Shown one piece after another: positions 1-64,000 of a stretch of 64,000 nucleotides of DNA. The stretch lies in the NCBI RefSeq assembly GCF_030866785.1, contig NZ_CP133018.1:2914001-2978000 (forward strand). Direction: 5' to 3'. The stretch comes from Agromyces protaetiae. GTDB taxonomy: Bacteria > Actinomycetota > Actinomycetes > Actinomycetales > Microbacteriaceae. The position numbers and the translations under genes are program-made. Numbering within the stretch: the stretch's first letter is position 1; every line of letters begins with the position of its first letter. A model generated the notes under the pieces. It was given only the letters and a program-made list of their open reading frames with translations. It searched no databases and was not told where the DNA came from.

Positions 1-1886
1 GCCGTGAAGACGAATCCGGCGATCGCGAGCCCGACGTTGACCCAGTCGTCTATGGCTTCCCGGCCCGACGGGTCGACGTTGGTGATCGGGTTCAGGTCGC
101 CGAACGCGTAGAGGTTCGCCAGGGGAGCGTCGTCTTCGGTGAGGAATCGTGCCTGTTGCGGGTCGTAGGTGCGCGGCCCGAGGGGTTGGGTGCCGTCGCG
201 GTAGGTGTACTCGGCGGCGTACTGGAACGGGTTGTACGCGAGCTCGCCGATCCCCGCCGGCATGCGCCCGGAGCGGTCGCCGGTGACGGTGGCGACCCCG
301 TAGTCGGAGTACGTGTATGTCGTCGTGCGCGCGCCGGCCTCGTCGGTGAGGTCGGTGACGTTGCCGTGTCGGTCGGTGCCGAAGTATGAGGTGCTCGCGG
401 CCTCGCCGTCGGCGCGGGTGGTCCGCGCGTGTCGGGTCGTGCCGATCAGGTAGCTCGCGGTCCCCTGGCTCGCGGCCGGGGTCTCGTGGACCTCGTTGAT
501 CAGCCGGACGCCGTCCCAGTAGTACCGGGTCGCACCGGTCGAGGTGGTGTGCTCCTTGCGCGCACCGTCGGCCCAGTACGTCGTCTCGATGCGTACGCCG
601 TCGGGTGTGGTGTGCGCCAGGAGCCGGTCCGCGGCGTCGTACTCGTACCGGTCGCCGTCGGCGGAGGCCAGCAGGTTCCCCTCGACATCGAACTCCTGGG
701 CCCGGCGCTGCCCGTCGGCGACGATCGCCGTGAGCTCACCGACCGCCGAGTACTCGAACTCACGGGTCGTACTGACCGCCTCGGCGGTGTCCGGGTGGGT
801 CGTGACCGTCTCGGCGGCGAGGTCGCCGCCGATGGTCGGCTCGTACTCGGTCCGGGTCAGCACCCGGCTATCGGCGCCGTCGCCTTCCCGGATGTTCGAC
901 CGCACGAGCCGGTCGAGCGCGTCGTACTCGTACTCCGTGCGCGTCACGTGCAATCGGCCGTCGTCGCCTCGCACCCGATCGATGCGACTGCTCAGCGTGC
1001 CGGCGGGGGCGTACGTGTATTCGCGCTCGGAGAGGACCCCATCGGGCGCAGTCGTGACCTCGGTCGAGATTTGCGCGGCACTCGTGAACGTGTAATCGGT
1101 TCGCACGCCGTTCTCGCGCTCGAGCGAGTTCACCCGGCCGTAGTCGTCGTAGCCGTATCGCATCCCGCCCACCGGGGCGCCGTCACGATCGGCCTGCGTC
1201 GCCGCCACGAGCGCCCCGGCCTCGTCGTACGCGTACGCCGTGCGATTGCCGTCCGCGTCGATCGTGGCCGTCGCATTGCCGAACACGTCGTAGTCAGTCG
1301 TCGTGACCAGGTCACCCGACGTCTCGCGCACGGGATACCCCGCCGCATCGTAGTACGTGGCCACCCCACCGAGCTCGTGCAGCACGTACGCGTACGGCGT
1401 CTCCCCCACCGACCCATCGGCGCGCGCCGGCACCACCGCGCCGGCCGCCGCCGCCGCGAACGACACGTCGTTGCGCGGATAGCCCGCGAGCCCGGTCGGC
1501 GCGGACGCGTCCATCTCGAACGCCCCGCCCGAGGCCGGGTGTACCCAGACCCCGCCGGTCACACGGATCTTCGAGACCCCGAACGACCACCCTCGACCGA
1601 GCGGAGCCGGCTCCACACCCAGTGCACGCGAGTCCCACGCGAGCTGCACCCCACCGGCGGGGAGCGAGAAGCCGAACGATCCGTCGAGCTCACCGATCGT
1701 ACCCTCGAGCCCGTCGGCCAACGAGAACGAGCCCAACTGCACGTCGCCCGCCGTGTCACCGGGCGCCGAAGCCGCCCAGACCGGCGACACCAGCCCGCCG
1801 GTCAATCCGGCACACAAGACCGCACCGGTGACGAGTAGCCAGCCCCGACTTCGCCCATGCTCTGTGTGGTGCCGCGCATGTCGCAT
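1..1886 (-). CDS. RHS/YD-repeat secreted protein, copy 1 (3' end outside the window)
   Basis: Minus-strand frame open from an ATG at 1886 to the window edge (about 628 codons seen). I chose this ATG because a GAGGGAG ribosome-binding site sits at 1894-1900. The N-terminus has a positively charged stretch, a hydrophobic core and a SPVWA-A cleavage region, i.e. a Sec signal peptide. Then comes the N-terminal domain shared by all five RHS copies here (GSF-LADGLEGTIGELDGSFGF), YD-type repeats, and the RHS-associated core (PLGPRTYDP, ending NPITNVDPSGR). A hydrophobic tail begins right at the edge. Compared with copies 3 and 4 it lacks most of the roughly 250-residue segment after the YDAAGYPV motif, while its middle YD block resembles copy 4. 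Family knowledge: RHS proteins form a shell that carries a variable C-terminal domain. The tail of this copy cannot be seen. Confidence 0.9.
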   Translation of the reverse strand, partial: MRHARHHTEHGRSRGWLLVTGAVLCAGLTGGLVSPVWAASAPGDTAGDVQLGSFSLADGLEGTIGELDGSFGFSLPAGGVQLAWDSRALGVEPAPLGRGWSFGVSKIRVTGGVWVHPASGGAFEMDASAPTGLAGYPRNDVSFAAAAAGAVVPARADGSVGETPYAYVLHELGGVATYYDAAGYPVRETSGDLVTTTDYDVFGNATATIDADGNRTAYAYDEAGALVAATQADRDGAPVGGMRYGYDDYGRVNSLERENGVRTDYTFTSAAQISTEVTTAPDGVLSEREYTYAPAGTLSSRIDRVRGDDGRLHVTRTEYEYDALDRLVRSNIREGDGADSRVLTRTEYEPTIGGDLAAETVTTHPDTAEAVSTTREFEYSAVGELTAIVADGQRRAQEFDVEGNLLASADGDRYEYDAADRLLAHTTPDGVRIETTYWADGARKEHTTSTGATRYYWDGVRLINEVHETPAASQGTASYLIGTTRHARTTRADGEAASTSYFGTDRHGNVTDLTDEAGARTTTYTYSDYGVATVTGDRSGRMPAGIGELAYNPFQYAAEYTYRDGTQPLGPRTYDPQQARFLTEDDAPLANLYAFGDLNPITNVDPSGREAIDDWVNVGLAIAGFVFT

Positions 1887-1917
1887 TCGCCAACTCCCTC
1901 ACCATCGCAGTCACACC

Positions 1918-1923
1918 AGTATA
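1918..1923 (-). promoter_or_regulatory. -10 element of RHS copy 1 (TATACT)
   Basis: On the minus strand the sequence reads GAATATACTGG, 31 bp before the chosen ATG. An AT-rich box of this kind stands out in very GC-rich DNA and recurs before the other RHS genes. No convincing -35 hexamer is visible. TTCTCCACA lies about 29 bp further upstream (complement of 1953-1961) and a similar octamer occurs upstream of copy 3. Confidence 0.5.
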
Positions 1924-2127
1924 TTCGTACTCACGGTGGCTGCAGGTCGACGTGTGGAGAAGCCACGTCAGACCGCCGATACCGTCGAGCGCCGCGCGGT
2001 GGACCGACGCTGCGAACTCGGAGCTCGGGACACCAGCAATCCTGTGGCGAAGCGCATCGAGGCCCCGCCCACTGGTCGAGTGCCGCCCGACACGATCTCG
2101 ATAGGCGTGCCCTCGCAACCGGCTCGG

Positions 2128-2148
2128 GAGACCGGCTCACCCGGTCTC
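2128..2148 (-). terminator. Hairpin downstream of the glycerate kinase gene
   Basis: Perfect 8-bp stem (GAGACCGG / CCGGTCTC) with a 5-nt loop, about 57 bp past the glycerate kinase stop codon and upstream of RHS copy 1. There is no U-tract. The rest of 1930-2204 shows no credible gene. Confidence 0.4.
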
Positions 2149-2204
2149 GAAACCCGTTCGACCTCGTCGTCAGCTCCTCGACCAGCGACTCGGCGCGGAA
2201 AGGG

Positions 2205-3311
2205 TCAGGCGGGCGAGGCCTGGCGAGCGAGCGCGCGGCCGGCCTCCTCGAGCCAGCGCGAGGGGTCGGCCATGGCTGCGGCGCCGCCACCGGCTAGGTC
2301 GGTGAGCGAGACGGATGCCACGAACGAGGCCGGCTCGGCCGTGATCGCGCCCGCGGCGAGCGCGACCGGCACGTCGGCGTCACGGGCGATGCGCGCGACC
2401 TCGGTGGGCGCCTTGCCCGCCTCGGACTGCCCGTCGAACCGACCCTCGCCTGTGATCACGAGGTCGGCTCCGGCGATGGCGTCGGCGAGGCCGACCGCGT
2501 CGGCGACGAGCTTCGCGCCCGCACCCATCTCGGCGCCCCACGCCAGCAGCCCGAACCCGGTTCCCCCGGCGGCACCCGCGCCGGCTGCGCCGGCCAGCGG
2601 TCCGCCCTCGGGCATGAGCCGTGCGAGCCGGGCGAGGTTCGTCTCGATGATGCTCACGAGGGCGGAGTCGGCGCCCTTCTGCGGCCCGAACACGGCCGCG
2701 GCGCCGTACTCCCCCAGCAGCGGATTGGTCACGTCGCCGACGATGAGCACGCCGCGCGGCGGACGCGTGCGGAGGTCGTCGAGCTGCACGTCGACGAGGT
2801 CGGCGAGCCCGCGGTTGCCATGCGAGATCGGCTGCCCCGAGGCATCCGAGAACCGTGCACCCAGTACCGCGAGCGCGGCGACGCCGCCGTCGCTCGACGC
2901 GCTGCCGCCGAGGCCGACGAGCAGACGCGTGACGCCCGCGTCGAGTGCGGCGACGATCGCCTCGCCGAAACCTCCGGTGTGCGCGTCGAGCGGCCGCAGC
3001 GGATCGACCAGGTCGAGCCCGCTCGTCGCGGCAAGCTCGACGACCCCGGTGCCGTCTGGCAGCCGCACCCACGACGTCTCGACCGGCGGATCCCCGTCGA
3101 CGGGCCCGCTGACCGTGATGGACCGGCGCTCCGCGCCCGGCACCGACGCCTCGAACGCGTCGAGCGTGCCCTCGCCGCCGTCGGCCATGGGGCGCAGCAC
3201 GGTCTCGTCGCCGGGGCGCTCGGCCGCCCAGCCGCGCGCGAGCGCCGCGGCCGCGTCGGCGGCATCGATCGTGCCCTTGAACGAGTCGGGGGCGATGACG
3301 ATGCGGCTCAT
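2205..3311 (-). CDS. glxK: Glycerate kinase
   Basis: A 368-aa protein of normal length for the GlxK/GarK family of glycerate 2-kinases (ATP + D-glycerate to 2-phosphoglycerate). The N-terminus IVIAPDSFKGT is the family's hallmark start, followed by MADGGEGTLDAF, and the C-terminal half has the LVITGEGRFDGQS signature. The start codon overlaps the stop of the upstream ThuA-like gene as ATGA, so the two are probably translationally coupled. Cytosolic; feeds glycerate into lower glycolysis. The partner suggests a sugar or sugar-acid catabolic context, but the physiological source of glycerate is not shown by the sequence. Confidence 0.93.
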   Translation of the reverse strand: MSRIVIAPDSFKGTIDAADAAAALARGWAAERPGDETVLRPMADGGEGTLDAFEASVPGAERRSITVSGPVDGDPPVETSWVRLPDGTGVVELAATSGLDLVDPLRPLDAHTGGFGEAIVAALDAGVTRLLVGLGGSASSDGGVAALAVLGARFSDASGQPISHGNRGLADLVDVQLDDLRTRPPRGVLIVGDVTNPLLGEYGAAAVFGPQKGADSALVSIIETNLARLARLMPEGGPLAGAAGAGAAGGTGFGLLAWGAEMGAGAKLVADAVGLADAIAGADLVITGEGRFDGQSEAGKAPTEVARIARDADVPVALAAGAITAEPASFVASVSLTDLAGGGAAAMADPSRWLEEAGRALARQASPA

Positions 3312-4207
3312 GCGTCGGTTCCTCGGGGGTCGGGGCGGCTGGTCGGGCGATCGGATGCCTCGGGCGCACCGCCGCGAGCGTCGGGCGCATCGACCGTGCC
3401 GGGCGCAGCGGGCCCGCCGGCACCGCCGGACGGATCAGGCCCGCGCGCCGCGCCGGACGCACCAGGCCCACCGGCCGCGTCAGACCTGGTGGGCGCGCCG
3501 ACCGCGCCGGGAGTACTCGGCGCCGGCACCTCGCGGAGCCAGCGCAGCGCGCGATGCAGCAGCTCGCGGTGCTCGGCTGAGGCGTAGGAACGGACGTCGT
3601 GCCCGAGCGCCGAATAGACGAGACGCGACCGGCCGAGCTCGCGTGCCCAGACGAGGGGATGCCGGATGCCGTCTTCCTCGTGTTCGGCGATCGGCTCGAT
3701 GACGCCAGTGAGCGGCAGGCCGGTATAGCACTCGTCGAGCACGGTGAAGTCGTCGAGGCCCTCGCGGATCAGGTGGCGCCCGACGAGGTGCACGCTCGCC
3801 TCGCCGATGGGCGGATGCCACGACTGGCCCGCAATCCACCGCGCTCCAAGGGCCGTGCCGAAGGCCGGCAGCTCACGCAGCGTCGCCGCAGCCGAATGCA
3901 CCGCGAGCAGGCCGATGCCGCGTTCGAGCGCGGCGTCGAATCGGGCCGCTGCCCGCGTGACGAGCGCGCCGGCGGGCGCGCCGGGGTCTGGCGCATCGTC
4001 GGGAAGCGGCCCGTCGGGGTCGCCCGCGTTGACGATGACCACGCGCACGTCGTCAGCCAGGTCGGCGAACCCCTCGACCGGACCGAGCACGATCTCGACG
4101 TCGAACCCCGCCTCGCGAGCGATCGCGGCGAGCTCGGCGCTCGTCTCGGCGTACGAATGCCATGGGTCGGCCGTCCGGCCGGACCCGCTCAGGATGACCG
4201 CACGCAT
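3308..4207 (-). CDS. ThuA-domain protein (trehalose-utilisation-like)
   Basis: A 299-aa protein with a ThuA-like, class I glutamine-amidotransferase-like fold: strand AVILSGSGRTADPWHSY at the start, VVIVNAGDPDG near residue 60, LLAVHSAAATLRELP and ARWIAGQSWHPP in the middle, and RLVYSALGHDVRSY towards the end. ThuA-family proteins are linked to disaccharide or keto-sugar metabolism, but no reaction can be assigned. A GAGGGAGGG ribosome-binding site precedes the ATG. The last 70 or so residues are a low-complexity Gly/Ala/Pro tail encoded by imperfect short repeats including the GGATGCCTCGG word; it is probably not part of the fold. Overlaps glxK by 4 bp. Confidence 0.8.
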   Translation of the reverse strand: MRAVILSGSGRTADPWHSYAETSAELAAIAREAGFDVEIVLGPVEGFADLADDVRVVIVNAGDPDGPLPDDAPDPGAPAGALVTRAAARFDAALERGIGLLAVHSAAATLRELPAFGTALGARWIAGQSWHPPIGEASVHLVGRHLIREGLDDFTVLDECYTGLPLTGVIEPIAEHEEDGIRHPLVWARELGRSRLVYSALGHDVRSYASAEHRELLHRALRWLREVPAPSTPGAVGAPTRSDAAGGPGASGAARGPDPSGGAGGPAAPGTVDAPDARGGAPEASDRPTSRPDPRGTDA

Positions 4208-4250
4208 CGACCCTCCCTCGGTGTCGTCTGCATGCTATCGCGGGGGCTGC

Positions 4251-4784
4251 CTAGAAGTCCTCGGCCAACATGAGCGCCGCATCGAGGTCCATGTCATCGC
4301 TGCTCGCAGCGGGCGATCCACTGCCGGGCGCTCGTGGAGTGCCGAGTGTCGCGGGGGTCGCGCCAGGGACCTTGCGGAGGTGTTCCTCAGCCGCCGACAA
4401 CCACGCGAAGGCGTTCTCGGTCGCCAACTCGAGCCGCACGTCGATCTCCACGAGGTCCTCCAGCGCGGCCCGAAGATCGCCCGCGGGATCCAACGGCAAG
4501 TTCGCTCCTTGCGCCGCAAGCTGCTTCGCCCGTTCGAGGTCGACCAGGCCGACGTTGAGACGCACTGTCGCGTCCGAAACCCCACCCGAGGCGAAGGACG
4601 CTCGGAGCGCATCGACATCGATCTTGCTCAGATTGGCATGCGACTCGCGGAACTTGCTGTGGAGCCTGGTGATCTGCGCGGCAGGATCCTCGTCGAGGAT
4701 CTCCCCCTCGGCGCTCTCGGGCGCACCGTCGGCCTCTTGACTCGAGCTGCTCGGGTGCTTCGACGGAGGTCGGCCGACGTTCAC
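4251..4784 (-). CDS. RHS copy 2: orphan C-terminal domain ORF, possibly coupled
   Basis: A 177-codon frame beginning at a GTG that overlaps the stop codon of the N-terminal stub as GTGA, ending in SSDDMDLD...LAEDF. After a Ser/acidic linker, residues about 35-130 form two amphipathic helical blocks alignable by pattern with the tails of copies 3, 4 and 5: one around LSKIDVDALRAS and RLNVGLVDLERAK, one around LVEIDVRLELATENAF and LSAAEEHLRKV. No signal peptide and no membrane hairpin are present. It may be the relic tail of a deleted RHS gene, or a separately translated product. Function unknown. Confidence 0.6.
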   Translation of the reverse strand: MNVGRPPSKHPSSSSQEADGAPESAEGEILDEDPAAQITRLHSKFRESHANLSKIDVDALRASFASGGVSDATVRLNVGLVDLERAKQLAAQGANLPLDPAGDLRAALEDLVEIDVRLELATENAFAWLSAAEEHLRKVPGATPATLGTPRAPGSGSPAASSDDMDLDAALMLAEDF

Positions 4785-5173
4785 AGGCCGCTCGCGTCCA
4801 TCTGGAACGCCCCACCCGACGCCGGATACACCCAGACGCCGCCGGTCACACGGATGCTCCCCAGGCCAAACGACCAGCCGCGACCGAGGTGCGCCGCATC
4901 CGCGCCAGAGGCGCGCGAGTCCCACGCCAGGTGCAGGCCGCCGGCCGTGAGTGAGAACCCGAACGAACCGTCCAGCTCTCCGATCGTCGCGTCGAGTCCG
5001 TCGCCGAGGGCGAACGACCCCAGCTCCACCCGGCCCGCCTCGCCAGGCTCGGCGGCGGCCCACACCGGCGACACCAGCCCTCCGGTCAGGCCCACGCACA
5101 ATATTGCGCCGGTCAGCACCCGCCAACCCGTGGCACGCGTGCGCCCAGGGCCGAGTTCGACTGTTCGTTGCAT
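4781..5173 (-). pseudogene. RHS copy 2: N-terminal stub (core deleted)
   Basis: A 130-codon frame with the family's Sec signal (GLTGGLVSPVWAA) and the shared N-terminal domain through VTGGVWVYPASGGAF, then a stop two codons after MDAS. Intact copies continue for hundreds of residues from this point, so the whole YD-repeat core and membrane hairpin are missing. The start at 5173 is preceded by GGGGAG; an ATG further upstream (5209) is less likely. The downstream C-terminal ORF begins in another frame with a GTGA overlap. Best explained as an internal deletion between RHS sequences. Confidence 0.75.
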
Positions 5174-5218
5174 CCTCTTGCACTCCCCGCGGTGTCGAGC
5201 GTAGAGCAAAGTACTATC

Positions 5219-5224
5219 TGTATA
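5219..5224 (-). promoter_or_regulatory. -10-like element of RHS copy 2 (TATACA)
   Basis: Minus strand reads GCAGTATACAGATAGTACT, an AT-rich island 46 bp before the stub's start codon. Same type of element as before the intact RHS copies. The surrounding stretch to 5354 (between copy 3 and copy 2) holds no gene. Confidence 0.4.
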
Positions 5225-5354
5225 CTGCCACTCCGCCGAACATCATCGGGTGAGCTCCCGAATGGGTGCTCAACCTCCGGCGGGCGGGAACGCGGGCCGG
5301 ACGCCGCGCTTCCGCCGTTCCTGGCTCGCATCGGCTTCAACGCGTCGCCGGAAT

Positions 5355-8300
5355 CTAGTACTCGTTGTACACGACCGCGTCGCGGGTGAGGGGATTATCC
5401 GAATCCAGGAGATTCAGGTCCCGCGGCGAGTCGAGGCTCGGTGGGGTATCTTCTCTGGACAAGAACCTGACCGGGGTCGGATCAGGGTCGAACCCGTCCA
5501 TCAGTTTGGATTGGAATACCACGCCCGGCTTCAATGCGTCGCCGAGCACCTTATGTGCGTTCTCAATCTCCTGTGTTGCGTAGTCCTTCTTGGCGCCCGT
5601 GACCCAGCCCTTCTTCACGATCTTCGTGAGGCGCTTGTTCGCGAGGACGATGTGGGCGAACGCGGCGCGCTCGTATTCCAGGATCTTGGCATCGACTTCG
5701 CGAAGCTTCTTCTCGGGATTCTGGTACGCAGAATAGTCCATCATCAGCTGGCGGTTGCGGGCATCCCTGGCGAGCGAGATGTTGTTGACGGCGGTGTTGA
5801 CGTGCAGTCCGTACTTCCCGTCCGTAACCTTGAGCGCAGCCCTTTGCAGACGACTGATCTCGATCGAATCGACGTGGCTGCCGCGCCGACTGGACTCGAT
5901 GAGCACTTCGCTCGTGACCTGTTCCAGGCTCTTCGGGGGCGCGGTCGAACCGCTCACAAGCGGTGTGGTCTCATCGACTTTCTCCACCGCCGCCTTCATT
6001 CCGAAGCGGCCGGCGAGCTTGGCGCCGATCGCGCCGATCCCCATGGCGAGGCTGGTGGCGAAGAGACCATAGGCGGCGATCTCCATGGCCTTGGGGTCGG
6101 TCCACTGCACCTTGCCGAGCCCTCGCGCGAGCTCGAATCCGGCGAGCGCGGCATCGCCCCCAGCAAGCACCCCGCCGACGAACCCGAGCACGCCGGAGGC
6201 GCCACCGCTGAAGGCGAAGAACATGCCCGCGGCCACGGTGACCACGAACCCGGCGATGAGCGGGCCGAGGTGGTTCCAGTCCACCTGGGCCTGGCGCCCG
6301 CTCGGGTCGACGTTGGTGATCGGGTTGAGGTCGGCGAACGCGTAGAGGTTCGCGAGCGGCGCATCGTCCATGCTCAGGAACCGGGCCTGCGCCGGGTCGT
6401 ATGTGCGCGGGCCGAGTGGCTGGGTGCCGTCGCGGTGGGTGTACTCGCCGGCGTACTGGAACGGGTTGTACCCCAGCTCGCCGATGCCAGCGGGCTGCGC
6501 GGCCACCTGGTCGCCGACCACCGTCGCCACCCCGTAGTCGGTGTAGTCGTACGCGGTGGTGACGCGACCGTTCGCATCGGTGAGGTCGGTGACATTGCCG
6601 TGCCGGTCGGTGCCGTAATACGACGTGATCGCGGTACCGTCCTCGGCGCGGATGCTGCGTGCCTGCCGGTTGGCCCCGATCAGGTAGCTTGCCGTGCCGT
6701 GCTCACCGGCCGCCTCGTGGACCTCGTTGATCAGCCGGTCGCCGTCCCAGTAGAACCGGGTCGTGCCGGTCTCGGTCGACTGGTCCTTGCGTGACCCGTC
6801 GGCCCAGTACGACGTCTCGATGCGGACCTCGTCTGCGGTGGTCCGGGCGATCTGCCGCCCGGCCTCGTCGTACCGCGCGACCGTCGTGTTGCCGAGCACG
6901 TCGGACTCGGTCAGCCTGCCGCCGTGCACGAGCGAGGCCACCGACACCGCCGAAGACTCGATCGGCGTACCGGCCGCGACCGTCTGCACGACGCGCTCCG
7001 TGCCCGTGGCCGGGTCGAGCTGCCTCGACCACCGGGTCACGACCGGCACCGCCGTCGCGTCACCGCCGGGGAACACGCGCTGCTCAGTCACGAAGCCGTC
7101 TTCGACGTCGCGCTCGACCCGGTCGGTGCGGACGAGCTCGCCGCCCTCGCGCCCCGACCACAGCTCGGTCGCCTCGACGACGGCGCGGTCATCGCGCAGC
7201 TCGTACCTGGTCGAGCTCACGAGGCCGTCGGGCGCCGTCGTGGTCTCCTCGGTGACGAGGCCGATCGGCAGCGCGCGCCCCGCGAGCACCTCGCCGTCGT
7301 AGGCCCGCCGGATGATCGTGCCGTCGGTCGAGGTCCGTGACACCATGCGGCCGAGCTCGTCGAACTCGTACGACTCCGTGACCGATCGCGTGCCACCGCT
7401 GCGACCGTGGTGCGTCGTCGTGACCGAGGTCGGTTTCGCGTCCGCGGCCGGCGCGCCCGGCGTCTCGGCTCGCTCGGCGTAGGCGTACGCATGCTCCTGC
7501 ACGACGCGCTCGCCCGACGCGGACGTGACCGAGACGGCACGCTCCATGATCCGTTGCGCTCCGGTGCCCGACCCCGCGACCGTCGACCCGATGCGGGTCT
7601 TGCCGTCGGAGAGCGACGTCTCGAACTCGAGCGCCGCTGCCGCGGCACCACCGCCTGAAGCCAGGTCTACCGGGCCGGACACCGCCGGCCACCCTGACGG
7701 CGAGATCTGCCCCTCGACCGCCCACCGCCGCTCGCTCAGCTGACTCCCGCTCACATCGTCGACCACGCGCACACGATCCACGCGCGCGACCGCGTCGAGC
7801 GACGACCGCCACTCGACGACCGTCGACGCACCGGCGGGGGTCGAGACCCGCTCGACGAGCCCCTGATCGCCGTAGGCGATCGTGGTGCGCGCACCCACCG
7901 GATCGGCCACGGCTGACACCCGCCCGCCGTCGAGCTCGACCTGCCATCGGCCACCGGCGCCGGACCCGTCGGCCGGGTCGGTCACGTTACTCCCGGGCGC
8001 GATCGTCACGCGCGACGGATCGGACCAGTCCAGCGCCGTCACGATGCCGTCGGCACCGACCACTGCGACCAGCTGCCCGGCCTCGCCGGCCGCCCACCGC
8101 CAATCGATGCGATCGCCCTCGACCACGAGCTTCGCGAGCGGATACCCGGCCGCGTCGAAGTAGGTCGAGACCCCGCCGAGCTCGTGCAGCACGTACGCAT
8201 ACGGTGTCTCACCCACCGAGCCGTCGGCCCGAGCCGGCACGACCGCGCCCGGCTCGGCCGCGGCGAAGCGCACCTCGGACCCCGGATACCCCGCCAGCCC

Positions 8301-8714
8301 CGTCGGCGAGGTCGCACTCATAGCGAAGGCGCCACCCGACGCGGGGTGCACCCAGACTCCGCCATCGACGCGCAGGGTCGCCAGCCCGAACGACCAGCCC
8401 GGCCCGAGACCCACGGGGTCGGCAGCCGCGGCGCGCGAGTCCCACGCGAGCTGCAGCCCGCCGGCGGACAGCGTGAAGCCGAACGATCCGTCGAGCTCGC
8501 CGATCGTGCCCTCGAGCCCGTCGCCCAGCGCGAACGACCCGAGCTGCACGTCGCCCGCTTCGCCACCCGGCGACGAGGCGGCCCACACCGGCGACACCAC
8601 TCCGCCGACCAGCCCCGCGCACAACACCGCGCCGGTGACGAACGACCACTGCTTCACTCCGCCGAGTCGCGCTCGGCCCCCGACTTCCGTCGGGCACTCA
8701 CGGGTCTGCCGCAT
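5355..8714 (-). CDS. RHS/YD-repeat secreted protein, copy 3, with membrane-hairpin and helical tail
   Basis: A 1119-aa protein. Start at 8714 chosen because AGGAG (complement of 8723-8727) lies 8 nt upstream; a farther ATG at 8738 has no such site. Layout: Sec signal ending SPVWA (about 1-40), shared N-terminal domain (about 45-130), a long beta-rich region with YD-like motifs, and the RHS core ending NPITNVDPSGR near residue 780. After the core come two hydrophobic stretches around IAGFVVTVAAGMFFAF and AAYGLFATSLAMGIGAIG with GDAALAGFELA between them. A helical domain with ISLARDARNRQL and KLREVDAKILEYERA follows, then a Pro/Ser/Asp-rich end finishing in YNEY. No nuclease, deaminase or protease motif is recognisable in the tail, and no immunity-like gene follows. 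Confidence 0.9.
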   Translation of the reverse strand: MRQTRECPTEVGGRARLGGVKQWSFVTGAVLCAGLVGGVVSPVWAASSPGGEAGDVQLGSFALGDGLEGTIGELDGSFGFTLSAGGLQLAWDSRAAAADPVGLGPGWSFGLATLRVDGGVWVHPASGGAFAMSATSPTGLAGYPGSEVRFAAAEPGAVVPARADGSVGETPYAYVLHELGGVSTYFDAAGYPLAKLVVEGDRIDWRWAAGEAGQLVAVVGADGIVTALDWSDPSRVTIAPGSNVTDPADGSGAGGRWQVELDGGRVSAVADPVGARTTIAYGDQGLVERVSTPAGASTVVEWRSSLDAVARVDRVRVVDDVSGSQLSERRWAVEGQISPSGWPAVSGPVDLASGGGAAAAALEFETSLSDGKTRIGSTVAGSGTGAQRIMERAVSVTSASGERVVQEHAYAYAERAETPGAPAADAKPTSVTTTHHGRSGGTRSVTESYEFDELGRMVSRTSTDGTIIRRAYDGEVLAGRALPIGLVTEETTTAPDGLVSSTRYELRDDRAVVEATELWSGREGGELVRTDRVERDVEDGFVTEQRVFPGGDATAVPVVTRWSRQLDPATGTERVVQTVAAGTPIESSAVSVASLVHGGRLTESDVLGNTTVARYDEAGRQIARTTADEVRIETSYWADGSRKDQSTETGTTRFYWDGDRLINEVHEAAGEHGTASYLIGANRQARSIRAEDGTAITSYYGTDRHGNVTDLTDANGRVTTAYDYTDYGVATVVGDQVAAQPAGIGELGYNPFQYAGEYTHRDGTQPLGPRTYDPAQARFLSMDDAPLANLYAFADLNPITNVDPSGRQAQVDWNHLGPLIAGFVVTVAAGMFFAFSGGASGVLGFVGGVLAGGDAALAGFELARGLGKVQWTDPKAMEIAAYGLFATSLAMGIGAIGAKLAGRFGMKAAVEKVDETTPLVSGSTAPPKSLEQVTSEVLIESSRRGSHVDSIEISRLQRAALKVTDGKYGLHVNTAVNNISLARDARNRQLMMDYSAYQNPEKKLREVDAKILEYERAAFAHIVLANKRLTKIVKKGWVTGAKKDYATQEIENAHKVLGDALKPGVVFQSKLMDGFDPDPTPVRFLSREDTPPSLDSPRDLNLLDSDNPLTRDAVVYNEY

Positions 8715-8747
8715 CACGCGAACTCCTCTGTTCCCCATTTGTCGGCT

Positions 8748-8753
8748 AGTATA
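8748..8753 (-). promoter_or_regulatory. -10 element of RHS copy 3 (TATACT)
   Basis: Minus strand GAATATACTAG, 33 bp before the start codon, nearly identical to the element of copy 1. CTCTCCACA lies 28 bp upstream of it (complement of 8782-8790), matching the position of TTCTCCACA in copy 1. The spacer 8791-8842 contains two and a half copies of a 16-bp CGACGAGCCGACGCGC unit and no gene. Confidence 0.5.
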
Positions 8754-8842
8754 TTCATTTCAGCCCGACCGATGCACAGCCTGTGGAGAGCGCGACCCGA
8801 ACGACGAGCCGACGCGCCGACGAGCCGACGCGCCGACGTGAG

Positions 8843-10834
8843 TCAGCTTTCCCGCACGATCCTCCAGTCGTGCGGCTCCAGCACGACCCCGCCCACCGAC
8901 TCCCCCGAGACGAGATCGGTGCCCCGCACCGGCACCTCGACCGGTTCGGCGCCGTGGTTGATCACGGTCAGCACGTCGCCGCGACGCGCGACCTCGACGC
9001 CTTCGGGCAGCCCCGCGAGCACGGGCGCCACCCCCGTCGCCGCGAGCACGTGATCGACCACGGCCTGCACGCCCGCCTCATCGGGAATCGTCGCGACATA
9101 CCGCGCACTCCCGCCACCGCCACCGGCACCGGCCCGCACCGTCACCGCCGGCGCCCCCGCACGACGGCCCGCCGTGAACGACGCCTCGACCGAGGCATCC
9201 GTCACCCGCAGCTCCTCCGCGAGCAGCGTGCCCATGCCCGCACCCGCCACGCCAGAGAACGGCGCGAAGCGCTCTCCCGGCTCGCTCGCCGGCGCGTCGG
9301 GCGCGACCATCGCACCGAAGTCCTCGACCCGCAGGCCGAGCACGCCGCCCAGCTGTGTCTGGAACCCACCCATCCGGAACCGGTCGATCTCGTCGACGAC
9401 ATCCGTGAACGGCCCGGTCACGAGATGCCCGCCGCCCTCGACGAACGCCGCGAGCGCGGCCGCGCCCTCCTCGCGCAGCAGGTACAGCAGCGGCGCGATG
9501 ACGAGGTCGTAGCCCTCGCCCACGCGCTCGGGCGTGACGAGATCGACCTGCACGTGCCGGCGGTGCAGCGCGCGGTACCAGCGCTGGACGACGGCGAGAT
9601 AATCCACCTGGTTCTGGGGGTGATCGGAGCCTTCCACGGCCCACCAGTTCTCCCAGTCGAACACCAGCGCGACGCGCGCGTCACGAGCTCCCGCCGGCAG
9701 CGACGGCAACGCCGCGAGGTCCGCCCCCAGCGCGACCACCTCACGCCAGGTGCGCGTACCCGTGCCCGCGTGCGGCAGCATCGCCGAGTGGAACTTCTCC
9801 GCACCCGCGCGGGACTGCCGCCACTGGAAGAACAGGATGCCGTCGGCGCCGCGGCCGATCGCCTGGGCGCTCAGCGCGGCCATCTGGCCCGGCGCCTTCG
9901 GCGCGTTCGCCGGACGCCAGTTCAGGGCGTTCGTCGCCTGCTCCATGAGCAGCCACGGCACGTCGGGCTTGAGCGAGCGCAGCAGGTCGCGCTGGAACGC
10001 CGCTGCACGGAACGACTCGGGGTCGTTCGGGTCGGGGTAGCAGTCGTCGCTCAGCACGTCGAGGTGCGGCGCCCACTTCGCGTAGTCGGCGGGCTTGAAC
10101 GCGCCCATGAAGTTGGTCGTGATCGGCTGTGTCGCGCCGGCGGCGCGGATGAGGTCGCGCTCCATGAGGAAGCACTCGAGCAGCATGTCGCTCGTGAACC
10201 GCCGGAAGTCGAGCATCTGGCCTGGATTTCGGCTGTACGGCGCCTTCCGTGGCGGGAAGACCTCGTCGAACGACCCGTACCGCTGCGACCAGAAGTTCGT
10301 GCCCCACGCCGCGTTCAGCGCGTCGATGTCGGCGTACCGCTCGCGCAGCCAGCGTCGGAACGCGTCGCGCGCCGCATCCGAGTAGTCGGCGTGCAGGTGG
10401 CAGCCGTACTCGTTGTTCACGTGCCAGAGCACGACCGCCGGATGCCCCGCGTACCGCTCGGCGATCGCGGTGACGAGCTCGCCCGCGAGCCGGCGGTACA
10501 CGGGCGACGACGGCGCGAACTGCTGGCGGCTGCCCGGCCAGTACACGCTGCCGTCCTCGTCGCGCGGGAGGATCTCGGGGTAGGCCGCGCTCGCCCACGG
10601 CGGCGGCGACGCGGTCGCGGTCGCGAGGTCGACCGCGATGCCGCCCTCGTGCAGCAGCTCGATGACCCGGTCGAGCCACGCGAAGTCGAACTCGCCCTCG
10701 CGCGGCTGGATGCGCGCCCACGCGAAGATGCCGAGGCTGACCGTCGTCACGCCGGCCTCGCGCATGCGGGCCACGTCGTCGGGCCAGACCTCTTCGGGCC
10801 ATTGCTCGGGGTTGTAGTCGGCGCCGTAGTGCAC
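8843..10834 (-). CDS. Beta-galactosidase, glycoside hydrolase family 42
   Basis: A 663-aa enzyme from the GTG at 10834, chosen because the family's YGADYNPEQWP motif starts there and a GGAGA site precedes it. Residues 5-380 form the GH42 barrel: SLGIFAWARIQP, WHVNNEYGCH with the acid/base Glu, and WLLMEQATNALNW with the nucleophile Glu. The middle has the A4 beta-galactosidase trimerisation-like region (VALVFDWENWWA) and the C-terminus a small beta domain ending WRIVRES. Length fits GH42. Cytosolic (no signal), so it should cleave galactosides imported by the divergently transcribed ABC importer. The substrate may be beta-1,3/1,4 galacto-oligosaccharides or arabinogalactan pieces; this is inference. 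Confidence 0.93.
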   Translation of the reverse strand: MHYGADYNPEQWPEEVWPDDVARMREAGVTTVSLGIFAWARIQPREGEFDFAWLDRVIELLHEGGIAVDLATATASPPPWASAAYPEILPRDEDGSVYWPGSRQQFAPSSPVYRRLAGELVTAIAERYAGHPAVVLWHVNNEYGCHLHADYSDAARDAFRRWLRERYADIDALNAAWGTNFWSQRYGSFDEVFPPRKAPYSRNPGQMLDFRRFTSDMLLECFLMERDLIRAAGATQPITTNFMGAFKPADYAKWAPHLDVLSDDCYPDPNDPESFRAAAFQRDLLRSLKPDVPWLLMEQATNALNWRPANAPKAPGQMAALSAQAIGRGADGILFFQWRQSRAGAEKFHSAMLPHAGTGTRTWREVVALGADLAALPSLPAGARDARVALVFDWENWWAVEGSDHPQNQVDYLAVVQRWYRALHRRHVQVDLVTPERVGEGYDLVIAPLLYLLREEGAAALAAFVEGGGHLVTGPFTDVVDEIDRFRMGGFQTQLGGVLGLRVEDFGAMVAPDAPASEPGERFAPFSGVAGAGMGTLLAEELRVTDASVEASFTAGRRAGAPAVTVRAGAGGGGGSARYVATIPDEAGVQAVVDHVLAATGVAPVLAGLPEGVEVARRGDVLTVINHGAEPVEVPVRGTDLVSGESVGGVVLEPHDWRIVRES

Positions 10835-10948
10835 GGGGATTCTCCATCGACTCGGGGTGCGGGGCGGTCTGTGAGCGCCCTCACCGGCACGGGGATGCGG
10901 CACGTGCGCTCAGCTTCCCCCTAGGGACATCCATCTAGGATGCCATGG

Positions 10949-10962
10949 TTGAGACGATTCAA
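10949..10962. promoter_or_regulatory. Candidate LacI-family operator between GH42 gene and importer
   Basis: TTGAGACGATTCAA is a dyad with matching TTGA/TCAA arms and a central CG, the usual layout of LacI-family sites. Reading towards the galactosidase gene it coincides with a TTGAAT hexamer 17 nt from CCTAGA, so a bound repressor could block that promoter. A likely -10 for the importer (TAGCGT) is at 11062-11067. The 277-bp divergent region 10835-11111 holds no gene. Confidence 0.35.
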
Positions 10963-11111
10963 AACCGGAGCGCCGACTCCGACGAGACGAGCCCGACGCG
11001 ACCATGGAAATGTCCATGCTGCTTCGTGAATCGACTATGGGTGCAGGCCGCATGAGGCGCGTAGCGTCACATCCCGCACCCGCATTCCCCTCCCATGCAA
11101 AGGAGCATCCC

Positions 11112-12446
11112 ATGTCGCTTCGTGACCACCGGCGCACCCGCACCGGCGTCGCCCTCGCCGGAGCCGTCGTCGCGACGCTGGCTCTCGCCTCGTGCGCGAG
11201 CGGCGACGCCTCGTCCGACTCGTCGGGCTCGGGCGAGCCCGTCGAACTGACCTTCCAGTCCTGGGTCCCGAACATCGACCAGGCCGTCGACGCGTTCAAC
11301 GCCGCGCACGACGACATCCAGGTGACGCTCGAGACCATCACGGCCGGCCCCGACGGCGGCTACGCGAAGATGTTCTCGGCCGTCCAGGCCGGCAGCCCCG
11401 CCGACGTCGCCCAGGTCGGGTACGACGCGATCCCCGAGTTCCTCGTGAACGACGCCGTCGAGGACATCACCGAGTACGTCGGCGACTCGGCCGACCTGTT
11501 CACCGACTGGCAGTGGCAGACCGGTGTCTTCAACGACTCGGTCTACGCCGTGCCGCAGGCCTCGGGCCCGCTCGGCCAGTTCTACCGCAAGGACATCTTC
11601 GACTCGCTCGGCCTCGCGGCGCCGACCACGTGGGACGAGTACTACGAGGCCGCCAAGGTCATCCGTGCCAGCGACCCGAACCGGTACATCGCGGCCTTCG
11701 CGTTCAACCAGGCACCGTGGCTGATCGGCCTCTCGCAGCAGGGCGGCGGCGAGTGGTTCACGCCCGAAGACGACGCCTGGACCGTCGCCATCGACGACGA
11801 GGACACCCTCAAGGTCGCCGCGTTCTGGCAGAAGCTCATCGACGAGGACCTCGTGAAGCTCGAGGCCGACATGTCGAGCGAGTGGAACGCCGACATCCAG
11901 AACGGCAACATCGCGAGCTGGATCTCGGGCTCCTGGGCCGACGCGATCGTGCGTGGCACCGCGCCCGACACGGCAGGCAACTGGGCCGCAGCGCCGATGC
12001 CGCAGTGGACCGCCGGTGAGAACGTGTCGGCGACGTGGGCCGGCGGCTCGGCCAGCATCGTGCTCAAGGGCTCGGAGCACCCCGCCGAGGCCGCCGAGTT
12101 CGCCCTCTGGCTGAACAGCGACCCCGAGTCGGTCTCGATCCTCACGAGCGTCGGCGCCGGCTGGCCTGCCATCAAGGACACGTCCGCGATCGAAAGCCTG
12201 CAGGACGACCCCGAGGTGTTCGCCTTCTACGGCGGGCAGAACATCTGGGAGGTCTTCGCCGAGTCCGACGCCGCGGTCTCGACGAACTGGACTTGGCCGC
12301 CGCTGTCGCAGACCCTGTTCGCCGACCTCACCGACAACGTGAAGGCCGCGGTCGAGTCGGGCACGCCGCTCCCCGAGGCGTTCACGCAGACGCAGGCCGA
12401 CTTCGTCGCCGCGCTCGAAGGCAAGGGCATCTCGGTCGCCGAGTAG
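11112..12446 (+). CDS. Sugar ABC transporter, substrate-binding lipoprotein
   Basis: A 444-aa extracellular solute-binding protein of family 1 (MalE/UgpB-like). Start at 11112 is supported by AAAGGAG 6-7 nt upstream. The N-terminus has an Arg-rich n-region, a hydrophobic core and the lipobox LASC, so it should be lipid-anchored on the outer face of the membrane. The mature part contains the family's ELTFQSWVPN start, YAVPQASGPLGQFYRKD in the hinge region and WISGSWADAI. First gene of a three-gene importer operon divergent from the GH42 galactosidase, so it probably captures a galactoside or plant oligosaccharide. Confidence 0.93.
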   Translation: MSLRDHRRTRTGVALAGAVVATLALASCASGDASSDSSGSGEPVELTFQSWVPNIDQAVDAFNAAHDDIQVTLETITAGPDGGYAKMFSAVQAGSPADVAQVGYDAIPEFLVNDAVEDITEYVGDSADLFTDWQWQTGVFNDSVYAVPQASGPLGQFYRKDIFDSLGLAAPTTWDEYYEAAKVIRASDPNRYIAAFAFNQAPWLIGLSQQGGGEWFTPEDDAWTVAIDDEDTLKVAAFWQKLIDEDLVKLEADMSSEWNADIQNGNIASWISGSWADAIVRGTAPDTAGNWAAAPMPQWTAGENVSATWAGGSASIVLKGSEHPAEAAEFALWLNSDPESVSILTSVGAGWPAIKDTSAIESLQDDPEVFAFYGGQNIWEVFAESDAAVSTNWTWPPLSQTLFADLTDNVKAAVESGTPLPEAFTQTQADFVAALEGKGISVAE

Positions 12447-12453
12447 GCCCAGC

Positions 12454-12482
12454 GGGGCGGGCCGGATCTTCCGGCCCGCCCC
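12454..12482 (+). terminator. Perfect hairpin between binding protein and first permease gene
   Basis: 12-bp perfect stem (GGGGCGGGCCGG / CCGGCCCGCCCC) with a 5-nt loop, 8 bp after the binding-protein stop and without a U-tract. In such operons a hairpin here typically stabilises or partly terminates transcripts so that binding protein is made in excess. Confidence 0.7.
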
Positions 12483-12505
12483 GAACCCGCCTCCGGCCGG
12501 ATCAG

Positions 12506-12525
12506 CGGATGCCCCGGGGCATCCG
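12506..12525. repeat. 20-bp perfect palindrome built on the GGATGCC word
   Basis: CGGATGCCCCGGGGCATCCG is its own reverse complement. It joins two opposite copies of the GGATGCC word that is over-represented through this window. It lies between the importer's first two genes. Confidence 0.7.
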
Positions 12526-12597
12526 TTCACCGCATCACCAACCGGATGCCTCGCCGGCAGCCGGTCCAGCACCACCCGAAACACCCGAGGAGTCACC

Positions 12598-13524
12598 GTG
12601 TCGGCAACCACCGCCGCTCCGCTCGCCCGACGTGGAAGCCGCCGCACCCCCGCTGCCCTGTGGGTGCTGCTCGTGCCGTTCCTCGTCATGTTCGCGGCGT
12701 TCTTCGTCGCGCCGATCGTGTTCGCGATCGTCGACAGCCTGTTCACGCAGCGGTCGAGCGGTCTCGGGCTCGGTGCGCCGACGCGCGAGTTCGTGTTCCT
12801 CGACAACTACCTCGGCGCGCTGTCGAACCCGTCGTTCATCGCGAGCCTCGGCCGCCTCGTGTTGTTCGCGGCGATCGAGGTGCCGCTCATGGTGGTCACC
12901 GCACTCGGCCTGGCGCTGTTGCTCGGTGCCGCGGCCGCGAGATTCCCGCGGTTGTTCCGTGTCACCTACTTCATGCCCTACGGCGTGCCGGGCGTCATCG
13001 CCTCGCTGCTGTGGGGCTTCCTGTACATCCCGGCGACGAGCCCCGTATTGCAGTTCCTCAGCAGCCTGGGCATCCAGGTGAACCCGCTGTCGAGCGACGC
13101 GGTGCTGTTCGCGATCGCGAACATCGCGCTCTGGGGCTTCGCGGGGTACAACATGCTCATCCTGATCGCGGCGCTCGACGCGATCCCGTCGGAGCTGTAC
13201 GAGGCCGCGCGCCTCGACGGCGCGGGCGAGTGGCGCATGATCTGGCACATCAAGCTGCCGCTCATCCGGCCGTCGATCGTGCTCATCACGCTGTTCACGA
13301 TCATCGGCACGCTGCAGCTATTCGTCGAGCCGCTCGTGCTGCGCCCGCTCACGACCGCGATCAGCTCGGACTTCACGCCGAATCTCGCCGCGTACAACCA
13401 GGCGTTCGCGCAGGGCAACCCGAACCTGGCGGCGGCCATGGCCGTCATCGTGGCGGTGCTCGCGTTCGCGTTCTCGGCGCTGTTCCTGCGGATCGTCAAC
13501 CGGAAGGGGAACCGCGCATGGTGA
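12598..13524 (+). CDS. Sugar ABC transporter permease (MalF/UgpA type)
   Basis: A 308-aa integral membrane protein starting at GTG with GAGGAG upstream. Six hydrophobic segments are visible, the first at about residues 20-43. The cytoplasmic-loop EAA motif that contacts the ATPase is clear (EAARLDGAGEWRMIWHIKLP, about residues 199-218). Belongs to the binding-protein-dependent transport permease family 1. Overlaps the next permease gene by 7 bp (ATGGTGA), so the two are probably coupled. No ATPase gene is in this operon; the MalK-type ATPase at 37,644 could serve it. Confidence 0.93.
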   Translation: MSATTAAPLARRGSRRTPAALWVLLVPFLVMFAAFFVAPIVFAIVDSLFTQRSSGLGLGAPTREFVFLDNYLGALSNPSFIASLGRLVLFAAIEVPLMVVTALGLALLLGAAAARFPRLFRVTYFMPYGVPGVIASLLWGFLYIPATSPVLQFLSSLGIQVNPLSSDAVLFAIANIALWGFAGYNMLILIAALDAIPSELYEAARLDGAGEWRMIWHIKLPLIRPSIVLITLFTIIGTLQLFVEPLVLRPLTTAISSDFTPNLAAYNQAFAQGNPNLAAAMAVIVAVLAFAFSALFLRIVNRKGNRAW

Positions 13525-14474
13525 CCACCGACTCCCCCACGCGCGCCGCGGTCACGGTCGACGCCGACGCCTCGGGCCGTGCGCGCCGCGCGCGCCGGGC
13601 TCCCGCGCCCATCGCACGACCGGTCGGCCGCCCCGGCGGCGTCGCCGGCATGGTGCTCGTCAATGCCGCGCTCGTCGTCGCGGCCATCTATTTCCTGCTG
13701 CCGATTGTGTGGGTGCTCATCGCGGCGACGAAGTCGCCCGGCGACCTGTACTCCACGTTCGGGCTGTGGTTCTCGGATGCGCCGCAGGCGTGGGAGAACC
13801 TCGTGTCGCTGTTCACGCAGGACGGTGGCGCGTTCTCGATCTGGATCGTGAACTCGGTCATCTACTCGGGCGTCGGCGCGCTCGTCGCGACGGTGATCTC
13901 GACCGCGGCGGGCTACGCATTCGCGAAGTACGCGTTCCCGGCAAAGGAGACGTTGTTCTGGACGATCCTCGGCGGCGTGCTGGTGCCCGCGACGGTCATT
14001 GCGCTGCCGCTGTACTTCCTGCTGAACTCGGTCGGGCTGACCGGCTCGTACTGGAGCGTGCTGCTGCCGTCGATGGTGAGCCCGTTCGGCGTGTACCTCG
14101 CGCGCATCCACGCGAACTCGTCGGTGCCCGACGAGGTGATCGAGGCCGCGCGTATCGACGGCGCCGGCGACCTGCGGATCTTCGCGTCGATCGCGACGCG
14201 CATGATGACGCCCGCGATCGTCACGATCTTCCTGTTCCAGTTCGTCACGATCTGGAACAACTACCTGCTGCCGCTCGTCATGCTGAACGACACGCGGCGG
14301 TTCCCGATCACGCTCGGGCTCACCCTCTGGAACTCGCAGATCCAGCGCGACCCGGCATTCACGACGCTCGTCGTGACCGGGTCGGCAGTGTCGGTGATCT
14401 TGCTCGTGGTGCTCATGGTCTCGTTGCAGCGCTTCTGGAAGGCGGATCTGACGGCGGGCGCCTCCAAGGGTTGA
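13518..14474 (+). CDS. Sugar ABC transporter permease (MalG/UgpE type)
   Basis: A 318-aa permease starting at the ATG inside ATGGTGA, overlapping the previous gene. After a roughly 45-residue Arg/Ala-rich cytoplasmic N-terminus there are six membrane segments and the EAA loop (EAARIDGAGDLRIFASI). The C-terminal region LPLVMLNDTRRFPITLGL is typical of the MalG group. Partner of the preceding MalF-type protein in a carbohydrate importer. Confidence 0.93.
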   Translation: MVTTDSPTRAAVTVDADASGRARRARRAPAPIARPVGRPGGVAGMVLVNAALVVAAIYFLLPIVWVLIAATKSPGDLYSTFGLWFSDAPQAWENLVSLFTQDGGAFSIWIVNSVIYSGVGALVATVISTAAGYAFAKYAFPAKETLFWTILGGVLVPATVIALPLYFLLNSVGLTGSYWSVLLPSMVSPFGVYLARIHANSSVPDEVIEAARIDGAGDLRIFASIATRMMTPAIVTIFLFQFVTIWNNYLLPLVMLNDTRRFPITLGLTLWNSQIQRDPAFTTLVVTGSAVSVILLVVLMVSLQRFWKADLTAGASKG

Positions 14475-14520
14475 CCGGCTGCAAGGCTGGGCGGATGCCT
14501 CGCGGCGGGCGCCCTGGCAA

Positions 14521-14562
14521 CGCCGCGCGCCCGTCGTGGTGAATCACGACGGGCGCGCGGCG
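14521..14562 (+). terminator. Terminator of the sugar importer operon
   Basis: Perfect 18-bp stem with a 6-nt loop (GTGAAT), 46 bp after the last permease stop. No U-tract, as is common in high-GC actinobacteria. It also separates the operon from the convergent RHS copy 4. Nothing else is seen in 14,563-14,654. Confidence 0.8.
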
Positions 14563-14654
14563 TCGAGTCGGCAGCTGGGTGACGGAGGAGGGATCAGCCT
14601 TCCCGCACCATCTACCCGCCGAGGGATCGCAAATTGCAGGTGCGAGTGGGTCTA

Positions 14655-17600
14655 TTACCAACCACCGGTGTAGTCGCCGCCGTCTTCACCCGAGCTGCTG
14701 TCCCTCTTGAGAGGGGCTGGCTTGCCGTCCCCGACCCCGCTGACGTGCCTGGTCGCTGGCGGGGTGCTGTCGGCGGAGGGAACGTGGTAATCCGTGTGCG
14801 CGTCCGCCGGGATGTCGACCACAGCCTTCTTGACGCCGAGCACCTCATCAGCCTGCTCCAGAGCCGTGCGGACGGTCCCAGCGTGAATCGCGTGATGTCC
14901 CTGCGGGTCGATCTTCGACAGCCGTGCCTGCGCCTTCGTGAGGTGCTTCTGCACGTCCTTTGCGTACATCACGAGGTTCGCGTCGATGTCAGCGAGCTTC
15001 TGCACGAACGTGTCGTAGTTCGCGGCTCTTGCGGCGTCGTTGCCGGGGTCGGGGAGGTTCGTATAGTTCGTCCTGAGGGTCATGAATCTCTTGAGCACGC
15101 GCCCCACGTGCGCGTCGAGCGTGAGCGTGACCGTCGCGAGATGCGTCTGGAACTTCAGGTCGTTGACGGCTTTGACGGCGTTATCGAGTTCAGTGACACC
15201 GATCTTTTGGAGGTCAATGGAACGGCCCTCGATTCTTCGAATCAACGTTTCCGCGTCGAGGCGCTTGCCGACACTCTGAGCGATCTTGGTCACACCAGCG
15301 CCGATGAAGAGCGCGGCGCTCACTGCGGCGAAGGTCCATGAGGCGATCTCGACTGCCTCCTTGTCGACCCACTGCACCTTCCCAAGCGCGTGGGCCACCT
15401 CGAACCCGGCGAGCACGGCGTCGCCGCCGGCGACCACGCCCGTGACAATGCCGAGCGCGCCAAGAGCAAAGCCACCGCTTGCCAGGAACGCCAGCGCGCC
15501 GACGAACGCCATCGCGAACCCGACCGCGACCGCGCCGAGTCGGAATGTGTCGACCTCCGACTGCCGCCCACTGGGATCGATGTTGGTGATCGGGTTCAGG
15601 TCGCCGTAGGCGTAGAGGTTCGCCAGGGGCGCGGCGTCTTCGGTGAGGAAGCGTGCCTGAACGGGGTCGTAGGTGCGCGGCCCGAGGGGTTGGGTGCCGT
15701 CGCGGTACGTGTATTCCGCGGCGTACTGGAACGGGTTGTACCCGAGCTCGCCGACACCGCCGGGAAGCGGGGTGGACTGCGCACCGGTGATGGTCGGCAC
15801 ACCGTAATCGGAGTACGCGTACCAGGTCCGGATCGCGCCATCCTGATCGAGGAGCTCGGTGACGTTCCCGTGCCGGTCGGTGCCGTAGTACGACGTGACC
15901 GCCGGCCCATCCCCGGTATCGGTGATGCGCGCCTGCCGGCTCGTGCCGATCAGGTAGCTCGCGGTGCCGCCCTCGCCGTCCGTGGTCTCGTGGACGTCGT
16001 TGAGCAGGGTGGCCCCGTCCCAGTAGAACCTGGTCGAACCGGTCTCGGTCGTGCGTTCACGACGGCTGCCATCGGCCCAGTACCTGGTGCCGATCTGCAC
16101 GCCGTCGATCGTGGTCTGCACGATCGGGCGGTTCGCGGCGTCGTATTCGTACGCGGCGCCGACCCCGGACACGGTCAGGTTGCCGTCGGCGTCGAACTGC
16201 TGCGCACGCCGGTCACCGTCGGTCTCGATCGCGAGGAGTTCACCGACCTCGGAGTACTCGAACCGGCGTGTGGTGCTGACCTGCTCGGCCGTGTCGGGGT
16301 TCGTGATCACCGTCTCCGCGGCAAGGTCCCCACCCACCGTCGGCACGTACTCGGTGCGTTGCACGACCCGGCTGTCGGGTGCGTCGCTCTCGTGCACACT
16401 CGACCGGATCAGCCGCTCACGCAGGTCGTACTCGTACGCGGTGCGTGTGGCGTCCAGCTGCCCGGCGTCGTTCCGGACCCGGTCGACCCGGCTGGTCATC
16501 CGCCCGAACTCATCGAACACATACGACTCCCCCGCCGACCGCGACGCACCCTGCCCATCATGGAAGACCGTCGTCGCCGCGACCGGCTTCGAACCCGCGA
16601 CCGGCGCACCGGCCGACGCATCCGGCTCGGGATACTCGAACGCCTGCTCCTGCACCACCCGCTCACCCGACGTCGCCGTCACCGCAACCGCACGCTCCGT
16701 CAACCGACGCTGCGCATCGACCGTGGAATCAACCCGCGTCTTCCCATCCGACAACCACGCCTCATACCCCGGCGCACCCGGCGCGGCGACAGCCAGCGCC
16801 GCACCGCCCACCGCGACCGACGCGTCGACGAACGGCCACCCACTCGGCACCGCCCCACCATGCACACCCCACTCGCGCACGCTCAGCTCGGCACCGGTCA
16901 CCTCATCGACCAGCCGAACCCGGTCCACCCGCGCCACACCATCGGTCGACGCCTGCCACTCCACCACCGTCGACCCACCCGACGGCGTACTCACCCGCTC
17001 CACCAGGCCCGCACCGTCATACCCGACCCGAGTGGACCCCCCACCCGGACCGGACACCGCCGACACCCGACCACCATCGAGCTCGACCAGCCACCGCCCG
17101 CCCACACCCGAACCCTCGACCGGCGCCGTCACATTACTCCCCGGCACGATCACCAGCCGCGACGGATCCGACCAATCCAGCGACGTCACCGACCCATCAG
17201 GGCTCACCGCGGCAAGCAACTGGCCGCTCCCCCCAGCCTGCCAGCGCCAATCCAACCGGTCACCACCGACCACCAGCTTCGCGACCGGGAACCCCGCCGC
17301 ATCGAAATACGTCGACGCGCCACCCAGCTCATGCAACACGTACGCGTACGACGTCTCGCCGACCGACCCATCGACCCGCGCCGGAACGACCGCGCCCGCC
17401 TCCGCACGCGCGAACCTCACATCCGACCCCGGATACCCTTCCAGCCCCGAAGGCGACGTCGCACTCATCGGGTACGCCCCACCGGTCGGCGGGTACACCC
17501 AGACACCCCCGGTCACCTTGAGCGTCGTCAACCCGAACGACCAGCCACCACCCAACCGCACGGCATCGGTCGCCGCGGCCCGCGAATCCCACGCCAGGCG

Positions 17601-17852
17601 CAACCCACCCGCCGCGACCGTGAACCCGAACGCCCCGTCCAGCTCACCGATCGTCGCCTCGAGCGCGTCGCCGAGCGCGAACGACCCCAGCTGCACGTCG
17701 CCCGCCTCACCGTCGGGCGGCGCCGCCGCCCACGCCGGCGAGACCAAACCCCCGACCAACCCGGCGCACAACACGGCGCCGACGGCGAGCCCCCACCTCC
17801 CGAGCCCGCGTTCTCGAGATCGGTCGACTCGACATTGGTCGGCACGCAGCAT
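14655..17852 (-). CDS. RHS/YD-repeat secreted protein, copy 4, with membrane-hairpin and helical tail
   Basis: A 1065-aa protein. The ATG at 17852 follows TTGGAGTGTGC, the same ribosome-binding context as copy 5. Layout: signal ending SPAWA, shared N-terminal domain, long beta-rich segment as in copy 3, a YD block resembling copy 1 (AYEYDLRERLIRSS), and the RHS core ending NPITNIDPSGR. Then come two hydrophobic stretches (FAMAFVGALAFLASGG and WTFAAVSAALFIGAG), a helical domain (VTELDNAVKAVNDLKF, KLADIDANLVMYAKDVQKHL), and a Ser/Asp/Gly-rich end finishing in YTGGW. From about 16,500 to 17,780 its codons shift towards GTG, GGT, GGG, TAT and CAT, unlike the rest of the gene. No toxin motif recognised. 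Confidence 0.9.
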   Translation of the reverse strand: MLRADQCRVDRSRERGLGRWGLAVGAVLCAGLVGGLVSPAWAAAPPDGEAGDVQLGSFALGDALEATIGELDGAFGFTVAAGGLRLAWDSRAAATDAVRLGGGWSFGLTTLKVTGGVWVYPPTGGAYPMSATSPSGLEGYPGSDVRFARAEAGAVVPARVDGSVGETSYAYVLHELGGASTYFDAAGFPVAKLVVGGDRLDWRWQAGGSGQLLAAVSPDGSVTSLDWSDPSRLVIVPGSNVTAPVEGSGVGGRWLVELDGGRVSAVSGPGGGSTRVGYDGAGLVERVSTPSGGSTVVEWQASTDGVARVDRVRLVDEVTGAELSVREWGVHGGAVPSGWPFVDASVAVGGAALAVAAPGAPGYEAWLSDGKTRVDSTVDAQRRLTERAVAVTATSGERVVQEQAFEYPEPDASAGAPVAGSKPVAATTVFHDGQGASRSAGESYVFDEFGRMTSRVDRVRNDAGQLDATRTAYEYDLRERLIRSSVHESDAPDSRVVQRTEYVPTVGGDLAAETVITNPDTAEQVSTTRRFEYSEVGELLAIETDGDRRAQQFDADGNLTVSGVGAAYEYDAANRPIVQTTIDGVQIGTRYWADGSRRERTTETGSTRFYWDGATLLNDVHETTDGEGGTASYLIGTSRQARITDTGDGPAVTSYYGTDRHGNVTELLDQDGAIRTWYAYSDYGVPTITGAQSTPLPGGVGELGYNPFQYAAEYTYRDGTQPLGPRTYDPVQARFLTEDAAPLANLYAYGDLNPITNIDPSGRQSEVDTFRLGAVAVGFAMAFVGALAFLASGGFALGALGIVTGVVAGGDAVLAGFEVAHALGKVQWVDKEAVEIASWTFAAVSAALFIGAGVTKIAQSVGKRLDAETLIRRIEGRSIDLQKIGVTELDNAVKAVNDLKFQTHLATVTLTLDAHVGRVLKRFMTLRTNYTNLPDPGNDAARAANYDTFVQKLADIDANLVMYAKDVQKHLTKAQARLSKIDPQGHHAIHAGTVRTALEQADEVLGVKKAVVDIPADAHTDYHVPSADSTPPATRHVSGVGDGKPAPLKRDSSSGEDGGDYTGGW

Positions 17853-17898
17853 TGCACACTCCAAACTCATGGATATCGAAGGGATCAAAGTGCACTCT

Positions 17899-17904
17899 AA
17901 TATA
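17899..17904 (-). promoter_or_regulatory. -10 element of RHS copy 4 (TATATT)
   Basis: Minus strand GAAGTATATTAG, 46 bp before the chosen start codon. Member of the shared RHS promoter element. The stretch 17,905-18,030 contains no gene. Confidence 0.45.
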
Positions 17905-18030
17905 CTTCTACGGAAGGTTCCATACCTGTTTCAAGGAATCGCCTCGGGTCTCGGGAATCGCCCCACTGCGCGTCGCGGTCGGCTGACGAGCCTCGTGGCG
18001 GATGCCTCGGGCCCGGTGCCGTGCGCCGAT

Positions 18031-19689
18031 TCAGGCGTCGGCGGGCTGGCGGCGCAGTGCGAGGTACTGGTGCACGAAGGCGATAGCCATGCCGCCTTCG
18101 CCGACGCCCGCCGCGACGCGTTTGACCGAGCCCGAGCGCACGTCGCCGATGGCGAAGATGCCGGGCACGCTCGTCTCGAGCGCGAACGGCCGGCGGTCGA
18201 GCGGCCAGGCGCCGGCGTCCGAGGCATCCGTGCCCGTGAGCGTGAAGCCGTGCGCGTCGCGCACGACGTCCGCCGGCAGCCAGCCGGTGACCGCGTCGGC
18301 GCCGATCATGATGAAGACGACCGTGAACGAACGCCGGGTCGTGTGCTCCGCCCGGCGGTCGTAGACGTCGACGGACGCCAGCTCGCGGTCGCCGTGCAGC
18401 GCCGCGATCTCGCTGCGCGTCTCTACGGCGATGCCGCCGTGGTCGCCGATCTGGTCGATGAGGTAGCGCGACATGCTCGCCTCGAGCGATGGACCGCGAA
18501 CCAGCATCGTGACGGTGCGGGCGTGTCGTGCGAAGAAGATCGCGGCCTGTCCGGCGGAGTTGCCCGCGCCGACGATCGCCACGTCGGCGCCTTTCGCGAG
18601 CGCGGCGTCGCTGCGTGCGGCGCCGTAGAAGACGCCGTTGCCGAGGAACCGCTCGATGCCCGGGACCGGCAGTGTGCGCCACGCCACGCCGGTGGCGACG
18701 ATCACGACGGGGGCGCGCAGCGTGTCGCCGCCGTCGAGCACGACCTCGTGCAGTGCAACACCCGCACGGCCCGGCCGGATGGTCTCGACCGTGCGCGTCA
18801 CCACGATCTCGGCGCCGAGACGTTTCGCCTGCTTGAGCGCACGGCTCGCGAGGTCGTCGCCCGAGATGCCGAACGGGAACCCGGTGTAGTTCTCGATGCG
18901 GGTCGAAGTGCCGGCCTGCCCGCCGGGCGCGAGCGACTCGATCACGACGGTGCGCAGCCCCTCGGCTGCGGCGTTCACCGCAGCGGTGAGCCCGGCCGGC
19001 CCGGCGCCGAGGATGACGACGTCGTAGTCGGTGGCCGTGGGCTCGACCTCGAGCCCGGCCGCGACGGCGACCGCGCGCAGGCTCGGGGCGACGAGCCGTG
19101 CACCGTCGGCACGTTCGAGGATCGGCCAGGAGGCGCCGGTTCGATCGGTGTCGGGCGCGTCGACGGTCACGCGCTCGAAGGCAACCTGGTTGCGGGTGAG
19201 GAATCCTGCGATCTCATGCGTGCGTGCGTGCTGCCGGGGCCCGACGAGTCGCACCTCGGTCTCGGGTTGTTCGGCGGCGAGGTCCTGGAGGGAGTCGAGG
19301 TAGCGGCGCGCGAGCGACGCGACGCGCGCCGGGATCGACGGCGCCATCGAGGCGACGGTGTAGAACGCCGTCACGTCGAGCTTGACGATCCGCGCGGCGC
19401 GGTCGGCGCGGCCGCTCGCGGGGAACGGCGTGCTGAGCGTCATCGGCACCTCGCCGAAGAACTGCCCGGGCTTGCGCCGCCCGATCACGCGCTCCTCGCC
19501 GTTGACGACCTTCGTGATCTCGGCGCCGCCCTCGACCACGACGAACAGCGCCCGCTCGTCGCCCTCGTGCGCGAAGTACTCGCCGGGGACCAGCCGGATG
19601 TCCTCGACCGCGTTCGCGAGGTACACGAGCGTCGGATCGGGCAAGGGCGCGAAGATCGGGATGGCCCGGAGTTCGCCGATCGTGATCAT
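18031..19689 (-). CDS. cNMP-binding / thioredoxin-reductase-like flavoprotein fusion
   Basis: A 552-aa protein. Start at 19689 because TACGTT ends 6 nt upstream, giving a leaderless arrangement. Residues about 10-120 are a CRP-type cyclic-nucleotide-binding domain (GEYFAHEGDERALFVVVEGG, GQFFGEVPMTL). Residues about 150-215 resemble a glutaredoxin-like fold without cysteines. From about 230 it is a thioredoxin-reductase-like FAD/NAD(P)H module: VVILGAGPAGLTAAV, GGQAGTSTRIENY, VAIVGAGNSAGQAA and GIFAIGDVRSGSVKR. The redox CxxC expected before the NAD(P) domain is absent (VFYGAARSDA), so it cannot be a classical thioredoxin reductase. Role unknown: perhaps a ligand-controlled flavin oxidoreductase. 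Compare the gene at 32,712. Confidence 0.88.
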   Translation of the reverse strand: MITIGELRAIPIFAPLPDPTLVYLANAVEDIRLVPGEYFAHEGDERALFVVVEGGAEITKVVNGEERVIGRRKPGQFFGEVPMTLSTPFPASGRADRAARIVKLDVTAFYTVASMAPSIPARVASLARRYLDSLQDLAAEQPETEVRLVGPRQHARTHEIAGFLTRNQVAFERVTVDAPDTDRTGASWPILERADGARLVAPSLRAVAVAAGLEVEPTATDYDVVILGAGPAGLTAAVNAAAEGLRTVVIESLAPGGQAGTSTRIENYTGFPFGISGDDLASRALKQAKRLGAEIVVTRTVETIRPGRAGVALHEVVLDGGDTLRAPVVIVATGVAWRTLPVPGIERFLGNGVFYGAARSDAALAKGADVAIVGAGNSAGQAAIFFARHARTVTMLVRGPSLEASMSRYLIDQIGDHGGIAVETRSEIAALHGDRELASVDVYDRRAEHTTRRSFTVVFIMIGADAVTGWLPADVVRDAHGFTLTGTDASDAGAWPLDRRPFALETSVPGIFAIGDVRSGSVKRVAAGVGEGGMAIAFVHQYLALRRQPADA

Positions 19690-19771
19690 TCGCCGAACGT
19701 ATCGAGCAGGTGCCGCACCGGTCAACGGACCCAGGTCGCCGATGTTCGGTGCACCGACGCTCGGTCGCCCG

Positions 19772-21823
19772 TCAGAAGTCCGCATCGAGCAGCGGGCGCC
19801 GGCTGTCGTCCGGCGACACGCTTCGGAGCAGGAGCGGAGAAGCCTCGCTCCGGTCCGGCGACGACTCCCTGGAACTGCGCGACGAGTGGGCTGGCGTGGG
19901 AACCGGGGTCGTCTCCTTGGCGAACAGGCCACCGATCTCCTTCTGCATCGCTCCCACCCGGCTGAACGCGTCGCGCGCCTGTTCCGTTCCGGCGAGACCC
20001 GACCTCGCCTGCCTGCGGAGCCGGGTCTCAGCCGCAGACAAGTAGACGCGAGCGGCCTTCAGATCGTACGTGAGGCTGTGATGCACGGTCTTGACGGCCG
20101 TGCGCGTCTGTTCCAGCACGTTGCCGCCGAAATCACGTGCGGTGTTCGCCTCGGTCGCCGCGATCGATTTCGCGAAGCGCAGATGCTTCAGCGCATTGTC
20201 GACGGTCTTCGCCGTCGCGCGATCCGTGAGGTTCGCCGCCGCACCGGCGAGCCCGTCCAGATCGGCATTGGCCAGCCAGGTGTTCCAGCGCATGATCTGC
20301 TGTTGCCGCCGTTCGAGGCTGCTCACCCCGTCGCTCAGGCGATCGGCGCAGTTCATGAGTTCGAAGCAGGTCGTCGCGGCTTTGCTGCCGCCGCGCGCCG
20401 CCCACCTGGCGGCCGCACCCCCGAAGCCGACGACGACGCTCGCGGCGGCGAACGCCCAGGAGGCGATCTCGATGGCGCGGTCATCCTTCGCGATGTCGAT
20501 CCTCTGGCTTGCCTCGATGGCCTGAATGGCCGCAAGCAGGGTGTCGCCGAAGGCGATCGCGACACCGATGAACCCGAAGACGTTGAACAGTATGCCCGGC
20601 GTCATGACCATCGCCAGGCCACCGAACAGGGCCATGCCGAACGCGACCGCGCCGACGATGGTGTGCATCAGGTCCTTTTCGGCGTCGCGTCCGGTGGGGT
20701 CGATGTTGGTGATCGGGTTGAGGTCGCCGTAGGCGTACAGGTTCGCGAGGGGTGCGTCGTCTTGAGTGGTGAAGCGGGCCTGTGCCGGGTCGTAGATGCG
20801 CGGGCCGAGGGGTTGGCTGCCGTCGCGGTACGTGTATTCGCCGGCGTATTGGAACGGGTTGTGGCCGAGCTCGCCGATGCCTGCCGGAAGCTGGTCGGGC
20901 TGGTCGCCGGTCACGGTTGCGATGCCGTAGTCGGTGTACGCGTACGAGGTGGTGACCGTGCCGGTGTGGTCGGTCAGGTCAGTGATGTTGCCGTGTCGGT
21001 CGGTGCCGTAGTACGACGTGCTCGCCGCGTCATCGGCGGGGCGGATGCTTCGGGTGTGCCGAGTGGCTCCGATCAGGTAACTCGCGGTGCCGTGCGCGCC
21101 GTCGGCGGTGTCATGCACGTCGTTGAGGAGCCGGTCGCCGTCCCAGTAGTACCGGGTCGACCCGGATTCGGTCGTGTGCTCGCGGCGTGAACCGTCGGCC
21201 CAGTACCTGGTGCCGATCCGCACCCCCTCCCCGGTGGTGTGCGTGACCGGCAACCCCGCCGCGTCGAAATACGTCGACACCCCACCCAGCTCATGCAACA
21301 CGAACGCATACGGCGTCTCACCCACCGACCCGTCCGCCCGCGCCGGCACCACCGCACCCGGCACCGCGGCCCGGAACACCACATCCACACCCGAATACCC
21401 ATCAAGCCCCGACGGCACCGACGCATTCATCGCGAACGCCCCACCCGACGCCGGATACACCCACACCCCACCAACCACCCGCACCGTCGCCAACCCGAAC
21501 GACCAACCGCCACCGAGCCCCACCGCATCGACCGCCGCCGCACGCGAATCCCAGCCCAGCTGCACCCCACCCGCCGACAGACCGAACCCAAACGACCCAT
21601 CCAACTCACCGATCGTCCCCTCAAGCGCATCCCCCAGCGCGAACGACCCCAACTCCACCCCACCCGCACCACCACCAGGCGGCTCAACCGCCCACCCCGG
21701 CGACACGAGCCCGCCGACCAGGCCGACGCAGAGCACCGACCCGATGGCGATCGCCCAGCCCGCCCGGCCTCCGGATTCGATCCCGCAGCCACGTTCCACT
21801 CGACTCTGACCGGCACGCGCCAT
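19772..21823 (-). CDS. RHS/YD-repeat secreted protein, copy 5 (short core)
   Basis: A 683-aa protein; ATG at 21823 follows CTTGGAGTGTG as in copy 4. The Sec signal ends SPGWA. The shared N-terminal domain runs to STYFDAAGLPV and then jumps straight into the late core (EGVRIGTRYWADGSRREHT), so most YD repeats are missing. The core ends NPITNIDPTGR. The tail has two hydrophobic stretches (VAFGMALFGGLAMVM and WAFAAASVVVGFGGAA), a long helical domain (ALKHLRFAKSIAATEAN, LKAARVYLSAAETRLRR), and a Ser/Arg/Asp-rich end finishing in LLDADF. Codon use in about 21,240-21,700 is G-ending and resembles copy 4 rather than its own downstream half. The in-frame join suggests a functional deletion variant. 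Confidence 0.88.
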   Translation of the reverse strand: MARAGQSRVERGCGIESGGRAGWAIAIGSVLCVGLVGGLVSPGWAVEPPGGGAGGVELGSFALGDALEGTIGELDGSFGFGLSAGGVQLGWDSRAAAVDAVGLGGGWSFGLATVRVVGGVWVYPASGGAFAMNASVPSGLDGYSGVDVVFRAAVPGAVVPARADGSVGETPYAFVLHELGGVSTYFDAAGLPVTHTTGEGVRIGTRYWADGSRREHTTESGSTRYYWDGDRLLNDVHDTADGAHGTASYLIGATRHTRSIRPADDAASTSYYGTDRHGNITDLTDHTGTVTTSYAYTDYGIATVTGDQPDQLPAGIGELGHNPFQYAGEYTYRDGSQPLGPRIYDPAQARFTTQDDAPLANLYAYGDLNPITNIDPTGRDAEKDLMHTIVGAVAFGMALFGGLAMVMTPGILFNVFGFIGVAIAFGDTLLAAIQAIEASQRIDIAKDDRAIEIASWAFAAASVVVGFGGAAARWAARGGSKAATTCFELMNCADRLSDGVSSLERRQQQIMRWNTWLANADLDGLAGAAANLTDRATAKTVDNALKHLRFAKSIAATEANTARDFGGNVLEQTRTAVKTVHHSLTYDLKAARVYLSAAETRLRRQARSGLAGTEQARDAFSRVGAMQKEIGGLFAKETTPVPTPAHSSRSSRESSPDRSEASPLLLRSVSPDDSRRPLLDADF

Positions 21824-21855
21824 GACACACTCCAAGCATTCGACGATTGCATGTC

Positions 21856-21861
21856 AATATA
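21856..21861 (-). promoter_or_regulatory. -10 element of RHS copy 5 (TATATT)
   Basis: Minus strand CAAGTATATTGAC, 33 bp before the start codon, same spacing as copies 1 and 3. TTGTCCACA lies 41 bp upstream (complement of 21903-21911), related to the octamer before copies 1 and 3. Confidence 0.45.
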
Positions 21862-21953
21862 CTTGAACTCACCACATCGAGTAGTCCACTCGGCCGGCCC
21901 ATTGTGGACAAGTCCCGCGGCGAGCGCGTCCGGGCCACGACACGGCCGCCCGC

Positions 21954-22817
21954 TCAGCCCTTCCGCTGCACCCGGTACTCCGTCGGGCTCATCCCGTGCA
22001 CGCGGCTGAACTGCCGCGAGAAGTAGAACGCGTCCGCGTACCCCACGTCACGAGCGATCTCGGACACATGCAAGGCGGTCGTGTCGAGCAGCCTCCGCGC
22101 CCGAGCCATCTTGAGTGCGGTGTGATAGGCGAGCACGCCACCACCCGTCGCCTCCCGGAACAGCGCCCCGAGATGCGAGGTCGACACGCCCACGAGCCGC
22201 GCCAGGTCCGAGACCCTGATCGCCCCGTCGACCCGCTCCTCGAGATACCGCATCGCGCGTTCGAGCGGCTCGCCCTGCTCGGGCAGCTTGCGGTCGACCG
22301 CCAGCTGCGTCATGAGTCGCCACGCGATGCCCGCGGTCGCGAGCAGCCGAGCGGGCGACTGGTCGCGTTCGAGCGCCGACACGATCTCGTCGAGCAACAC
22401 GGTCACGCGGTCCAACGCGCGCAGCGACACGAGCGGCCGACCCACGTCCGCCCCCACGGCGGCCCACAGGTCGGCGAGATCACTCCCGCGGAGATGACAC
22501 CACCAGATCGTCCATGGATGCTCCGGATCAGCCCCGTACGAGTGTGCGGCCCCCGGCGGCACGAGCACGGCCGTCGACGGGCTCACCCGCACGCGCGTCC
22601 CGTCCAGGTCGAGCCAGCCGGCGCCGTCGACGCAGACGATGACGATCGCCTCCTCGGCGCCTCTCTGCCGCACACGCAGGTGCCCCCCGGCCCGCGGGAA
22701 CCAGCCCGCGTCGGTCACGACGAGCCGCCGCGTGACCGGTCGCGCGAGCGCCTCGGCGACCGCGGGCCTCGGCACCACGCACAACCGCTGGTTCTCGAAC
22801 CCGTCGCGACGCTCCAC
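21954..22817 (-). CDS. AraC-family transcriptional regulator
   Basis: A 287-aa regulator. The N-terminal cupin-like sensor domain includes STAVLVPPGAAHSYGAD and HPWTIWWCHLRG, typical of AraC proteins that sense sugars. The C-terminal 100 residues carry two helix-turn-helix motifs: IRVSDLARLVGVSTSHLGAL and HVSEIARDVGYADAFYFSRQ, followed by the FSRVHGMSPTEYR hallmark. The GTG start lies 6 nt after CAGGAT, which suggests a leaderless transcript. Divergent from the DUF5107/cellulase-like operon, so it most likely controls that operon. Confidence 0.92.
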   Translation of the reverse strand: MERRDGFENQRLCVVPRPAVAEALARPVTRRLVVTDAGWFPRAGGHLRVRQRGAEEAIVIVCVDGAGWLDLDGTRVRVSPSTAVLVPPGAAHSYGADPEHPWTIWWCHLRGSDLADLWAAVGADVGRPLVSLRALDRVTVLLDEIVSALERDQSPARLLATAGIAWRLMTQLAVDRKLPEQGEPLERAMRYLEERVDGAIRVSDLARLVGVSTSHLGALFREATGGGVLAYHTALKMARARRLLDTTALHVSEIARDVGYADAFYFSRQFSRVHGMSPTEYRVQRKG

Positions 22818-22921
22818 GTCCTCATCCTGTCATGGCCGCGCAGCGCCACGGCGTGGAATCGTCCATGTGCGTCCGACGATCGGCCATGTGCCAGAGACAT
22901 CCGCCGACCTAGCGTTGACGC

Positions 22922-25900
22922 GTGACTTCCCCGAACCACCCCATCGCGCTGCCCGACGCCCCCGAGTCGCAGCAGCAGATCCTCGAGGCCGGCGGCGTCG
23001 CCTGCTGGGAGGCCCCGCTCACGATCGACACGTACGAGCCCGCCGAGCCCGACCGCTACCCGCTCTTCCTCGACCGGCGCGTCTATCAGGGCTCGAGCGG
23101 CAAGGTGTACCCGATCCCGTTCACCGACCGTATCCAGTCCGAGAAGGCGCCGCGCGCCTGGCGCGCGATCCACCTCGAGAACCGGTGGGTGCGCCTCGTG
23201 CTGCTGCCCGAGCTGGGCGGCCGCATCCACATCGGCTACGACAAGACCGCCGACTACGACTTCTTCTACCGCAACAACGTGATCAAGCCCGCGCTCGTGG
23301 GCCTCGCTGGCCCGTGGATCTCGGGCGGCGTCGAGTTCAACTGGCCGCAGCACCACCGGCCCGCGACCTACCTTCCCGTCGAGACGACGATCGAGCACCA
23401 CGACGACGGCTCGGTCACGGTCTGGCACAGCGACCTCGACCAGCTGCAGCGCATGCGCGGCAGCCACGGCATCCGGTTGCACGCCGACCGGGCGCTCATC
23501 GAGCTCGACGCGCGGCTCACCAACCGCACGGATGTGCCGCAGACCTTCCTCTGGTGGGCGAACGTCGCAGCCCGGTCGCACGAGCGCTACCAGTCGTTCT
23601 TCCCGACCGATGTGCGCTACGTCGCCGACCACGCACGCCGTGCGATCACCGCGTTCCCGCGAGCCGACCGCCCCTACTACGGCGTCGACTACCCGGAGCT
23701 CGCGGCCGAGCGCCCCGATGCCGATCGCATCGACCTCTACTCGAACATCCCCGTGCCGACGTCGTACATGATCACCGACACCGCCGACGACTTCTTCGGC
23801 GGCTACGACCACGACGCCCGGGCCGGGTTCGTGCACTGGGCCGACCGCGCGATCGCGCCCGGCAAGAAGCAGTGGACGTGGGGCGATGGCGAGGTCGGCC
23901 ATGCCTGGGATCGCCACCTCACCGACGGCGACGGCCCGTACGTCGAGCTCATGGCGGGCGTCTTCACCGACAACCAGCCCGACTTCAGCTGGCTGCAGCC
24001 GGGCGAGACCCGCGAGTTCCGCCAGTTCTGGTACCCGATCCGTGAGATCGGGCCTGCGGTGCAGGCCACGCTCGAGGCGGCGGTGGCGGTCGAGGTCAGC
24101 GAACGCGGGCCGGATGCCTCGGGCGATACGGATGCCCCGGGCGGAACGGATGCCCCGGTCGGAACGGATGCCTCGGGCGATACGGATGCCCCGGTCGGAA
24201 CGGATGCCCCGGTCGGAACGGATGCCCCGGGCGCCGGCGCCCGTCGTACCGTGCGCGTGGGCATCGCGACGACCGCCGCGCACGAGTCGGTCGCGATCGA
24301 GGTCCGCCGGGGCGAGGCGGTGCTGGCCGCGTGGACGACGGCGATCAGCCCGGAGCATCCGTTCACCGCGACCGTCGACGCGACCGGCGACCTGACGCGC
24401 GACGACCTCGTCGTCGTCGCGACCGCCGCGGGCCGCACGCTCGTCGAGTGGCGCGCGCACGAGGTGCCCGCGGGCGAGCCGTGGGTCGCCACCGAGCCGC
24501 CCGCCGCCGCCGACATCGACAGCGCCGACGAGCTCTACCTGACCGGGCTGCACCTCGTGCAGTACCGCCACCCGACGCGCGCCGCCGAACCGTACTTCGC
24601 CGAGGCGCTGCGCCGTGACCCGGGCGACAGCCGCGCACGCATCGCGCTCGCGCGCCTCGCGTACGACCGCGGCGAGCTCCACGTCGCACTCGACCACCTC
24701 GACCGCGCGGTCGAGCGGCTCACGCGACGCAACCTCAACCCCCAGCACGGCGACGTGCACCTGCTGCGCGCGCTCGTGCTCGAACGTCTCGGGCGCGAGC
24801 AGGAGGCGGGCGATGCGTTCGGCAAGGCCGGCTGGGACGGCACGCTCACGCTGCCCGCCGCGCTCGGCCGCGCCCGGCTCGCGCTCCGCGCCGGTGACGC
24901 GGCACGTTCGCTGCAGTTCGCCGACGCCGCCCTGGCAGCCGACCCCGCCAGCCCGCAGGCGATCGCCGCGCGCATCGTCGCGCTCCGCGTGCTCGGCGCG
25001 GCGACGTCCGCGAGCGCACCGTCGTCCCTCGGCACGACCGCTGCCGCGACCGCCGAACGCGAGCTCGCGGCTGCGCGAGCGGCCGACCCGCTCGACCCCC
25101 TGCTCGCGGCGCTCGACGACGCGCTCGACCCGGTCGACGCGCGTACGCTCGTGACGATGGCACACGAGCTGCACCGCATGGGCGATCGCGCCCGCGGGCT
25201 CGCGCTCGCGCGGCGCGCGAGCGCGGCCGAACCCGGTCCCTTCGGCAATCCGGCACCGCTCGCGCACTACACGGTCGCGGCGTTCCTCGAGACCGACGGT
25301 GATGCGGCCGGTGCCGCCGAGGCCCGCGCCGCCGCCCGCGCGGCTGATCCGCGGCTCGCGTTCCCGGCGGGCCTCGACGACCTCGCCGTGCTCGAGGCCG
25401 CCCTCGCGGCCGACCCCGCCGACACGCGGGCCGAAGGCTACCTCGGCTGCTGGCTGCTCGATGCCGGCCGCACGGCCGACGCGCTCGTCGCGCTCGACGC
25501 GGCCATCGCAGGTGGCGATCCCACCGCGACCGGATCCGAGACCGACTCCGCTGCGGCCCGCTCCGCGACCGACCCCGCCGGGGCGGCCGACCCCGTCGTC
25601 TGGCGCAATGCCGCGGTCGCCCTCGTGAACACGGGCGGCGACCTCGCGGAGGCCGACCGCCGCTACGGCATCGCCCTGCGACTCAGCCCTGGCGACGCCC
25701 GCCTCGTGTACGAACGCGACCAGCTCGCCGCGGTCCGCGGCATCGCCGCCGCCGACCGGCTCGCCGCGATCGAGGCCGCAGGCCCCGGCGTGCTGATCCG
25801 CGACGACCTCGCGATCGGCTCCGCGAACCTCCTCGTCGACGTCGGCCGCGCCGACGAGGCACTCGCCTTCCTGGCGGGCCGTGCGTTCCAGCCGTTCGAG

Positions 25901-26440
25901 GGCGGCGAGGGCCAGGTCATCTCGGTGTTCGACCGGGCGAGCGCCGCGGTCGCCCGCGACCTGCTCGCCCGCGGCGAGACCGCCGCGGCGATCGAGCTGC
26001 TCGAGGGCGGCATCCGGGTGCCCGAGCACCTCGGCGAGGGCCGCCACCCCGCGGTCGTCGTCGCCGAGCGGTTCGTGCTGCTCGGCAACGCGCACGCCGC
26101 GCGCGGGGATCGCCTGTCCGCCGAGGCGGCCTGGCGCCGCGCACGCGACGGCGGCGGGCCACTCGCCGCCGGCGAGCACGTCGTCACCGCGGGCGACGCC
26201 TGGATCGGCCACGCGCACACGCTGCTCGGCGAGACCGACGCGGCCGAGCGGGTCTGGGCCGCGCTCGAGGCCCGCGCCGATGCGCTCGACGCCGCCGCCG
26301 ACACGGTCGACTACTTCGCCACCTCGCTCCCCGAGCTGCTGCTGTTCTCGGTCGACACGGCCGAGCGCCGCGCCGCCGAGGCGCACGAGCTCCGCACGCT
26401 CGCCGCCGCAGGCCGAGCCGGAGGGCGGGCCGCCGCATGA
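22922..26440 (+). CDS. DUF5107 domain / TPR protein
   Basis: A 1172-aa cytosolic protein. Residues about 40-390 match the DUF5107 type: a beta-sandwich, aldose-epimerase-like segment with WVRLVLLPELGGRIHIGYDK, GVEFNWPQHHRP and FLWWANVAA. At residues about 397-438 there is a linker of seven 18-bp DNA repeats encoding D-A-(P/S)-G/V-x-T units. The rest is a long alpha-helical region with TPR-like pairs (EPYFAEALRRDPGDSRARIA and similar). DUF5107 proteins usually occur in plant or host glycan utilisation loci; the reaction is unknown. The GTG start is 6 nt after TAGCGT (leaderless type). Overlaps the cellulase-like gene by 4 bp, so the two are coupled. Confidence 0.85.
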   Translation: MTSPNHPIALPDAPESQQQILEAGGVACWEAPLTIDTYEPAEPDRYPLFLDRRVYQGSSGKVYPIPFTDRIQSEKAPRAWRAIHLENRWVRLVLLPELGGRIHIGYDKTADYDFFYRNNVIKPALVGLAGPWISGGVEFNWPQHHRPATYLPVETTIEHHDDGSVTVWHSDLDQLQRMRGSHGIRLHADRALIELDARLTNRTDVPQTFLWWANVAARSHERYQSFFPTDVRYVADHARRAITAFPRADRPYYGVDYPELAAERPDADRIDLYSNIPVPTSYMITDTADDFFGGYDHDARAGFVHWADRAIAPGKKQWTWGDGEVGHAWDRHLTDGDGPYVELMAGVFTDNQPDFSWLQPGETREFRQFWYPIREIGPAVQATLEAAVAVEVSERGPDASGDTDAPGGTDAPVGTDASGDTDAPVGTDAPVGTDAPGAGARRTVRVGIATTAAHESVAIEVRRGEAVLAAWTTAISPEHPFTATVDATGDLTRDDLVVVATAAGRTLVEWRAHEVPAGEPWVATEPPAAADIDSADELYLTGLHLVQYRHPTRAAEPYFAEALRRDPGDSRARIALARLAYDRGELHVALDHLDRAVERLTRRNLNPQHGDVHLLRALVLERLGREQEAGDAFGKAGWDGTLTLPAALGRARLALRAGDAARSLQFADAALAADPASPQAIAARIVALRVLGAATSASAPSSLGTTAAATAERELAAARAADPLDPLLAALDDALDPVDARTLVTMAHELHRMGDRARGLALARRASAAEPGPFGNPAPLAHYTVAAFLETDGDAAGAAEARAAARAADPRLAFPAGLDDLAVLEAALAADPADTRAEGYLGCWLLDAGRTADALVALDAAIAGGDPTATGSETDSAAARSATDPAGAADPVVWRNAAVALVNTGGDLAEADRRYGIALRLSPGDARLVYERDQLAAVRGIAAADRLAAIEAAGPGVLIRDDLAIGSANLLVDVGRADEALAFLAGRAFQPFEGGEGQVISVFDRASAAVARDLLARGETAAAIELLEGGIRVPEHLGEGRHPAVVVAERFVLLGNAHAARGDRLSAEAAWRRARDGGGPLAAGEHVVTAGDAWIGHAHTLLGETDAAERVWAALEARADALDAAADTVDYFATSLPELLLFSVDTAERRAAEAHELRTLAAAGRAGGRAAA
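24112..24237 (+). repeat. Seven 18-bp tandem repeats inside the DUF5107 gene
   Basis: Units start with GGATGCC(T/C)CGG and keep the reading frame (6 codons each), coding a flexible Asp/Ala/Pro/Gly/Thr linker. Two unit variants (ending GATAC and GGAAC) alternate irregularly, as expected from slippage. Confidence 0.85.
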
Positions 26441-27762
26441 CCGAGCGCTACCTGGGCACGCCCGCCGCACCCGCGGCGCCCGAGCCAGGCCTGACCGGCC
26501 CGATCCCCGGGCATCTGCCCGAGCGGCTCGCGATCAGCCTGTGGGACTTCTCGTGGTACACGCGTGCCGGCGCCGGCGAGCCGTACGAGCACCTCGACCG
26601 TGCCATGGCCGAGACCGTCGACCGCGGCTACAACGCGATCCGCATCTGCGCCGCGCCGCTGCTCGTCGCGGGCGGGCTGCAGGTCGACGGCGCACGCCTC
26701 GACGACCTGGCCGCCGATCTGCCGATCGAGGGGCTCGGCGCGGCCACCACCGGCGGCTACTATGGCGAGCGCACGCGCTGGTACGACACGCCGGGCGGCT
26801 ATTCGATCGACGTGCGCTCGCGCCTCTTCGAGCTCGTCGAGACCGCGAAGCGGCACGGCGTCGTCGTGATCCTCGCGAGCTGGGAGTACCAGCAGTCGCC
26901 CTCGTTCGCGGGCGACGAGCGCTGGTTCCGGGCGATCGACCAGGTGCCACTCGCCGACCGGTACCGCGTGCTCGCCGAGGCCTTCGACCGCATCCTCGCC
27001 GAGCTCGAGGCATCCGGACTCGCCGACGCGATCGCGTTCACCGAACTGCACAACGAGGTCGACTTCTCGATCCTGCCGCCAGTGCAGGAGGGCGGCGAAG
27101 CCGCCATCGAGTGGCTGCGGTCGAGGCATCCGAACCAGCTCGTGACCGCGAGCTACGGCAAGCCGCCGCACCTGGCCATGCACCGGCTCTCCCCCGCGCT
27201 GGGCGTGGCGCAGTTCCATGTGTACAGCTACGGCGTGCTCGACGCCCTGCAGCGGCGCATCGACATCCGGTCCGAGGGCACCGAGGGCTTCCCGAACGCC
27301 GAGCTGCGCGCGCTGCTGCGCCCGGACGCGCCGAGCTTCGCCGAGTACGGCCGGCCCGCGCCGTGGAAGCTCGAGGCCACCGTGATCACCGACCAGATGA
27401 TCTACGGCTACGACCAGCTCGACGCGGACGCGTGGGACACCTGGCTGTACGACCACTACGGCGAATACCGCGAGGTGATGCTGCGCGAGATCGAGTCGCG
27501 CGTGATCGCGATCGCCGAGTGGGCGAGGTGGCGCGGCGTGCCCGCGGTCGTGGGCGAGGGCTGGGTCGGCTACACGCCGCTGCACGGCACGTTCGAGGAG
27601 GGCCCGGTCGGCCGCGCGCTCGCCGAGCACGGCGTGCGCACCGCGCTCGAGCACGGCGTCTGGGGCGTGGTCGCGTGCTCCAACGCGGCTCCGCATCACC
27701 CCATGTGGGCGGATGCCACGTGGCAGCGCCGCGTCAACGCGCTGGTGACCGGCGCCGCCTGA
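26437..27762 (+). CDS. Cellulase-like glycoside hydrolase
   Basis: A 441-aa cytosolic protein without a signal peptide, resembling the sugar-binding cellulase-like family of clan GH-A barrels. The barrel begins LAISLWDFSWYTRAGAG. FTELHNEV (about residues 197-204) carries the likely acid/base Glu, and VVGEGWVGYTPLHG (about 369-382) the likely nucleophile Glu. Translationally coupled to the DUF5107 gene through ATGA, implying they act on the same intracellular oligosaccharide. Substrate not predictable from sequence. Confidence 0.8.
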   Translation: MTERYLGTPAAPAAPEPGLTGPIPGHLPERLAISLWDFSWYTRAGAGEPYEHLDRAMAETVDRGYNAIRICAAPLLVAGGLQVDGARLDDLAADLPIEGLGAATTGGYYGERTRWYDTPGGYSIDVRSRLFELVETAKRHGVVVILASWEYQQSPSFAGDERWFRAIDQVPLADRYRVLAEAFDRILAELEASGLADAIAFTELHNEVDFSILPPVQEGGEAAIEWLRSRHPNQLVTASYGKPPHLAMHRLSPALGVAQFHVYSYGVLDALQRRIDIRSEGTEGFPNAELRALLRPDAPSFAEYGRPAPWKLEATVITDQMIYGYDQLDADAWDTWLYDHYGEYREVMLREIESRVIAIAEWARWRGVPAVVGEGWVGYTPLHGTFEEGPVGRALAEHGVRTALEHGVWGVVACSNAAPHHPMWADATWQRRVNALVTGAA

Positions 27763-27832
27763 CCCACCGAGGCGACACGCGACGCTCGACCCCTGGACGA
27801 CCGTCCTGACAGACCCCTCCCATGCGAGCATC

Positions 27833-27850
27833 CCTCACGATACGATGAGG
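27833..27850. promoter_or_regulatory. Dyad overlapping the lacI-type gene's -10 box
   Basis: CCTCACGATACGATGAGG has matching CCTCA/TGAGG arms around TACGAT, a good -10 hexamer (27841-27846) about 40 bp before the regulator's start. The position fits an autoregulatory operator. Confidence 0.35.
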
Positions 27851-27888
27851 CGCCCCGTACCGATGCAGTCGCGTGCCCAGGAGGACCC

Positions 27889-28920
27889 ATGTCCGAGTCC
27901 AGCCCCACCGCCCCGGCGACCCTTCACGATGTGGCCCGTGAGGCGGGAGTCTCGCTCGCGACGGCCTCGCGCTCGCTGAACGGCAGCACGCGGCGCGTCA
28001 ACGACGACTACCGCCAGCGGGTCATCGAGGCGGCGGCACGGCTCAGATACACCCCGAACCTCTCCGCGCAGGCCGTCGCGCGCGGCACCACGACGACGGT
28101 GGCCCTGGTGGTCGCCGACCTCACCGACCCCTACTTCTCCTCGATCGCGTCGGGCGTCATCGCCGAAGCCGATCGAGAGCGATTGATCGTGACCATGGCC
28201 GCCACCGAACGCGATCCCGAACGCGAGCTCGACCTCGTACGACGTCTGCGCGGCCAGCGTCCGCGGGTGATCGTGCTGGCGGGCTCGCGGCCAGAGGTCG
28301 ACGAGACCGGCGCCGCCCTGGCCGCCGAGCTCGCCGCCTACGAGGACGCGGGCGGCCGCGTCGTGCTCATCAGCCGCAACGAGCTCGGCTTCCGCACCGT
28401 GCGACTCGGCAACCGGGCGGGCGCAGAGGCGCTCGCCCGAGAGCTGCTCGGGCTCGGCTACCGGCGGTTCGCGGCCATCACCGGCGCCGACGACCTGCGC
28501 ACGACGAGCGATCGGCTCGACGGGTTCCGTGCCGGGATCACGGCCGGCGGCGGCCGGCTCGATGATGCCGACGTCATGCGTGCCGCACTCACGCGAGACG
28601 GCGGGTACGCCGGCACTCGCGAGCTGATCGAGCGCGGCCTCGACGGTGTCGAGCTGGTGTTCGCTGCGACCGACGTGATGGCCATCGGCGCACTGTCGGC
28701 CATCCGCGACGCCGGGCTGGCACCGGGTCGCGATCTCGCGGTCGCAGGCTTCGACGACATCGCCACGGCTCGCGACGTCAGCCCGTCGCTCACGACGGTG
28801 CACCTCCCGCTCGATGAGATCGGCTGCCGCGCGCTCCGCCTCGCCCTCGACGAGGCCGGTGGCGACGCCTCGATCGAACCCCTGGTCGTCCTCCGCGATT
28901 CCACCCCGCGGCGCGACTGA
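27889..28920 (+). CDS. LacI-family transcriptional regulator
   Basis: A 343-aa repressor of standard size. The ATG follows AGGAGG by 5 nt. Residues 8-60 are the LacI DNA-binding headpiece (ATLHDVAREAGVSLATASRS, then the hinge PNLSAQAVARG). The rest is a periplasmic-binding-protein-like sensor: VALVVADLTDPYFSSIASG, VELVFAATDVMAIGAL and AVAGFDDIATARDVSPSLTT. It follows the cellulase-like gene and probably responds to a sugar. Candidate targets are its own promoter and the GH42/importer divergent region; both are inference. Confidence 0.93.
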   Translation: MSESSPTAPATLHDVAREAGVSLATASRSLNGSTRRVNDDYRQRVIEAAARLRYTPNLSAQAVARGTTTTVALVVADLTDPYFSSIASGVIAEADRERLIVTMAATERDPERELDLVRRLRGQRPRVIVLAGSRPEVDETGAALAAELAAYEDAGGRVVLISRNELGFRTVRLGNRAGAEALARELLGLGYRRFAAITGADDLRTTSDRLDGFRAGITAGGGRLDDADVMRAALTRDGGYAGTRELIERGLDGVELVFAATDVMAIGALSAIRDAGLAPGRDLAVAGFDDIATARDVSPSLTTVHLPLDEIGCRALRLALDEAGGDASIEPLVVLRDSTPRRD

Positions 28921-28963
28921 CCTCCGTTCCTGGGCCGCTACTCCGGGCCGCTACTCCGGGCCG

Positions 28964-29809
28964 CTATTCCGAGACGCGGGTGGGCGCGGCGGCTCGGCGG
29001 CGTTCCTCCATAATGCCGACGAACACGCCGTACACGCCGGCCGACGCGACGATGCCGATGACGAAGGCCCAGGCCGCCGGCCGGTCCCACGCGACGTCTC
29101 CGCTCCGGATGACGAGGCCGAACAGCATGGCGGCGAGACTCACGAGCTGTGCCTGGAACACCCATCGGAACGACGACCAACGACGGTCGCGGAGCATCCA
29201 GATGTTCACGAAGCCCGGCAGCGTCAGCACCGCGCCGACGACCCGCGCGGTGAGCGGAGTCACCTCCCAGCCCCAGGTGCCGATCAGCATCAGGGGCATG
29301 CTGAACAGCACGAGCCCGGTGACCGCGGCCGCGCCGCCGACGAGGGCGAGCGATACACGCCACGGTGCGGGGATCTCGACGTCCCCCGGCTCCATCGTGC
29401 GCGGGTCGTGCCGGACGTTGAGGATGAGCGCGAGCAGCGTGAGCGGCGGCGTGAGCACATACAGGGTCGCCCAGGTCACGAACGACGGATGCCCCGGGTG
29501 GAAGCGGTCCCAGTGCAGCGCCGTCGCGGTGCCGAGGAGCGTCGCGAACACGACGACCGCAGGGAACCCCCATGCGACACGATGCCAGGCACGCTGCCGG
29601 ACGACCTGGATGAAGAACCAGATCCCGCCCGCGTAGGCCGATCCCAGAAGGGTCGCCGTGAGCGGCGGCAGGATGGTCCACGCGAAATGGGTCTCGGTCT
29701 CCCCCGGCAGCCCGAGCAGCAGCACCGCCGCGACGACGAGGAAGGGCAGGATGAGCGCGCCCACGACGCGCGTGAACGGGAGGACCCGATCGTCCCGCGC
29801 GGCGGTCAT
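28964..29809 (-). CDS. Multi-pass membrane protein, unknown function
   Basis: A 281-aa protein with about eight hydrophobic segments (near residues 15-33, 43-66, 80-98, 110-130, 153-175, 188-205, 218-237 and 248-268) and short charged ends. I do not recognise a family. Its ATG overlaps the stop of the upstream DUF4062/STAND gene (ATGA), so it is almost certainly co-expressed with it, and its function is best considered together with that protein. Three copies of a 13-bp GGGCCGCTACTCC-like unit lie at the 3' end, between it and the convergent LacI-type gene. Confidence 0.75.
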   Translation of the reverse strand: MTAARDDRVLPFTRVVGALILPFLVVAAVLLLGLPGETETHFAWTILPPLTATLLGSAYAGGIWFFIQVVRQRAWHRVAWGFPAVVVFATLLGTATALHWDRFHPGHPSFVTWATLYVLTPPLTLLALILNVRHDPRTMEPGDVEIPAPWRVSLALVGGAAAVTGLVLFSMPLMLIGTWGWEVTPLTARVVGAVLTLPGFVNIWMLRDRRWSSFRWVFQAQLVSLAAMLFGLVIRSGDVAWDRPAAWAFVIGIVASAGVYGVFVGIMEERRRAAAPTRVSE

Positions 29810-32607
29810 GTGGGCTCCCCCACGATGCCCCGCCTCGCCTCGGGAGGCGGCTTCGCCGGGACGCCCGGCCCGGAGTCATCGGGCACCGAGGCATCCGGCA
29901 CCGAGGCATCCGGCCCCGCAACCCTCGTCGCCGAGGCATCCGCCACCGAGGCATCCGCCACCGAGGCATCCGGCCCCGCAACCCTCGTCGCCGCGGCATC
30001 CGCCACCGAGGCATCCGTCGCCGCCAACGCGACCGCCTCGGCGACGCGCAACCCGCGGCCGGTGCGCCGGCCCGCCGCGAACTCGCCCGCGAGCGGCCCC
30101 GCCGTGAATGGCTCGACGAAGGGCCCGAAGAAGCTGAACGAGGGCGCGTTGTAGAGACCCGTGCGCTCGCGCAGCACCTCGGCCGCGCCGAGCAGCTCGC
30201 CCGAGCGGCGTGCGTCGCCGCGTGCGGCGGCGACCGCGACGAGCCCCTCGAGTCCGTACGCGACACCCTCGTCGTGGCCGAGCCCGTGCGACAGCGCGAG
30301 ACTCCGCGAGAACTGCGCAGCCGCCTGCCCGACCGCTCCCTGCAGGATCTCCGCCCAGCCGCGGTGGTGCATGGCGATGGCGGCACCCAGCTCATCGCCC
30401 TGCGTCGTCGCGACCCGGAGGCTCGCATCGAAGTACCCCTGCGCCGCGGCGAGCTGCTGCTGCACGAGCGCGATCCGGCCCATCGTGACGAGCGCCATGG
30501 CCTCACCCCAGTGGTCGCCGGCCTCGCGGAACCGGTTCAGCGCGGTCTCGAGCGCGACCCCGGCGCGCTGGGCGTCGGGGCGCTCGGCGCCGAGCAGCGC
30601 GAGCCCGAGGGAGATGAGCGCGAGCGCCTCACCCGACCGGTCGCCCGCGCGGTGGAACCGTTCGGCGCTCTCCTCGAGCCCGGGCACGACCCAGTCGTTC
30701 GGGTTCTGCCAGAACCCGATCGCACGCGTGAAGTAGAGCGCCGTCGCACGTGTGAGATCGTCGAGGTCGCCGTCGGCGTCGAGCAGCTCGGTCATCCAGG
30801 CGTGGACGGCGCCGAGATGCCCGTCGACCCACCAGTACACGTAGAGGGTCCACGCGAAATGCGCGGCGAGCTCCGACTGTCCGGTGTCGAGCAGATGCCG
30901 CATCGCGGCACGCAGGTCGTCGGCCTCCTCCGAGAGCCGCGCGACCCAGGCGTGCTGCCGCGGCCCCTCGAGCTCGGCCTCGGCCTGCTCGCCGAGCGCG
31001 ACGTACCAGCGCGCGTGCACATCACGGAGCTCACGCGCATCGGCGCGGCCGTCGAGCTGCTCGCGGGCGTACTCGCGCACGGTCGCGAGCATCGTGAACA
31101 CCGCCCGGTCGCCGTGCTCCTGCTGATGCACGAGGCTCCCGTCGACGAGGGCCGCGAGGTCGTCGAGGAGATCGCCGTCGGCGATGCCGGCCGCGACCGC
31201 CTCGACCGCTTCGAGCGGGAAGGCACCCGCGAACACGCCGAGCCGGGTGAGCAGCTCGGCCGCGGACGGTTCGAGGAGCTGCGTGCTCCACTCGATCGCG
31301 CGCCGCATGGTCCGTTGCCGTTCGGGCAGGTCGCGCGGTCCCCCGGCGAGCAGCGGCAGCCGACGGTCGAGACGGTCGAGCAGCGCCGCGGGCGTCAGCA
31401 CCCGTGCCCGCGCGGCCGCGAGCTCGATTGCGAGCGGCACCCCGTCGAGCGCGACACAGATCCGCGCGACGTCGTCGGCGTTCTCGGTCGTGAGCTCGAA
31501 GTCGGGCGTCGCCGCGCGCACGCGCTCCACGAAGAGCGCGACCGCGGGATTGCGCGCCGCTTCCCCGACGGCGGCCGCCGCGCGCTCGGGATCGGGGAGC
31601 GGCAGCGGGCCGACCTCGACCCCGTGCTCGCCGGAGACGCGCAGGAGGATGCGGCTGGTCACGAGCGCACTCACGGTCGGCACGTCCGCGAGCAGCGCGC
31701 GGAGCTCAGGTGCCGCATCGACGACCTGTTCGAAGTTGTCGAGCAGCATGAGCAGCCGACGACCGTGGAGCGCCGTCCGCAGCTTCTCGTCGAGCCCGCC
31801 GCCGCCGAGGTCGCGCACGCCGATCGCCTCGGCGACCGCTCGCGTCACGAGCGCAGGGTCGGTCACGGGCGCGAGGTCCACGAAGGCGATGCCGTCGGCG
31901 AATCGGTCGTGCATCGCGCGCGCCGCCTCGATCGCGAGCCGGCTCTTGCCGATGCCGCCGGGCCCGGTCACCGTCACGAGGCGGGCGTCGCCACCCAGCA
32001 ACCCGGTCACCGTCTCGAGCTCGTGGGCACGCCCGATGAGCGGCGTGAGCACGGCCGGCAACGTGGCTTCCGCCCGGAACCCGGCCGTCGCCTCGTCGTC
32101 CGGTTCGGCGCGCACGCCGGCGCCCGCGAGGGCGAACCGCTCGGCGAGCAGCGTCGTGAGGTCGGCGCGCACGAGCGCGGCGAGATCGTCGGGACCGCTG
32201 AACGACACGTACGACGCCCCGTCGTCGTCCCGGATGCGGTGCAACAGCTCGGCGAGCCGAGGCTCGCGCGTCGACGCCGCCTCCTTGACGTACACGAGTT
32301 TCGGCAGCTCGGGCGGCGCGAGCCGGTACTCGTCCTCGAGCCCGGAGATCTCCTCGCCCGGCGCGACCCAGCCGTACCGTTCCCCGTAGAGGCCGACGAA
32401 GATGTCGCTCTGCGCGAGGTAGGCGCGGTAGAGCTCGCGCGGCGGGTGGGGGCGCGCGCCGAGCTCGAACATGACGGGCGCGAGCCCGAGCTGCTCGATC
32501 GCGGCGCGCACGGCGCGTCGCTCAGGCGCCAGCTCCTTGAGCGTGGAGCTGACGAACACGCGGAGGCGCTGGTCGGGTGTCCTGATCGCGCCCGCGACCC
32601 GGTTCAT
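29806..32607 (-). CDS. DUF4062 + STAND NTPase + TPR-like protein
   Basis: A 933-aa protein. Residues about 14-110 are a DUF4062 domain (LRVFVSSTLKELAPERRAVR, SDIFVGLYGERYGWV), a TIR/nucleoside-binding-like fold often found at the head of STAND proteins. Residues about 190-480 are an NB-ARC-type NTPase with P-loop GPGGIGKS (about 215-222), Walker B LLMLLDNFEQV and VPLAIELAAARARVL. A winged-helix/arm region and a helical TPR-like sensor follow. The last 70 residues are a repetitive Ala/Ser/Asp/Pro tail built from the GGATGCC word. CAGACT lies 7 nt before the ATG. STAND architecture implies ligand-triggered oligomerisation; it may be a regulator or a defence sensor. Confidence 0.85.
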   Translation of the reverse strand: MNRVAGAIRTPDQRLRVFVSSTLKELAPERRAVRAAIEQLGLAPVMFELGARPHPPRELYRAYLAQSDIFVGLYGERYGWVAPGEEISGLEDEYRLAPPELPKLVYVKEAASTREPRLAELLHRIRDDDGASYVSFSGPDDLAALVRADLTTLLAERFALAGAGVRAEPDDEATAGFRAEATLPAVLTPLIGRAHELETVTGLLGGDARLVTVTGPGGIGKSRLAIEAARAMHDRFADGIAFVDLAPVTDPALVTRAVAEAIGVRDLGGGGLDEKLRTALHGRRLLMLLDNFEQVVDAAPELRALLADVPTVSALVTSRILLRVSGEHGVEVGPLPLPDPERAAAAVGEAARNPAVALFVERVRAATPDFELTTENADDVARICVALDGVPLAIELAAARARVLTPAALLDRLDRRLPLLAGGPRDLPERQRTMRRAIEWSTQLLEPSAAELLTRLGVFAGAFPLEAVEAVAAGIADGDLLDDLAALVDGSLVHQQEHGDRAVFTMLATVREYAREQLDGRADARELRDVHARWYVALGEQAEAELEGPRQHAWVARLSEEADDLRAAMRHLLDTGQSELAAHFAWTLYVYWWVDGHLGAVHAWMTELLDADGDLDDLTRATALYFTRAIGFWQNPNDWVVPGLEESAERFHRAGDRSGEALALISLGLALLGAERPDAQRAGVALETALNRFREAGDHWGEAMALVTMGRIALVQQQLAAAQGYFDASLRVATTQGDELGAAIAMHHRGWAEILQGAVGQAAAQFSRSLALSHGLGHDEGVAYGLEGLVAVAAARGDARRSGELLGAAEVLRERTGLYNAPSFSFFGPFVEPFTAGPLAGEFAAGRRTGRGLRVAEAVALAATDASVADAAATRVAGPDASVADASVADASATRVAGPDASVPDASVPDDSGPGVPAKPPPEARRGIVGEPT
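29880..30022 (-). repeat. GGATGCC-based repeats in the STAND gene's 3' end
   Basis: Ten or so copies of GAGGCATCCG-type words (complement CGGATGCCTC), spaced mostly 15-18 bp in clusters, encode the D-A-S-V-A/P-D tail. Longer 30-bp blocks with GCAACCCTCGTCGCC are themselves repeated. Likely a slippage-expanded linker. Confidence 0.8.
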
Positions 32608-32661
32608 GAGGGAAAGTCTGGTTCTCCGGCGTCCGGCTGTCCAGAGGCGGTGCGTGAGGCG

Positions 32662-32667
32662 TAGCCT
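32662..32667 (+). promoter_or_regulatory. -10-like box TAGCCT before the receiver-like/TrxR-like gene
   Basis: TAGCCT in the 104-bp divergent region; predicted transcript start about 38 nt before the ATG, leaving room for the GGAGG ribosome-binding site that is present. The divergent STAND gene has CAGACT at 32615-32620. Confidence 0.4.
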
Positions 32668-32711
32668 GGCGGCGTGCGCTGGTCGCGCACGACCGTCGAT
32701 CGGAGGCGGGC

Positions 32712-34529
32712 ATGGTCGAGGACAACACCGACGTCGCGCAGACGGCTCCGATCATCCTCGTCTCGGCCGCGGGCGAGGCCGGGCGGTCCGCGATCGCGGC
32801 CCTGCGCACGCGCTATTCGGCCGACTACGAGCTCGTCGTCGTGGGCGATCCGGCGGATGCCTCGGGGGCCGCGCCCGCGGCCGGCCAGGCCGAGCGCCCC
32901 GCCGAGGCGCTCGATGCGGTCGTTGCGGGCCCGGCCGAGGCGCTCGACGCGGTCGCTGCACGGCGCGCCGCCGCGCTGGCCGAGGCGCTCGACGCCGCCG
33001 CCGCGGCGCATCGCGCGATCGCCCTCGCGCTCGTCGACGCCGCCGCCGCGGGCGACGGCGGGAGCCTCGCGGGCATGCGCGAACGCTGGCCCGACGCTCG
33101 GCGCTCGTTGCTCATCGGCTGGGGCGGGTGGGCCGACGCCGTCACCACCCGAACACTGCTCGAGCTCGCGTCCCAGGGGCGGGTCGACGGCTACGTCGTC
33201 GCGCCCGACAGCCCGCACGACGAATCGTTCCACGCCGAGATCACGGGGTACCTCCGGGAGTGGGCGGTGGCCTCGGCCGTGCATCCGGCGAGGTTCACCG
33301 TGGTCGGCGACGACGGCGACCCCCGCGTGCACGCCGTGCGCGCGCGACTCGCCCGCCAGGGCACGCCCGCGCGGGTCATCCAGTCCGAGCAGCCCGAGGC
33401 TGAGACACTCAGGACCCTCGGCCGCCCCTCGGCAGCCGTCCTGGTCGGCACCCCCTCGGGCGACGTGCTCGCCGACCCGACCGACGCCGACCTCGCACGT
33501 GCCGCGGGCCTCACGACCGAGCTCCCCGACCACGAGGTCGAGGTCACCGTCGTCGGGGCCGGACCGGCCGGTCTCGCGGCCGCGGTCTACGCCGCGAGCG
33601 AGGGCCTCGACACCCTCGTGCTCGAGTCGGGCGCGGTCGGCGGTCAGGCCGGATCGAGCTCGTTGATCCGCAACTACCTGGGATTCCCACGCGGCGTCTC
33701 GGGCGCCGACCTGGCGCTCCGCGCCTACCGGCAGGCCTGGATGTTCGGCGCCTCCGTCGCGCACGCGCGGCACGCCACCGGCATGCGGGTCGGCACCGGC
33801 GGCTTCGAGCTCGACGTCGACGGCACCGACCGTGTGCGCACGCGCAGCGTGGTGCTCGCGACCGGCGTGAGCTATCGGCGGCTGCGCGTTCCGGCCCTTC
33901 GGGCATTCGTCGGGGCATCCGTGTTCTACGGCGCGTCCTCCGTCGAGGCGCGCGCCCAGCGCGGCCGTGACGTGCTCGTCATCGGCGGCGGCAACTCTGC
34001 CGGGCAGGCAGCGCTGCACCTCGCCCGGTTCGCACGCTCGGTCGCGCTCGTCGTGCGCGGGCCGTCGCTCGCCGAGAGCATGTCGCAGTATCTGATCGAC
34101 GAGCTCGCCGATGCCGGCGTCGGACTGCGCACCAATGCGCGGGTCGTCGATGCGCGCCCCTCGGCGGCCGGCGACCGGCTCGGCGCCGTCGTGCTCGAAC
34201 ACACCGACAGTGGCGACCGCGACGAGGTGCCGACGGACTCGCTGTTCGTCACGATCGGCGCGCGCCCGCACACCGACTGGCTGCCGCCGGAGGTGCTTCG
34301 CGATCAATGGGGTTCGGTGATCACCGGGGCCGAGGTGCTCACCGAGGGCGGGCGGCGTGCGTGGCCGCACGACCGCCCGCCGGAGCCGCTCGAGACCTCG
34401 GCGGCCGGATGCTTCGCGGTCGGCGATGTGCGCCGCGGCTCCGTGAAGCGCGTGGCCGCCGCGGTCGGCGAGGGGTCGGTGGTCGTGTCGTCGGTGCACC
34501 GGCACCTCGGGGAGCTGCAGCTCGGCTGA
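32712..34529 (+). CDS. Receiver-like / thioredoxin-reductase-like flavoprotein fusion
   Basis: A 605-aa protein. Residues 12-150 resemble a response-regulator receiver (IILVSAAGEAGRSAIAAL, ALALVDAA) interrupted by an Ala-rich insertion. Residues about 190-270 resemble a thioredoxin/glutaredoxin-like fold without cysteines. From 275 it is a thioredoxin-reductase-like FAD/NAD(P)H module: VTVVGAGPAGLAAAV, GGQAGSSSLIRNYLGFP, VLVIGGGNSAGQAA and CFAVGDVRRGSVKRVA. As in the paralogue at 18,031, the CxxC site is missing (FYGASSVEA). The two share about 60% of their length but carry different sensor heads. GGAGG precedes the ATG. Physiological electron donor and acceptor unknown. Confidence 0.87.
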   Translation: MVEDNTDVAQTAPIILVSAAGEAGRSAIAALRTRYSADYELVVVGDPADASGAAPAAGQAERPAEALDAVVAGPAEALDAVAARRAAALAEALDAAAAAHRAIALALVDAAAAGDGGSLAGMRERWPDARRSLLIGWGGWADAVTTRTLLELASQGRVDGYVVAPDSPHDESFHAEITGYLREWAVASAVHPARFTVVGDDGDPRVHAVRARLARQGTPARVIQSEQPEAETLRTLGRPSAAVLVGTPSGDVLADPTDADLARAAGLTTELPDHEVEVTVVGAGPAGLAAAVYAASEGLDTLVLESGAVGGQAGSSSLIRNYLGFPRGVSGADLALRAYRQAWMFGASVAHARHATGMRVGTGGFELDVDGTDRVRTRSVVLATGVSYRRLRVPALRAFVGASVFYGASSVEARAQRGRDVLVIGGGNSAGQAALHLARFARSVALVVRGPSLAESMSQYLIDELADAGVGLRTNARVVDARPSAAGDRLGAVVLEHTDSGDRDEVPTDSLFVTIGARPHTDWLPPEVLRDQWGSVITGAEVLTEGGRRAWPHDRPPEPLETSAAGCFAVGDVRRGSVKRVAAAVGEGSVVVSSVHRHLGELQLG

Positions 34530-34590
34530 CGGAGCTGCGGCTTTGCTGACAGAGCTGCGGCTCGGCTGACGGAGCCGCGGCTCGGCTGAC
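34511..34590 (+). repeat. Four 20-bp tandem repeats spanning a stop codon
   Basis: Units of the form GGAGCTGCGGCTCGGCTGAC, with single changes, begin in the last codons of the flavoprotein gene and continue beyond its TGA. Each unit carries GCTGA. Looks like local duplication of the gene's 3' end. Confidence 0.85.
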
Positions 34591-34642
34591 AGCCGCGGCG
34601 CCCACCCTGTCGACCCCCAGGTGCGCTCGCTACGCTGGTCCG

Positions 34643-35989
34643 GTGCCGTTCGATCTCCGTAGCCTGCCCGTCGATCGCCGCTCCGCGTCACTCCTCGGGA
34701 AGCGCGGCCTGACCTATCGTGCCGTCGACCCGGCCGACCGTGTCGAGCTCGACGCCTGGCTGCACGCCGACCAGCGCGGGTTCCACGAGCCCCGCCCGAC
34801 CGCCGCGGAGCTGGACTTCGAACGCACCGTGTTCGGGGACCGCCGGCTCCTCGGCGTCTACGACGCGACGGCGACCGAACCCGAGATCCCCGTCGCCACG
34901 ATCTCGGGCTGGCCGACCGGCCTCAGCGTGCCGGGCGACCGCAGCGTCGACGCCTGGGCCGTGAGCTCGGTGACCGTCGCTCCGACGCACCGACGTCGCG
35001 GCATCGCACGAGCACTGCTCGAGGCCGAGCTCCGTGCCGCCACCGAGGCTGGTGCCGCCCTCGCCGTGCTCACGGTCACCGAGGCGACGATCTACGGACG
35101 GTACGGCTTCGCGCCCGCCGCGCGCAGCGCGACCGTCTCCGTCGACCGGCGGCGCGCCCACTGGAGCGGACCGGATGCCCCGGGCCGGGTCCACCTCGTC
35201 GAGCCGGCGTCGCTCCGCGATCTCGCGCCGCAGCTCGCGCGCCGCGCGGTCGCCCGCACGCCGGGTGAGATCGACCGGTGGCCGGGACTCCTCGACCGGG
35301 TGCTCGGACTCGTCGAACCCGACGCCGAGCGGTCGCGTCGCGTCCGCGCGATCCGGTACGACGACGAGCGCGGTGAGCCGCAGGGGTTTCTGACGTACCG
35401 GGTCACTCGGGAGCCCGATCGACCAGGCGTCTTGCAGACAAACTTCATGGCCGCCGCGACCGACGACGCGGAGCGGGCGCTCTGGCGCACCCTGGTCGAG
35501 GTCGACTTCATCGACGAGGTGCGCGCCCTGCTGCGCTCCGTCGACGAGCCGCTGCCGTGGTTGCTCGAGGATCGTCGCGCCGTGACGGTGAGCGACGTCG
35601 TCGATCACCTCTGGGTCCGCGTGCTCGATCCGGTCGCCGCGCTGCGTGCACGCCGGTACGGCGCCCCGGGCTCGCTCACGCTCGAGATCGAGGACCCGCT
35701 CGGGCACGCCGACGGCACCTTCGAGCTCGAGGTCGCGAGTGACGGGCGCGCCGAGGTCAGCCGGGTCGAGGCGCCCGCCGACGCCCCGGCCGCCGCCGCA
35801 CGCCGACGCCGCAAAGCAGGCACGCTGCGACTCGGCGTGCGCGAGCTCGGGGCGATCTACCTGGGCGACGTCCGCCCGACGACCCTTCTCCGTGCGGGGA
35901 CGGTGACCGAGACCGGGCGCGGCGTCGCCGCCCTCGCCGACCGCATCTTCGCCGCCTCCAGGGCCCCACAGCTCAGCATCTGGTTCTGA
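34643..35989 (+). CDS. Eis-type GNAT N-acetyltransferase
   Basis: A 448-aa enzyme from a GTG 6 nt after TACGCT (leaderless type). Residues about 25-160 are a GNAT domain with the acetyl-CoA motif VTVAPTHRRRGIARALL. A second degenerate GNAT domain and a C-terminal sterol-carrier-like domain follow, the Eis architecture. It ends in SIWF, whose terminal carboxylate is the catalytic base in Eis proteins. Eis enzymes acetylate amines, including aminoglycosides, at several positions; natural substrate unknown here. Stand-alone gene. Confidence 0.9.
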   Translation: MPFDLRSLPVDRRSASLLGKRGLTYRAVDPADRVELDAWLHADQRGFHEPRPTAAELDFERTVFGDRRLLGVYDATATEPEIPVATISGWPTGLSVPGDRSVDAWAVSSVTVAPTHRRRGIARALLEAELRAATEAGAALAVLTVTEATIYGRYGFAPAARSATVSVDRRRAHWSGPDAPGRVHLVEPASLRDLAPQLARRAVARTPGEIDRWPGLLDRVLGLVEPDAERSRRVRAIRYDDERGEPQGFLTYRVTREPDRPGVLQTNFMAAATDDAERALWRTLVEVDFIDEVRALLRSVDEPLPWLLEDRRAVTVSDVVDHLWVRVLDPVAALRARRYGAPGSLTLEIEDPLGHADGTFELEVASDGRAEVSRVEAPADAPAAAARRRRKAGTLRLGVRELGAIYLGDVRPTTLLRAGTVTETGRGVAALADRIFAASRAPQLSIWF

Positions 35990-36039
35990 GCGGCCGGCCT
36001 CCGCCCGAAGCATCCGCTCATCACGTCACCAGTCCGAGG

Positions 36040-36124
36040 CATCCCCTCACCCGCGCCATCCCCTCACCCGAGCCATCCCCTCACCCGCGCCATCCCCTCA
36101 CCCGCGCCATCCCCTCACCCGCGC
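36040..36124 (+). repeat. Five 17-bp tandem repeats (CATCCCCTCACCCGCGC)
   Basis: Five contiguous units, one with a single change, followed by decayed units to about 36,160. Directly precedes the first pair of 75-bp inverted-repeat elements. No gene is seen in 35,990-36,498. Confidence 0.9.
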
Positions 36125-36164
36125 CGTCTCCTCAGGCGCCCATTCCCTCACGCCCCCATTCCCT

Positions 36165-36239
36165 TGCTCAGGAAGATCGCGCACCCAACCGGCGTGTCGG
36201 GGCGCGGCACGCCGCAGCCGCACAGATTCTTCCTGCACA
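36165..36239. repeat. 75-bp inverted-repeat element, copy A1
   Basis: Begins TGCTCAGGAA and ends TTCCTGCACA, the right end slightly decayed relative to other copies. Shares GGCACGCCG at element positions 42-50 with A2. One of six copies of identical length in the window. Confidence 0.8.
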
Positions 36240-36320
36240 GGAAGCGCGCCGTCACGCACACTCCGCGGCCCACTCCCGGCGCCCGCCGGGCCACTCCGTC
36301 CACCAACGCGACCGATTCCC

Positions 36321-36395
36321 TGCTCAGGAAGATCGCGCACCCGACCGGCGTGTCGGGGCCGGGCACGCCGCAGCCGCACAAATTCTTCCTGCAGT
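36321..36395. repeat. 75-bp inverted-repeat element, copy A2
   Basis: Begins TGCTCAGGAA and ends TTCCTGCAGT; about 90% identical to A1, which starts 156 bp upstream in the same orientation. Confidence 0.8.
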
Positions 36396-36447
36396 GCGAG
36401 ACCCGCCGCAGTCGCGGGGTCACGTGAGCTGCATCGCGCGCAGCGGA

Positions 36448-36488
36448 CACGAAGAAGGGGCGCCCGGAACGGGTGCCCCTTCGTCGTG
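36448..36488 (-). terminator. Terminator of the DsbA-like gene
   Basis: 18-bp stem with two mismatches (CACGAAGAAGGGGCGCCC against GGGTGCCCCTTCGTCGTG) and a 5-nt loop, 11 bp past the gene's stop. Confidence 0.75.
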
Positions 36489-36498
36489 TGCCGACCGG

Positions 36499-37428
36499 TT
36501 ACGGCGCGGGGGTCGGCGTCGGGGTCGGGGTCGAGTCGTTCGACTCGAGCGAGCTCTCGCTCGCGGCCTGCGTCACGAACGCCTGGAACTCGCTCGCGTC
36601 GGTGAGCGAGCCCGAGTAGGACTTGCCGTTCACGAGCACCGTCGGCGTGCCCCGCACGCTCTCGATCTCGGAGTTCGGGATGGGCCCGGCGAGCGCGCGC
36701 GCCGTGGAGTCCTGCACCCAGGACTTGAATCGGGTCTCGTCGATGCAGGCCTCAACCTCGCTGAGCGAGGACACCCCGACGTCGGACGCGAGCGCCTTGA
36801 GCTCCTGGTTCGACAAGCCGGTCGAGCCTTCGGCCGGCTGGTTCTCGAAGAGGATCGCGTTGAAGTCGAAGAACGACTCGGGCGACTGGTCGGCGACGCA
36901 CGCCGCGGCGTTCGCGGCCCGGAGCGAGTACTGCGTGCCGGCGGACTTGTTGGAGAGGATCGCGATGGGATGCACCTCGAGCGTGGCCGCCCCGGACTCG
37001 ACGAGCGTGCGGAGGGTCTCACCGTTGGTCGCTTCGAAATCGCCGCAGAAGGGGCAGAGGTAGTCGACGTAGGTGACGATGTTCGCGACATTGCCGCTGT
37101 CGTCCTGCTCGGTGGGAACGGGGTCTTCGCCCGGGTCGAGCGCGGGCGTCTCGACGGCGGTGATGGTGCCGTCGGCGCCGGTCAGCACGATGCCGTCGCT
37201 CGCCATGTTGGCCGGGCCCGGGCCGGCAGGCTTCACATTGTTGAAGATGAGCGCGCCGATCAGGGCCGCGACCGCGACGACCACGACGATGACCCCACCC
37301 TGAATCAGGACCTTCTTGCGCTTGTCCTTCTTCTTCTGCTGTTCGCGGAGGACCTTGGCCTTCTCCCTGGCCGCCTCTCTGCGATCGTTACGGGTGGGGC
37401 GTGGCTGACTGGATCCGCCGTTGCTCAT
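36499..37428 (-). CDS. Membrane-anchored DsbA-like thioredoxin-fold protein
   Basis: A 309-aa protein: a Lys/Arg-rich cytoplasmic N-terminus (about 1-38) with coiled-coil character, one membrane helix (about 39-62, GGVIVVVVAVAALIGALIF), then an extracytoplasmic thioredoxin-like domain of the DsbA/DSBA-oxidoreductase type. The active site is CPFC in VDYLCPFCGDF; the cis-Pro region is VRGTPTVLVNGK. It ends in a Thr/Pro repeat tail. Probably forms or reshuffles disulfides in exported proteins. GGAG precedes the ATG. A TACTAT box (complement of 37510-37515) is a possible -10. Confidence 0.9.
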   Translation of the reverse strand: MSNGGSSQPRPTRNDRREAAREKAKVLREQQKKKDKRKKVLIQGGVIVVVVAVAALIGALIFNNVKPAGPGPANMASDGIVLTGADGTITAVETPALDPGEDPVPTEQDDSGNVANIVTYVDYLCPFCGDFEATNGETLRTLVESGAATLEVHPIAILSNKSAGTQYSLRAANAAACVADQSPESFFDFNAILFENQPAEGSTGLSNQELKALASDVGVSSLSEVEACIDETRFKSWVQDSTARALAGPIPNSEIESVRGTPTVLVNGKSYSGSLTDASEFQAFVTQAASESSLESNDSTPTPTPTPAP

Positions 37429-37555
37429 CGATGGTCACTCCGGGACTGTGCTTTTCGGGGGCTCGCTGCTGTGTGGGCGCGCGGAAGTTCGCGTGTGAAC
37501 GCCCTAACGATAGTAGGTACGGTGTCTGGGAAACACCCAGGTGCACGCCGCATGC

Positions 37556-37561
37556 CATACT
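37556..37561 (+). promoter_or_regulatory. -10-like box CATACT before the MalK-type gene
   Basis: Hexamer 82 bp before the ATG in the divergent region shared with the DsbA-like gene. No clear -35. Confidence 0.3.
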
Positions 37562-37643
37562 GATGAGGCGTCGATGACGACGCGATCATCCATTCACTAC
37601 GGATCGTCCGGCACGTACCTGCCGGTGAAGGAGAAGCACAACC

Positions 37644-38744
<1,101 letters not shown>

Positions 38745-38762
38745 GCGCCGTCACCACACGAT

Positions 38763-38808
38763 CGGATGCCGGTCGGGCCTGCGGGCCCGGCCGGCATCCG
38801 TCGTTTTC
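38763..38808 (+). terminator. Terminator of the MalK-type gene
   Basis: 17-bp stem starting CGGATGCCGG with one G-U pair and a TGCG loop (38,763-38,800), followed by TCGTTTT, one of the few U-rich ends in the window. The stem again contains the GGATGCC/GGCATCC word. Confidence 0.8.
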
Positions 38809-38860
38809 GAGGGCCGCGGATGCCCCGCCCGCGCGCTCCCCTCCGCACTCGCGTCTTCCC

Positions 38861-38935
38861 TGCTCAGGAACACGCACACGACACGCCGTAACCACACCGC
38901 TGACACGCCGCACCCGGTCGTGGTCTTCCTGAGCA
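38861..38935. repeat. 75-bp inverted-repeat element, copy B1
   Basis: Perfect ends TGCTCAGGAA ... TTCCTGAGCA. Two direct GACACGCCG words at element positions 20-28 and 42-50, 22 bp apart. No gene seen in 38,809-39,184. Confidence 0.85.
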
Positions 38936-39035
38936 AGGAAACGGAAGGGGAACCGGCGGCCGAGGCATCCACCCGTCTCGCTTGCTTGACTCACTCGCTT
39001 GCCCGCACTCCCCCGGGCGCCTCGGCCCAGTTCCC

Positions 39036-39110
39036 AACGCAGGAACACGCGCGCGACACGCCGCAACCACACCGCTGACACGCCGCACCCGGACGTGATC
39101 TTCCTGAGCA
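39036..39110. repeat. 75-bp inverted-repeat element, copy B2
   Basis: About 87% identical to B1, 175 bp away in the same orientation; left end slightly changed (AACGCAGGAA), right end TTCCTGAGCA intact. The identity continues past the element (AAGGAAACGG...AGGGGAACCGGCG). Confidence 0.85.
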
Positions 39111-39184
39111 AGGAAACGGGAGGGGAACCGGCGACCGAAGGCGGCGAGGCCGCGCACTCCATGAATCCGGATACGCTGAACACG

Positions 39185-40498
39185 ATGAGCGGCTCACTCT
39201 CGATCACGTCGGCGATGGCCGACCCCGCACTGCTCGACCTGCCGTGGGACCTCCCCCTCGAGGCTTGGCCGAGCGACACGATCGCGGCGCTGCCGAAGGG
39301 CATCTCCCGGCACCTGGTGCGCTTCGCGCACCTCGGCGGGCATGTCGTCGCGATCAAGGAGACGACCGCCGAGATGGCGCGCGGCGAGTACGAGATGCTG
39401 CGCACGCTGCAGCGGCTCGAGATTCCTTGCGTCGATCCGGTCGCGGTGATCACGAACCGCACCGACGCCGAGGGCGATGAGCTGAAGCCTGTGCTCGTCA
39501 CGCGGCACCTTCGATTCTCGCTGCCGTATCGCGCCCTGTTCTCGCAGACGTTGCGCCCCGACACAGCAACCCGCCTCGTCGACGCGCTCGCGGTGCTCCT
39601 CGTGCGCCTGCACATCGTGGGCTTCTTCTGGGGCGACGTCTCGCTGTCGAACACGCTGTTCCGGCGTGACGCCGGCGCGTTCGCCGCGTATCTCGTCGAC
39701 GCGGAGACCGGCAAGCTCTACCAGGGCGGCCTTTCGAACGGGCAGCGCGAGAACGATCTCGAGATCGCGCGGGTGAACATCGCGGGCGAGTTGCTCGACC
39801 TCGAGGCCGGCGGCCGGGTGGCCGACGAGCTCGACCCGGTGCGGATCTCGAACGGCATCGTCGACGCCTATCGCAAGCTCTGGGCGGAGCTCACCGAGAC
39901 CGAGAGCTTCCCGGGCGCGGAACGCTGGCGCATCAACGAGCGCGTCCAGCGGCTCAACGAGCTCGGCTTCGACATCGAAGAGCTCGCGATCAAGACGGAT
40001 GCCTCGGGCACGACCGTGCGCATCCAGCCGAAGGTCGTGGACGCCGGCCACCATCAGCGACGGCTGTTGCGGCTCACCGGGCTCGACGCGGGCGAGAATC
40101 AGGCGCGGCGTCTGCTCAACGACCTCGATTCGTACCGTGCCACGTACGGCAAGGCCGATCTCGATGAGGAGATGGTCGCACACGAGTGGCTCATGCGCGT
40201 GTTCGAGCCCGTCGTGCGGGCGATTCCCATGGAGCTCCGCGGCAAGCTCGAACCCGCCGAGGTGTTCCACCAGCTGCTCGAGCATCGCTGGTTCATGGCG
40301 CAGAAGGAGGGCCGGGACATCCCGCTCGCCGAGGCCGTGACCAGCTACGTCAACGAGGTGCTTCGACACCGGCGCGACGAGGCGACCATGATCGACCCGC
40401 CGACCGGCGCGATCACGACCGCCCTGCCCGTGCTCGAGACGTCCGCGATCCCGGTCGTCGACCCCGACGACGAGGACGACTGGCGCGCCAAGGTCTGA
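39185..40498 (+). CDS. DUF4032 domain-containing protein, kinase-like
   Basis: A 437-aa protein conserved in actinobacteria. Start at 39185 chosen because TACGCT (39172-39177) ends 7 nt upstream, fitting a leaderless message; an in-frame ATG at 39161 is an alternative. The N-terminal half resembles the lipopolysaccharide/Kdo-kinase-like protein kinase fold (VVAIKETTAEMARGEYEML, and VGFFWGDVSLSNTLF with a catalytic-loop-like Asp and Asn). The C-terminal half is the DUF4032 domain. No substrate is established. Stand-alone gene with a very long hairpin after it. Confidence 0.87.
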   Translation: MSGSLSITSAMADPALLDLPWDLPLEAWPSDTIAALPKGISRHLVRFAHLGGHVVAIKETTAEMARGEYEMLRTLQRLEIPCVDPVAVITNRTDAEGDELKPVLVTRHLRFSLPYRALFSQTLRPDTATRLVDALAVLLVRLHIVGFFWGDVSLSNTLFRRDAGAFAAYLVDAETGKLYQGGLSNGQRENDLEIARVNIAGELLDLEAGGRVADELDPVRISNGIVDAYRKLWAELTETESFPGAERWRINERVQRLNELGFDIEELAIKTDASGTTVRIQPKVVDAGHHQRRLLRLTGLDAGENQARRLLNDLDSYRATYGKADLDEEMVAHEWLMRVFEPVVRAIPMELRGKLEPAEVFHQLLEHRWFMAQKEGRDIPLAEAVTSYVNEVLRHRRDEATMIDPPTGAITTALPVLETSAIPVVDPDDEDDWRAKV

Positions 40499-40550
40499 CT
40501 CCGGCGGCCTCGCGCCGCCCTTCCCTCCTCGCTCCCGCCTCGCTCCCGCG

Positions 40551-40608
40551 CGTGAGGACGGCATTCGGGGTTGGGAAGCGATTCCCAACCCCGAATGCCG
40601 TCCTCACG
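40551..40608. terminator. 27-bp perfect hairpin between convergent genes
   Basis: Two 27-nt arms, exactly complementary, with a GCGA loop. It sits between the DUF4032 gene end and the convergent PNPOx-like gene end, so it can act as a bidirectional terminator. No U-tract. The stem is unusually long. Confidence 0.85.
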
Positions 40609-40626
40609 TGATGTGGCGTCGAGGGG

Positions 40627-41109
40627 TCAGAATTCGACGACCCGGTTCTCGCCGATGTCGGGCTGTTCCTTGGTGAAGAACGCCTTGGTCGCCTTGGCGG
40701 CGGCGACGATGCCGCTTTCGGTCTTCGCCCAGTACTCGGCGCTCTCCGGCAGCACCTCGAGCACCACGATCTCGGGGTCTTCGCGCCCGCCCGGGAACCA
40801 CGCCTCCGCCGCCGGCCCCCAGAGCTCATCGATCGCGGCGGCGTTGTCCTCGACGAGGCGCGCCGTGCCGGCGAGTGAGAGGTAGCCCGCCTTCGACGCG
40901 AACGAGACGTTCACGCGCGGGTTCGTGCGGATCTCCTCGACCTTCGGGCTCGGGTCCTCGATCAGGAACCGGATGGTGCCGTCGAAGCGCTTCTGCAGCA
41001 CCGCCAGCGGGCGGGCGTGCAGGGAGCCGTCGCCCCCTTCGGTGGTCAGCATGGCCACGTCCGCAGAGGTGACGATGTCGGAAATACGGTCCAGCGCGTC
41101 GTTGTCCAT
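40627..41109 (-). CDS. Pyridoxamine 5'-phosphate oxidase-like (general stress 26 type) protein
   Basis: A 160-aa split-barrel flavin-binding protein. The ATG at 41109 follows TAGCGT by 7 nt (leaderless type). Features: ADVAMLTTEGGDGSLHARPL near the start, then TIRFLIEDPSPKVEEIRTNP and VNVSFASKAGYLSLAGTAR, as in the general-stress-protein-26 branch of the family. These bind FMN, F420 or similar; true PNPOx activity is unlikely from the short length. Ends near the 27-bp hairpin. Confidence 0.87.
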   Translation of the reverse strand: MDNDALDRISDIVTSADVAMLTTEGGDGSLHARPLAVLQKRFDGTIRFLIEDPSPKVEEIRTNPRVNVSFASKAGYLSLAGTARLVEDNAAAIDELWGPAAEAWFPGGREDPEIVVLEVLPESAEYWAKTESGIVAAAKATKAFFTKEQPDIGENRVVEF

Positions 41110-41161
41110 GGCTTCGACGCTACGCACCGCACGCCCCGTCGCCGACCCCTTGCCGTCCGCC

Positions 41162-41238
41162 CCGCCGAGTGTTAACGATCTGCGCCGGGCATGGCCGGAT
41201 TTCGACATCATTCGGCGCAGATCGTCATCACTCGGCGG
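41162..41238. terminator. Long interrupted hairpin between PNPOx-like gene and rlmB
   Basis: Arms CCGCCGAGTG + ACGATCTGCGCC pair perfectly with GGCGCAGATCGT + CACTCGGCGG, separated by a symmetric 3-nt internal loop; apical loop 27 nt. Lies downstream of rlmB. Next to it, 41,241-41,286 is an almost pure G/C tract with at least nine G-runs on the plus strand. Confidence 0.7.
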
Positions 41239-41286
41239 CCGGGGCGGGGGCGGGCGGGGCGGGGCGGGGCGGGCGAGGCGGGCGGG

Positions 41287-42309
41287 TCAGTGGGCGGCGC
41301 GGAGCTTGGCGATCTCGTAGAGGGTGACCGATGCGGCGATGCCGGCGTTGAGGGACTCGGTCGCGGAGCTGATCGGGATCGACACGACGGCGTCGCAGGT
41401 CTCGGTGACGAGGCGCGAGAGCCCCTTGCCCTCCGAACCCACCACGACGACGATCGGGCGGTCGGCGAACGACAGACCGGGCAGCATGGTGTCGCCGCCG
41501 CCGTCGAGACCGAGCACGAACACGCCGCGTTCCTTGAACGCCTTGAGCGTCTGGGTCAGGTTCGACGCCATCGCGACGGGCACGCGGGCCGCCGCGCCGG
41601 CCGAGGTCTTCCAGGCACCGGCGTTGACCCCGACGGACCGGCGCTGCGGCACGATGATGCCGTGCCCGCCGAAGGCGGCGGTCGACCGGATGATCGCACC
41701 CAGGTTGCGCGGGTCCGTGACGCCGTCGAGCGCGACGAACAACGGCGTCGCGTCATCGGCGAGCACCTCGTCGAGAAGCTCGATCGGGTGGGCGTACTCG
41801 TAGGGCGGCACCTTGAGGGCGAGGCCCTGGTGCACGCCGCCCTCGCCGGCGAGCCGGTCGAGCTCGGGCCGCATGACCTCGAGGATCGGGATGCCGCGGT
41901 TCGTGGCCATCTTCATCGCCTCGCGGACCCGGTCATCCATCTCGACGCGGGTCGCGACGTACAACGTGGTCGCGGGGATGCGCGTGCGCAACGCCTCGAC
42001 CACCGAGTTGCGACCCGTCACGATCTCCGACTCGTCGCCCGAGCGCGAGCGGTTCGCGGCACCGGATGCCCCGCGCGGGGCGCCGGAGCCGCCGCGCGAC
42101 GCGCCGGGACGCCCCTTGCCGCCGGACGCCTTGTACCGCTCTTCGGCCGCCTTGCGCTTGCCGGCGGGGTGCCAGGCCCGGTCCTCCGCCTTGGGCGTCG
42201 GCCCTTTGCCCTCGAGCGACTTGCGCCCGTGACCGCCCGTGCCGACCTGCTTGCCCTTGCTGCCCTTGCGCACTGCGCCGGGGCGGCCCTTGCCGCTGCT
42301 GCCCTTCAT
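41287..42309 (-). CDS. rlmB: 23S rRNA (guanosine-2'-O-)-methyltransferase RlmB-like
   Basis: A 340-aa TrmH-family (SPOUT) methyltransferase. Residues 1-95 are a Lys/Gly/Arg-rich disordered extension common in actinobacterial homologues. A substrate-binding domain ([20 protein letters not shown]) follows, then the SPOUT core with motif 1 [35 protein letters not shown] and [19 protein letters not shown]. RlmB methylates G2251 in the 23S P-loop; TrmH-type specificity is not fully certain from sequence. The start overlaps the cysS stop (ATGA), the usual cysS-rlmB pairing. Confidence 0.92.
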
Positions 42310-43718
42310 GTGGTGAGGCTCCAATGCGTTCCTGAAGACGAGTCTTCGATCGTGATGCCCGCGTCGGCGAGCTCGGCGCGGATCCGGTCCGCGGCCTGGT
42401 AGTCCTTCGCGGCGCGTGCGGCATGGCGGTCTTCGATCCGGCGCTCGACGAGCGCACCGAGAGCGGATGCCGCGGGGCCGGCGTCGCCCGTCGCCCAGTG
42501 CGGGTCGCGGGGGTCGATGCCGAGCACGCCGACCATCGCGACGACGTGCCCGTGCGCGGCCGCCGCGTCGTGCAGCTGTTCGGCGTCGAGCGCCTGGTTG
42601 CCCGCCCGCACGGTGTCGTGCAGCACGGCGAGTGCCTGCGGCACGCTGAGGTCGTCGTCCATGGCCGCGGCGAACGCGTCGGGCACGACGGGGCTGCCGA
42701 CGCCGGCGAACCGCGTGCCGGCCAGCCGCCGCTCGACCCGCGCGAGGAACGTGCGGATACGGTCGATCACGGCTTCGGCCTCGGTGACCGACGCGGGGCT
42801 GTAGTCCAGCGTCGACCGATAATGTGCGGCGCCGAGCAGATAACGGATGGCGAGCGGTGACCCGAGCTCGAGCAACTCACTCGCGTACACCGAGTTGCCG
42901 AGCGACTTCGACATCTTCTGCCCGCCGACGTTCACCAGACCGTTGTGCACCCAGTAGCGGGCGAACGCATCGCCCGCCGCGGTCGTCTGGGCGAGCTCGT
43001 TCTCGTGGTGCGGGAAGCGCAGATCGAGGCCACCGCCGTGCACGTCGAACTCGGGCCCGAGGTATCTCGCGGACATCGCGGAGCACTCGATGTGCCAGCC
43101 GGGCCGCCCGCCGCCCCAGGGCGAAGCCCAGGAGGCCGACTCGGGCTCGCCGGCCTTGGCGCCCTTCCAGAGCGCGAAGTCGCGCGGGTCGCGCTTCCCG
43201 CGCGGGTCCGCATCGGGTGCGGCCTCCATGTGGTCGCGGGATTGCCGTGTGAGTTCGCCGTAGGACGGCCAGCTCGCCGTGTCGAAGTACACATCGCCCG
43301 AGGCATCCGGCGCCGCGTAGGCGTGCCCGCGCTCGATGAGGCGCGCGATCAGCGCCTGCATCTGCGAAATGCTCGCGGTCGCGCGCGGCTCGTAGGTGGG
43401 CGGCAGGATGCCGAGCGCCCGGTAGCCGGCGGTGAACTCGAGCTCGACGCGGTACGCGAGCGCCCACCACTCCTCACCGGTGACGGCGGCGAGGATCTTG
43501 TCATCGATGTCGGTGACGTTCCGGATGAAGGTCACGTCGAACCCGCGATAGCTGAACCAGCGGCGCAGCAGATCGTAGACGAGCGCACTCCGGAGGTGGC
43601 CGATGTGCGGGCTCGACTGCACGGTCGGACCGCAGACGTACATGCCGACGTGCCCCTCTCGGAGGGGCACGAAGTCACGCAGGGCCTGCGCCTTGGTGTC
43701 GTACAGTCGGAGCGTCAC
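42306..43718 (-). CDS. cysS: Cysteinyl-tRNA synthetase
   Basis: A 470-aa class I synthetase. The zinc-binding YVCGPTV and GWHIECS segments, the HIGH-type motif ([12 protein letters not shown]), and KMSKSLGN are all present. The GTG start lies 6 nt after TAGGCT (leaderless type). The fully length-typical enzyme and its order with ispDF upstream and rlmB downstream match the conserved actinobacterial cluster. The mshC paralogue is excluded by length and the standard C-terminal domain. Confidence 0.95.
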
Positions 43719-43779
43719 CCGTCAAGCCTAGCGGCGCGGCGCGCGGCGCCGAGCGCGGCGGCGCACGGCGCCGAGCGCG

Positions 43780-44994
43780 TCAGACCGGGCCGACGACGGC
43801 CGTCGCGATCGCGGCGACGCCCTCGCCCCGGCCGGTGAACCCCAGCGCGTCGGTCGTGGTCGCCGACACGCTCACGGGCGCACCGAGCGCCGCACTCAGC
43901 ACGGACTCGGCTTCGGCGCGGCGCGGCGCGAGCTTGGGGCGGTTGCCGATGACCTGCACGCTCACGTTCCCGATGCGGTACCCGGCACGCTCGACGAGCT
44001 CGCGCGCCCGGCCGAGCAGCACGGTGCCGTGCGCGCCCGCGAGCGCCGGGTCATCGGTGCCGAAGATCGAGCCGAGGTCGCCGAGTCCGGCGGCCGCGAG
44101 CACCGCGTCGACGATCGCGTGACTCGCCGCATCGCCGTCGCTGTGGCCCGCGAGGCCACGACCGTCCGGCCATTCGAGCCCCGCGACCCACAGCGGTGTG
44201 CCGGGATCGTCGCTGAAGGCGTGCACATCCACACCCGTGCCGACGCGCGGCATCGGCGCGGGCGCGCCGGCGACCGGGTTCGCCGCCCGACCCTCGCGCG
44301 CGAGCCGATCGTGCACGAGCTGCTCCGCCCGGTGCAGGTCGGCGGGCACGGTGACCTTGAAGGCGCGCGCGTCGCCCGGGACCACGTCGACGGGGAGGCC
44401 GATGGATGCCACGAGCGCGGCGTCGTCGGTGAACTCGGCTCCGGCCGTGGCGTAGGCGCGGTCGAGCGCCTCGCGCGGGAAGCCCTGGGGAGTCTGGACG
44501 GCCGCGAGCGTGGACCGGTCGACCGTGTCGATCACGCGATGCGACGGGTCGACGCGCTTGATCGTGTCGACCACGTCGAGCGCCGGGATGACGCCGTGTC
44601 CGCGCGAGCGCACCGCCTGCACCACCTCGTCGAAGACGAGTGACGGGGTGAGCGGCCGGGCCGCGTCGTGCACGAGCACGGTGTCGACGAGACGCGGCAG
44701 CAGCGCGAGGCCGCGGGCCACCGAGTCCTGGCGGCTCACGCCGCCCTCGACCACGTCGAGCGGTGCGCCGGCCGCCTCGGCGACGGGGCCGATCATGGCG
44801 CGCGCCGATTCGACCCGCCCCTCAGGGACGACCAGCACGACGTGCGGCGTCTCGTGCATGCCGAGCGCGGCATCCACCGCCAGCTCGAGCATGGTGCGAC
44901 CGGCCAACGGCACGAACGCCTTCGGCTCGGAGTGGGCCAGTCGTGAGCCGCTCCCGGCGGCGACGATGATCACGGCGACGGTCGATGCACTCAC
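43780..44994 (-). CDS. ispDF: Bifunctional IspD/IspF isoprenoid enzyme
   Basis: A 404-aa fusion in the MEP pathway. Residues 1-230 are the IspD cytidylyltransferase ([35 protein letters not shown]). Residues about 248-404 are the IspF cyclodiphosphate synthase ([14 protein letters not shown] with the metal-binding Asp and His, [20 protein letters not shown]). Fusion is common in actinobacteria and proteobacteria. GTG start 6 nt after TAGGCT. Located upstream of cysS. Confidence 0.95.
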
Positions 44995-45042
44995 AGTGCG
45001 AGCCTATGCCCGATCGCCTGCGGGGTCTCGATGTGATCGCCT

Positions 45043-45090
45043 ACGCTCGGCCCTCGACCAGCGGCCGTGCCGCCGGTCGAGGAACCGAGC
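45043..45090 (-). terminator. Terminator of carD
   Basis: A two-part hairpin: an inner 14-bp stem (CCTCGACCAGCGGC with GCCGCCGGTCGAGG, one G-U pair, 3-nt loop) and an outer stem ACGCTCGG/CCGAGCGT. Ends 13 bp after the carD stop. Confidence 0.65.
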
Positions 45091-45102
45091 GTGGTCGAGC
45101 GC

Positions 45103-45585
45103 TTAGGAGGCCAGCACCTCATCGAGCACGACCGAGGCCTGCTCTTCGTCGGTCTTCTCCGCGAGCGCGAGCTCGGAGATCAGGATCTGACGCGCCTTCG
45201 CCAGCATGCGCTTCTCGCCGGCGGAGAGGCCGCGGTCCTGGTCGCGGCGCCAGAGGTCGCGCACGACCTCGGACACCTTGATCACGTCGCCCGAGGCGAG
45301 CTTCTCGAGGTTCGCCTTGTAGCGGCGCGACCAGTTGGTGGGCTCCTCGGTGAACGGTGCGCGCAGCACTTCGAAGACACGGTCGAGGCCTTCTTTGCCG
45401 ATCACGTCGCGAACGCCGACCAGGTCGACGTTCTCGGCCGGAACCTCGATGACGAGGTCGCCCTGGGTGACGTTCAGCTTGAGGTACAGCTTCTCCTCGC
45501 CCTTGATAACTCGTTTCTTGACTTCGACGATCTTTGCGGCGCCGTGGTGGGGGTAAACGACGGTCTCGCCAACCTCAAAAAGCAT
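45103..45585 (-). CDS. carD: CarD-family RNA polymerase-binding regulator
   Basis: A 160-aa protein. The ATG at 45585 follows GAAAGGACACC; a farther in-frame start at 45606 is less likely because homologues begin [17 protein letters not shown]. Residues 1-60 are the RNA polymerase-interacting domain. The C-terminal helical domain contains the conserved tryptophan used on the DNA minor groove near the -10 ([13 protein letters not shown]). CarD stabilises open complexes, especially at rRNA promoters. A TATCCT -10 is present at 45612-45617 (complement). Confidence 0.95.
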
Positions 45586-45736
45586 GAATCGGTGTCCTTT
45601 CGGCAACTTTCAGGATATCACACCAAGTTCCTGCTAAGGTTCCGCCTCCAGTTCCGGCCATCGCCGTACGCTATGCTCGACACGATCCCGCGCGCCCCGG
45701 CCGTTCCGTGCGCGCGCACCCGCACTTGGAGGTTCT

Positions 45737-46195
45737 GTGAAGGCGCGTCTCGCGGCATCTGCCGCCCTGGCACTCGGCATCGTCGTCGGCGCGAGCGGCT
45801 GCTCGATGATCACGTACCAGGCGACCACCGAGGTCTATGACCCGAGCGACGGCGTCGCGGCGAACGTGGGTGATCTCAGCCTGCGCAACATCCTCGTGAT
45901 CATGGAAGAGGGCGCCGACGAGGGCAACCTCATCTTCACGGTGGCCAACTCGGCCGAGGCCGCCGAGCTCACGGCAGAGCCCGCGAGCGGCGACTCGGTC
46001 GTGCTCGAGGTCGGGTCGCGCGAGCAGATCGTGCTCGGCACCGGCGACGAAGACGCGCTCCTGCTCGAGGGCATCGACACCATGCCGGGTGCCATGCTCG
46101 ACATCTACTTCCACGCCGACGGTGCCGAGGGCGTCGAGATCCGCGTGCCGGTGCTCGACGGGCGACTCCCCGAGTACCGCAAGCTCGTCCCGTAA
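45737..46195 (+). CDS. Small lipoprotein, unknown function
   Basis: A 152-aa protein starting at GTG with TTGGAGG upstream and a TATGCT -10 at 45672-45677. The signal peptide ends in the lipobox GASGC (Cys 22), so it should be a membrane-anchored lipoprotein. The mature domain is probably beta-rich (VGDLSLRNILVIMEEG, NLIFTVANSAE, AMLDIYFHADG), resembling small actinobacterial copper-chaperone-like or DUF461-type beta-sandwiches, but no Met/His metal motif is visible. Convergent with regX3. Confidence 0.8.
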   Translation: MKARLAASAALALGIVVGASGCSMITYQATTEVYDPSDGVAANVGDLSLRNILVIMEEGADEGNLIFTVANSAEAAELTAEPASGDSVVLEVGSREQIVLGTGDEDALLLEGIDTMPGAMLDIYFHADGAEGVEIRVPVLDGRLPEYRKLVP

Positions 46196-46262
46196 GCGCT
46201 CACGCGCGTATCGAGACCTGGTCAGCGGCCTCGATGGGCGTCGTTCCCCGACCGGATGCGGG

Positions 46263-46949
46263 CTACGCCTCGAACCGGTACCCGAGTCCGCGCACGGTCA
46301 CGAGCTGCACCGGGTCCGACGGGGTGCGCTCGATCTTGGACCTGATGCGCTTGATGTGCACGTCGAGCGTCTTGGTGTCCCCGAAGTAGTCGGAGCCCCA
46401 GACCCGGTCGATGAGCTGGCCGCGCGTCAGCACCCGGCCGGGGTTGCGCATGAGGAGCTCGAGCAGCTCGAATTCCTTCAGCGGCATCTGCACCGCCGAC
46501 CCGTCGACCTCGACCGTGTGACGGTCGACGTCCATCCGCACTCGGCCACCCTCGAGCACGGCCTCGTCGTACTCGAGTGCCTCGACGCGACGGCGCAGGA
46601 CCGCACGGATCCGGGCGAGCAGCTCACGCGTCGAGTACGGCTTCGTGATGTAGTCGTCGGCGCCGAGCTCGAGGCCCACGACGATATCGACCTCGGAGTC
46701 CTTGGCCGTCAGCATGATGATCGGCACGCTCGACCGCGTGCGGATCTCACGGCACACCTCCGTGCCGGGAATGCCCGGCAGCATGAGATCGAGCAGCACG
46801 AGGTCGGCGCCGTCGCGATCGAACGCGGCGACCGCGTCGCGGCCGTCGGCCGCGACCTCGATCTCGTAGCCCTCGCGCTCGAGCAGGAAGGCGAGCGGCT
46901 CGCTCAGTGCGGTCTCGTCTTCAACGAGCAGGATGCGGGTGGTGCTCAC
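46263..46949 (-). CDS. regX3: Phosphate response regulator RegX3
   Basis: A 228-aa OmpR/PhoB-type regulator. Receiver: acidic pair EDE, phospho-acceptor Asp in LVLLDLMLPGI, Thr in IIMLTAKDSE, Lys in DYITKPYSTREL. C-terminal winged helix: VQMPLKEFELLELLMRNPG and DTKTLDVHIKRIRSKIE. The start overlaps the senX3 stop (ATGA). With phoU and pst nearby it is the phosphate-starvation regulator. It should bind PHO-box repeats of GTTCACC type. Confidence 0.95.
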   Translation of the reverse strand: MSTTRILLVEDETALSEPLAFLLEREGYEIEVAADGRDAVAAFDRDGADLVLLDLMLPGIPGTEVCREIRTRSSVPIIMLTAKDSEVDIVVGLELGADDYITKPYSTRELLARIRAVLRRRVEALEYDEAVLEGGRVRMDVDRHTVEVDGSAVQMPLKEFELLELLMRNPGRVLTRGQLIDRVWGSDYFGDTKTLDVHIKRIRSKIERTPSDPVQLVTVRGLGYRFEA

Positions 46950-48187
46950 TCGGATGCTCCTCCGGTCGGAACGGCCGTGGCGGCCTCGGGTGGGGTGACG
47001 GATGCCTCGCCGGCGGCGCCGGCCTCGGTGGTCTCCGCGGCCTGCTCGATCGCCTCGCCCTCATCGGCGATCGGCAACCGGATGGTGAAGGTCGCACCGT
47101 GGCCGAGACGCGACCAGACGCGGACATCGCCGCCGAGGTTCTGCGCGGTGTGCTTGACGATACTGAGGCCGAGCCCGCTGCCCCCGGTGTTCCGGGCGCG
47201 GGCCTGATCGACGCGATAGAAGCGTTCGAACACCCGCTCGAGGTCTTCCTCGGCCAGCCCGATGCCCTGGTCGGTCACGGCGATCTCGACGATTCCGGCG
47301 TCGGCGTCGGTACGGACGCCGAGGCCGACGCGACCGCCGTCGTTCGAGTAGGCGATGGCGTTCGCGACGAGATTGTCGATCGCGACGGTCAGCAGTGCGC
47401 GGTCGCCCCAGACCTTGGCGCGACTCTTCGCCTTGATCGCGACCTCGATGTGCTTGGCGCCGGCGAGGACGCGATTGTGCTCGACCGCGGCGCGGCAGGC
47501 CTCGTCGACATCGACGAGCTCGTCGGGGCGAAGGGCGTCCCGCGCCTGAAGCCGGGACAGCTCGATCACCTCCTGGGTGATGTGCGCGAGACGGGCGGAC
47601 TCCACGCCCAGGCGGTTGGCGAAGCGCCGCACCTGCTCGGGCTCGTCGGCCGCCAGATCGATCGCCTCGGAGAGCAGGCTGACCGACGCGATCGGCGTCT
47701 TCAGCTCGTGACTGATGTTGGCGACGAAGTCGCGCCGCACCTCGTCGAGCCGATACGCGTCAGTGCGGTCCTCGGCCAGCAGCAGAACGAATCGCGTGCC
47801 GAGCCGCGCGATGCGCACCCGGAGCCGCAGCTGCGCGGTGGCGGCGAAGCCGCGTGCGAGCACGAGCTCCTCGTCGGCGGGCTCGCCGGTGCGGCGCACC
47901 CCCGCGGCGAGGTCGATGAGCTCGTCGTGCACGAGGCTCTGGCCGCGGATGAGACCCATCGAGAGCGCTCCGGGCGAGGCGCGCAGCACATTGTTGGACG
48001 GGTCGAGCACGATCCCCGCCGACTCGAGCACGTCGAGCACCTGATCGATCCCGTCGGGGACGGTGGGTGCGACGACTCGAGCGGCCGCGCTTCCGCGGCG
48101 CTCGGCCATGTGCAACACGACCATGAACGCAGCGCCGAGAAAGACGCCGAAGGCCAGCGCGGCGAGCACCAGCCAGGTGGACTCCAT
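46946..48187 (-). CDS. senX3: Phosphate sensor histidine kinase SenX3
   Basis: A 413-aa kinase. The ATG at 48187 opens onto a single membrane helix (LVLAALAFGVFLGAAFMVVL); upstream GTG starts lack homology. A PAS-like region (about 40-145) precedes the HisKA box DFVANISHELKTPIASVSLL and the ATPase domain (NLVANAIAYSNDG, DQGIGLAEEDLERVFERFYR, GGSGLGLSIVKH). The short extracytoplasmic part is typical of SenX3/PhoR, which sense phosphate through PstSCAB-PhoU. Divergent from phoU. Confidence 0.95.
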   Translation of the reverse strand: MESTWLVLAALAFGVFLGAAFMVVLHMAERRGSAAARVVAPTVPDGIDQVLDVLESAGIVLDPSNNVLRASPGALSMGLIRGQSLVHDELIDLAAGVRRTGEPADEELVLARGFAATAQLRLRVRIARLGTRFVLLLAEDRTDAYRLDEVRRDFVANISHELKTPIASVSLLSEAIDLAADEPEQVRRFANRLGVESARLAHITQEVIELSRLQARDALRPDELVDVDEACRAAVEHNRVLAGAKHIEVAIKAKSRAKVWGDRALLTVAIDNLVANAIAYSNDGGRVGLGVRTDADAGIVEIAVTDQGIGLAEEDLERVFERFYRVDQARARNTGGSGLGLSIVKHTAQNLGGDVRVWSRLGHGATFTIRLPIADEGEAIEQAAETTEAGAAGEASVTPPEAATAVPTGGASE

Positions 48188-48258
48188 GAGGTCCACGATA
48201 ACGATGCGTGAAGCCCGCCAGCACCACAGTGGCCTCGTACGGCGGTACGTTAGGAAGT

Positions 48259-48287
48259 GTTCAGGTTCGCGGCACCTGGTGTTCACC
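48259..48287 (+). promoter_or_regulatory. PHO-box-like repeats before phoU
   Basis: GTTCAGG at 48259 and GTTCACC at 48281, exactly 22 bp apart (two 11-bp steps), in the divergent senX3-phoU region. Actinomycete PHO boxes are direct GTTCACC-like repeats at 11-bp spacing; here the middle repeat is degenerate. Confidence 0.5.
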
Positions 48288-48371
48288 GGCCACCGAGAGG
48301 ATTGCCGGGCCGGACCGAACCGGCGTGCCCGCGCGCAGCGTGCGGGCCTACGAGATCAAAGGATTCGTGTC

Positions 48372-49028
48372 ATGCGTGAGGTGTTCCAGCAGGAACTGCG
48401 GGAGGTGCAGGACGGCCTCGTCGAGATCGCCGGCCTCGTCGCCGATTCGATCGAGAAGGCGACTCGGGCGTTCAACGAGTCCGACGTGAGCCTCGCCGAA
48501 GAGGTCATCGCGGAGGATCCGCGCATCGACCAGGCGACGGTGGCCCTCGACGAGCTCGCGATCACGATCCTGGCCCGGCAGCAGCCGGTCGCGCGCGACC
48601 TCCGCATCGTCGTGAGCGCGCTGCGCATCAGCGCCTCGCTCGAGCGCATGGGCGACATGTCGACGCACATCGCGCAGTTGTCGCGATACCGCTTCCCGGA
48701 CAAGGTCGTGCCGAAGTCGCTGCGCAGCACCTTCGCCGAGATGGGCCGACTGGATGTCGAGATCGCCCGCAAGCTCGCGCGGCTGCTCGACAACGAGGAC
48801 GTGCACCTCGCCGAGGAGATCCGCAACGACGACGACAAGATCGACGCGCTGCACCTCAGCGTGTTCGACAAGGTGCTCGGCGAGACCTGGAAGGGCGAGG
48901 CGGTCGACACGGTCGACGCGACCCTCGCCAGCCGGTACCACGAGCGGTTCGCCGACCACGCGGTCTCCATCGCGAAGAAGGTCCAGTATCTCGCCACCGG
49001 CGACTGGGTGCCCGAGCCCGTCAACTGA
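48372..49028 (+). CDS. phoU: Phosphate uptake regulator PhoU
   Basis: A 218-aa, all-helical protein with the two PhoU three-helix repeats. The first begins MREVFQQELREVQDG, the second around LRSTFAEMGRLDVEIARKL. It contains the metal-binding DPRID and NDDDKID type motifs. AAAGGA lies upstream. PhoU links PstSCAB transport state to SenX3 activity, keeping RegX3 off when phosphate is ample. Followed by two very long hairpins. Confidence 0.94.
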   Translation: MREVFQQELREVQDGLVEIAGLVADSIEKATRAFNESDVSLAEEVIAEDPRIDQATVALDELAITILARQQPVARDLRIVVSALRISASLERMGDMSTHIAQLSRYRFPDKVVPKSLRSTFAEMGRLDVEIARKLARLLDNEDVHLAEEIRNDDDKIDALHLSVFDKVLGETWKGEAVDTVDATLASRYHERFADHAVSIAKKVQYLATGDWVPEPVN

Positions 49029-49035
49029 CGCGCTT

Positions 49036-49086
49036 CGAACGACAGCACGGGCCGGGAGCGTCGCTCCCGGCCCGTGCTGTCGTTCG
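49036..49086. terminator. 24-bp perfect hairpin after phoU
   Basis: Arms of 24 nt, fully complementary, 3-nt loop (GTC), starting 8 bp after the phoU stop. Confidence 0.85.
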
Positions 49087-49114
49087 TCCTGTCGTTCGTG
49101 GCGGACAGCTCCGT

Positions 49115-49169
49115 GAACGGTCGCGGATGGCGGGTGTTGCTGCGCAACACCCGCCATCCGCGACCGTTC
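49115..49169. terminator. 26-bp perfect hairpin after gpmA
   Basis: Arms of 26 nt, fully complementary, 3-nt loop (TGC), ending 20 bp from the gpmA stop codon. Together with the previous hairpin it separates the convergent phoU and gpmA genes. Confidence 0.85.
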
Positions 49170-49188
49170 GGCGAGAAGATCGAGTGGG

Positions 49189-49935
49189 TTACTTCTTGCC
49201 CTGCGCGGCGACCGCTGCGGCGCCCGCGGCGGCGGCCTCGGGGTCGAGGTACTCACCGGGCTTCGTCGGCAGGAAGTCGTCGTCGAGCTCGTAGACCAGC
49301 GGGATGCCGGTCGGGATGTTGAGCTCGGCGATGTCGTCGTCGCTGATGCCCTCGAGGTGCTTCACCAGTGCGCGCAGCGAGTTGCCGTGGGCGGTGACGA
49401 GCACGGTCTTGCCGTCGGCGAGGTCGGGGATGATGTCGCTCTCCCAGTACGGGAGCATGCGCGCGATGACGTCTTTCAGGCACTCGGTGCGCGGCAGTTC
49501 GTCGTCGGCGAGGTTCGCGTAGCGCGGATCGCCGACCTGCGAGAACTCGGCGTCGTCCTCGAGCGGCGGCGGCGGCACGTCGAACGAGCGGCGCCAGAGC
49601 TGGAACTGCTCTGGCCCGTACTTCTCGAGCGTCTCGGCCTTGTCGAGGCCCTGCAGGGCGCCGTAGTGGCGCTCGTTCAGCCGCCAGGAGCGGCGCACGT
49701 CGATCCAGAGCCGGTCGGCCTCCTCGAGGGCGATGTCGGCGGTCTGGATGGCCCTGGTGAGGACCGAGGTGTGCAGCACGTCGGGCAGCACACCCTGTTC
49801 GGCCAGCAGCTCACCCGCACGCTTGGCCTCGCCGCGGCCGAGCTCGGAGAGGCGCACGTCGACCCAACCGGTGAACAGGTTCTTCTGATTCCATTCGCTG
49901 TTGCCATGACGGAGCAGCACGAGGGTGTGAGGCAT
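49189..49935 (-). CDS. gpmA: Phosphoglycerate mutase, 2,3-bisphosphoglycerate-dependent
   Basis: A 248-aa glycolytic enzyme. The phospho-histidine motif is [19 protein letters not shown]; the second His is in [18 protein letters not shown]; the Glu-Arg-His-Tyr segment is [17 protein letters not shown]. Interconverts 3- and 2-phosphoglycerate. The ATG lies 6 nt after TAGGCT (complement of 49942-49947), a leaderless arrangement. An Ala-rich tail ends the protein. Confidence 0.96.
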
Positions 49936-49967
49936 GCGTCCAGCCTATGGCCTGCCAGACTTGGGCC

Positions 49968-50777
49968 ATGCCCGTCGGTTCCATCACCCGCGGCACCACG
50001 AACACCAATCGCCTCCGCCGTGTCGACCGGTGGATCGCGGTGCATCCCGCGCTGCGCCGCGCCGCCGACCCGCTCGTGGTCGACCTCGGGTACGGGGCGA
50101 GCGGGGTGACCGCCTTCGAGCTCGCCGCACGGCTCCGCCGGGTCCGTTCCGACGTCGAGGTCCTCGGCCTCGAGATCGATCCCGCGCGTGTGCGCACCGC
50201 GACCGAGCAGCTCGCCGCGGTCCGCGCCGGAGGCACGCCCTTCCCGGCGGACCTGCCCGTGTCCTTCGGCGTCGGCGGCTTCGAGGTGCCGACGCAGGCA
50301 GGCCGCAGGCCGGCGGTGATCCGGGCGTTCAATGTGCTGCGGCAATACGACGAGGCATCCGTTCACGACGCGTGGTCGCGCCTGCGCGAACGGCTCGCTC
50401 CCGGCGGACTCGTCGTCGAGGGCACCTGCGACGAGCTCGGGCGCATTTCAAGCTGGGTCGGCCTCGAGGCATCCGGACCCGTGACCTTCTCGATCAGCCT
50501 GCGCCTGCGCGACCTCGACGCCCCTTCGATCGTCGCCGAGCGCCTGCCGAAGGCGCTCATCCACCGGAACGTGCCGGGCGAACCCGTGCACGCACTGCTC
50601 GCCGACCTCGACCGCGCCTGGCGCGTCCACGCGCCGCAGTCGGTCTACGGGCCCAGTCAGCGCTTCATCCGCGTCGCCGAGACCCTCAAGGCCGACGGAT
50701 GGCCCGTGCACGCCGACGCCCGCCGCTGGCGCCTCGGCGAACTCACCCTCGACTGGCCCGCGGTCGCCCCGAACTGA
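49968..50777 (+). CDS. Class I SAM-dependent methyltransferase-like protein
   Basis: A 269-aa protein. ATG at 49968 chosen because CAGACT ends 6 nt upstream; another ATG at 49947 is in frame. A Rossmann-like motif I (PLVVDLGYGASGVTAFELA) and motif II-like acidic loop (VLGLEIDPARV) are visible, with a post-I segment LAPGGLVVEGTCDELG. Conserved in actinobacteria beside gpmA/phoU. Methyl acceptor unknown. Confidence 0.8.
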   Translation: MPVGSITRGTTNTNRLRRVDRWIAVHPALRRAADPLVVDLGYGASGVTAFELAARLRRVRSDVEVLGLEIDPARVRTATEQLAAVRAGGTPFPADLPVSFGVGGFEVPTQAGRRPAVIRAFNVLRQYDEASVHDAWSRLRERLAPGGLVVEGTCDELGRISSWVGLEASGPVTFSISLRLRDLDAPSIVAERLPKALIHRNVPGEPVHALLADLDRAWRVHAPQSVYGPSQRFIRVAETLKADGWPVHADARRWRLGELTLDWPAVAPN

Positions 50778-50783
50778 GTACTC

Positions 50784-50794
50784 TAATATAGAGG
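50784..50794 (+). promoter_or_regulatory. AT-rich promoter-like island before the hypothetical gene
   Basis: CTCTAATATAGAG contains TAATAT/TATAGA hexamers and is a rare AT-rich stretch, about 100 bp before the next start codon. It shares CTCTAATATA with the RHS copy 4 promoter region, though in the opposite sense. Confidence 0.4.
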
Positions 50795-50894
50795 GTGCGA
50801 CCGGCGCAGTGCTCTTGAGCAGCGGCGCAACCTGTTCCTCAGCCGGCCCAGTCGCCTCCTGAACGGTTCGCCTTCACCGCAGCGAGGGAGACCT

Positions 50895-51371
50895 ATGAAC
50901 TACGAACCTGGGTGGTCATTCGATCCGGCACAGATCGACGCTGAGCGTATGGCGGCGTTCGACGCACCGCTCTACGTCATCGAGCCCGATGAAGCACCTC
51001 GCCTGCTCGGGTGGAGCTGGGAGGTTCACAACGACGAACCGATCTTCGGTGAAGCGGGCTATGTGACCGATACGGGAGGCCCAATTCGCATCCGAACCTG
51101 GAAATCAGCCCCCGGCGGAACGCGCGAAGCGATCAACGCGCACCTGGCTGACCTGATCTCGAACGTCGGTGCGGGCGCGGAGTCCATGACAGACGCGAAC
51201 GACACCACGGTGCTGGTGAACGGGACCTCGGTCACGGCGAGCGCATCCACGCTGGGCCGATTCCTGTTCCTTTCCTTCACCTACGAGGGCCTGCTCATCA
51301 CCATGGCGCATCCGGTCGCCAGTGCCACGCCCACCCTCACCACACTCGTGCGCGAACCACCGGCCGAGTAG
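50895..51371 (+). CDS. Hypothetical protein
   Basis: A 158-aa protein with AGGGAG before its ATG. No signal peptide or membrane helix. Begins MNYEPGWSFDPAQIDAERM; likely an alpha/beta fold with a central LLGWSWEVHNDEP segment and a hydrophobic strand LGRFLFLSFTYEGLLITMAHP near the end. Base composition and codon use are less extreme than in neighbours, and it has its own AT-rich promoter, so it may be a recent acquisition between gpmA-side and ygfZ-side core genes. I do not recognise a family. Confidence 0.75.
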   Translation: MNYEPGWSFDPAQIDAERMAAFDAPLYVIEPDEAPRLLGWSWEVHNDEPIFGEAGYVTDTGGPIRIRTWKSAPGGTREAINAHLADLISNVGAGAESMTDANDTTVLVNGTSVTASASTLGRFLFLSFTYEGLLITMAHPVASATPTLTTLVREPPAE

Positions 51372-51377
51372 CGGGGA

Positions 51378-52532
51378 CTACGGGCGGTGCACGCCGAGGC
51401 GCGGGAGGCGCGGGACGTCGACCGCGGACGCCGCGTCGGCCGGGACGATCTCGACCTGGGCGGCGGCGACGTCGATGCCGTGGCTCTCGACGATGAGCGG
51501 CAGATCGGCGGGGACCGCGCGTTTCACGACGGCGAGGGCGATCGGGCCGAGCTCGTGGTGCATCGCGCTCGAGGTGATGCGGCCCACCTGGCGACGCTCG
51601 GGCGCCTCGCCCGCCGCCGGCTCGGGACGCGTCTTCTCACCGACGACGACCTCGCCGGGCACCGGCAGCACGGTGTCGCTGCCGTCGAGGTGCAGCAGCA
51701 CGAGCCGTCGCGGCGGCCGGCCGAGGTTCAGCACCTTGGCGACCGTCTCCTGGCCCTTGTAGCAGCCCTTGCCGAGGTCGACGGCACTGCGCAGCCAGTC
51801 GAGCTCGTGCGGGATGGCCTTCTCGTCGACCTCGGTCGCCTGACGCGGGCGCCAGGCCGCGATGCGCAACGCCTCAGCGGCGAGCGCGCCCGCCGCCTCC
51901 ACGCGGCCGGCCGCGACCGCGGCCGCGGCGTCGGCGAGCGCGGCACGCGGTACGAGGCGTTCCACCCAGCGCCAGTCGGCGGCCGGATGCCCCGCCGCAC
52001 GCGCGTACTGATGCCCCGACGCCGTTCGCCACGGGTCGACCCAGTCGAGCGCGACGCCGTTCGGAGCACCGGCGGGCACGGCCAGATCGAGCGGCTCGGC
52101 GCCCATGGCCCCGAGCACCGCCCAGTCCGCACTGACGTCGGCCACCTCGACGCGCAACATGAACCGCATGCGGTCGAGGAATGCGGCCAGCGCCGACGCA
52201 TCCGGCCCTTCGACGATGAGCCAGGCGGTCGTGCCGTCGTCGACGACGTGCGCGACGTGTTCGATGTGCCCGTTGGCGTCGAGCAGGAGCGCCTCGGCGC
52301 TCTCGCCGGCGGCGAGGCGTGCGAGGGCCTGGCTCGCCATCGAGTGCAACCAGGTGAGCCGGTCGGGGCCGGTGACCGTGACGACGCCGCGGTTCGACAG
52401 GTCGACGATGGCGCGGCCGGACTCGAGCCGGCGCTGCTCGACGTTGGGATTGCCGTAATGCGCGGGCACGCCCGCGTCGATGCCCTCAGCGGGCACCGCG
52501 CCGGGCCGCGACAGGAACGGCGACGCGCTCAT
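51378..52532 (-). CDS. ygfZ: Folate-binding YgfZ/GcvT-like protein
   Basis: A 384-aa protein. ATG at 52532 overlaps the upstream gene's TGA by one base, indicating coupling. Contains the GcvT-like fold (VDLSNRGVVTVTGPDRLTWL) and the YgfZ signature KGCYKGQETVA with its conserved Cys. YgfZ-type proteins use tetrahydrofolate to support certain iron-sulfur enzymes. Length is slightly above average. Confidence 0.9.
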   Translation of the reverse strand: MSASPFLSRPGAVPAEGIDAGVPAHYGNPNVEQRRLESGRAIVDLSNRGVVTVTGPDRLTWLHSMASQALARLAAGESAEALLLDANGHIEHVAHVVDDGTTAWLIVEGPDASALAAFLDRMRFMLRVEVADVSADWAVLGAMGAEPLDLAVPAGAPNGVALDWVDPWRTASGHQYARAAGHPAADWRWVERLVPRAALADAAAAVAAGRVEAAGALAAEALRIAAWRPRQATEVDEKAIPHELDWLRSAVDLGKGCYKGQETVAKVLNLGRPPRRLVLLHLDGSDTVLPVPGEVVVGEKTRPEPAAGEAPERRQVGRITSSAMHHELGPIALAVVKRAVPADLPLIVESHGIDVAAAQVEIVPADAASAVDVPRLPRLGVHRP

Positions 52533-53140
52533 CAGTCGGCCTTCGCGAGCCGCGCGGATGCGTGCGTGCGCAGGTCTTGCCCGAGCGCGGCGACGTCCCA
52601 CGCCCAGAGCAGGTGCTGGTCGACGAGGCCGTACAAACGGGTCGCGGCGGCGTAGTCCTTCGCGCCGCTCGTGCGCATCACCGCGTCCGTCGCGAGATCG
52701 ATCCGCGGACCCTTCACCTGGCCGAGGTACAGCTCGCTGACGCCGCCGGGGTGCACGATCTGCACCTCGAGGTCGAACCCGCCGTCGGCGTTGCGGAGCT
52801 GCTCGACGTCGTCGGCGGTCGAGTACGTCGGCTCGCCGACCGCGGGCAGCATGGCCGGGCCGGGATCGCCCTCGCCGAGCGGCCGGGCAAGGCGCCAGTA
52901 CCCGGTCTCCGTCGTGAGCGGACGCGGGTCGCCGCCGGGTTCGGCCGGGAACATCCAGGTGTACGACGTGTAGTTCAGATGCGGGAGCCCGTCATGACTG
53001 AACGAGACCCGCTGTCCGAACTCGTGCGTGACCGACTCCTCGCCGATCTTGTAGTCGATGACGCCCGAGCCCTCCCAGACCCCGAGGAGCCAGGAGAGCG
53101 GAACCAGCTCGGCCGGGAGGCCGACGGGCAGCTCGATCAT
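52532..53140 (-). CDS. Nitrobindin-like FABP-family heme protein
   Basis: A 202-aa beta-barrel of the THAP4/nitrobindin type (DUF1794). The hallmark GxWxGxG is present as LLGVWEGSGVIDY, followed by QRVSFSHDGLPHLNYTSYTW and ETGYWRL. Family members bind heme b and isomerise peroxynitrite to nitrate. An alternative ATG lies two codons upstream (53146). First gene of the pair with ygfZ. Confidence 0.87.
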   Translation of the reverse strand: MIELPVGLPAELVPLSWLLGVWEGSGVIDYKIGEESVTHEFGQRVSFSHDGLPHLNYTSYTWMFPAEPGGDPRPLTTETGYWRLARPLGEGDPGPAMLPAVGEPTYSTADDVEQLRNADGGFDLEVQIVHPGGVSELYLGQVKGPRIDLATDAVMRTSGAKDYAAATRLYGLVDQHLLWAWDVAALGQDLRTHASARLAKAD

Positions 53141-53160
53141 CGCCACGGCTGCATCAACGC

Positions 53161-53277
53161 CTAGCGCTGACCCTTGAACAGTTTGTAGACGACGACGCCG
53201 CTGATCCAGGCGATCGCCAGGCTCGCGAGCCCGAGCAGGCCGATGAAGAAGAGTTCGAGGGCGAGCAGCTCTGACAT
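53161..53277 (-). CDS. 38-residue membrane peptide
   Basis: A short frame ATG (53277) to TAG. Sequence starts [20 protein letters not shown], a single hydrophobic helix of about 25 residues, and ends YKLFKGQR with a basic cytoplasmic tail. Its stop lies 20 bp before the nitrobindin-like gene on the same strand, so it could head that operon. The pattern (acidic start, one helix, basic end) is that of a genuine small membrane protein rather than chance. Confidence 0.6.
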
Positions 53278-53300
53278 GCTGCCGAGTCTACCCCGGCCCG

Positions 53301-53606
53301 CTAGGCCAGCGGCGCGAGCAGCAGCGCTGCCAGGCCCACGATGACGGCCGAACCGCCGACCGACGTCCCGGCGCGCGAGACGAACCCTTCCGGGCGCCGT
53401 GTGACGAGTTGGGCGACGAGCGTGGTGAGCACCGCCAGACCGAACACGACGGCGAGCGCGCCGTACCGGCCCAGGGCCGAGTCATCCGTCATCCAGGCAT
53501 CGCCGGCGACCGCGCCGGCGACCACCGCGATCGACCCTGCGAGCGCGACCAGCCAGGCCGCGCCGATCGCGACGCCCGACGCCGTGGACGAACTCGTCTC
53601 CATCAC
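53301..53606 (-). CDS. Small membrane protein, unknown function
   Basis: A 101-aa protein with three hydrophobic segments (about 12-34, 47-66 and 79-100) and a short loop [11 protein letters not shown]. The second Met (53603) may be the real start. No family recognised. Same strand as the small peptide and nitrobindin-like/ygfZ genes, 23 bp apart. Confidence 0.7.
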
Positions 53607-53723
53607 TCCCCTGTTCCGCGCCGGGTGTCCGGCGTCCGCCTCGGGCGAGGCATCCGTTCACCGTCCCGTAGTATTGACCGCACCTTACTACTGGAGGCGT
53701 GTGACTGCCGAGGAGGTGCTCCC

Positions 53724-54410
53724 GTGGCGCAGCTGTTGATCCTGTCGCCGGCGGCCGACGAAGACGTCCTCCCCGCTCTTTCGCTCTTGACCCATCGGAC
53801 GCGTGTGATTCCTGCGTCGCCCGATCAGCTCGTCCGCGCGCCCGAGTCGGACCTCGTGTTCCTCGACGCGCGTACGAACCTCGCGGGCGCGAAGGCGCTC
53901 GCCCAGATCCTCCGCACGACCGGGCTGTCAGCACCGCTCGTGCTCATCGTGACCGAGGGCGGCCTGACGGCCGTGACGCCCGACTGGGGCGTCGACGACG
54001 TCGTGCTCGAGCAGGCGGGCCCTGCCGAGATCGACGCGCGGATCCGGCTCGCGATCGGGCGTGCGCAGTCGACGCAGCCCTCGGAGCGCATTCAGACGTC
54101 CGGCGTGGTGATCGACGAGGCGAGCTACTCGGCGAAGGTGCGCGGCCGGCCGCTCGACCTCACCTACAAGGAGTTCGAGCTGCTGCGCTTCCTCGCGGCG
54201 CATCCGTCCCGAGTGTTCACGCGCGAGCAGCTGCTCAGCGAGGTGTGGGGGTACGACTACTTCGGCGGCACCCGCACCGTCGACGTGCACGTGCGGCGGC
54301 TGCGCGCGAAGCTCGGCGATCTCGACAGTCTCATCGGCACCGTCCGCAACGTCGGCTACCGGTTCAACGTGCACGACGAGGACGAGCCGTCGCAGGTCGC
54401 CTCCCGTTGA
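53724..54410 (+). CDS. glnR: GlnR-type orphan response regulator
   Basis: A 228-aa OmpR-family regulator starting at GTG with AGGAGG 8 nt upstream. The atypical receiver half ([60 protein letters not shown]) is the actinobacterial GlnR pattern. The winged helix has [19 protein letters not shown] and [16 protein letters not shown]. GlnR controls nitrogen assimilation without a dedicated kinase. In other actinobacteria it also lies near phosphate-transport genes, as here. Confidence 0.9.
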
Positions 54411-54455
54411 CCTTCCGGACACCTCCTCGTCGCGGCCCGGTGGCATGATGAGGAG

Positions 54456-56633
54456 ATGACCGACACCCTCGACGACGATCGCACCTCGAGCGACTTCGAC
54501 GATGATTTCGAGCCGTTCGACGTCGAGGGCGCGCCTGAGCTCCCGACCGAGCGATACCTCGACCGCGAACTCAGCTGGCTCGCGTTCAATCAGCGGGTGC
54601 TCGAGCTCGCCGAGGATCCGCGGCTGCCGGTGCTCGAGCGGGCGAACTTCCTCGCCATCTTCGCGTCGAACCTCGACGAGTTCTTCATGGTCCGGGTCGC
54701 CGGGCTGAAACGTCGGATCGCGACCGGGCTCGCGGTGCCGACGAACGTCGGCCGCGCCCCGATCGATGTGCTCGAAGACATCTCCAGGGCCGCCCACGAG
54801 TTGCAGGAGCGGCACGCGGCGGCGTACCAGCGACTCGTGAAGCCGGCGCTCGCCGAGTCAGGCATCCACGTCGTGGCCTGGGCCGAGCTCGACGAGGCCG
54901 AGCAAGAGCACCTGCGCGGCTACTTCTCGCAGCAGATCTTCCCGGTGCTCATGCCGCTCGCCGTCGATCCCGCGCATCCGTTCCCCTACATCTCGGGGCT
55001 CTCGCTCAACCTGTCCGTTCGCGTCCGCAACAGCCGGACCGGGCGGCAGGAGTTCGCGCGCGTGAAGGTGCCGCAGATGCTGCCGCGCTTCGTGCAGGTC
55101 AGCGCGACCGAGAAGGTCGACGACGTCAGGTACATCGCGCTCGAGGACCTCATCGCGAACCACCTCGGCGACCTGTTCCCCGGCATGGAGATCCTCGACC
55201 ATCACGTGTTCCGCGTCACCCGCAACGAAGACGTCGAGATCGAGGAGGACGAGACCGAGAACCTGATCAAGGCCCTCGAGAAGGAGCTGCTGCGGCGACG
55301 CTTCGGGCCGCCGATCAGGCTCGAGGTCACCGACGACATGGACGACGTGACGCTCGGTCTGCTGGTGCGCGAACTCGACATCTCCGAGCGGGAGGTGTAC
55401 CGGCTGCCGTCGCCGCTCGACCTCGGTGGGCTGTTCGATCTCGCCCGCATCGACCGGCCCGATCTGCACTTCCCGACCGCCGTGCCGACGACGAACGCAC
55501 AACTGCAGCCGTCCGAGCCGAACCGGCAGGCCGACATCTTCGAGGCCGTCTCGCGCAAGGACGTGCTGCTGCACCACCCGTACGAGTCGTTCGCGACGAG
55601 CGTGCAGGCCTTCCTCGAACAGGCCGCCGCCGACCCCAACGTGCTCGCCATCAAGCAGACCCTCTACCGCACGTCGGGCGACAGCCCGATCGTGGAGGCC
55701 CTGATCGACGCGGCCGAGTCCGGCAAGCAGGTGCTCGCCCTCGTCGAGATCAAGGCCCGCTTCGACGAGGCCGCGAACATCACCTGGGCGCGCAAGCTCG
55801 AGAAGGCCGGCGTGCACGTCGTGTACGGCCTCGTGGGTCTGAAGACGCACTGCAAGCTCGCGCTCGTGATCCGGCAGGAGCAGGGTCGGCTGCGGCACTA
55901 CAGCCACATCGGCACGGGCAACTACAACCCGAAGACCAGCCGCATCTACGAGGACCTCGGCCTGCTCACGGCCGACGACCAGGTCGGCAAAGACCTCACC
56001 CGGCTCTTCAACGAGCTGTCCGGCTACGCGATCGAGAAGAAGTTCAAGCGGCTCCTCGTCGCGCCGCTGCACCTTCGGAAGGGGCTGCTCAAGCTCATCA
56101 CCACCGAGACCCGGAACGCGGAGGCCGGTCGCCCGGCCTCCATCCGCATCAAGGTCAACTCGATGGTCGACGAGGCCATCATCGACGCGCTGTATCGGGC
56201 CTCGAACGCGGGTGTGCGGGTCGACGTCTGGGTGCGCGGCATCTGCAGTCTCCGGCCCGGGATCCCGGGACTGAGCGAGCACATCAGGGTGCGATCGATC
56301 CTCGGCCGCTACCTCGAGCACTCTCGCATCTTCTCCTTCGGCAACGACGGCGACCCGCAGGTGTTCATCGGCTCGGCAGACATGATGCACCGCAACCTCG
56401 ACCGTCGCGTCGAAGCGCTCATCCGCCTCACCGACCCAGACCACCTGGCCGAGATCGACGCGCTGTTCGACGAGGCGCTCGACCCGCACACGAGCTCGTG
56501 GCATCTCGGCGAGGACGGCACCTGGGAACGCCACTCGACCGATGAGGACGGCCGCCCGCTCGTCGACCTGCAGGACCGCATGATGCAGCTGACCGCGCAG
56601 CGGGCCAGGCCACGCCCCGGGAAGCGTCGATGA
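54456..56633 (+). CDS. ppk: Polyphosphate kinase
   Basis: A 725-aa PPK1. N-terminal domain [20 protein letters not shown] and [20 protein letters not shown]; the phospholipase-D-like catalytic half contains the autophosphorylated His in [18 protein letters not shown] and the C-terminal [16 protein letters not shown]. Makes polyphosphate from ATP reversibly. GAGGAG lies just before the ATG. Stop overlaps the Nudix gene (ATGA), the usual ppk-mutT pairing in actinobacteria. Confidence 0.96.
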
Positions 56634-57577
56634 CGCGCGCGGTCGAGACGGCGGTCTATGCGGCCGGCGCGGTGTGCTGGCGCGTGATCGACGGAAAGAT
56701 CCACATCCTCGTGGTGCACCGCACGGTCTACGGCGACGTCACCATCCCGAAGGGCAAGGTGGACCCGGGTGAATCGCTGCCGCAGACCGCGGTGCGCGAG
56801 ATCGCCGAGGAGACCGGGTTGCAGGTCGCCCTCGGCGTGCCGCTCGGTGAGTCGCGCTACGCCATGCCGAGCGGCCGCGAGAAGGTCGTGCACTATTGGG
56901 CGGCCGAGGTCAGCGACCGCGCGGTGCAGCGATCGACCTTCCGGCCGAACGCCGAGATCGCGGCACTCGAGTGGCTCACGATCAAGCAGGCGCGCGGCTA
57001 TCTCAGCTACGAGCCGGATGTCGCGATCCTCGACGCATTCGCGCGTCTGGTCGACCAGGGCGTCACGAACACGTTCGCGCTGCTCGTCGTGCGGCATGGC
57101 AAGGCCGTGGACAAGGGTGGCTGGCAGGGCGAGGACGCGGCGCGTCCGCTCACCGCTCGCGGCGTCGCGCAATCCGTCGCGCTGTCCAACGTGCTCGGGG
57201 CGTGGGCCCCGAAGCGCATCGTCTCGAGTCCCGCGGTGCGGTGCGTCTCGACGGTCGCACCGCTGTCGGCCGCGCTCGACATCCCGGTCAAGCGCGACGA
57301 GGGCATCAGCCAGCAGGCGTGGGAAGACGGCGAGAGCGAGGTCCGCCGGGTGGTCGGCAAGCGTGTGCGCGTCGGGAAGACCGCGGTGCTCTGCAGCCAC
57401 AATCCCGTGCTGCCCGCGATCATCCGGGAGATCGGCCTCGCGACCGGTACGCCGCTCGGCGGCTACGTCGAGGACGCCGCCTCGCTCGAGACCGGCGCGT
57501 ACAGCGTCGTGCATCTGTCGGCGAGCAACCCCAGCTCGGGCATCGTCGCGATCGAGACGCATCCGTCGCTCGCGTAG
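56630..57577 (+). CDS. Nudix hydrolase fused to a SixA-like phosphatase (MutT1 type)
   Basis: A 315-aa two-domain protein. Residues 1-140: Nudix domain with the full box [20 protein letters not shown]. Residues 150-315: histidine phosphatase domain with [23 protein letters not shown] and [11 protein letters not shown]. Matches mycobacterial MutT1, which removes 8-oxo-dGTP and diadenosine polyphosphates. Coupled to ppk, suggesting a shared nucleotide/polyphosphate role. Confidence 0.92.
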
Positions 57578-57613
57578 TCGGGGTCGAGCCGCAGGGCGCA
57601 CTGGCAAGCAGTC

Positions 57614-57635
57614 GTTCACTTGCCGTTCACCATCG
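57614..57635 (+). promoter_or_regulatory. PHO box before pstS
   Basis: GTTCACTTGCC followed directly by GTTCACC: two direct repeats at 11-bp spacing, the actinomycete PHO-box layout. TAAGGC at 57649-57654 lies 17 bp after the second repeat and could be the -10, so the box would overlap the -35 region. RegX3 is the probable activator. Confidence 0.65.
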
Positions 57636-57730
57636 CGGGGGAAGCTCGTAAGGCGAGCTGCATAGCGTCGCAGGCGGGCCGAGCACCGGCCCGAACCCCC
57701 TGCAATCAGACCCCTGAAGGGACACTTCAC

Positions 57731-58828
57731 GTGAACGTGAACGTCAAGCGTTTCGGCGCCCCCGCCGTCATCGCCACCGCCGCTGTGCTCGCGCTCAGCT
57801 CCTGCGCCTCGAACGAAGGCAACGCCGCTCCCGAAGAGTCGGCCTCGTCGCTCTCCGGCAACCTCGTCGGCGCCGGCGCGTCGTCGCAGGACGCCGCCCA
57901 GCAGGCCTGGATCGCGGGCTTCCAGACCGCGAACCCCGAGGTCACCATCGACTACGACCCCTCGGGCTCCGGCGCGGGTCGCGAGACGTTCCTCGAGGGC
58001 GCGAGCGCCTTCGCCGGTTCGGACCGTGCGTTCAACGACGAGGAGATCGCCGAGGGCGGCTTCGCCGCCTGCGCCCCCGACAGCGACCTCGTCGAGCTGC
58101 CGCTGTACATCTCGCCGATCGCGGTCATCTTCAACCTCGAGGGCATCGACTCGCTCAACCTCGACGCGGCGACCCTCGCCGGCATCTTCAACGGCACCAT
58201 CACCACCTGGAACGACCCGGCGATCGCCGGCCAGAACGAGGGTGTCGAGCTGCCCGCCACGGCGATCACGCCGGTGCACCGCTCGGACGACTCGGGCACC
58301 ACCGAGAACTTCACCGAGTACCTCAACGCCGTCGCGCCCGACGTGTGGACGTGGGAGGCCGACGGTGTGTGGCCGCTCGAGTCCGGTGAGGCCGCTCAGG
58401 GCACCTCCGGCCTCGTCGACGCCGTGACCAACGGCACCGGCACCATCGGCTACGCCGACGCCTCGCGCGCCGGCGACCTCGGCACCGTCGCGGTGCAGGT
58501 CGGCAGCGAGTACGTCGAGTACTCGCCCGAGGCGGCCGCCGCGATCGTCGACGCGTCGCCGCTCGTGGAGGGCCGCGCCTCGACCGACCTCGCCATCGAG
58601 CTCGACCGCACCACCGAAGAGGCCGGCGTCTACCCGATCGTGCTGATCAGCTACCTCATCGGCTGCGCCGAGTACGCCGAGCCCGACAACGTCGAGCTGG
58701 TCAAGTCGTACTTCTCGTACATCGCGAGCGAAGAGGGTCAGCAGGCCGGTGCCGAGGCCGCCGGTTCCGCGCCGATCTCGGAGCAGCTGCGCGAGCAGGT
58801 CACCGCGGCGATCGACGCCATCAAGTAA
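57731..58828 (+). CDS. pstS: Phosphate-binding lipoprotein PstS
   Basis: A 365-aa protein from a GTG with GAAGGGA upstream (a second GTG is two codons on). Signal with lipobox LSSC. The mature protein has the PstS phosphate-site segments GAGASSQ, DPSGSGAGRETFLEG, FAGSDRAF and HRSDDSGTTENFTEYL. It captures phosphate outside the cell for PstCAB. First gene of pstSCAB; a hairpin follows. Confidence 0.95.
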   Translation: MNVNVKRFGAPAVIATAAVLALSSCASNEGNAAPEESASSLSGNLVGAGASSQDAAQQAWIAGFQTANPEVTIDYDPSGSGAGRETFLEGASAFAGSDRAFNDEEIAEGGFAACAPDSDLVELPLYISPIAVIFNLEGIDSLNLDAATLAGIFNGTITTWNDPAIAGQNEGVELPATAITPVHRSDDSGTTENFTEYLNAVAPDVWTWEADGVWPLESGEAAQGTSGLVDAVTNGTGTIGYADASRAGDLGTVAVQVGSEYVEYSPEAAAAIVDASPLVEGRASTDLAIELDRTTEEAGVYPIVLISYLIGCAEYAEPDNVELVKSYFSYIASEEGQQAGAEAAGSAPISEQLREQVTAAIDAIK

Positions 58829-58839
58829 ACATCCCGGTT

Positions 58840-58884
58840 GTGCCCGGCCCTGAGATCTGCGTTGATGGATCCTGGGCCGGGCAC
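58840..58884 (+). terminator. Hairpin between pstS and pstC
   Basis: 11-bp perfect stem (GTGCCCGGCCC / GGGCCGGGCAC) with a 23-nt loop, 11 bp after the pstS stop. Probably a partial terminator or mRNA stabiliser that keeps PstS in excess over the permease genes. Confidence 0.6.
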
Positions 58885-58928
58885 GGCCAGCCTCTCTCTT
58901 CCCCCGACAGAACCGAGGACCCGGCCAG

Positions 58929-59867
58929 ATGAGCACCGCCCCCGCACCGATCAAGGCGAAGATCCGCCTCGGTGACCTCGTCTTCTCGCGATCGGCGCTC
59001 TTCGCCGGGTCGATGATCCTGATCACCCTGGCGGCCGTCGCGATCTTCCTCATCGTGCAGTCGATCCCGGCGCTGTTCGCCACGAACGAGGACGCCTCGA
59101 TCCTGCCGACGAACTTCTGGCAGTACGTCGGTCCGCTCGTCTTCGGCACCATCTGGGCGGCCGCGCTCGCGCTGCTCATGGCCGTCCCGGTCTCGATCGG
59201 CATCGCGCTCTTCATCTCGCACTACGCACCGCGGCGACTCGCCTCGGTGCTCGGCTACATCGTCGACCTGCTCGCCGCGGTGCCCTCGGTCGTGTTCGGC
59301 CTCTGGGGCATCGGCGTGCTGGCCCCCGCGATCGTGCCCGTCTACGAGTGGTTGAACACCAACATGGGCTGGATCCCGCTCTTCGGCGGCACGGTCTCGG
59401 CCACCGGCCGTACCATCCTCACCGCGGCCGTCGTGCTCGCCGTCATGGTGCTGCCGATCATGACCGCCATCTGCCGCGAGGTCTTCCTGCAGACGCCCGT
59501 GCTGCACGAAGAGGCGGCACTGGCCCTCGGCGCCACCCGATGGGAGATGATCCGCATGTCGGTCCTGCCGTTCGGCCGGCCCGGCATCATCTCCGCCTCG
59601 GTGCTCGGTCTCGGCCGTGCGCTCGGTGAGACCATGGCGGTGGCCATGGTGCTCTCGGCCTCGCAGGTCATCAGCTTCGAGCTGCTCACCTCGGTCAATC
59701 CGACGACGATCGCGGCGAACATCGCCCTCAGCTTCCCCGAGGCTTACGGTCTCAACGTCAACGTGCTGATCGCCACGGGCCTCATCCTGTTCATCGTCAC
59801 CTTCGCGGTCAACGCGGTCGCGCGCTGGATCGTGTCGCGCCGCAAGGAATTCTCGGGAGCCAACTGA
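58929..59867 (+). CDS. pstC: Phosphate ABC transporter permease PstC
   Basis: A 312-aa membrane protein with six membrane helices, the first at about 25-47. The EAA-type loop is EEAALALGATRWEMIRMSVL. LAAVPSVVFGLWGIGVLAP is typical for PstC. Its stop overlaps the pstA start (TGATG). Confidence 0.95.
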   Translation: MSTAPAPIKAKIRLGDLVFSRSALFAGSMILITLAAVAIFLIVQSIPALFATNEDASILPTNFWQYVGPLVFGTIWAAALALLMAVPVSIGIALFISHYAPRRLASVLGYIVDLLAAVPSVVFGLWGIGVLAPAIVPVYEWLNTNMGWIPLFGGTVSATGRTILTAAVVLAVMVLPIMTAICREVFLQTPVLHEEAALALGATRWEMIRMSVLPFGRPGIISASVLGLGRALGETMAVAMVLSASQVISFELLTSVNPTTIAANIALSFPEAYGLNVNVLIATGLILFIVTFAVNAVARWIVSRRKEFSGAN

Positions 59868-60967
59868 TGACCGTCACGTCCACGCCCCCTGAGACGACGC
59901 CGCGCGTCAGCACCCCCATCGCCAATTCGCTCACCGCCGGCCGGCTGCCGAACGGCGCACCGTGGATGCTGCTCGGCGCCGCGCTCGCCGTGTCCGGTGT
60001 GCTCTTCGGGGTCATCGCGCTCGGCGCAGGCGAGTACAACTGGGTCGGCGCGATCGTGGTCGGCGCGATCCTGTACATCCCCGCCATCTGGCTGTTCTCC
60101 TCGATCGTCGAGGGCCGCCGACGGGCGACCGACCGCCTCGTGACCGCGCTCGTCACCGGTGCGTTCCTGCTCGCGATGATCCCGCTGATCTCGCTGATCT
60201 ACACCGTGTTGAGCCTGGGCCTCGCCCGCTTCGACGCCGAGTTCTTCACCTCGTCGATGCGCAACGTGACCGGTGAGGGCGGCGGCGCGCTGCACGCCAT
60301 CGTCGGCACCCTGATCATGACCGGCACCGCGGCGATCATCTCGATCCCGATCGGCCTCATGACCTCGATCTACCTGGTCGAGTACGGGCGCGGCAAGATC
60401 GCGCGCGGCATCACCTTCCTCGTCGACGTCATGACGGGCATCCCCTCGATCGTCGCCGGCCTGTTCGCCTACGCGCTGTTCGCGATCTTCTTCGGGCCGG
60501 GCGTGCGCCTCGGCATCGCGGGCGCCGTCGCGCTCGCGGTGCTCATGATCCCCGTCGTCGTCCGCTCCAGCGAGGAGATGCTGCGCCTCGTGCCGAACGA
60601 GCTGCGCGAGGCATCCCTCGCCCTGGGCGTGCCGAAGTGGCTCACGATCGTGAAGGTCGTGCTGCCCACCTCGATCGCCGGCATCACGACCGGCATCATG
60701 CTCGCCATCGCCCGGGTCATCGGCGAGACGGCGCCACTGCTCATCGCGGCCGGCTTCACGCAGAGCATGAACTACAACGAGTTCGACGGCCGCATGCAGT
60801 CGCTGCCGGTCTTCGTGTACACGCAGTACGCCAACCAGGGCAACCCGCCCGAGGCGTACCTCGACCGGGCGTGGGCCGCCGCGCTCACCCTCATCCTCAT
60901 CGTCATGGCGCTGAACCTGCTCGCCCGGCTCATCGCCCGCCTCTTCGCGCCGAAGTTCGGCCGCTGA
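59867..60967 (+). CDS. pstA: Phosphate ABC transporter permease PstA
   Basis: A 366-aa permease, longer than average because of a roughly 90-residue N-terminal part with two extra hydrophobic segments. The core shows FLVDVMTGIPSIVAGLFAYA and the EAA loop REASLALGVPKWLTIVKVVL. Coupled to pstC and followed at 22 bp by pstB. Confidence 0.95.
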   Translation: MTVTSTPPETTPRVSTPIANSLTAGRLPNGAPWMLLGAALAVSGVLFGVIALGAGEYNWVGAIVVGAILYIPAIWLFSSIVEGRRRATDRLVTALVTGAFLLAMIPLISLIYTVLSLGLARFDAEFFTSSMRNVTGEGGGALHAIVGTLIMTGTAAIISIPIGLMTSIYLVEYGRGKIARGITFLVDVMTGIPSIVAGLFAYALFAIFFGPGVRLGIAGAVALAVLMIPVVVRSSEEMLRLVPNELREASLALGVPKWLTIVKVVLPTSIAGITTGIMLAIARVIGETAPLLIAAGFTQSMNYNEFDGRMQSLPVFVYTQYANQGNPPEAYLDRAWAAALTLILIVMALNLLARLIARLFAPKFGR

Positions 60968-60989
60968 TCCCCCCAGTTAGGAAACGAAC

Positions 60990-61769
60990 GTGTCCAAGCG
61001 CATCGAGGTTCGCGACCTCAACGTCTACTACTCGAAGTTCCTCGCGGTCGAGGGCGTCTCGCTCGAGATCGAGCCCCGCAGCGTGACCGCGTTCATCGGC
61101 CCGTCGGGCTGCGGCAAGTCGACCTTCCTCCGGACCCTGAACCGCATGCACGAGGTCATCCCGGGGGCGCGCGTCGAGGGCGAGGTGCTGATCGACGGCA
61201 ACAACCTGTACGACCCCGACGTCGACCCGGTGCTCGTGCGCCGTCAGGTCGGCATGGTCTTCCAGCGGCCGAACCCGTTCCCGACGATGTCGATCAAGGA
61301 GAACGTGCTCGCGGGCGTGAAGCTCAACAACCGGCGCATGTCGAAGTCCGACGGCGACGCGCTCGTCGAGAAGTCGCTGCGCGGCGCGAACCTCTGGAAC
61401 GAGGTCAAGGACCGGCTCGACCGCCCGGGCTCGGGCCTGTCGGGCGGCCAGCAGCAGCGCCTCTGCATCGCGCGGGCGATCGCGGTCTCCCCCGAGGTCA
61501 TCCTCATGGACGAGCCGTGCTCGGCCCTCGACCCGATCTCGACCCTCGCGATCGAGGACCTCATCGAGGAGCTCAAGCAGGAGTACACGATCGTGATCGT
61601 GACCCACAACATGCAGCAGGCCTCGCGCGTGTCCGACAAGACCGCGTTCTTCAACATCGCGGGCACCGGCAAGCCGGGCAAGCTCATCGAGTACGACCAG
61701 ACCACGACGATCTTCTCCAACCCGACCGTCAAGGCCACCGAGGACTACGTGTCGGGTCGCTTCGGCTGA
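60990..61769 (+). CDS. pstB: Phosphate ABC transporter ATPase PstB
   Basis: A 259-aa ATPase of typical length, GTG start. Walker [17 protein letters not shown]-loop [14 protein letters not shown], signature [17 protein letters not shown], Walker [17 protein letters not shown], switch His in [16 protein letters not shown]. Energises phosphate import. Confidence 0.96.
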
Positions 61770-61810
61770 GTCGCGCCTGATCGGCGCTGCGGCGACGGAT
61801 GCCTCGGCCT

Positions 61811-61828
61811 CGCGGTCCTCGGACCGCG
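61811..61828 (+). terminator. Small hairpin after pstB
   Basis: CGCGGTCC-TC-GGACCGCG, an 8-bp stem with a 2-nt loop, 41 bp after the pstB stop. Weak candidate terminator. The 580-bp stretch 61,770-62,349 holds no gene, only repeats described separately. Confidence 0.35.
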
Positions 61829-61923
61829 GGCCGCACGCGTCCCCCGCAGCCCGGCGACCCGCCGACCCGGCCACCCGGCCACCCGGCCACCCGCCCACCC
61901 GCCGAACCCGTCGGCCGACTCCT

Positions 61924-61998
61924 TGCGCAGGAAGATTCGCGCGACGCGCCGGAGACACGGCGCCGACACGCCGCCATCACGGCCACGGTTCCTGAGCA
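61924..61998. repeat. 75-bp inverted-repeat element, copy C1
   Basis: Ends TGCGCAGGAA ... TTCCTGAGCA; internal GACGCGCCG and GACACGCCG 22 bp apart. Followed by a GAGCGAGCAGG...GGATGCCTCGG flank that is repeated after C2. Confidence 0.85.
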
Positions 61999-62109
61999 AG
62001 AGCGGGAGAGGGCGAGCGAGCAGGTGGGCGAGCGGATGCCTCGGCCCCACCGTCTGCACGACCGCGGCGCCGTTCGGCTACCGCGTTGCCCCAGCCCGCC
62101 CGCCGACCC

Positions 62110-62177
62110 GGCCACCCGCCGACCCCGGCCACCCGCCGACCCCGGCCACCCGCCGACCCCGGCCATCCGGCGACCCC
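62110..62177 (+). repeat. Four 17-bp tandem repeats (GGCCACCCGCCGACCCC)
   Basis: Three perfect units and one degenerate unit between C1 and C2. A related 8-bp GGCCACCC array lies at about 61,872-61,900 before C1. Confidence 0.9.
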
Positions 62178-62192
62178 GGCCCACCGACTCCT

Positions 62193-62267
62193 TGCTCAGG
62201 AAGATTCGCGCGACGCGCCGGAGACGCAGCGCAGACACGCCGGCATTGCGGCCGAGATTCCTGAGCA
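62193..62267. repeat. 75-bp inverted-repeat element, copy C2
   Basis: Perfect ends TGCTCAGGAA ... TTCCTGAGCA. About 80% identical to C1, 269 bp away, same orientation. Its flank continues to within about 40 bp of the PabC-like gene's stop. Confidence 0.85.
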
Positions 62268-62349
62268 CGAGCGGAGGGCGCGCGAGCAGGCGGGCGAGCG
62301 GATGCCTCGGCCTCGCGGTCCGCGGACAGCGGCGCCGGCCCGTTGCGCG

Positions 62350-63237
62350 TCAGTCGCGCGGGGTGAGCAGGTAGGCGTTGAAGGCGGCGGTCGTGTCGGC
62401 GTCGAAGGGCAGGGGTTCGCCGTCGAGCTCGCGGATGCCGGCGGCGAGGCGCACGCTCGACACCAGCCAGGCCGCGTCGGCGGTGTGCAGCTCGTCGACC
62501 GGGATGTCTCGGTATTCGACGCGTTCCCCCAGCGCCGCGAGGTGGTCGAAGAGGCTCTGCTGGGTCGTGCCGTGCAGGATCGCACCCGAGGGAGCCGGCG
62601 TCGAGTACACCCCGTCACGGCGCAGGATGACGCTCGAGGTGGGGCCCTCCATGACGTAGCCGTCTGAGGAGACGAAGACGCTGTCATCGGCGCCACGCCG
62701 CTTCGCCTCGCGGATCGCCGCCATGTTCACGGCGTAGGACAAGGTCTTGGCACCGAGCAGCAGCCACGGCGCGCGCTCGGCCGCACCACGGTCGTAGCCG
62801 CGGTCGAGCGTCACGGCACGGATGCCCTGCGTGCGCGGCGCACTGAAGTCGGCGACGGGCGAGGCCGCGAGCCACGCTGTGGGTGCCGGGCCGTGCTCCA
62901 CGCCGCGGCTCAGCACGAGCTTGATGGAGAACTCGCCCGTTTGCGGCAGCTTGTCCACCGCAGTGGCGATTGCCGCCTCCCACTGGCCGAGGTGAGGCTC
63001 GGGCAGGTCGCAGATGCGTGCCGAGTTGCGCAGCCGTTCGAGGTGCGGCCGGGTCTCCTGCGCGTGCCCGTCGACCACGCCGATGGTCTCGAAGATGCCG
63101 TCGCCGCGCTGCGTCGACAACTCCCCCACACGCAGCGCCGGCTCGCTCGCGTCGACCTCGCGGAACGTCGCCGACGCGTCGCCGAGCTCGGCGTCGGCGG
63201 GCACGGGATCGATGAGCAGGGTCACGATGAGGGCCAT
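62350..63237 (-). CDS. Class IV aminotransferase (aminodeoxychorismate lyase-like)
   Basis: A 295-aa PLP enzyme of fold type IV. The PLP lysine is in LLGAKTLSYAVNMAAIREA; the phosphate-binding segments VMEGPTSSVILRR and GAILHGTTQQSLFDHL are clear. The start region QRGDGIFETIGVVDG is typical of PabC, but D-amino-acid or branched-chain aminotransferase activity is possible. The ATG lies 6 nt after TACGCT (complement of 63244-63249), a leaderless arrangement. Confidence 0.88.
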   Translation of the reverse strand: MALIVTLLIDPVPADAELGDASATFREVDASEPALRVGELSTQRGDGIFETIGVVDGHAQETRPHLERLRNSARICDLPEPHLGQWEAAIATAVDKLPQTGEFSIKLVLSRGVEHGPAPTAWLAASPVADFSAPRTQGIRAVTLDRGYDRGAAERAPWLLLGAKTLSYAVNMAAIREAKRRGADDSVFVSSDGYVMEGPTSSVILRRDGVYSTPAPSGAILHGTTQQSLFDHLAALGERVEYRDIPVDELHTADAAWLVSSVRLAAGIRELDGEPLPFDADTTAAFNAYLLTPRD

Positions 63238-63249
63238 GCTCCGAGCGTA

Positions 63250-63465
63250 GCCGCGATGCGCCCTGCCGCCGGCAAAACGGCCGCCGGCAGCCGGGCCCTG
63301 GCCTCAGCCAGCGGGCAAAGAAGTACCGGGCCGCAGAACGCCTCTCGGCGCGAGGCCGCTCGGAGCGGCGAATATTGGAGCCCGGGGTTACTGCGGCCCG
63401 GCCATACGAGTGTAACCCGGCGCTTCTGCGAGGTATTCCGGGGTTGCCGAATCCGCCGGGCTCGG
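63250..63465 (-). other. Structured GC-rich spacer without a gene
   Basis: 216 bp upstream of the PabC-like gene with several consecutive hairpins: CTGGC/GCCAG (63298-63311), GCCTC/GAGGC (63340-63356), GCCGCT/AGCGGC (63355-63369), and GGGGTTAC paired with GTAACCC (63384-63418). It is not tRNA-like. Could be an RNA leader, a small RNA, or the terminator of the upstream gene; I cannot decide. Confidence 0.35.
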
Positions 63466-64000
63466 TTATTCGAGCGAGTCGTGACGCCAGAGGCGGGCGC
63501 AGGAGGAGAGCTCGGCGGCGAGCTCGGTGAGTCGGAGCGCCCGCCGCGTGAGTTCGGTGGGGCGCTCCGGGCGGACCGCATCCGTGGCATCCGCGTCGTC
63601 CGCGAGGTCGGCGAAGCCGGCCGAGGTGACCCGGCAGAAGGCGGCCGCGCGTTCGAGGGCGACTGCGAAGTCGCCCGCGAACACGCCGTGCAGGATCGTG
63701 TCGGCGAGCTCGCGCACCTCGTCGGGTCCGGCGGGGATCGCGGCCCCCGCGACCACCTGGTCAATCGTGCGGGAGACCTCTGCGCCGCGCTGGAAGGCGA
63801 GGGCGATGCCGGCAGGGTCCTGGCGGATGAGCGTGCGCAGCAGGTAGAGGCGCCACAGCGCGCCCGGCAGGCTCTTCGGCGAGGCCTGTGCCCACAGCTC
63901 GGCGATCGTGTCGATGCCGTGCCGATCGGTGTACGAGATGAGGCGCTCGACGATCTCCGGGTCCGGGTTCGCGCGCACGCGCGCGAGCAGCGCCGCGGCC
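63466..64000 (-). CDS. Conserved actinobacterial protein of unknown function (5' end outside the window)
   Basis: The frame is open to the window edge: about 178 codons seen. A GTG at 63978 exists, but the residues before it (AALLAR) read naturally into VRANPDPEIVERLISYTDRHG, so the true start is probably outside. All-helical, with IAELWAQASPKSLPGALWRL and ALWRLYLLRTLIRQDPAG. Homologues beside pabC-like genes are often loosely named as RNA-polymerase-related; no motif here supports that. Same strand as the PabC-like gene. Confidence 0.75.
   Translation of the reverse strand, partial: AAALLARVRANPDPEIVERLISYTDRHGIDTIAELWAQASPKSLPGALWRLYLLRTLIRQDPAGIALAFQRGAEVSRTIDQVVAGAAIPAGPDEVRELADTILHGVFAGDFAVALERAAAFCRVTSAGFADLADDADATDAVRPERPTELTRRALRLTELAAELSSCARLWRHDSLE

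Follow-up and report, generated by a model that had tools for sequence, protein, structure and literature searches.

In REPIN-RAYT systems, as excerpts of two reports describe them, short palindromes occupy intergenic DNA between convergent or co-directional genes, the RAYT is a single-copy gene flanked by its own type of repeat, and REPINs form clusters with reiterated flanking DNA (PMC3116915, PMC3733652). Further excerpts concern one intein gene belonging to the EDxHD family (PMC9403480), recombination hotspots formed in another bacterium by repeated transposase-DUF559 segments (PMC12308824), and AbiEi genes of the ordinary kind (PMC10354927). Judged by titles and the beginnings of abstracts, full-text searches of open-licence papers, which are a part of all literature, brought up none in which DUF559, AbiEi, or Vsr-like genes are connected with such repeats, consistent with the view in an earlier note on this DNA that the element analyzed here had not been described.

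The element was encountered in a stretch of 64,000 nucleotides, here called the window, at positions 2914001-2978000 of the 4.18-Mb single-contig genome of Agromyces protaetiae (G000). REPIN-RAYT is the nearest described system in layout and fails on the enzyme and the stem. The excerpted descriptions of it share with the Agromyces system intergenic palindromes, clusters, and a partner gene in single copy that has its own repeat on its flanks. In contrast to REPIN-RAYT, the Agromyces partner is an AbiEi-like/Vsr-fold nuclease and not a Y1 tyrosine transposase, the element is without stem compensation in its inner arms, and its loci have no common interior, with inner boxes in any orientation. 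Our results are best read as a two-component system laid out like REPIN-RAYT but built on an unrelated nuclease.

Results

A 75-bp element dispersed through the genome

Six elements of 75 bp each, none assigned a strand, start at 36165, 36321, 38861, 39036, 61924, and 62193 of the window, and both these starts and the same orientation within each pair, with copies 156, 175, and 269 bp apart, agree with the earlier note. The element consists of inverted arms, TTCCTTGCTCAGGAA where complete, that enclose two GACACGCCG-type boxes. Element 1 (36165..36239) has an intact left arm (36165-36174), a right arm with two changes (TTCCTGCACA), and inward-type boxes, CGGCGTGTC at 36190-36198 and GGCACGCCG at 36206-36214. 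Element 2 (36321..36395), in the same orientation and 69/75 identical to it, has four changes in the right arm and boxes at 36346-36354 and 36362-36370. In the second pair, element 3 (38861..38935) has perfect arms and direct-type boxes, with GACACGCCG at 38880-38888 and 38902-38910, and is 67/75 identical to element 4 (39036..39110), which has three changes in the left arm and boxes at 39055-39063 and 39077-39085. Element 5 (61924..61998), with one arm change, has direct-type boxes at 61943-61951 (GACGCGCCG) and 61965-61973; element 6 (62193..62267), 65/75 identical to it, has perfect arms and boxes at 62212-62220 and 62234-62242. The perfect TGCTCAGGAA...TTCCTGAGCA ends that had been given for the element as a whole are present in the copies at 38861 and 62193 only, the other four having 1-4 arm mismatches.

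The window contains 12 instances of TTCCTGAGCA at one mismatch or fewer, where 1.3 would be expected. A rule-based scan for arms, boxes, and spacing, which found 6 sites in the window, was empty in all 20 first-order Markov shuffles. When the boxes were moved the count fell to 0-4; when the right end was moved by 1 it was still 6, so that this window scan is uninformative on total length. The fixed length of 75 bp is established by an exact-end scan, in which 65-85 bp was allowed and all 46 genome copies measured 75 bp (reversed-pattern control, 0). A sequence model and BLAST together brought the genome total to at least 78 elements, to which some weak copies may have to be added. Of these, at least 77 measure 75 bp and fall into 49 clusters, and one, which the sequence model found outside the fixed-spacing rule, measures 74 bp (3444634-3444707). 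The genome-wide profile search proposed in the earlier note extends the family beyond the six window copies.

The 49 clusters comprise 27 single elements, 18 pairs, 2 triples, and 2 quadruples, with copies 142-306 bp apart. Clusters of two to four (22/49) are common yet not the rule; the statement that the elements always occur in pairs holds inside the window but not genome-wide, and a strict pairing rule finds no support. Orientation within clusters is the same in 35/36 comparisons, the exception being a 2-base margin the other way. The elements are unevenly spread round the chromosome and are mostly intergenic, located past gene 3' ends. With simple gene calls, 38 clusters could be classified as 16 convergent, 20 co-directional, and 2 divergent; 11 further clusters overlap a predicted ORF and were left out of these classes.

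Arms and boxes are conserved around near-random spacers

The inner boxes are centered at positions 27 and 49, 22 bp apart, and each may take either orientation, as GACACGCCG left of its center or CGGCGTGTC right of its center. C-S-G was found at both box centers in 36/36 aligned copies, a subset of the 46 chosen for perfect arms. By cluster, the boxes are inward in 18, outward in 14, direct in 9 + 7, and undecided in 1. Direct boxes, present in 16/48 clusters, cannot pair with each other, whereas the inward and outward types, which could pair, are mildly favored (32/48 clusters; P value, 0.03). A candidate description of the element as an even 22-bp ladder of four sites was dropped because the arms run outward as TTCCT-N5-AGGAA, centered 24 bp from the boxes.

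Copies within clusters have a median identity of 70/75. Between clusters the median is 47/75 and the maximum 61/75, and since no distant cluster pair exceeds this value, recent long-range copying is not visible. Spacers differ from locus to locus, with an identity between clusters (0.38) close to that after shuffling (0.30), and the divergence estimated in the earlier note was accordingly too small. Near-random spacers between conserved arms and boxes suggest either selection on each copy or renewal of arms and boxes without copying of the middle; arm-directed repair after nicking would have the latter effect. Among 28 adjacent pairs, the element alone is common to 16, the spacer is duplicated too in 10, and 2 are intermediate. 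In a search for target-site duplications no offset or length stood out (best z, 2.3 of 128), although old insertions could hide one.

At arm positions 1-10, 0/51 deviations were compensated in the opposite arm. In the fading outer part of the arm (positions -4 to 0), 20/43 double deviations were complementary (7/9 at position 0), in a count whose copies are mutually dependent. The lack of compensation in the inner arm, with a mixed outer arm, argues for conservation of a double-strand geometry and not of a full stem. At the Rfam gathering score only msiK was matched in the window, with no described family at the element sites, and a hairpin or structured RNA as the main constraint was rejected on the strength of this result, the direct boxes, and the uncompensated inner arms.

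These observations also bear on a joint alternative, in which the element would be either a RAYT-mobilized classical REPIN or else an RNA hairpin or terminator. Its size and palindromic ends are REPIN-like, pairable boxes are somewhat favored, and some outer-arm double changes are complementary, but all 51 inner-arm deviations are uncompensated, a third of the clusters have direct boxes, and no Rfam family lies at the sites. The check for a RAYT, made with Y1_Tnp (PF01797), gave 0 matches in the genome of A. protaetiae, while 5/14 control genomes were positive. RAYT/REPIN identity was rejected on the missing Y1_Tnp and the uncompensated inner arms, and we give this explanation, in any of its forms, almost no credence. 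The label "REPIN-like" in the earlier note fits in outline, as dispersed and mostly intergenic palindromes past 3' ends with a single flanked partner gene, but not in kind, the partner being of a different fold. The GTAG or CGTC tag of REPIN palindromes is absent from the G000 arms and their flanks; in G019 and G033, GTAG is part of the TGTAGGAA arms.

A partner gene with AbiEi-like and Vsr-like parts

About 14 kb left of the window lies a gene (ORF at 2898787-2899710 of the G000 contig) for a protein with an AbiEi-like part and a part of the Vsr/EDxHD-homing-endonuclease fold. In G000 this gene is flanked by four elements, two per side, and elements flank the same gene in G004 and G011. The AbiEi-like fold covers protein residues 1-206, and a Vsr-like catalytic fold is also present; among 54 homologs the catalytic-type residues D240, H257, and D266 are invariant, and E250 and D252 are kept in at least 90%. 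Pfam scores of the G000 protein fall below the curated cut-offs. In Pfam naming, DUF559 is still a protein of unknown function and MTES_1575 only a restriction-endonuclease-like domain.

The chosen gene neighbors in G000, G004, and G011 matched Pfam families for cold-shock, MFS, saccharopine dehydrogenase, lactone oxidase, GH43, MR_MLE, and uricase proteins, with no AbiEii toxin among them. Residues 1-206 follow the AbiEi fold of AbiE type IV toxin-antitoxin systems, whereas the gene stands beside metabolic, transport, or cold-shock genes in these three genomes and carries a fused nuclease instead of AbiEii. Compared with EDxHD/Vsr-like homing endonucleases (I-Bth0305I), the Agromyces nuclease is fused to an AbiEi-like part, and its gene is free-standing, chromosomal, and flanked by its presumed target, of which dispersed copies exist.

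An ortholog (E value, 1e-60) is present in 16/60 Agromyces, in one copy each, and elements lie beside all 16, on both sides in 14 and on one side in 2 (G465 and G027). Degenerate flanking elements are found at the gene of G033, and weak ones in G465, in G027, and on one side of G457. Homologs were found in 40/398 genomes of the family and 17/85 genera; the family in which we place these AbiEi-DUF559/MTES_1575 genes is presumably the Microbacteriaceae. Paralogs of this kind are recurrent in these genomes (23 matches), and a plasmid search with the nuclease protein gave no match at an E value of 1e-8.

The AbiEi-like fold raises the alternative that the elements are operators, with a transcription or chromosome regulator binding its own flanks and sites in the genome and the nuclease fold being secondary. 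Conserved arms and boxes with near-random spacers are as expected of selected binding sites, and the near-fixed geometry also fits. However, the catalytic-type residues are kept in the homologs and argue for cutting or nicking rather than regulation alone, clusters rarely lie between divergent genes (2/38 classified), the gene is flanked on both sides and not just on the promoter side, and site positions differ between species. We regard operators as unlikely, though the strongest of the alternatives.

Element number follows the gene across Agromyces

Two models were used in other genomes, R1, built from 36 of the 46 exact G000 copies, and R2, a multi-species model built from 56 chosen elements of 11 genomes, so that R2 counts favor genomes resembling those. 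R1 matched at an E value of 0.01 in 35/60 genomes (own included), namely, 30/37 of the genus and 5/23 others, the latter with one weak row each. L126 was matched by R1, yet it holds no element by the rule. An exact pattern scan of named genomes, which detects perfect inward-type copies only, gave 5 stretches in three Agromyces species only.

The rule fits 41 elements from ten genomes of the genus, which have the same core, AGGAA...TTCCT, and the same box positions, except for AGGAM in G011 and one G009 copy that is a base off at the right end. The outer arm varies by genome and is mostly still inverted: CGGATC in G004, TGC in G015, CGGG in G035 and G014, TGT in G019, and GATTC or CGTTC in G011. 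Spacing is looser in G019, where a gapped search placed 7/11 sites at 63-64 bp instead of 65. Arms agree between the gene flanks and the dispersed copies in G000, G004, G011, G015, G032, and G035, and loosely in G033. Outside Agromyces, six genomes of a single genus contain 0-2 exact matches to the arm pattern each, most of them located at the gene, so that wide dispersal is so far an Agromyces feature.

The 16 genomes with the gene have 6-87 R2 rows, both strands counted, and all 16 have at least 6, compared with 6/44 genomes without it (Fisher P value, 5e-10, kinship ignored); as the rows count both strands and gene-flanking copies, this test is partly built in. A threshold of at least 10 rows is fairer and separates 13/16 from 3/44 (P value, 5e-8, kinship ignored). 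With the R2-building genomes left out, at least 6 rows were found in 9/9 versus 3/40 (P value, 1e-7, kinship again ignored). The six genomes that reach 6 rows without the gene are G014 (15 rows), G454 (6), G460 (9), G466 (6), G019 (22), and G009 (20), and the rows of G009 and G019 indicate that elements can exist without a close ortholog.

The position of the elements past 3' ends, their same-orientation arrays, and their uneven chromosomal spread would suit a host structural site for gyrase or a nucleoid protein, modeled on E. coli BIMEs, that is kept for the benefit of the host and merely placed by the nuclease. The arms, however, differ among species, 27/60 Agromyces have no R2 row at an E value of 0.001, and the tie to one gene would go unexplained. 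A structural role of this kind is, in our judgment, very improbable.

Many homologs and paralogs have palindromes of their own

In a strict flank test that does not assume the element, both flanks must hold equal-length palindromes with the same 12-base arms at a score of at least 30/36. Near the gene 23/46 loci pass, compared with 0/46 farther out at the same loci and 0/690 shuffled flanks. The passing loci are 9/16 in Agromyces, 8/22 in other genera, and 6/8 full-length paralogs, these last being the 8 of 23 whose match covers both protein parts, chosen after an earlier scored test. Over all 23 paralog matches 6 pass, and 3 of these 6 (L167, L168, and L179) have a stop in the matched stretch. 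The test fails L206 and L207 although their two flanking elements are 0.81 and 0.99 identical, and L243, at a contig end, does not pass with windows placed correctly. A looser arm-matching flank test passed 12/23 paralogs by chance, and scored tests controlled by shuffling and by far flanks took its place.

Two candidate generalizations were given up. Paralogs are not unflanked: the G000-type element flanks 0/23, but 6/23 pass with palindromes of their own. Nor are the two flanking elements always direct, which is clear for L204-L207, ambiguous elsewhere, and contradicted by an inverted arrangement at L167 and L168. By eye, among the matches listed, the GACACGCCG-type box recurs in most other-genus loci, and several paralogs, as well as L210, L212, and L216, have other interiors.

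Gain at individual loci

Elements 3 and 4 lie in lineage-specific DNA (~38810..39155, no strand assigned) between the msiK terminator and the DUF4032 gene start. The msiK-DUF4032 gap measures 413 bp in the window, against 47-143 bp (terminator plus start) in 11/11 relatives examined of 59. The short, element-free gap in all 11 relatives identifies this pair as a lineage-specific gain. Elsewhere, the same intergenic gap in G019 and G033 (flanks 95% and 92% identical) holds elements with different arms and unrelated surroundings, and one element is common to G035 and G014 (97-98%).

Gain of this kind, together with inverted terminal repeats, dispersal, and neighboring copies that are alike within unrelated flanks, is what an ordinary MITE-like family would show, one moved by an unrelated transposase, with the nuclease gene as a mere passenger or a frequent landing site. 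(The transposase search bearing on this covered Y1_Tnp only.) Distant Agromyces copies, however, have common arms and boxes but not interiors, which are common only within clusters, and no target-site duplication stood out, with the caveat on old insertions given above. Entire palindromes, rather than single terminal repeats, stand beside the gene, and orthologs, some other-genus homologs, and some paralogs have their own palindrome on both sides, which chance landing would not give. We consider a MITE-like family improbable, and rather more so than operators.

Discussion

The tie between gene and element is very probable. The sequences show the anatomy of the element and its near-fixed geometry, its presence at 16/16 orthologs, its species-specific arms, own palindromes round part of the other-genus homologs and paralogs, a correlation of element number with gene presence, conserved catalytic-type residues, and one or more gains confined to a lineage. 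The simplest view of the element is that it is the site of the enzyme, because orthologs are always flanked, many homologs and paralogs have their own palindromes, and element number follows the gene.

For the full mechanism, a nuclease-driven two-component system, selfish or domesticated, in which the elements would be dispersed sites, we estimate a probability of roughly 0.6. The enzyme would be the product of one chromosomal gene per genome, with an AbiEi-like DNA-binding part fused to a catalytic part of the Vsr/EDxHD fold. A nuclease dimer would bind the entire 65-75 bp palindrome; its AbiEi-like part would read both inner boxes, and its nuclease part would lie close to the AGGA of the arms. 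A nick or cut at the arms would then start repair that copies elements, locally first, and that keeps the arms alike within one genome. Binding and cutting of the element by the nuclease, and copying or homogenizing driven by that cutting, are proposed here from sequence patterns.

More tentatively, and with somewhat less than even odds, AbiEi-DUF559/MTES_1575 genes may be a class of nucleases each keeping its own element. Arms would be rewritten in concert throughout a genome as the specificity of its enzyme drifts, while the inner box would stay fixed across genera within an ortholog group, and the elements would be homing-endonuclease targets that are spread or repaired and not destroyed. 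This class would be a counterpart of REPIN-RAYT without single-strand hairpins, possibly extending to other Actinobacteria.

If each such gene does encode the dedicated enzyme of an element of its own, the small number of systems known to maintain a population of dispersed repeats through one single-copy gene would gain a second class of enzyme, unrelated to the first. The flanks of each DUF559/MTES_1575 gene would supply a testable substrate for the family, and long DNA targets naturally matched with Vsr-type nucleases would be available from many species. The system also raises the question of how a homing-type nuclease coexists with dozens of presumed targets in its own chromosome.

Chromosomal distribution and surroundings of the elements

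Among the matches listed, clusters of the 75-bp palindromic element (one to four neighboring copies each) were sparse in two stretches of the 4.18-Mb chromosomal contig of the window's own genome, approximately 1.49 to 2.85 Mb and 3.63 to 4.18 Mb. Four clusters were found among these matches in the first stretch, and none beyond 3.63 Mb. Within the window, the genes to the left and right of positions 36000 to 36500 match different places in relatives, again among the matches listed, and elements 1 and 2, which start here at 36165 and 36321, seem from gene order to lie at a synteny break.

Tandem repeats adjoin several of the elements. An array of about eight 17-bp units of the CCGAGCCATCCCCTCAC type (36017 to 36152) is immediately adjacent to element 1, and GC-rich short tandem runs of CCCGGCCA-type units (61861 to 61908 and 62083 to 62160) immediately precede elements 5 and 6. 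A single perfect TTCCTGAGCA arm at 6371 to 6380, with no partner arm at element spacing, may be a decayed half element. The window also contains an msiK RNA motif (RF01747; 37581 to 37639; 63.8 bits) located 5' of the gene for the msiK ABC transporter ATPase.

The element-flanked nuclease gene and its paralogs

Paralogs of the element-flanked AbiEi-DUF559 nuclease gene (loci L167, L168, L170, L175, L177, and L179) are flanked by palindromes of their own, which differ from the element in length (57 to 91 bp) and interior; in L167, L168, and L179, the matched stretch contains stops. The nuclease gene itself adjoins a cold-shock gene and an MFS gene in the window's genome. In several Agromyces, uricase and/or saccharopine dehydrogenase genes lie near it, as identified by Pfam at loci L122 and L129 and by eye at L163, L164, L165, and L166. 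This recurring neighborhood suggests that the nuclease gene has been inherited mostly by vertical descent in Agromyces.
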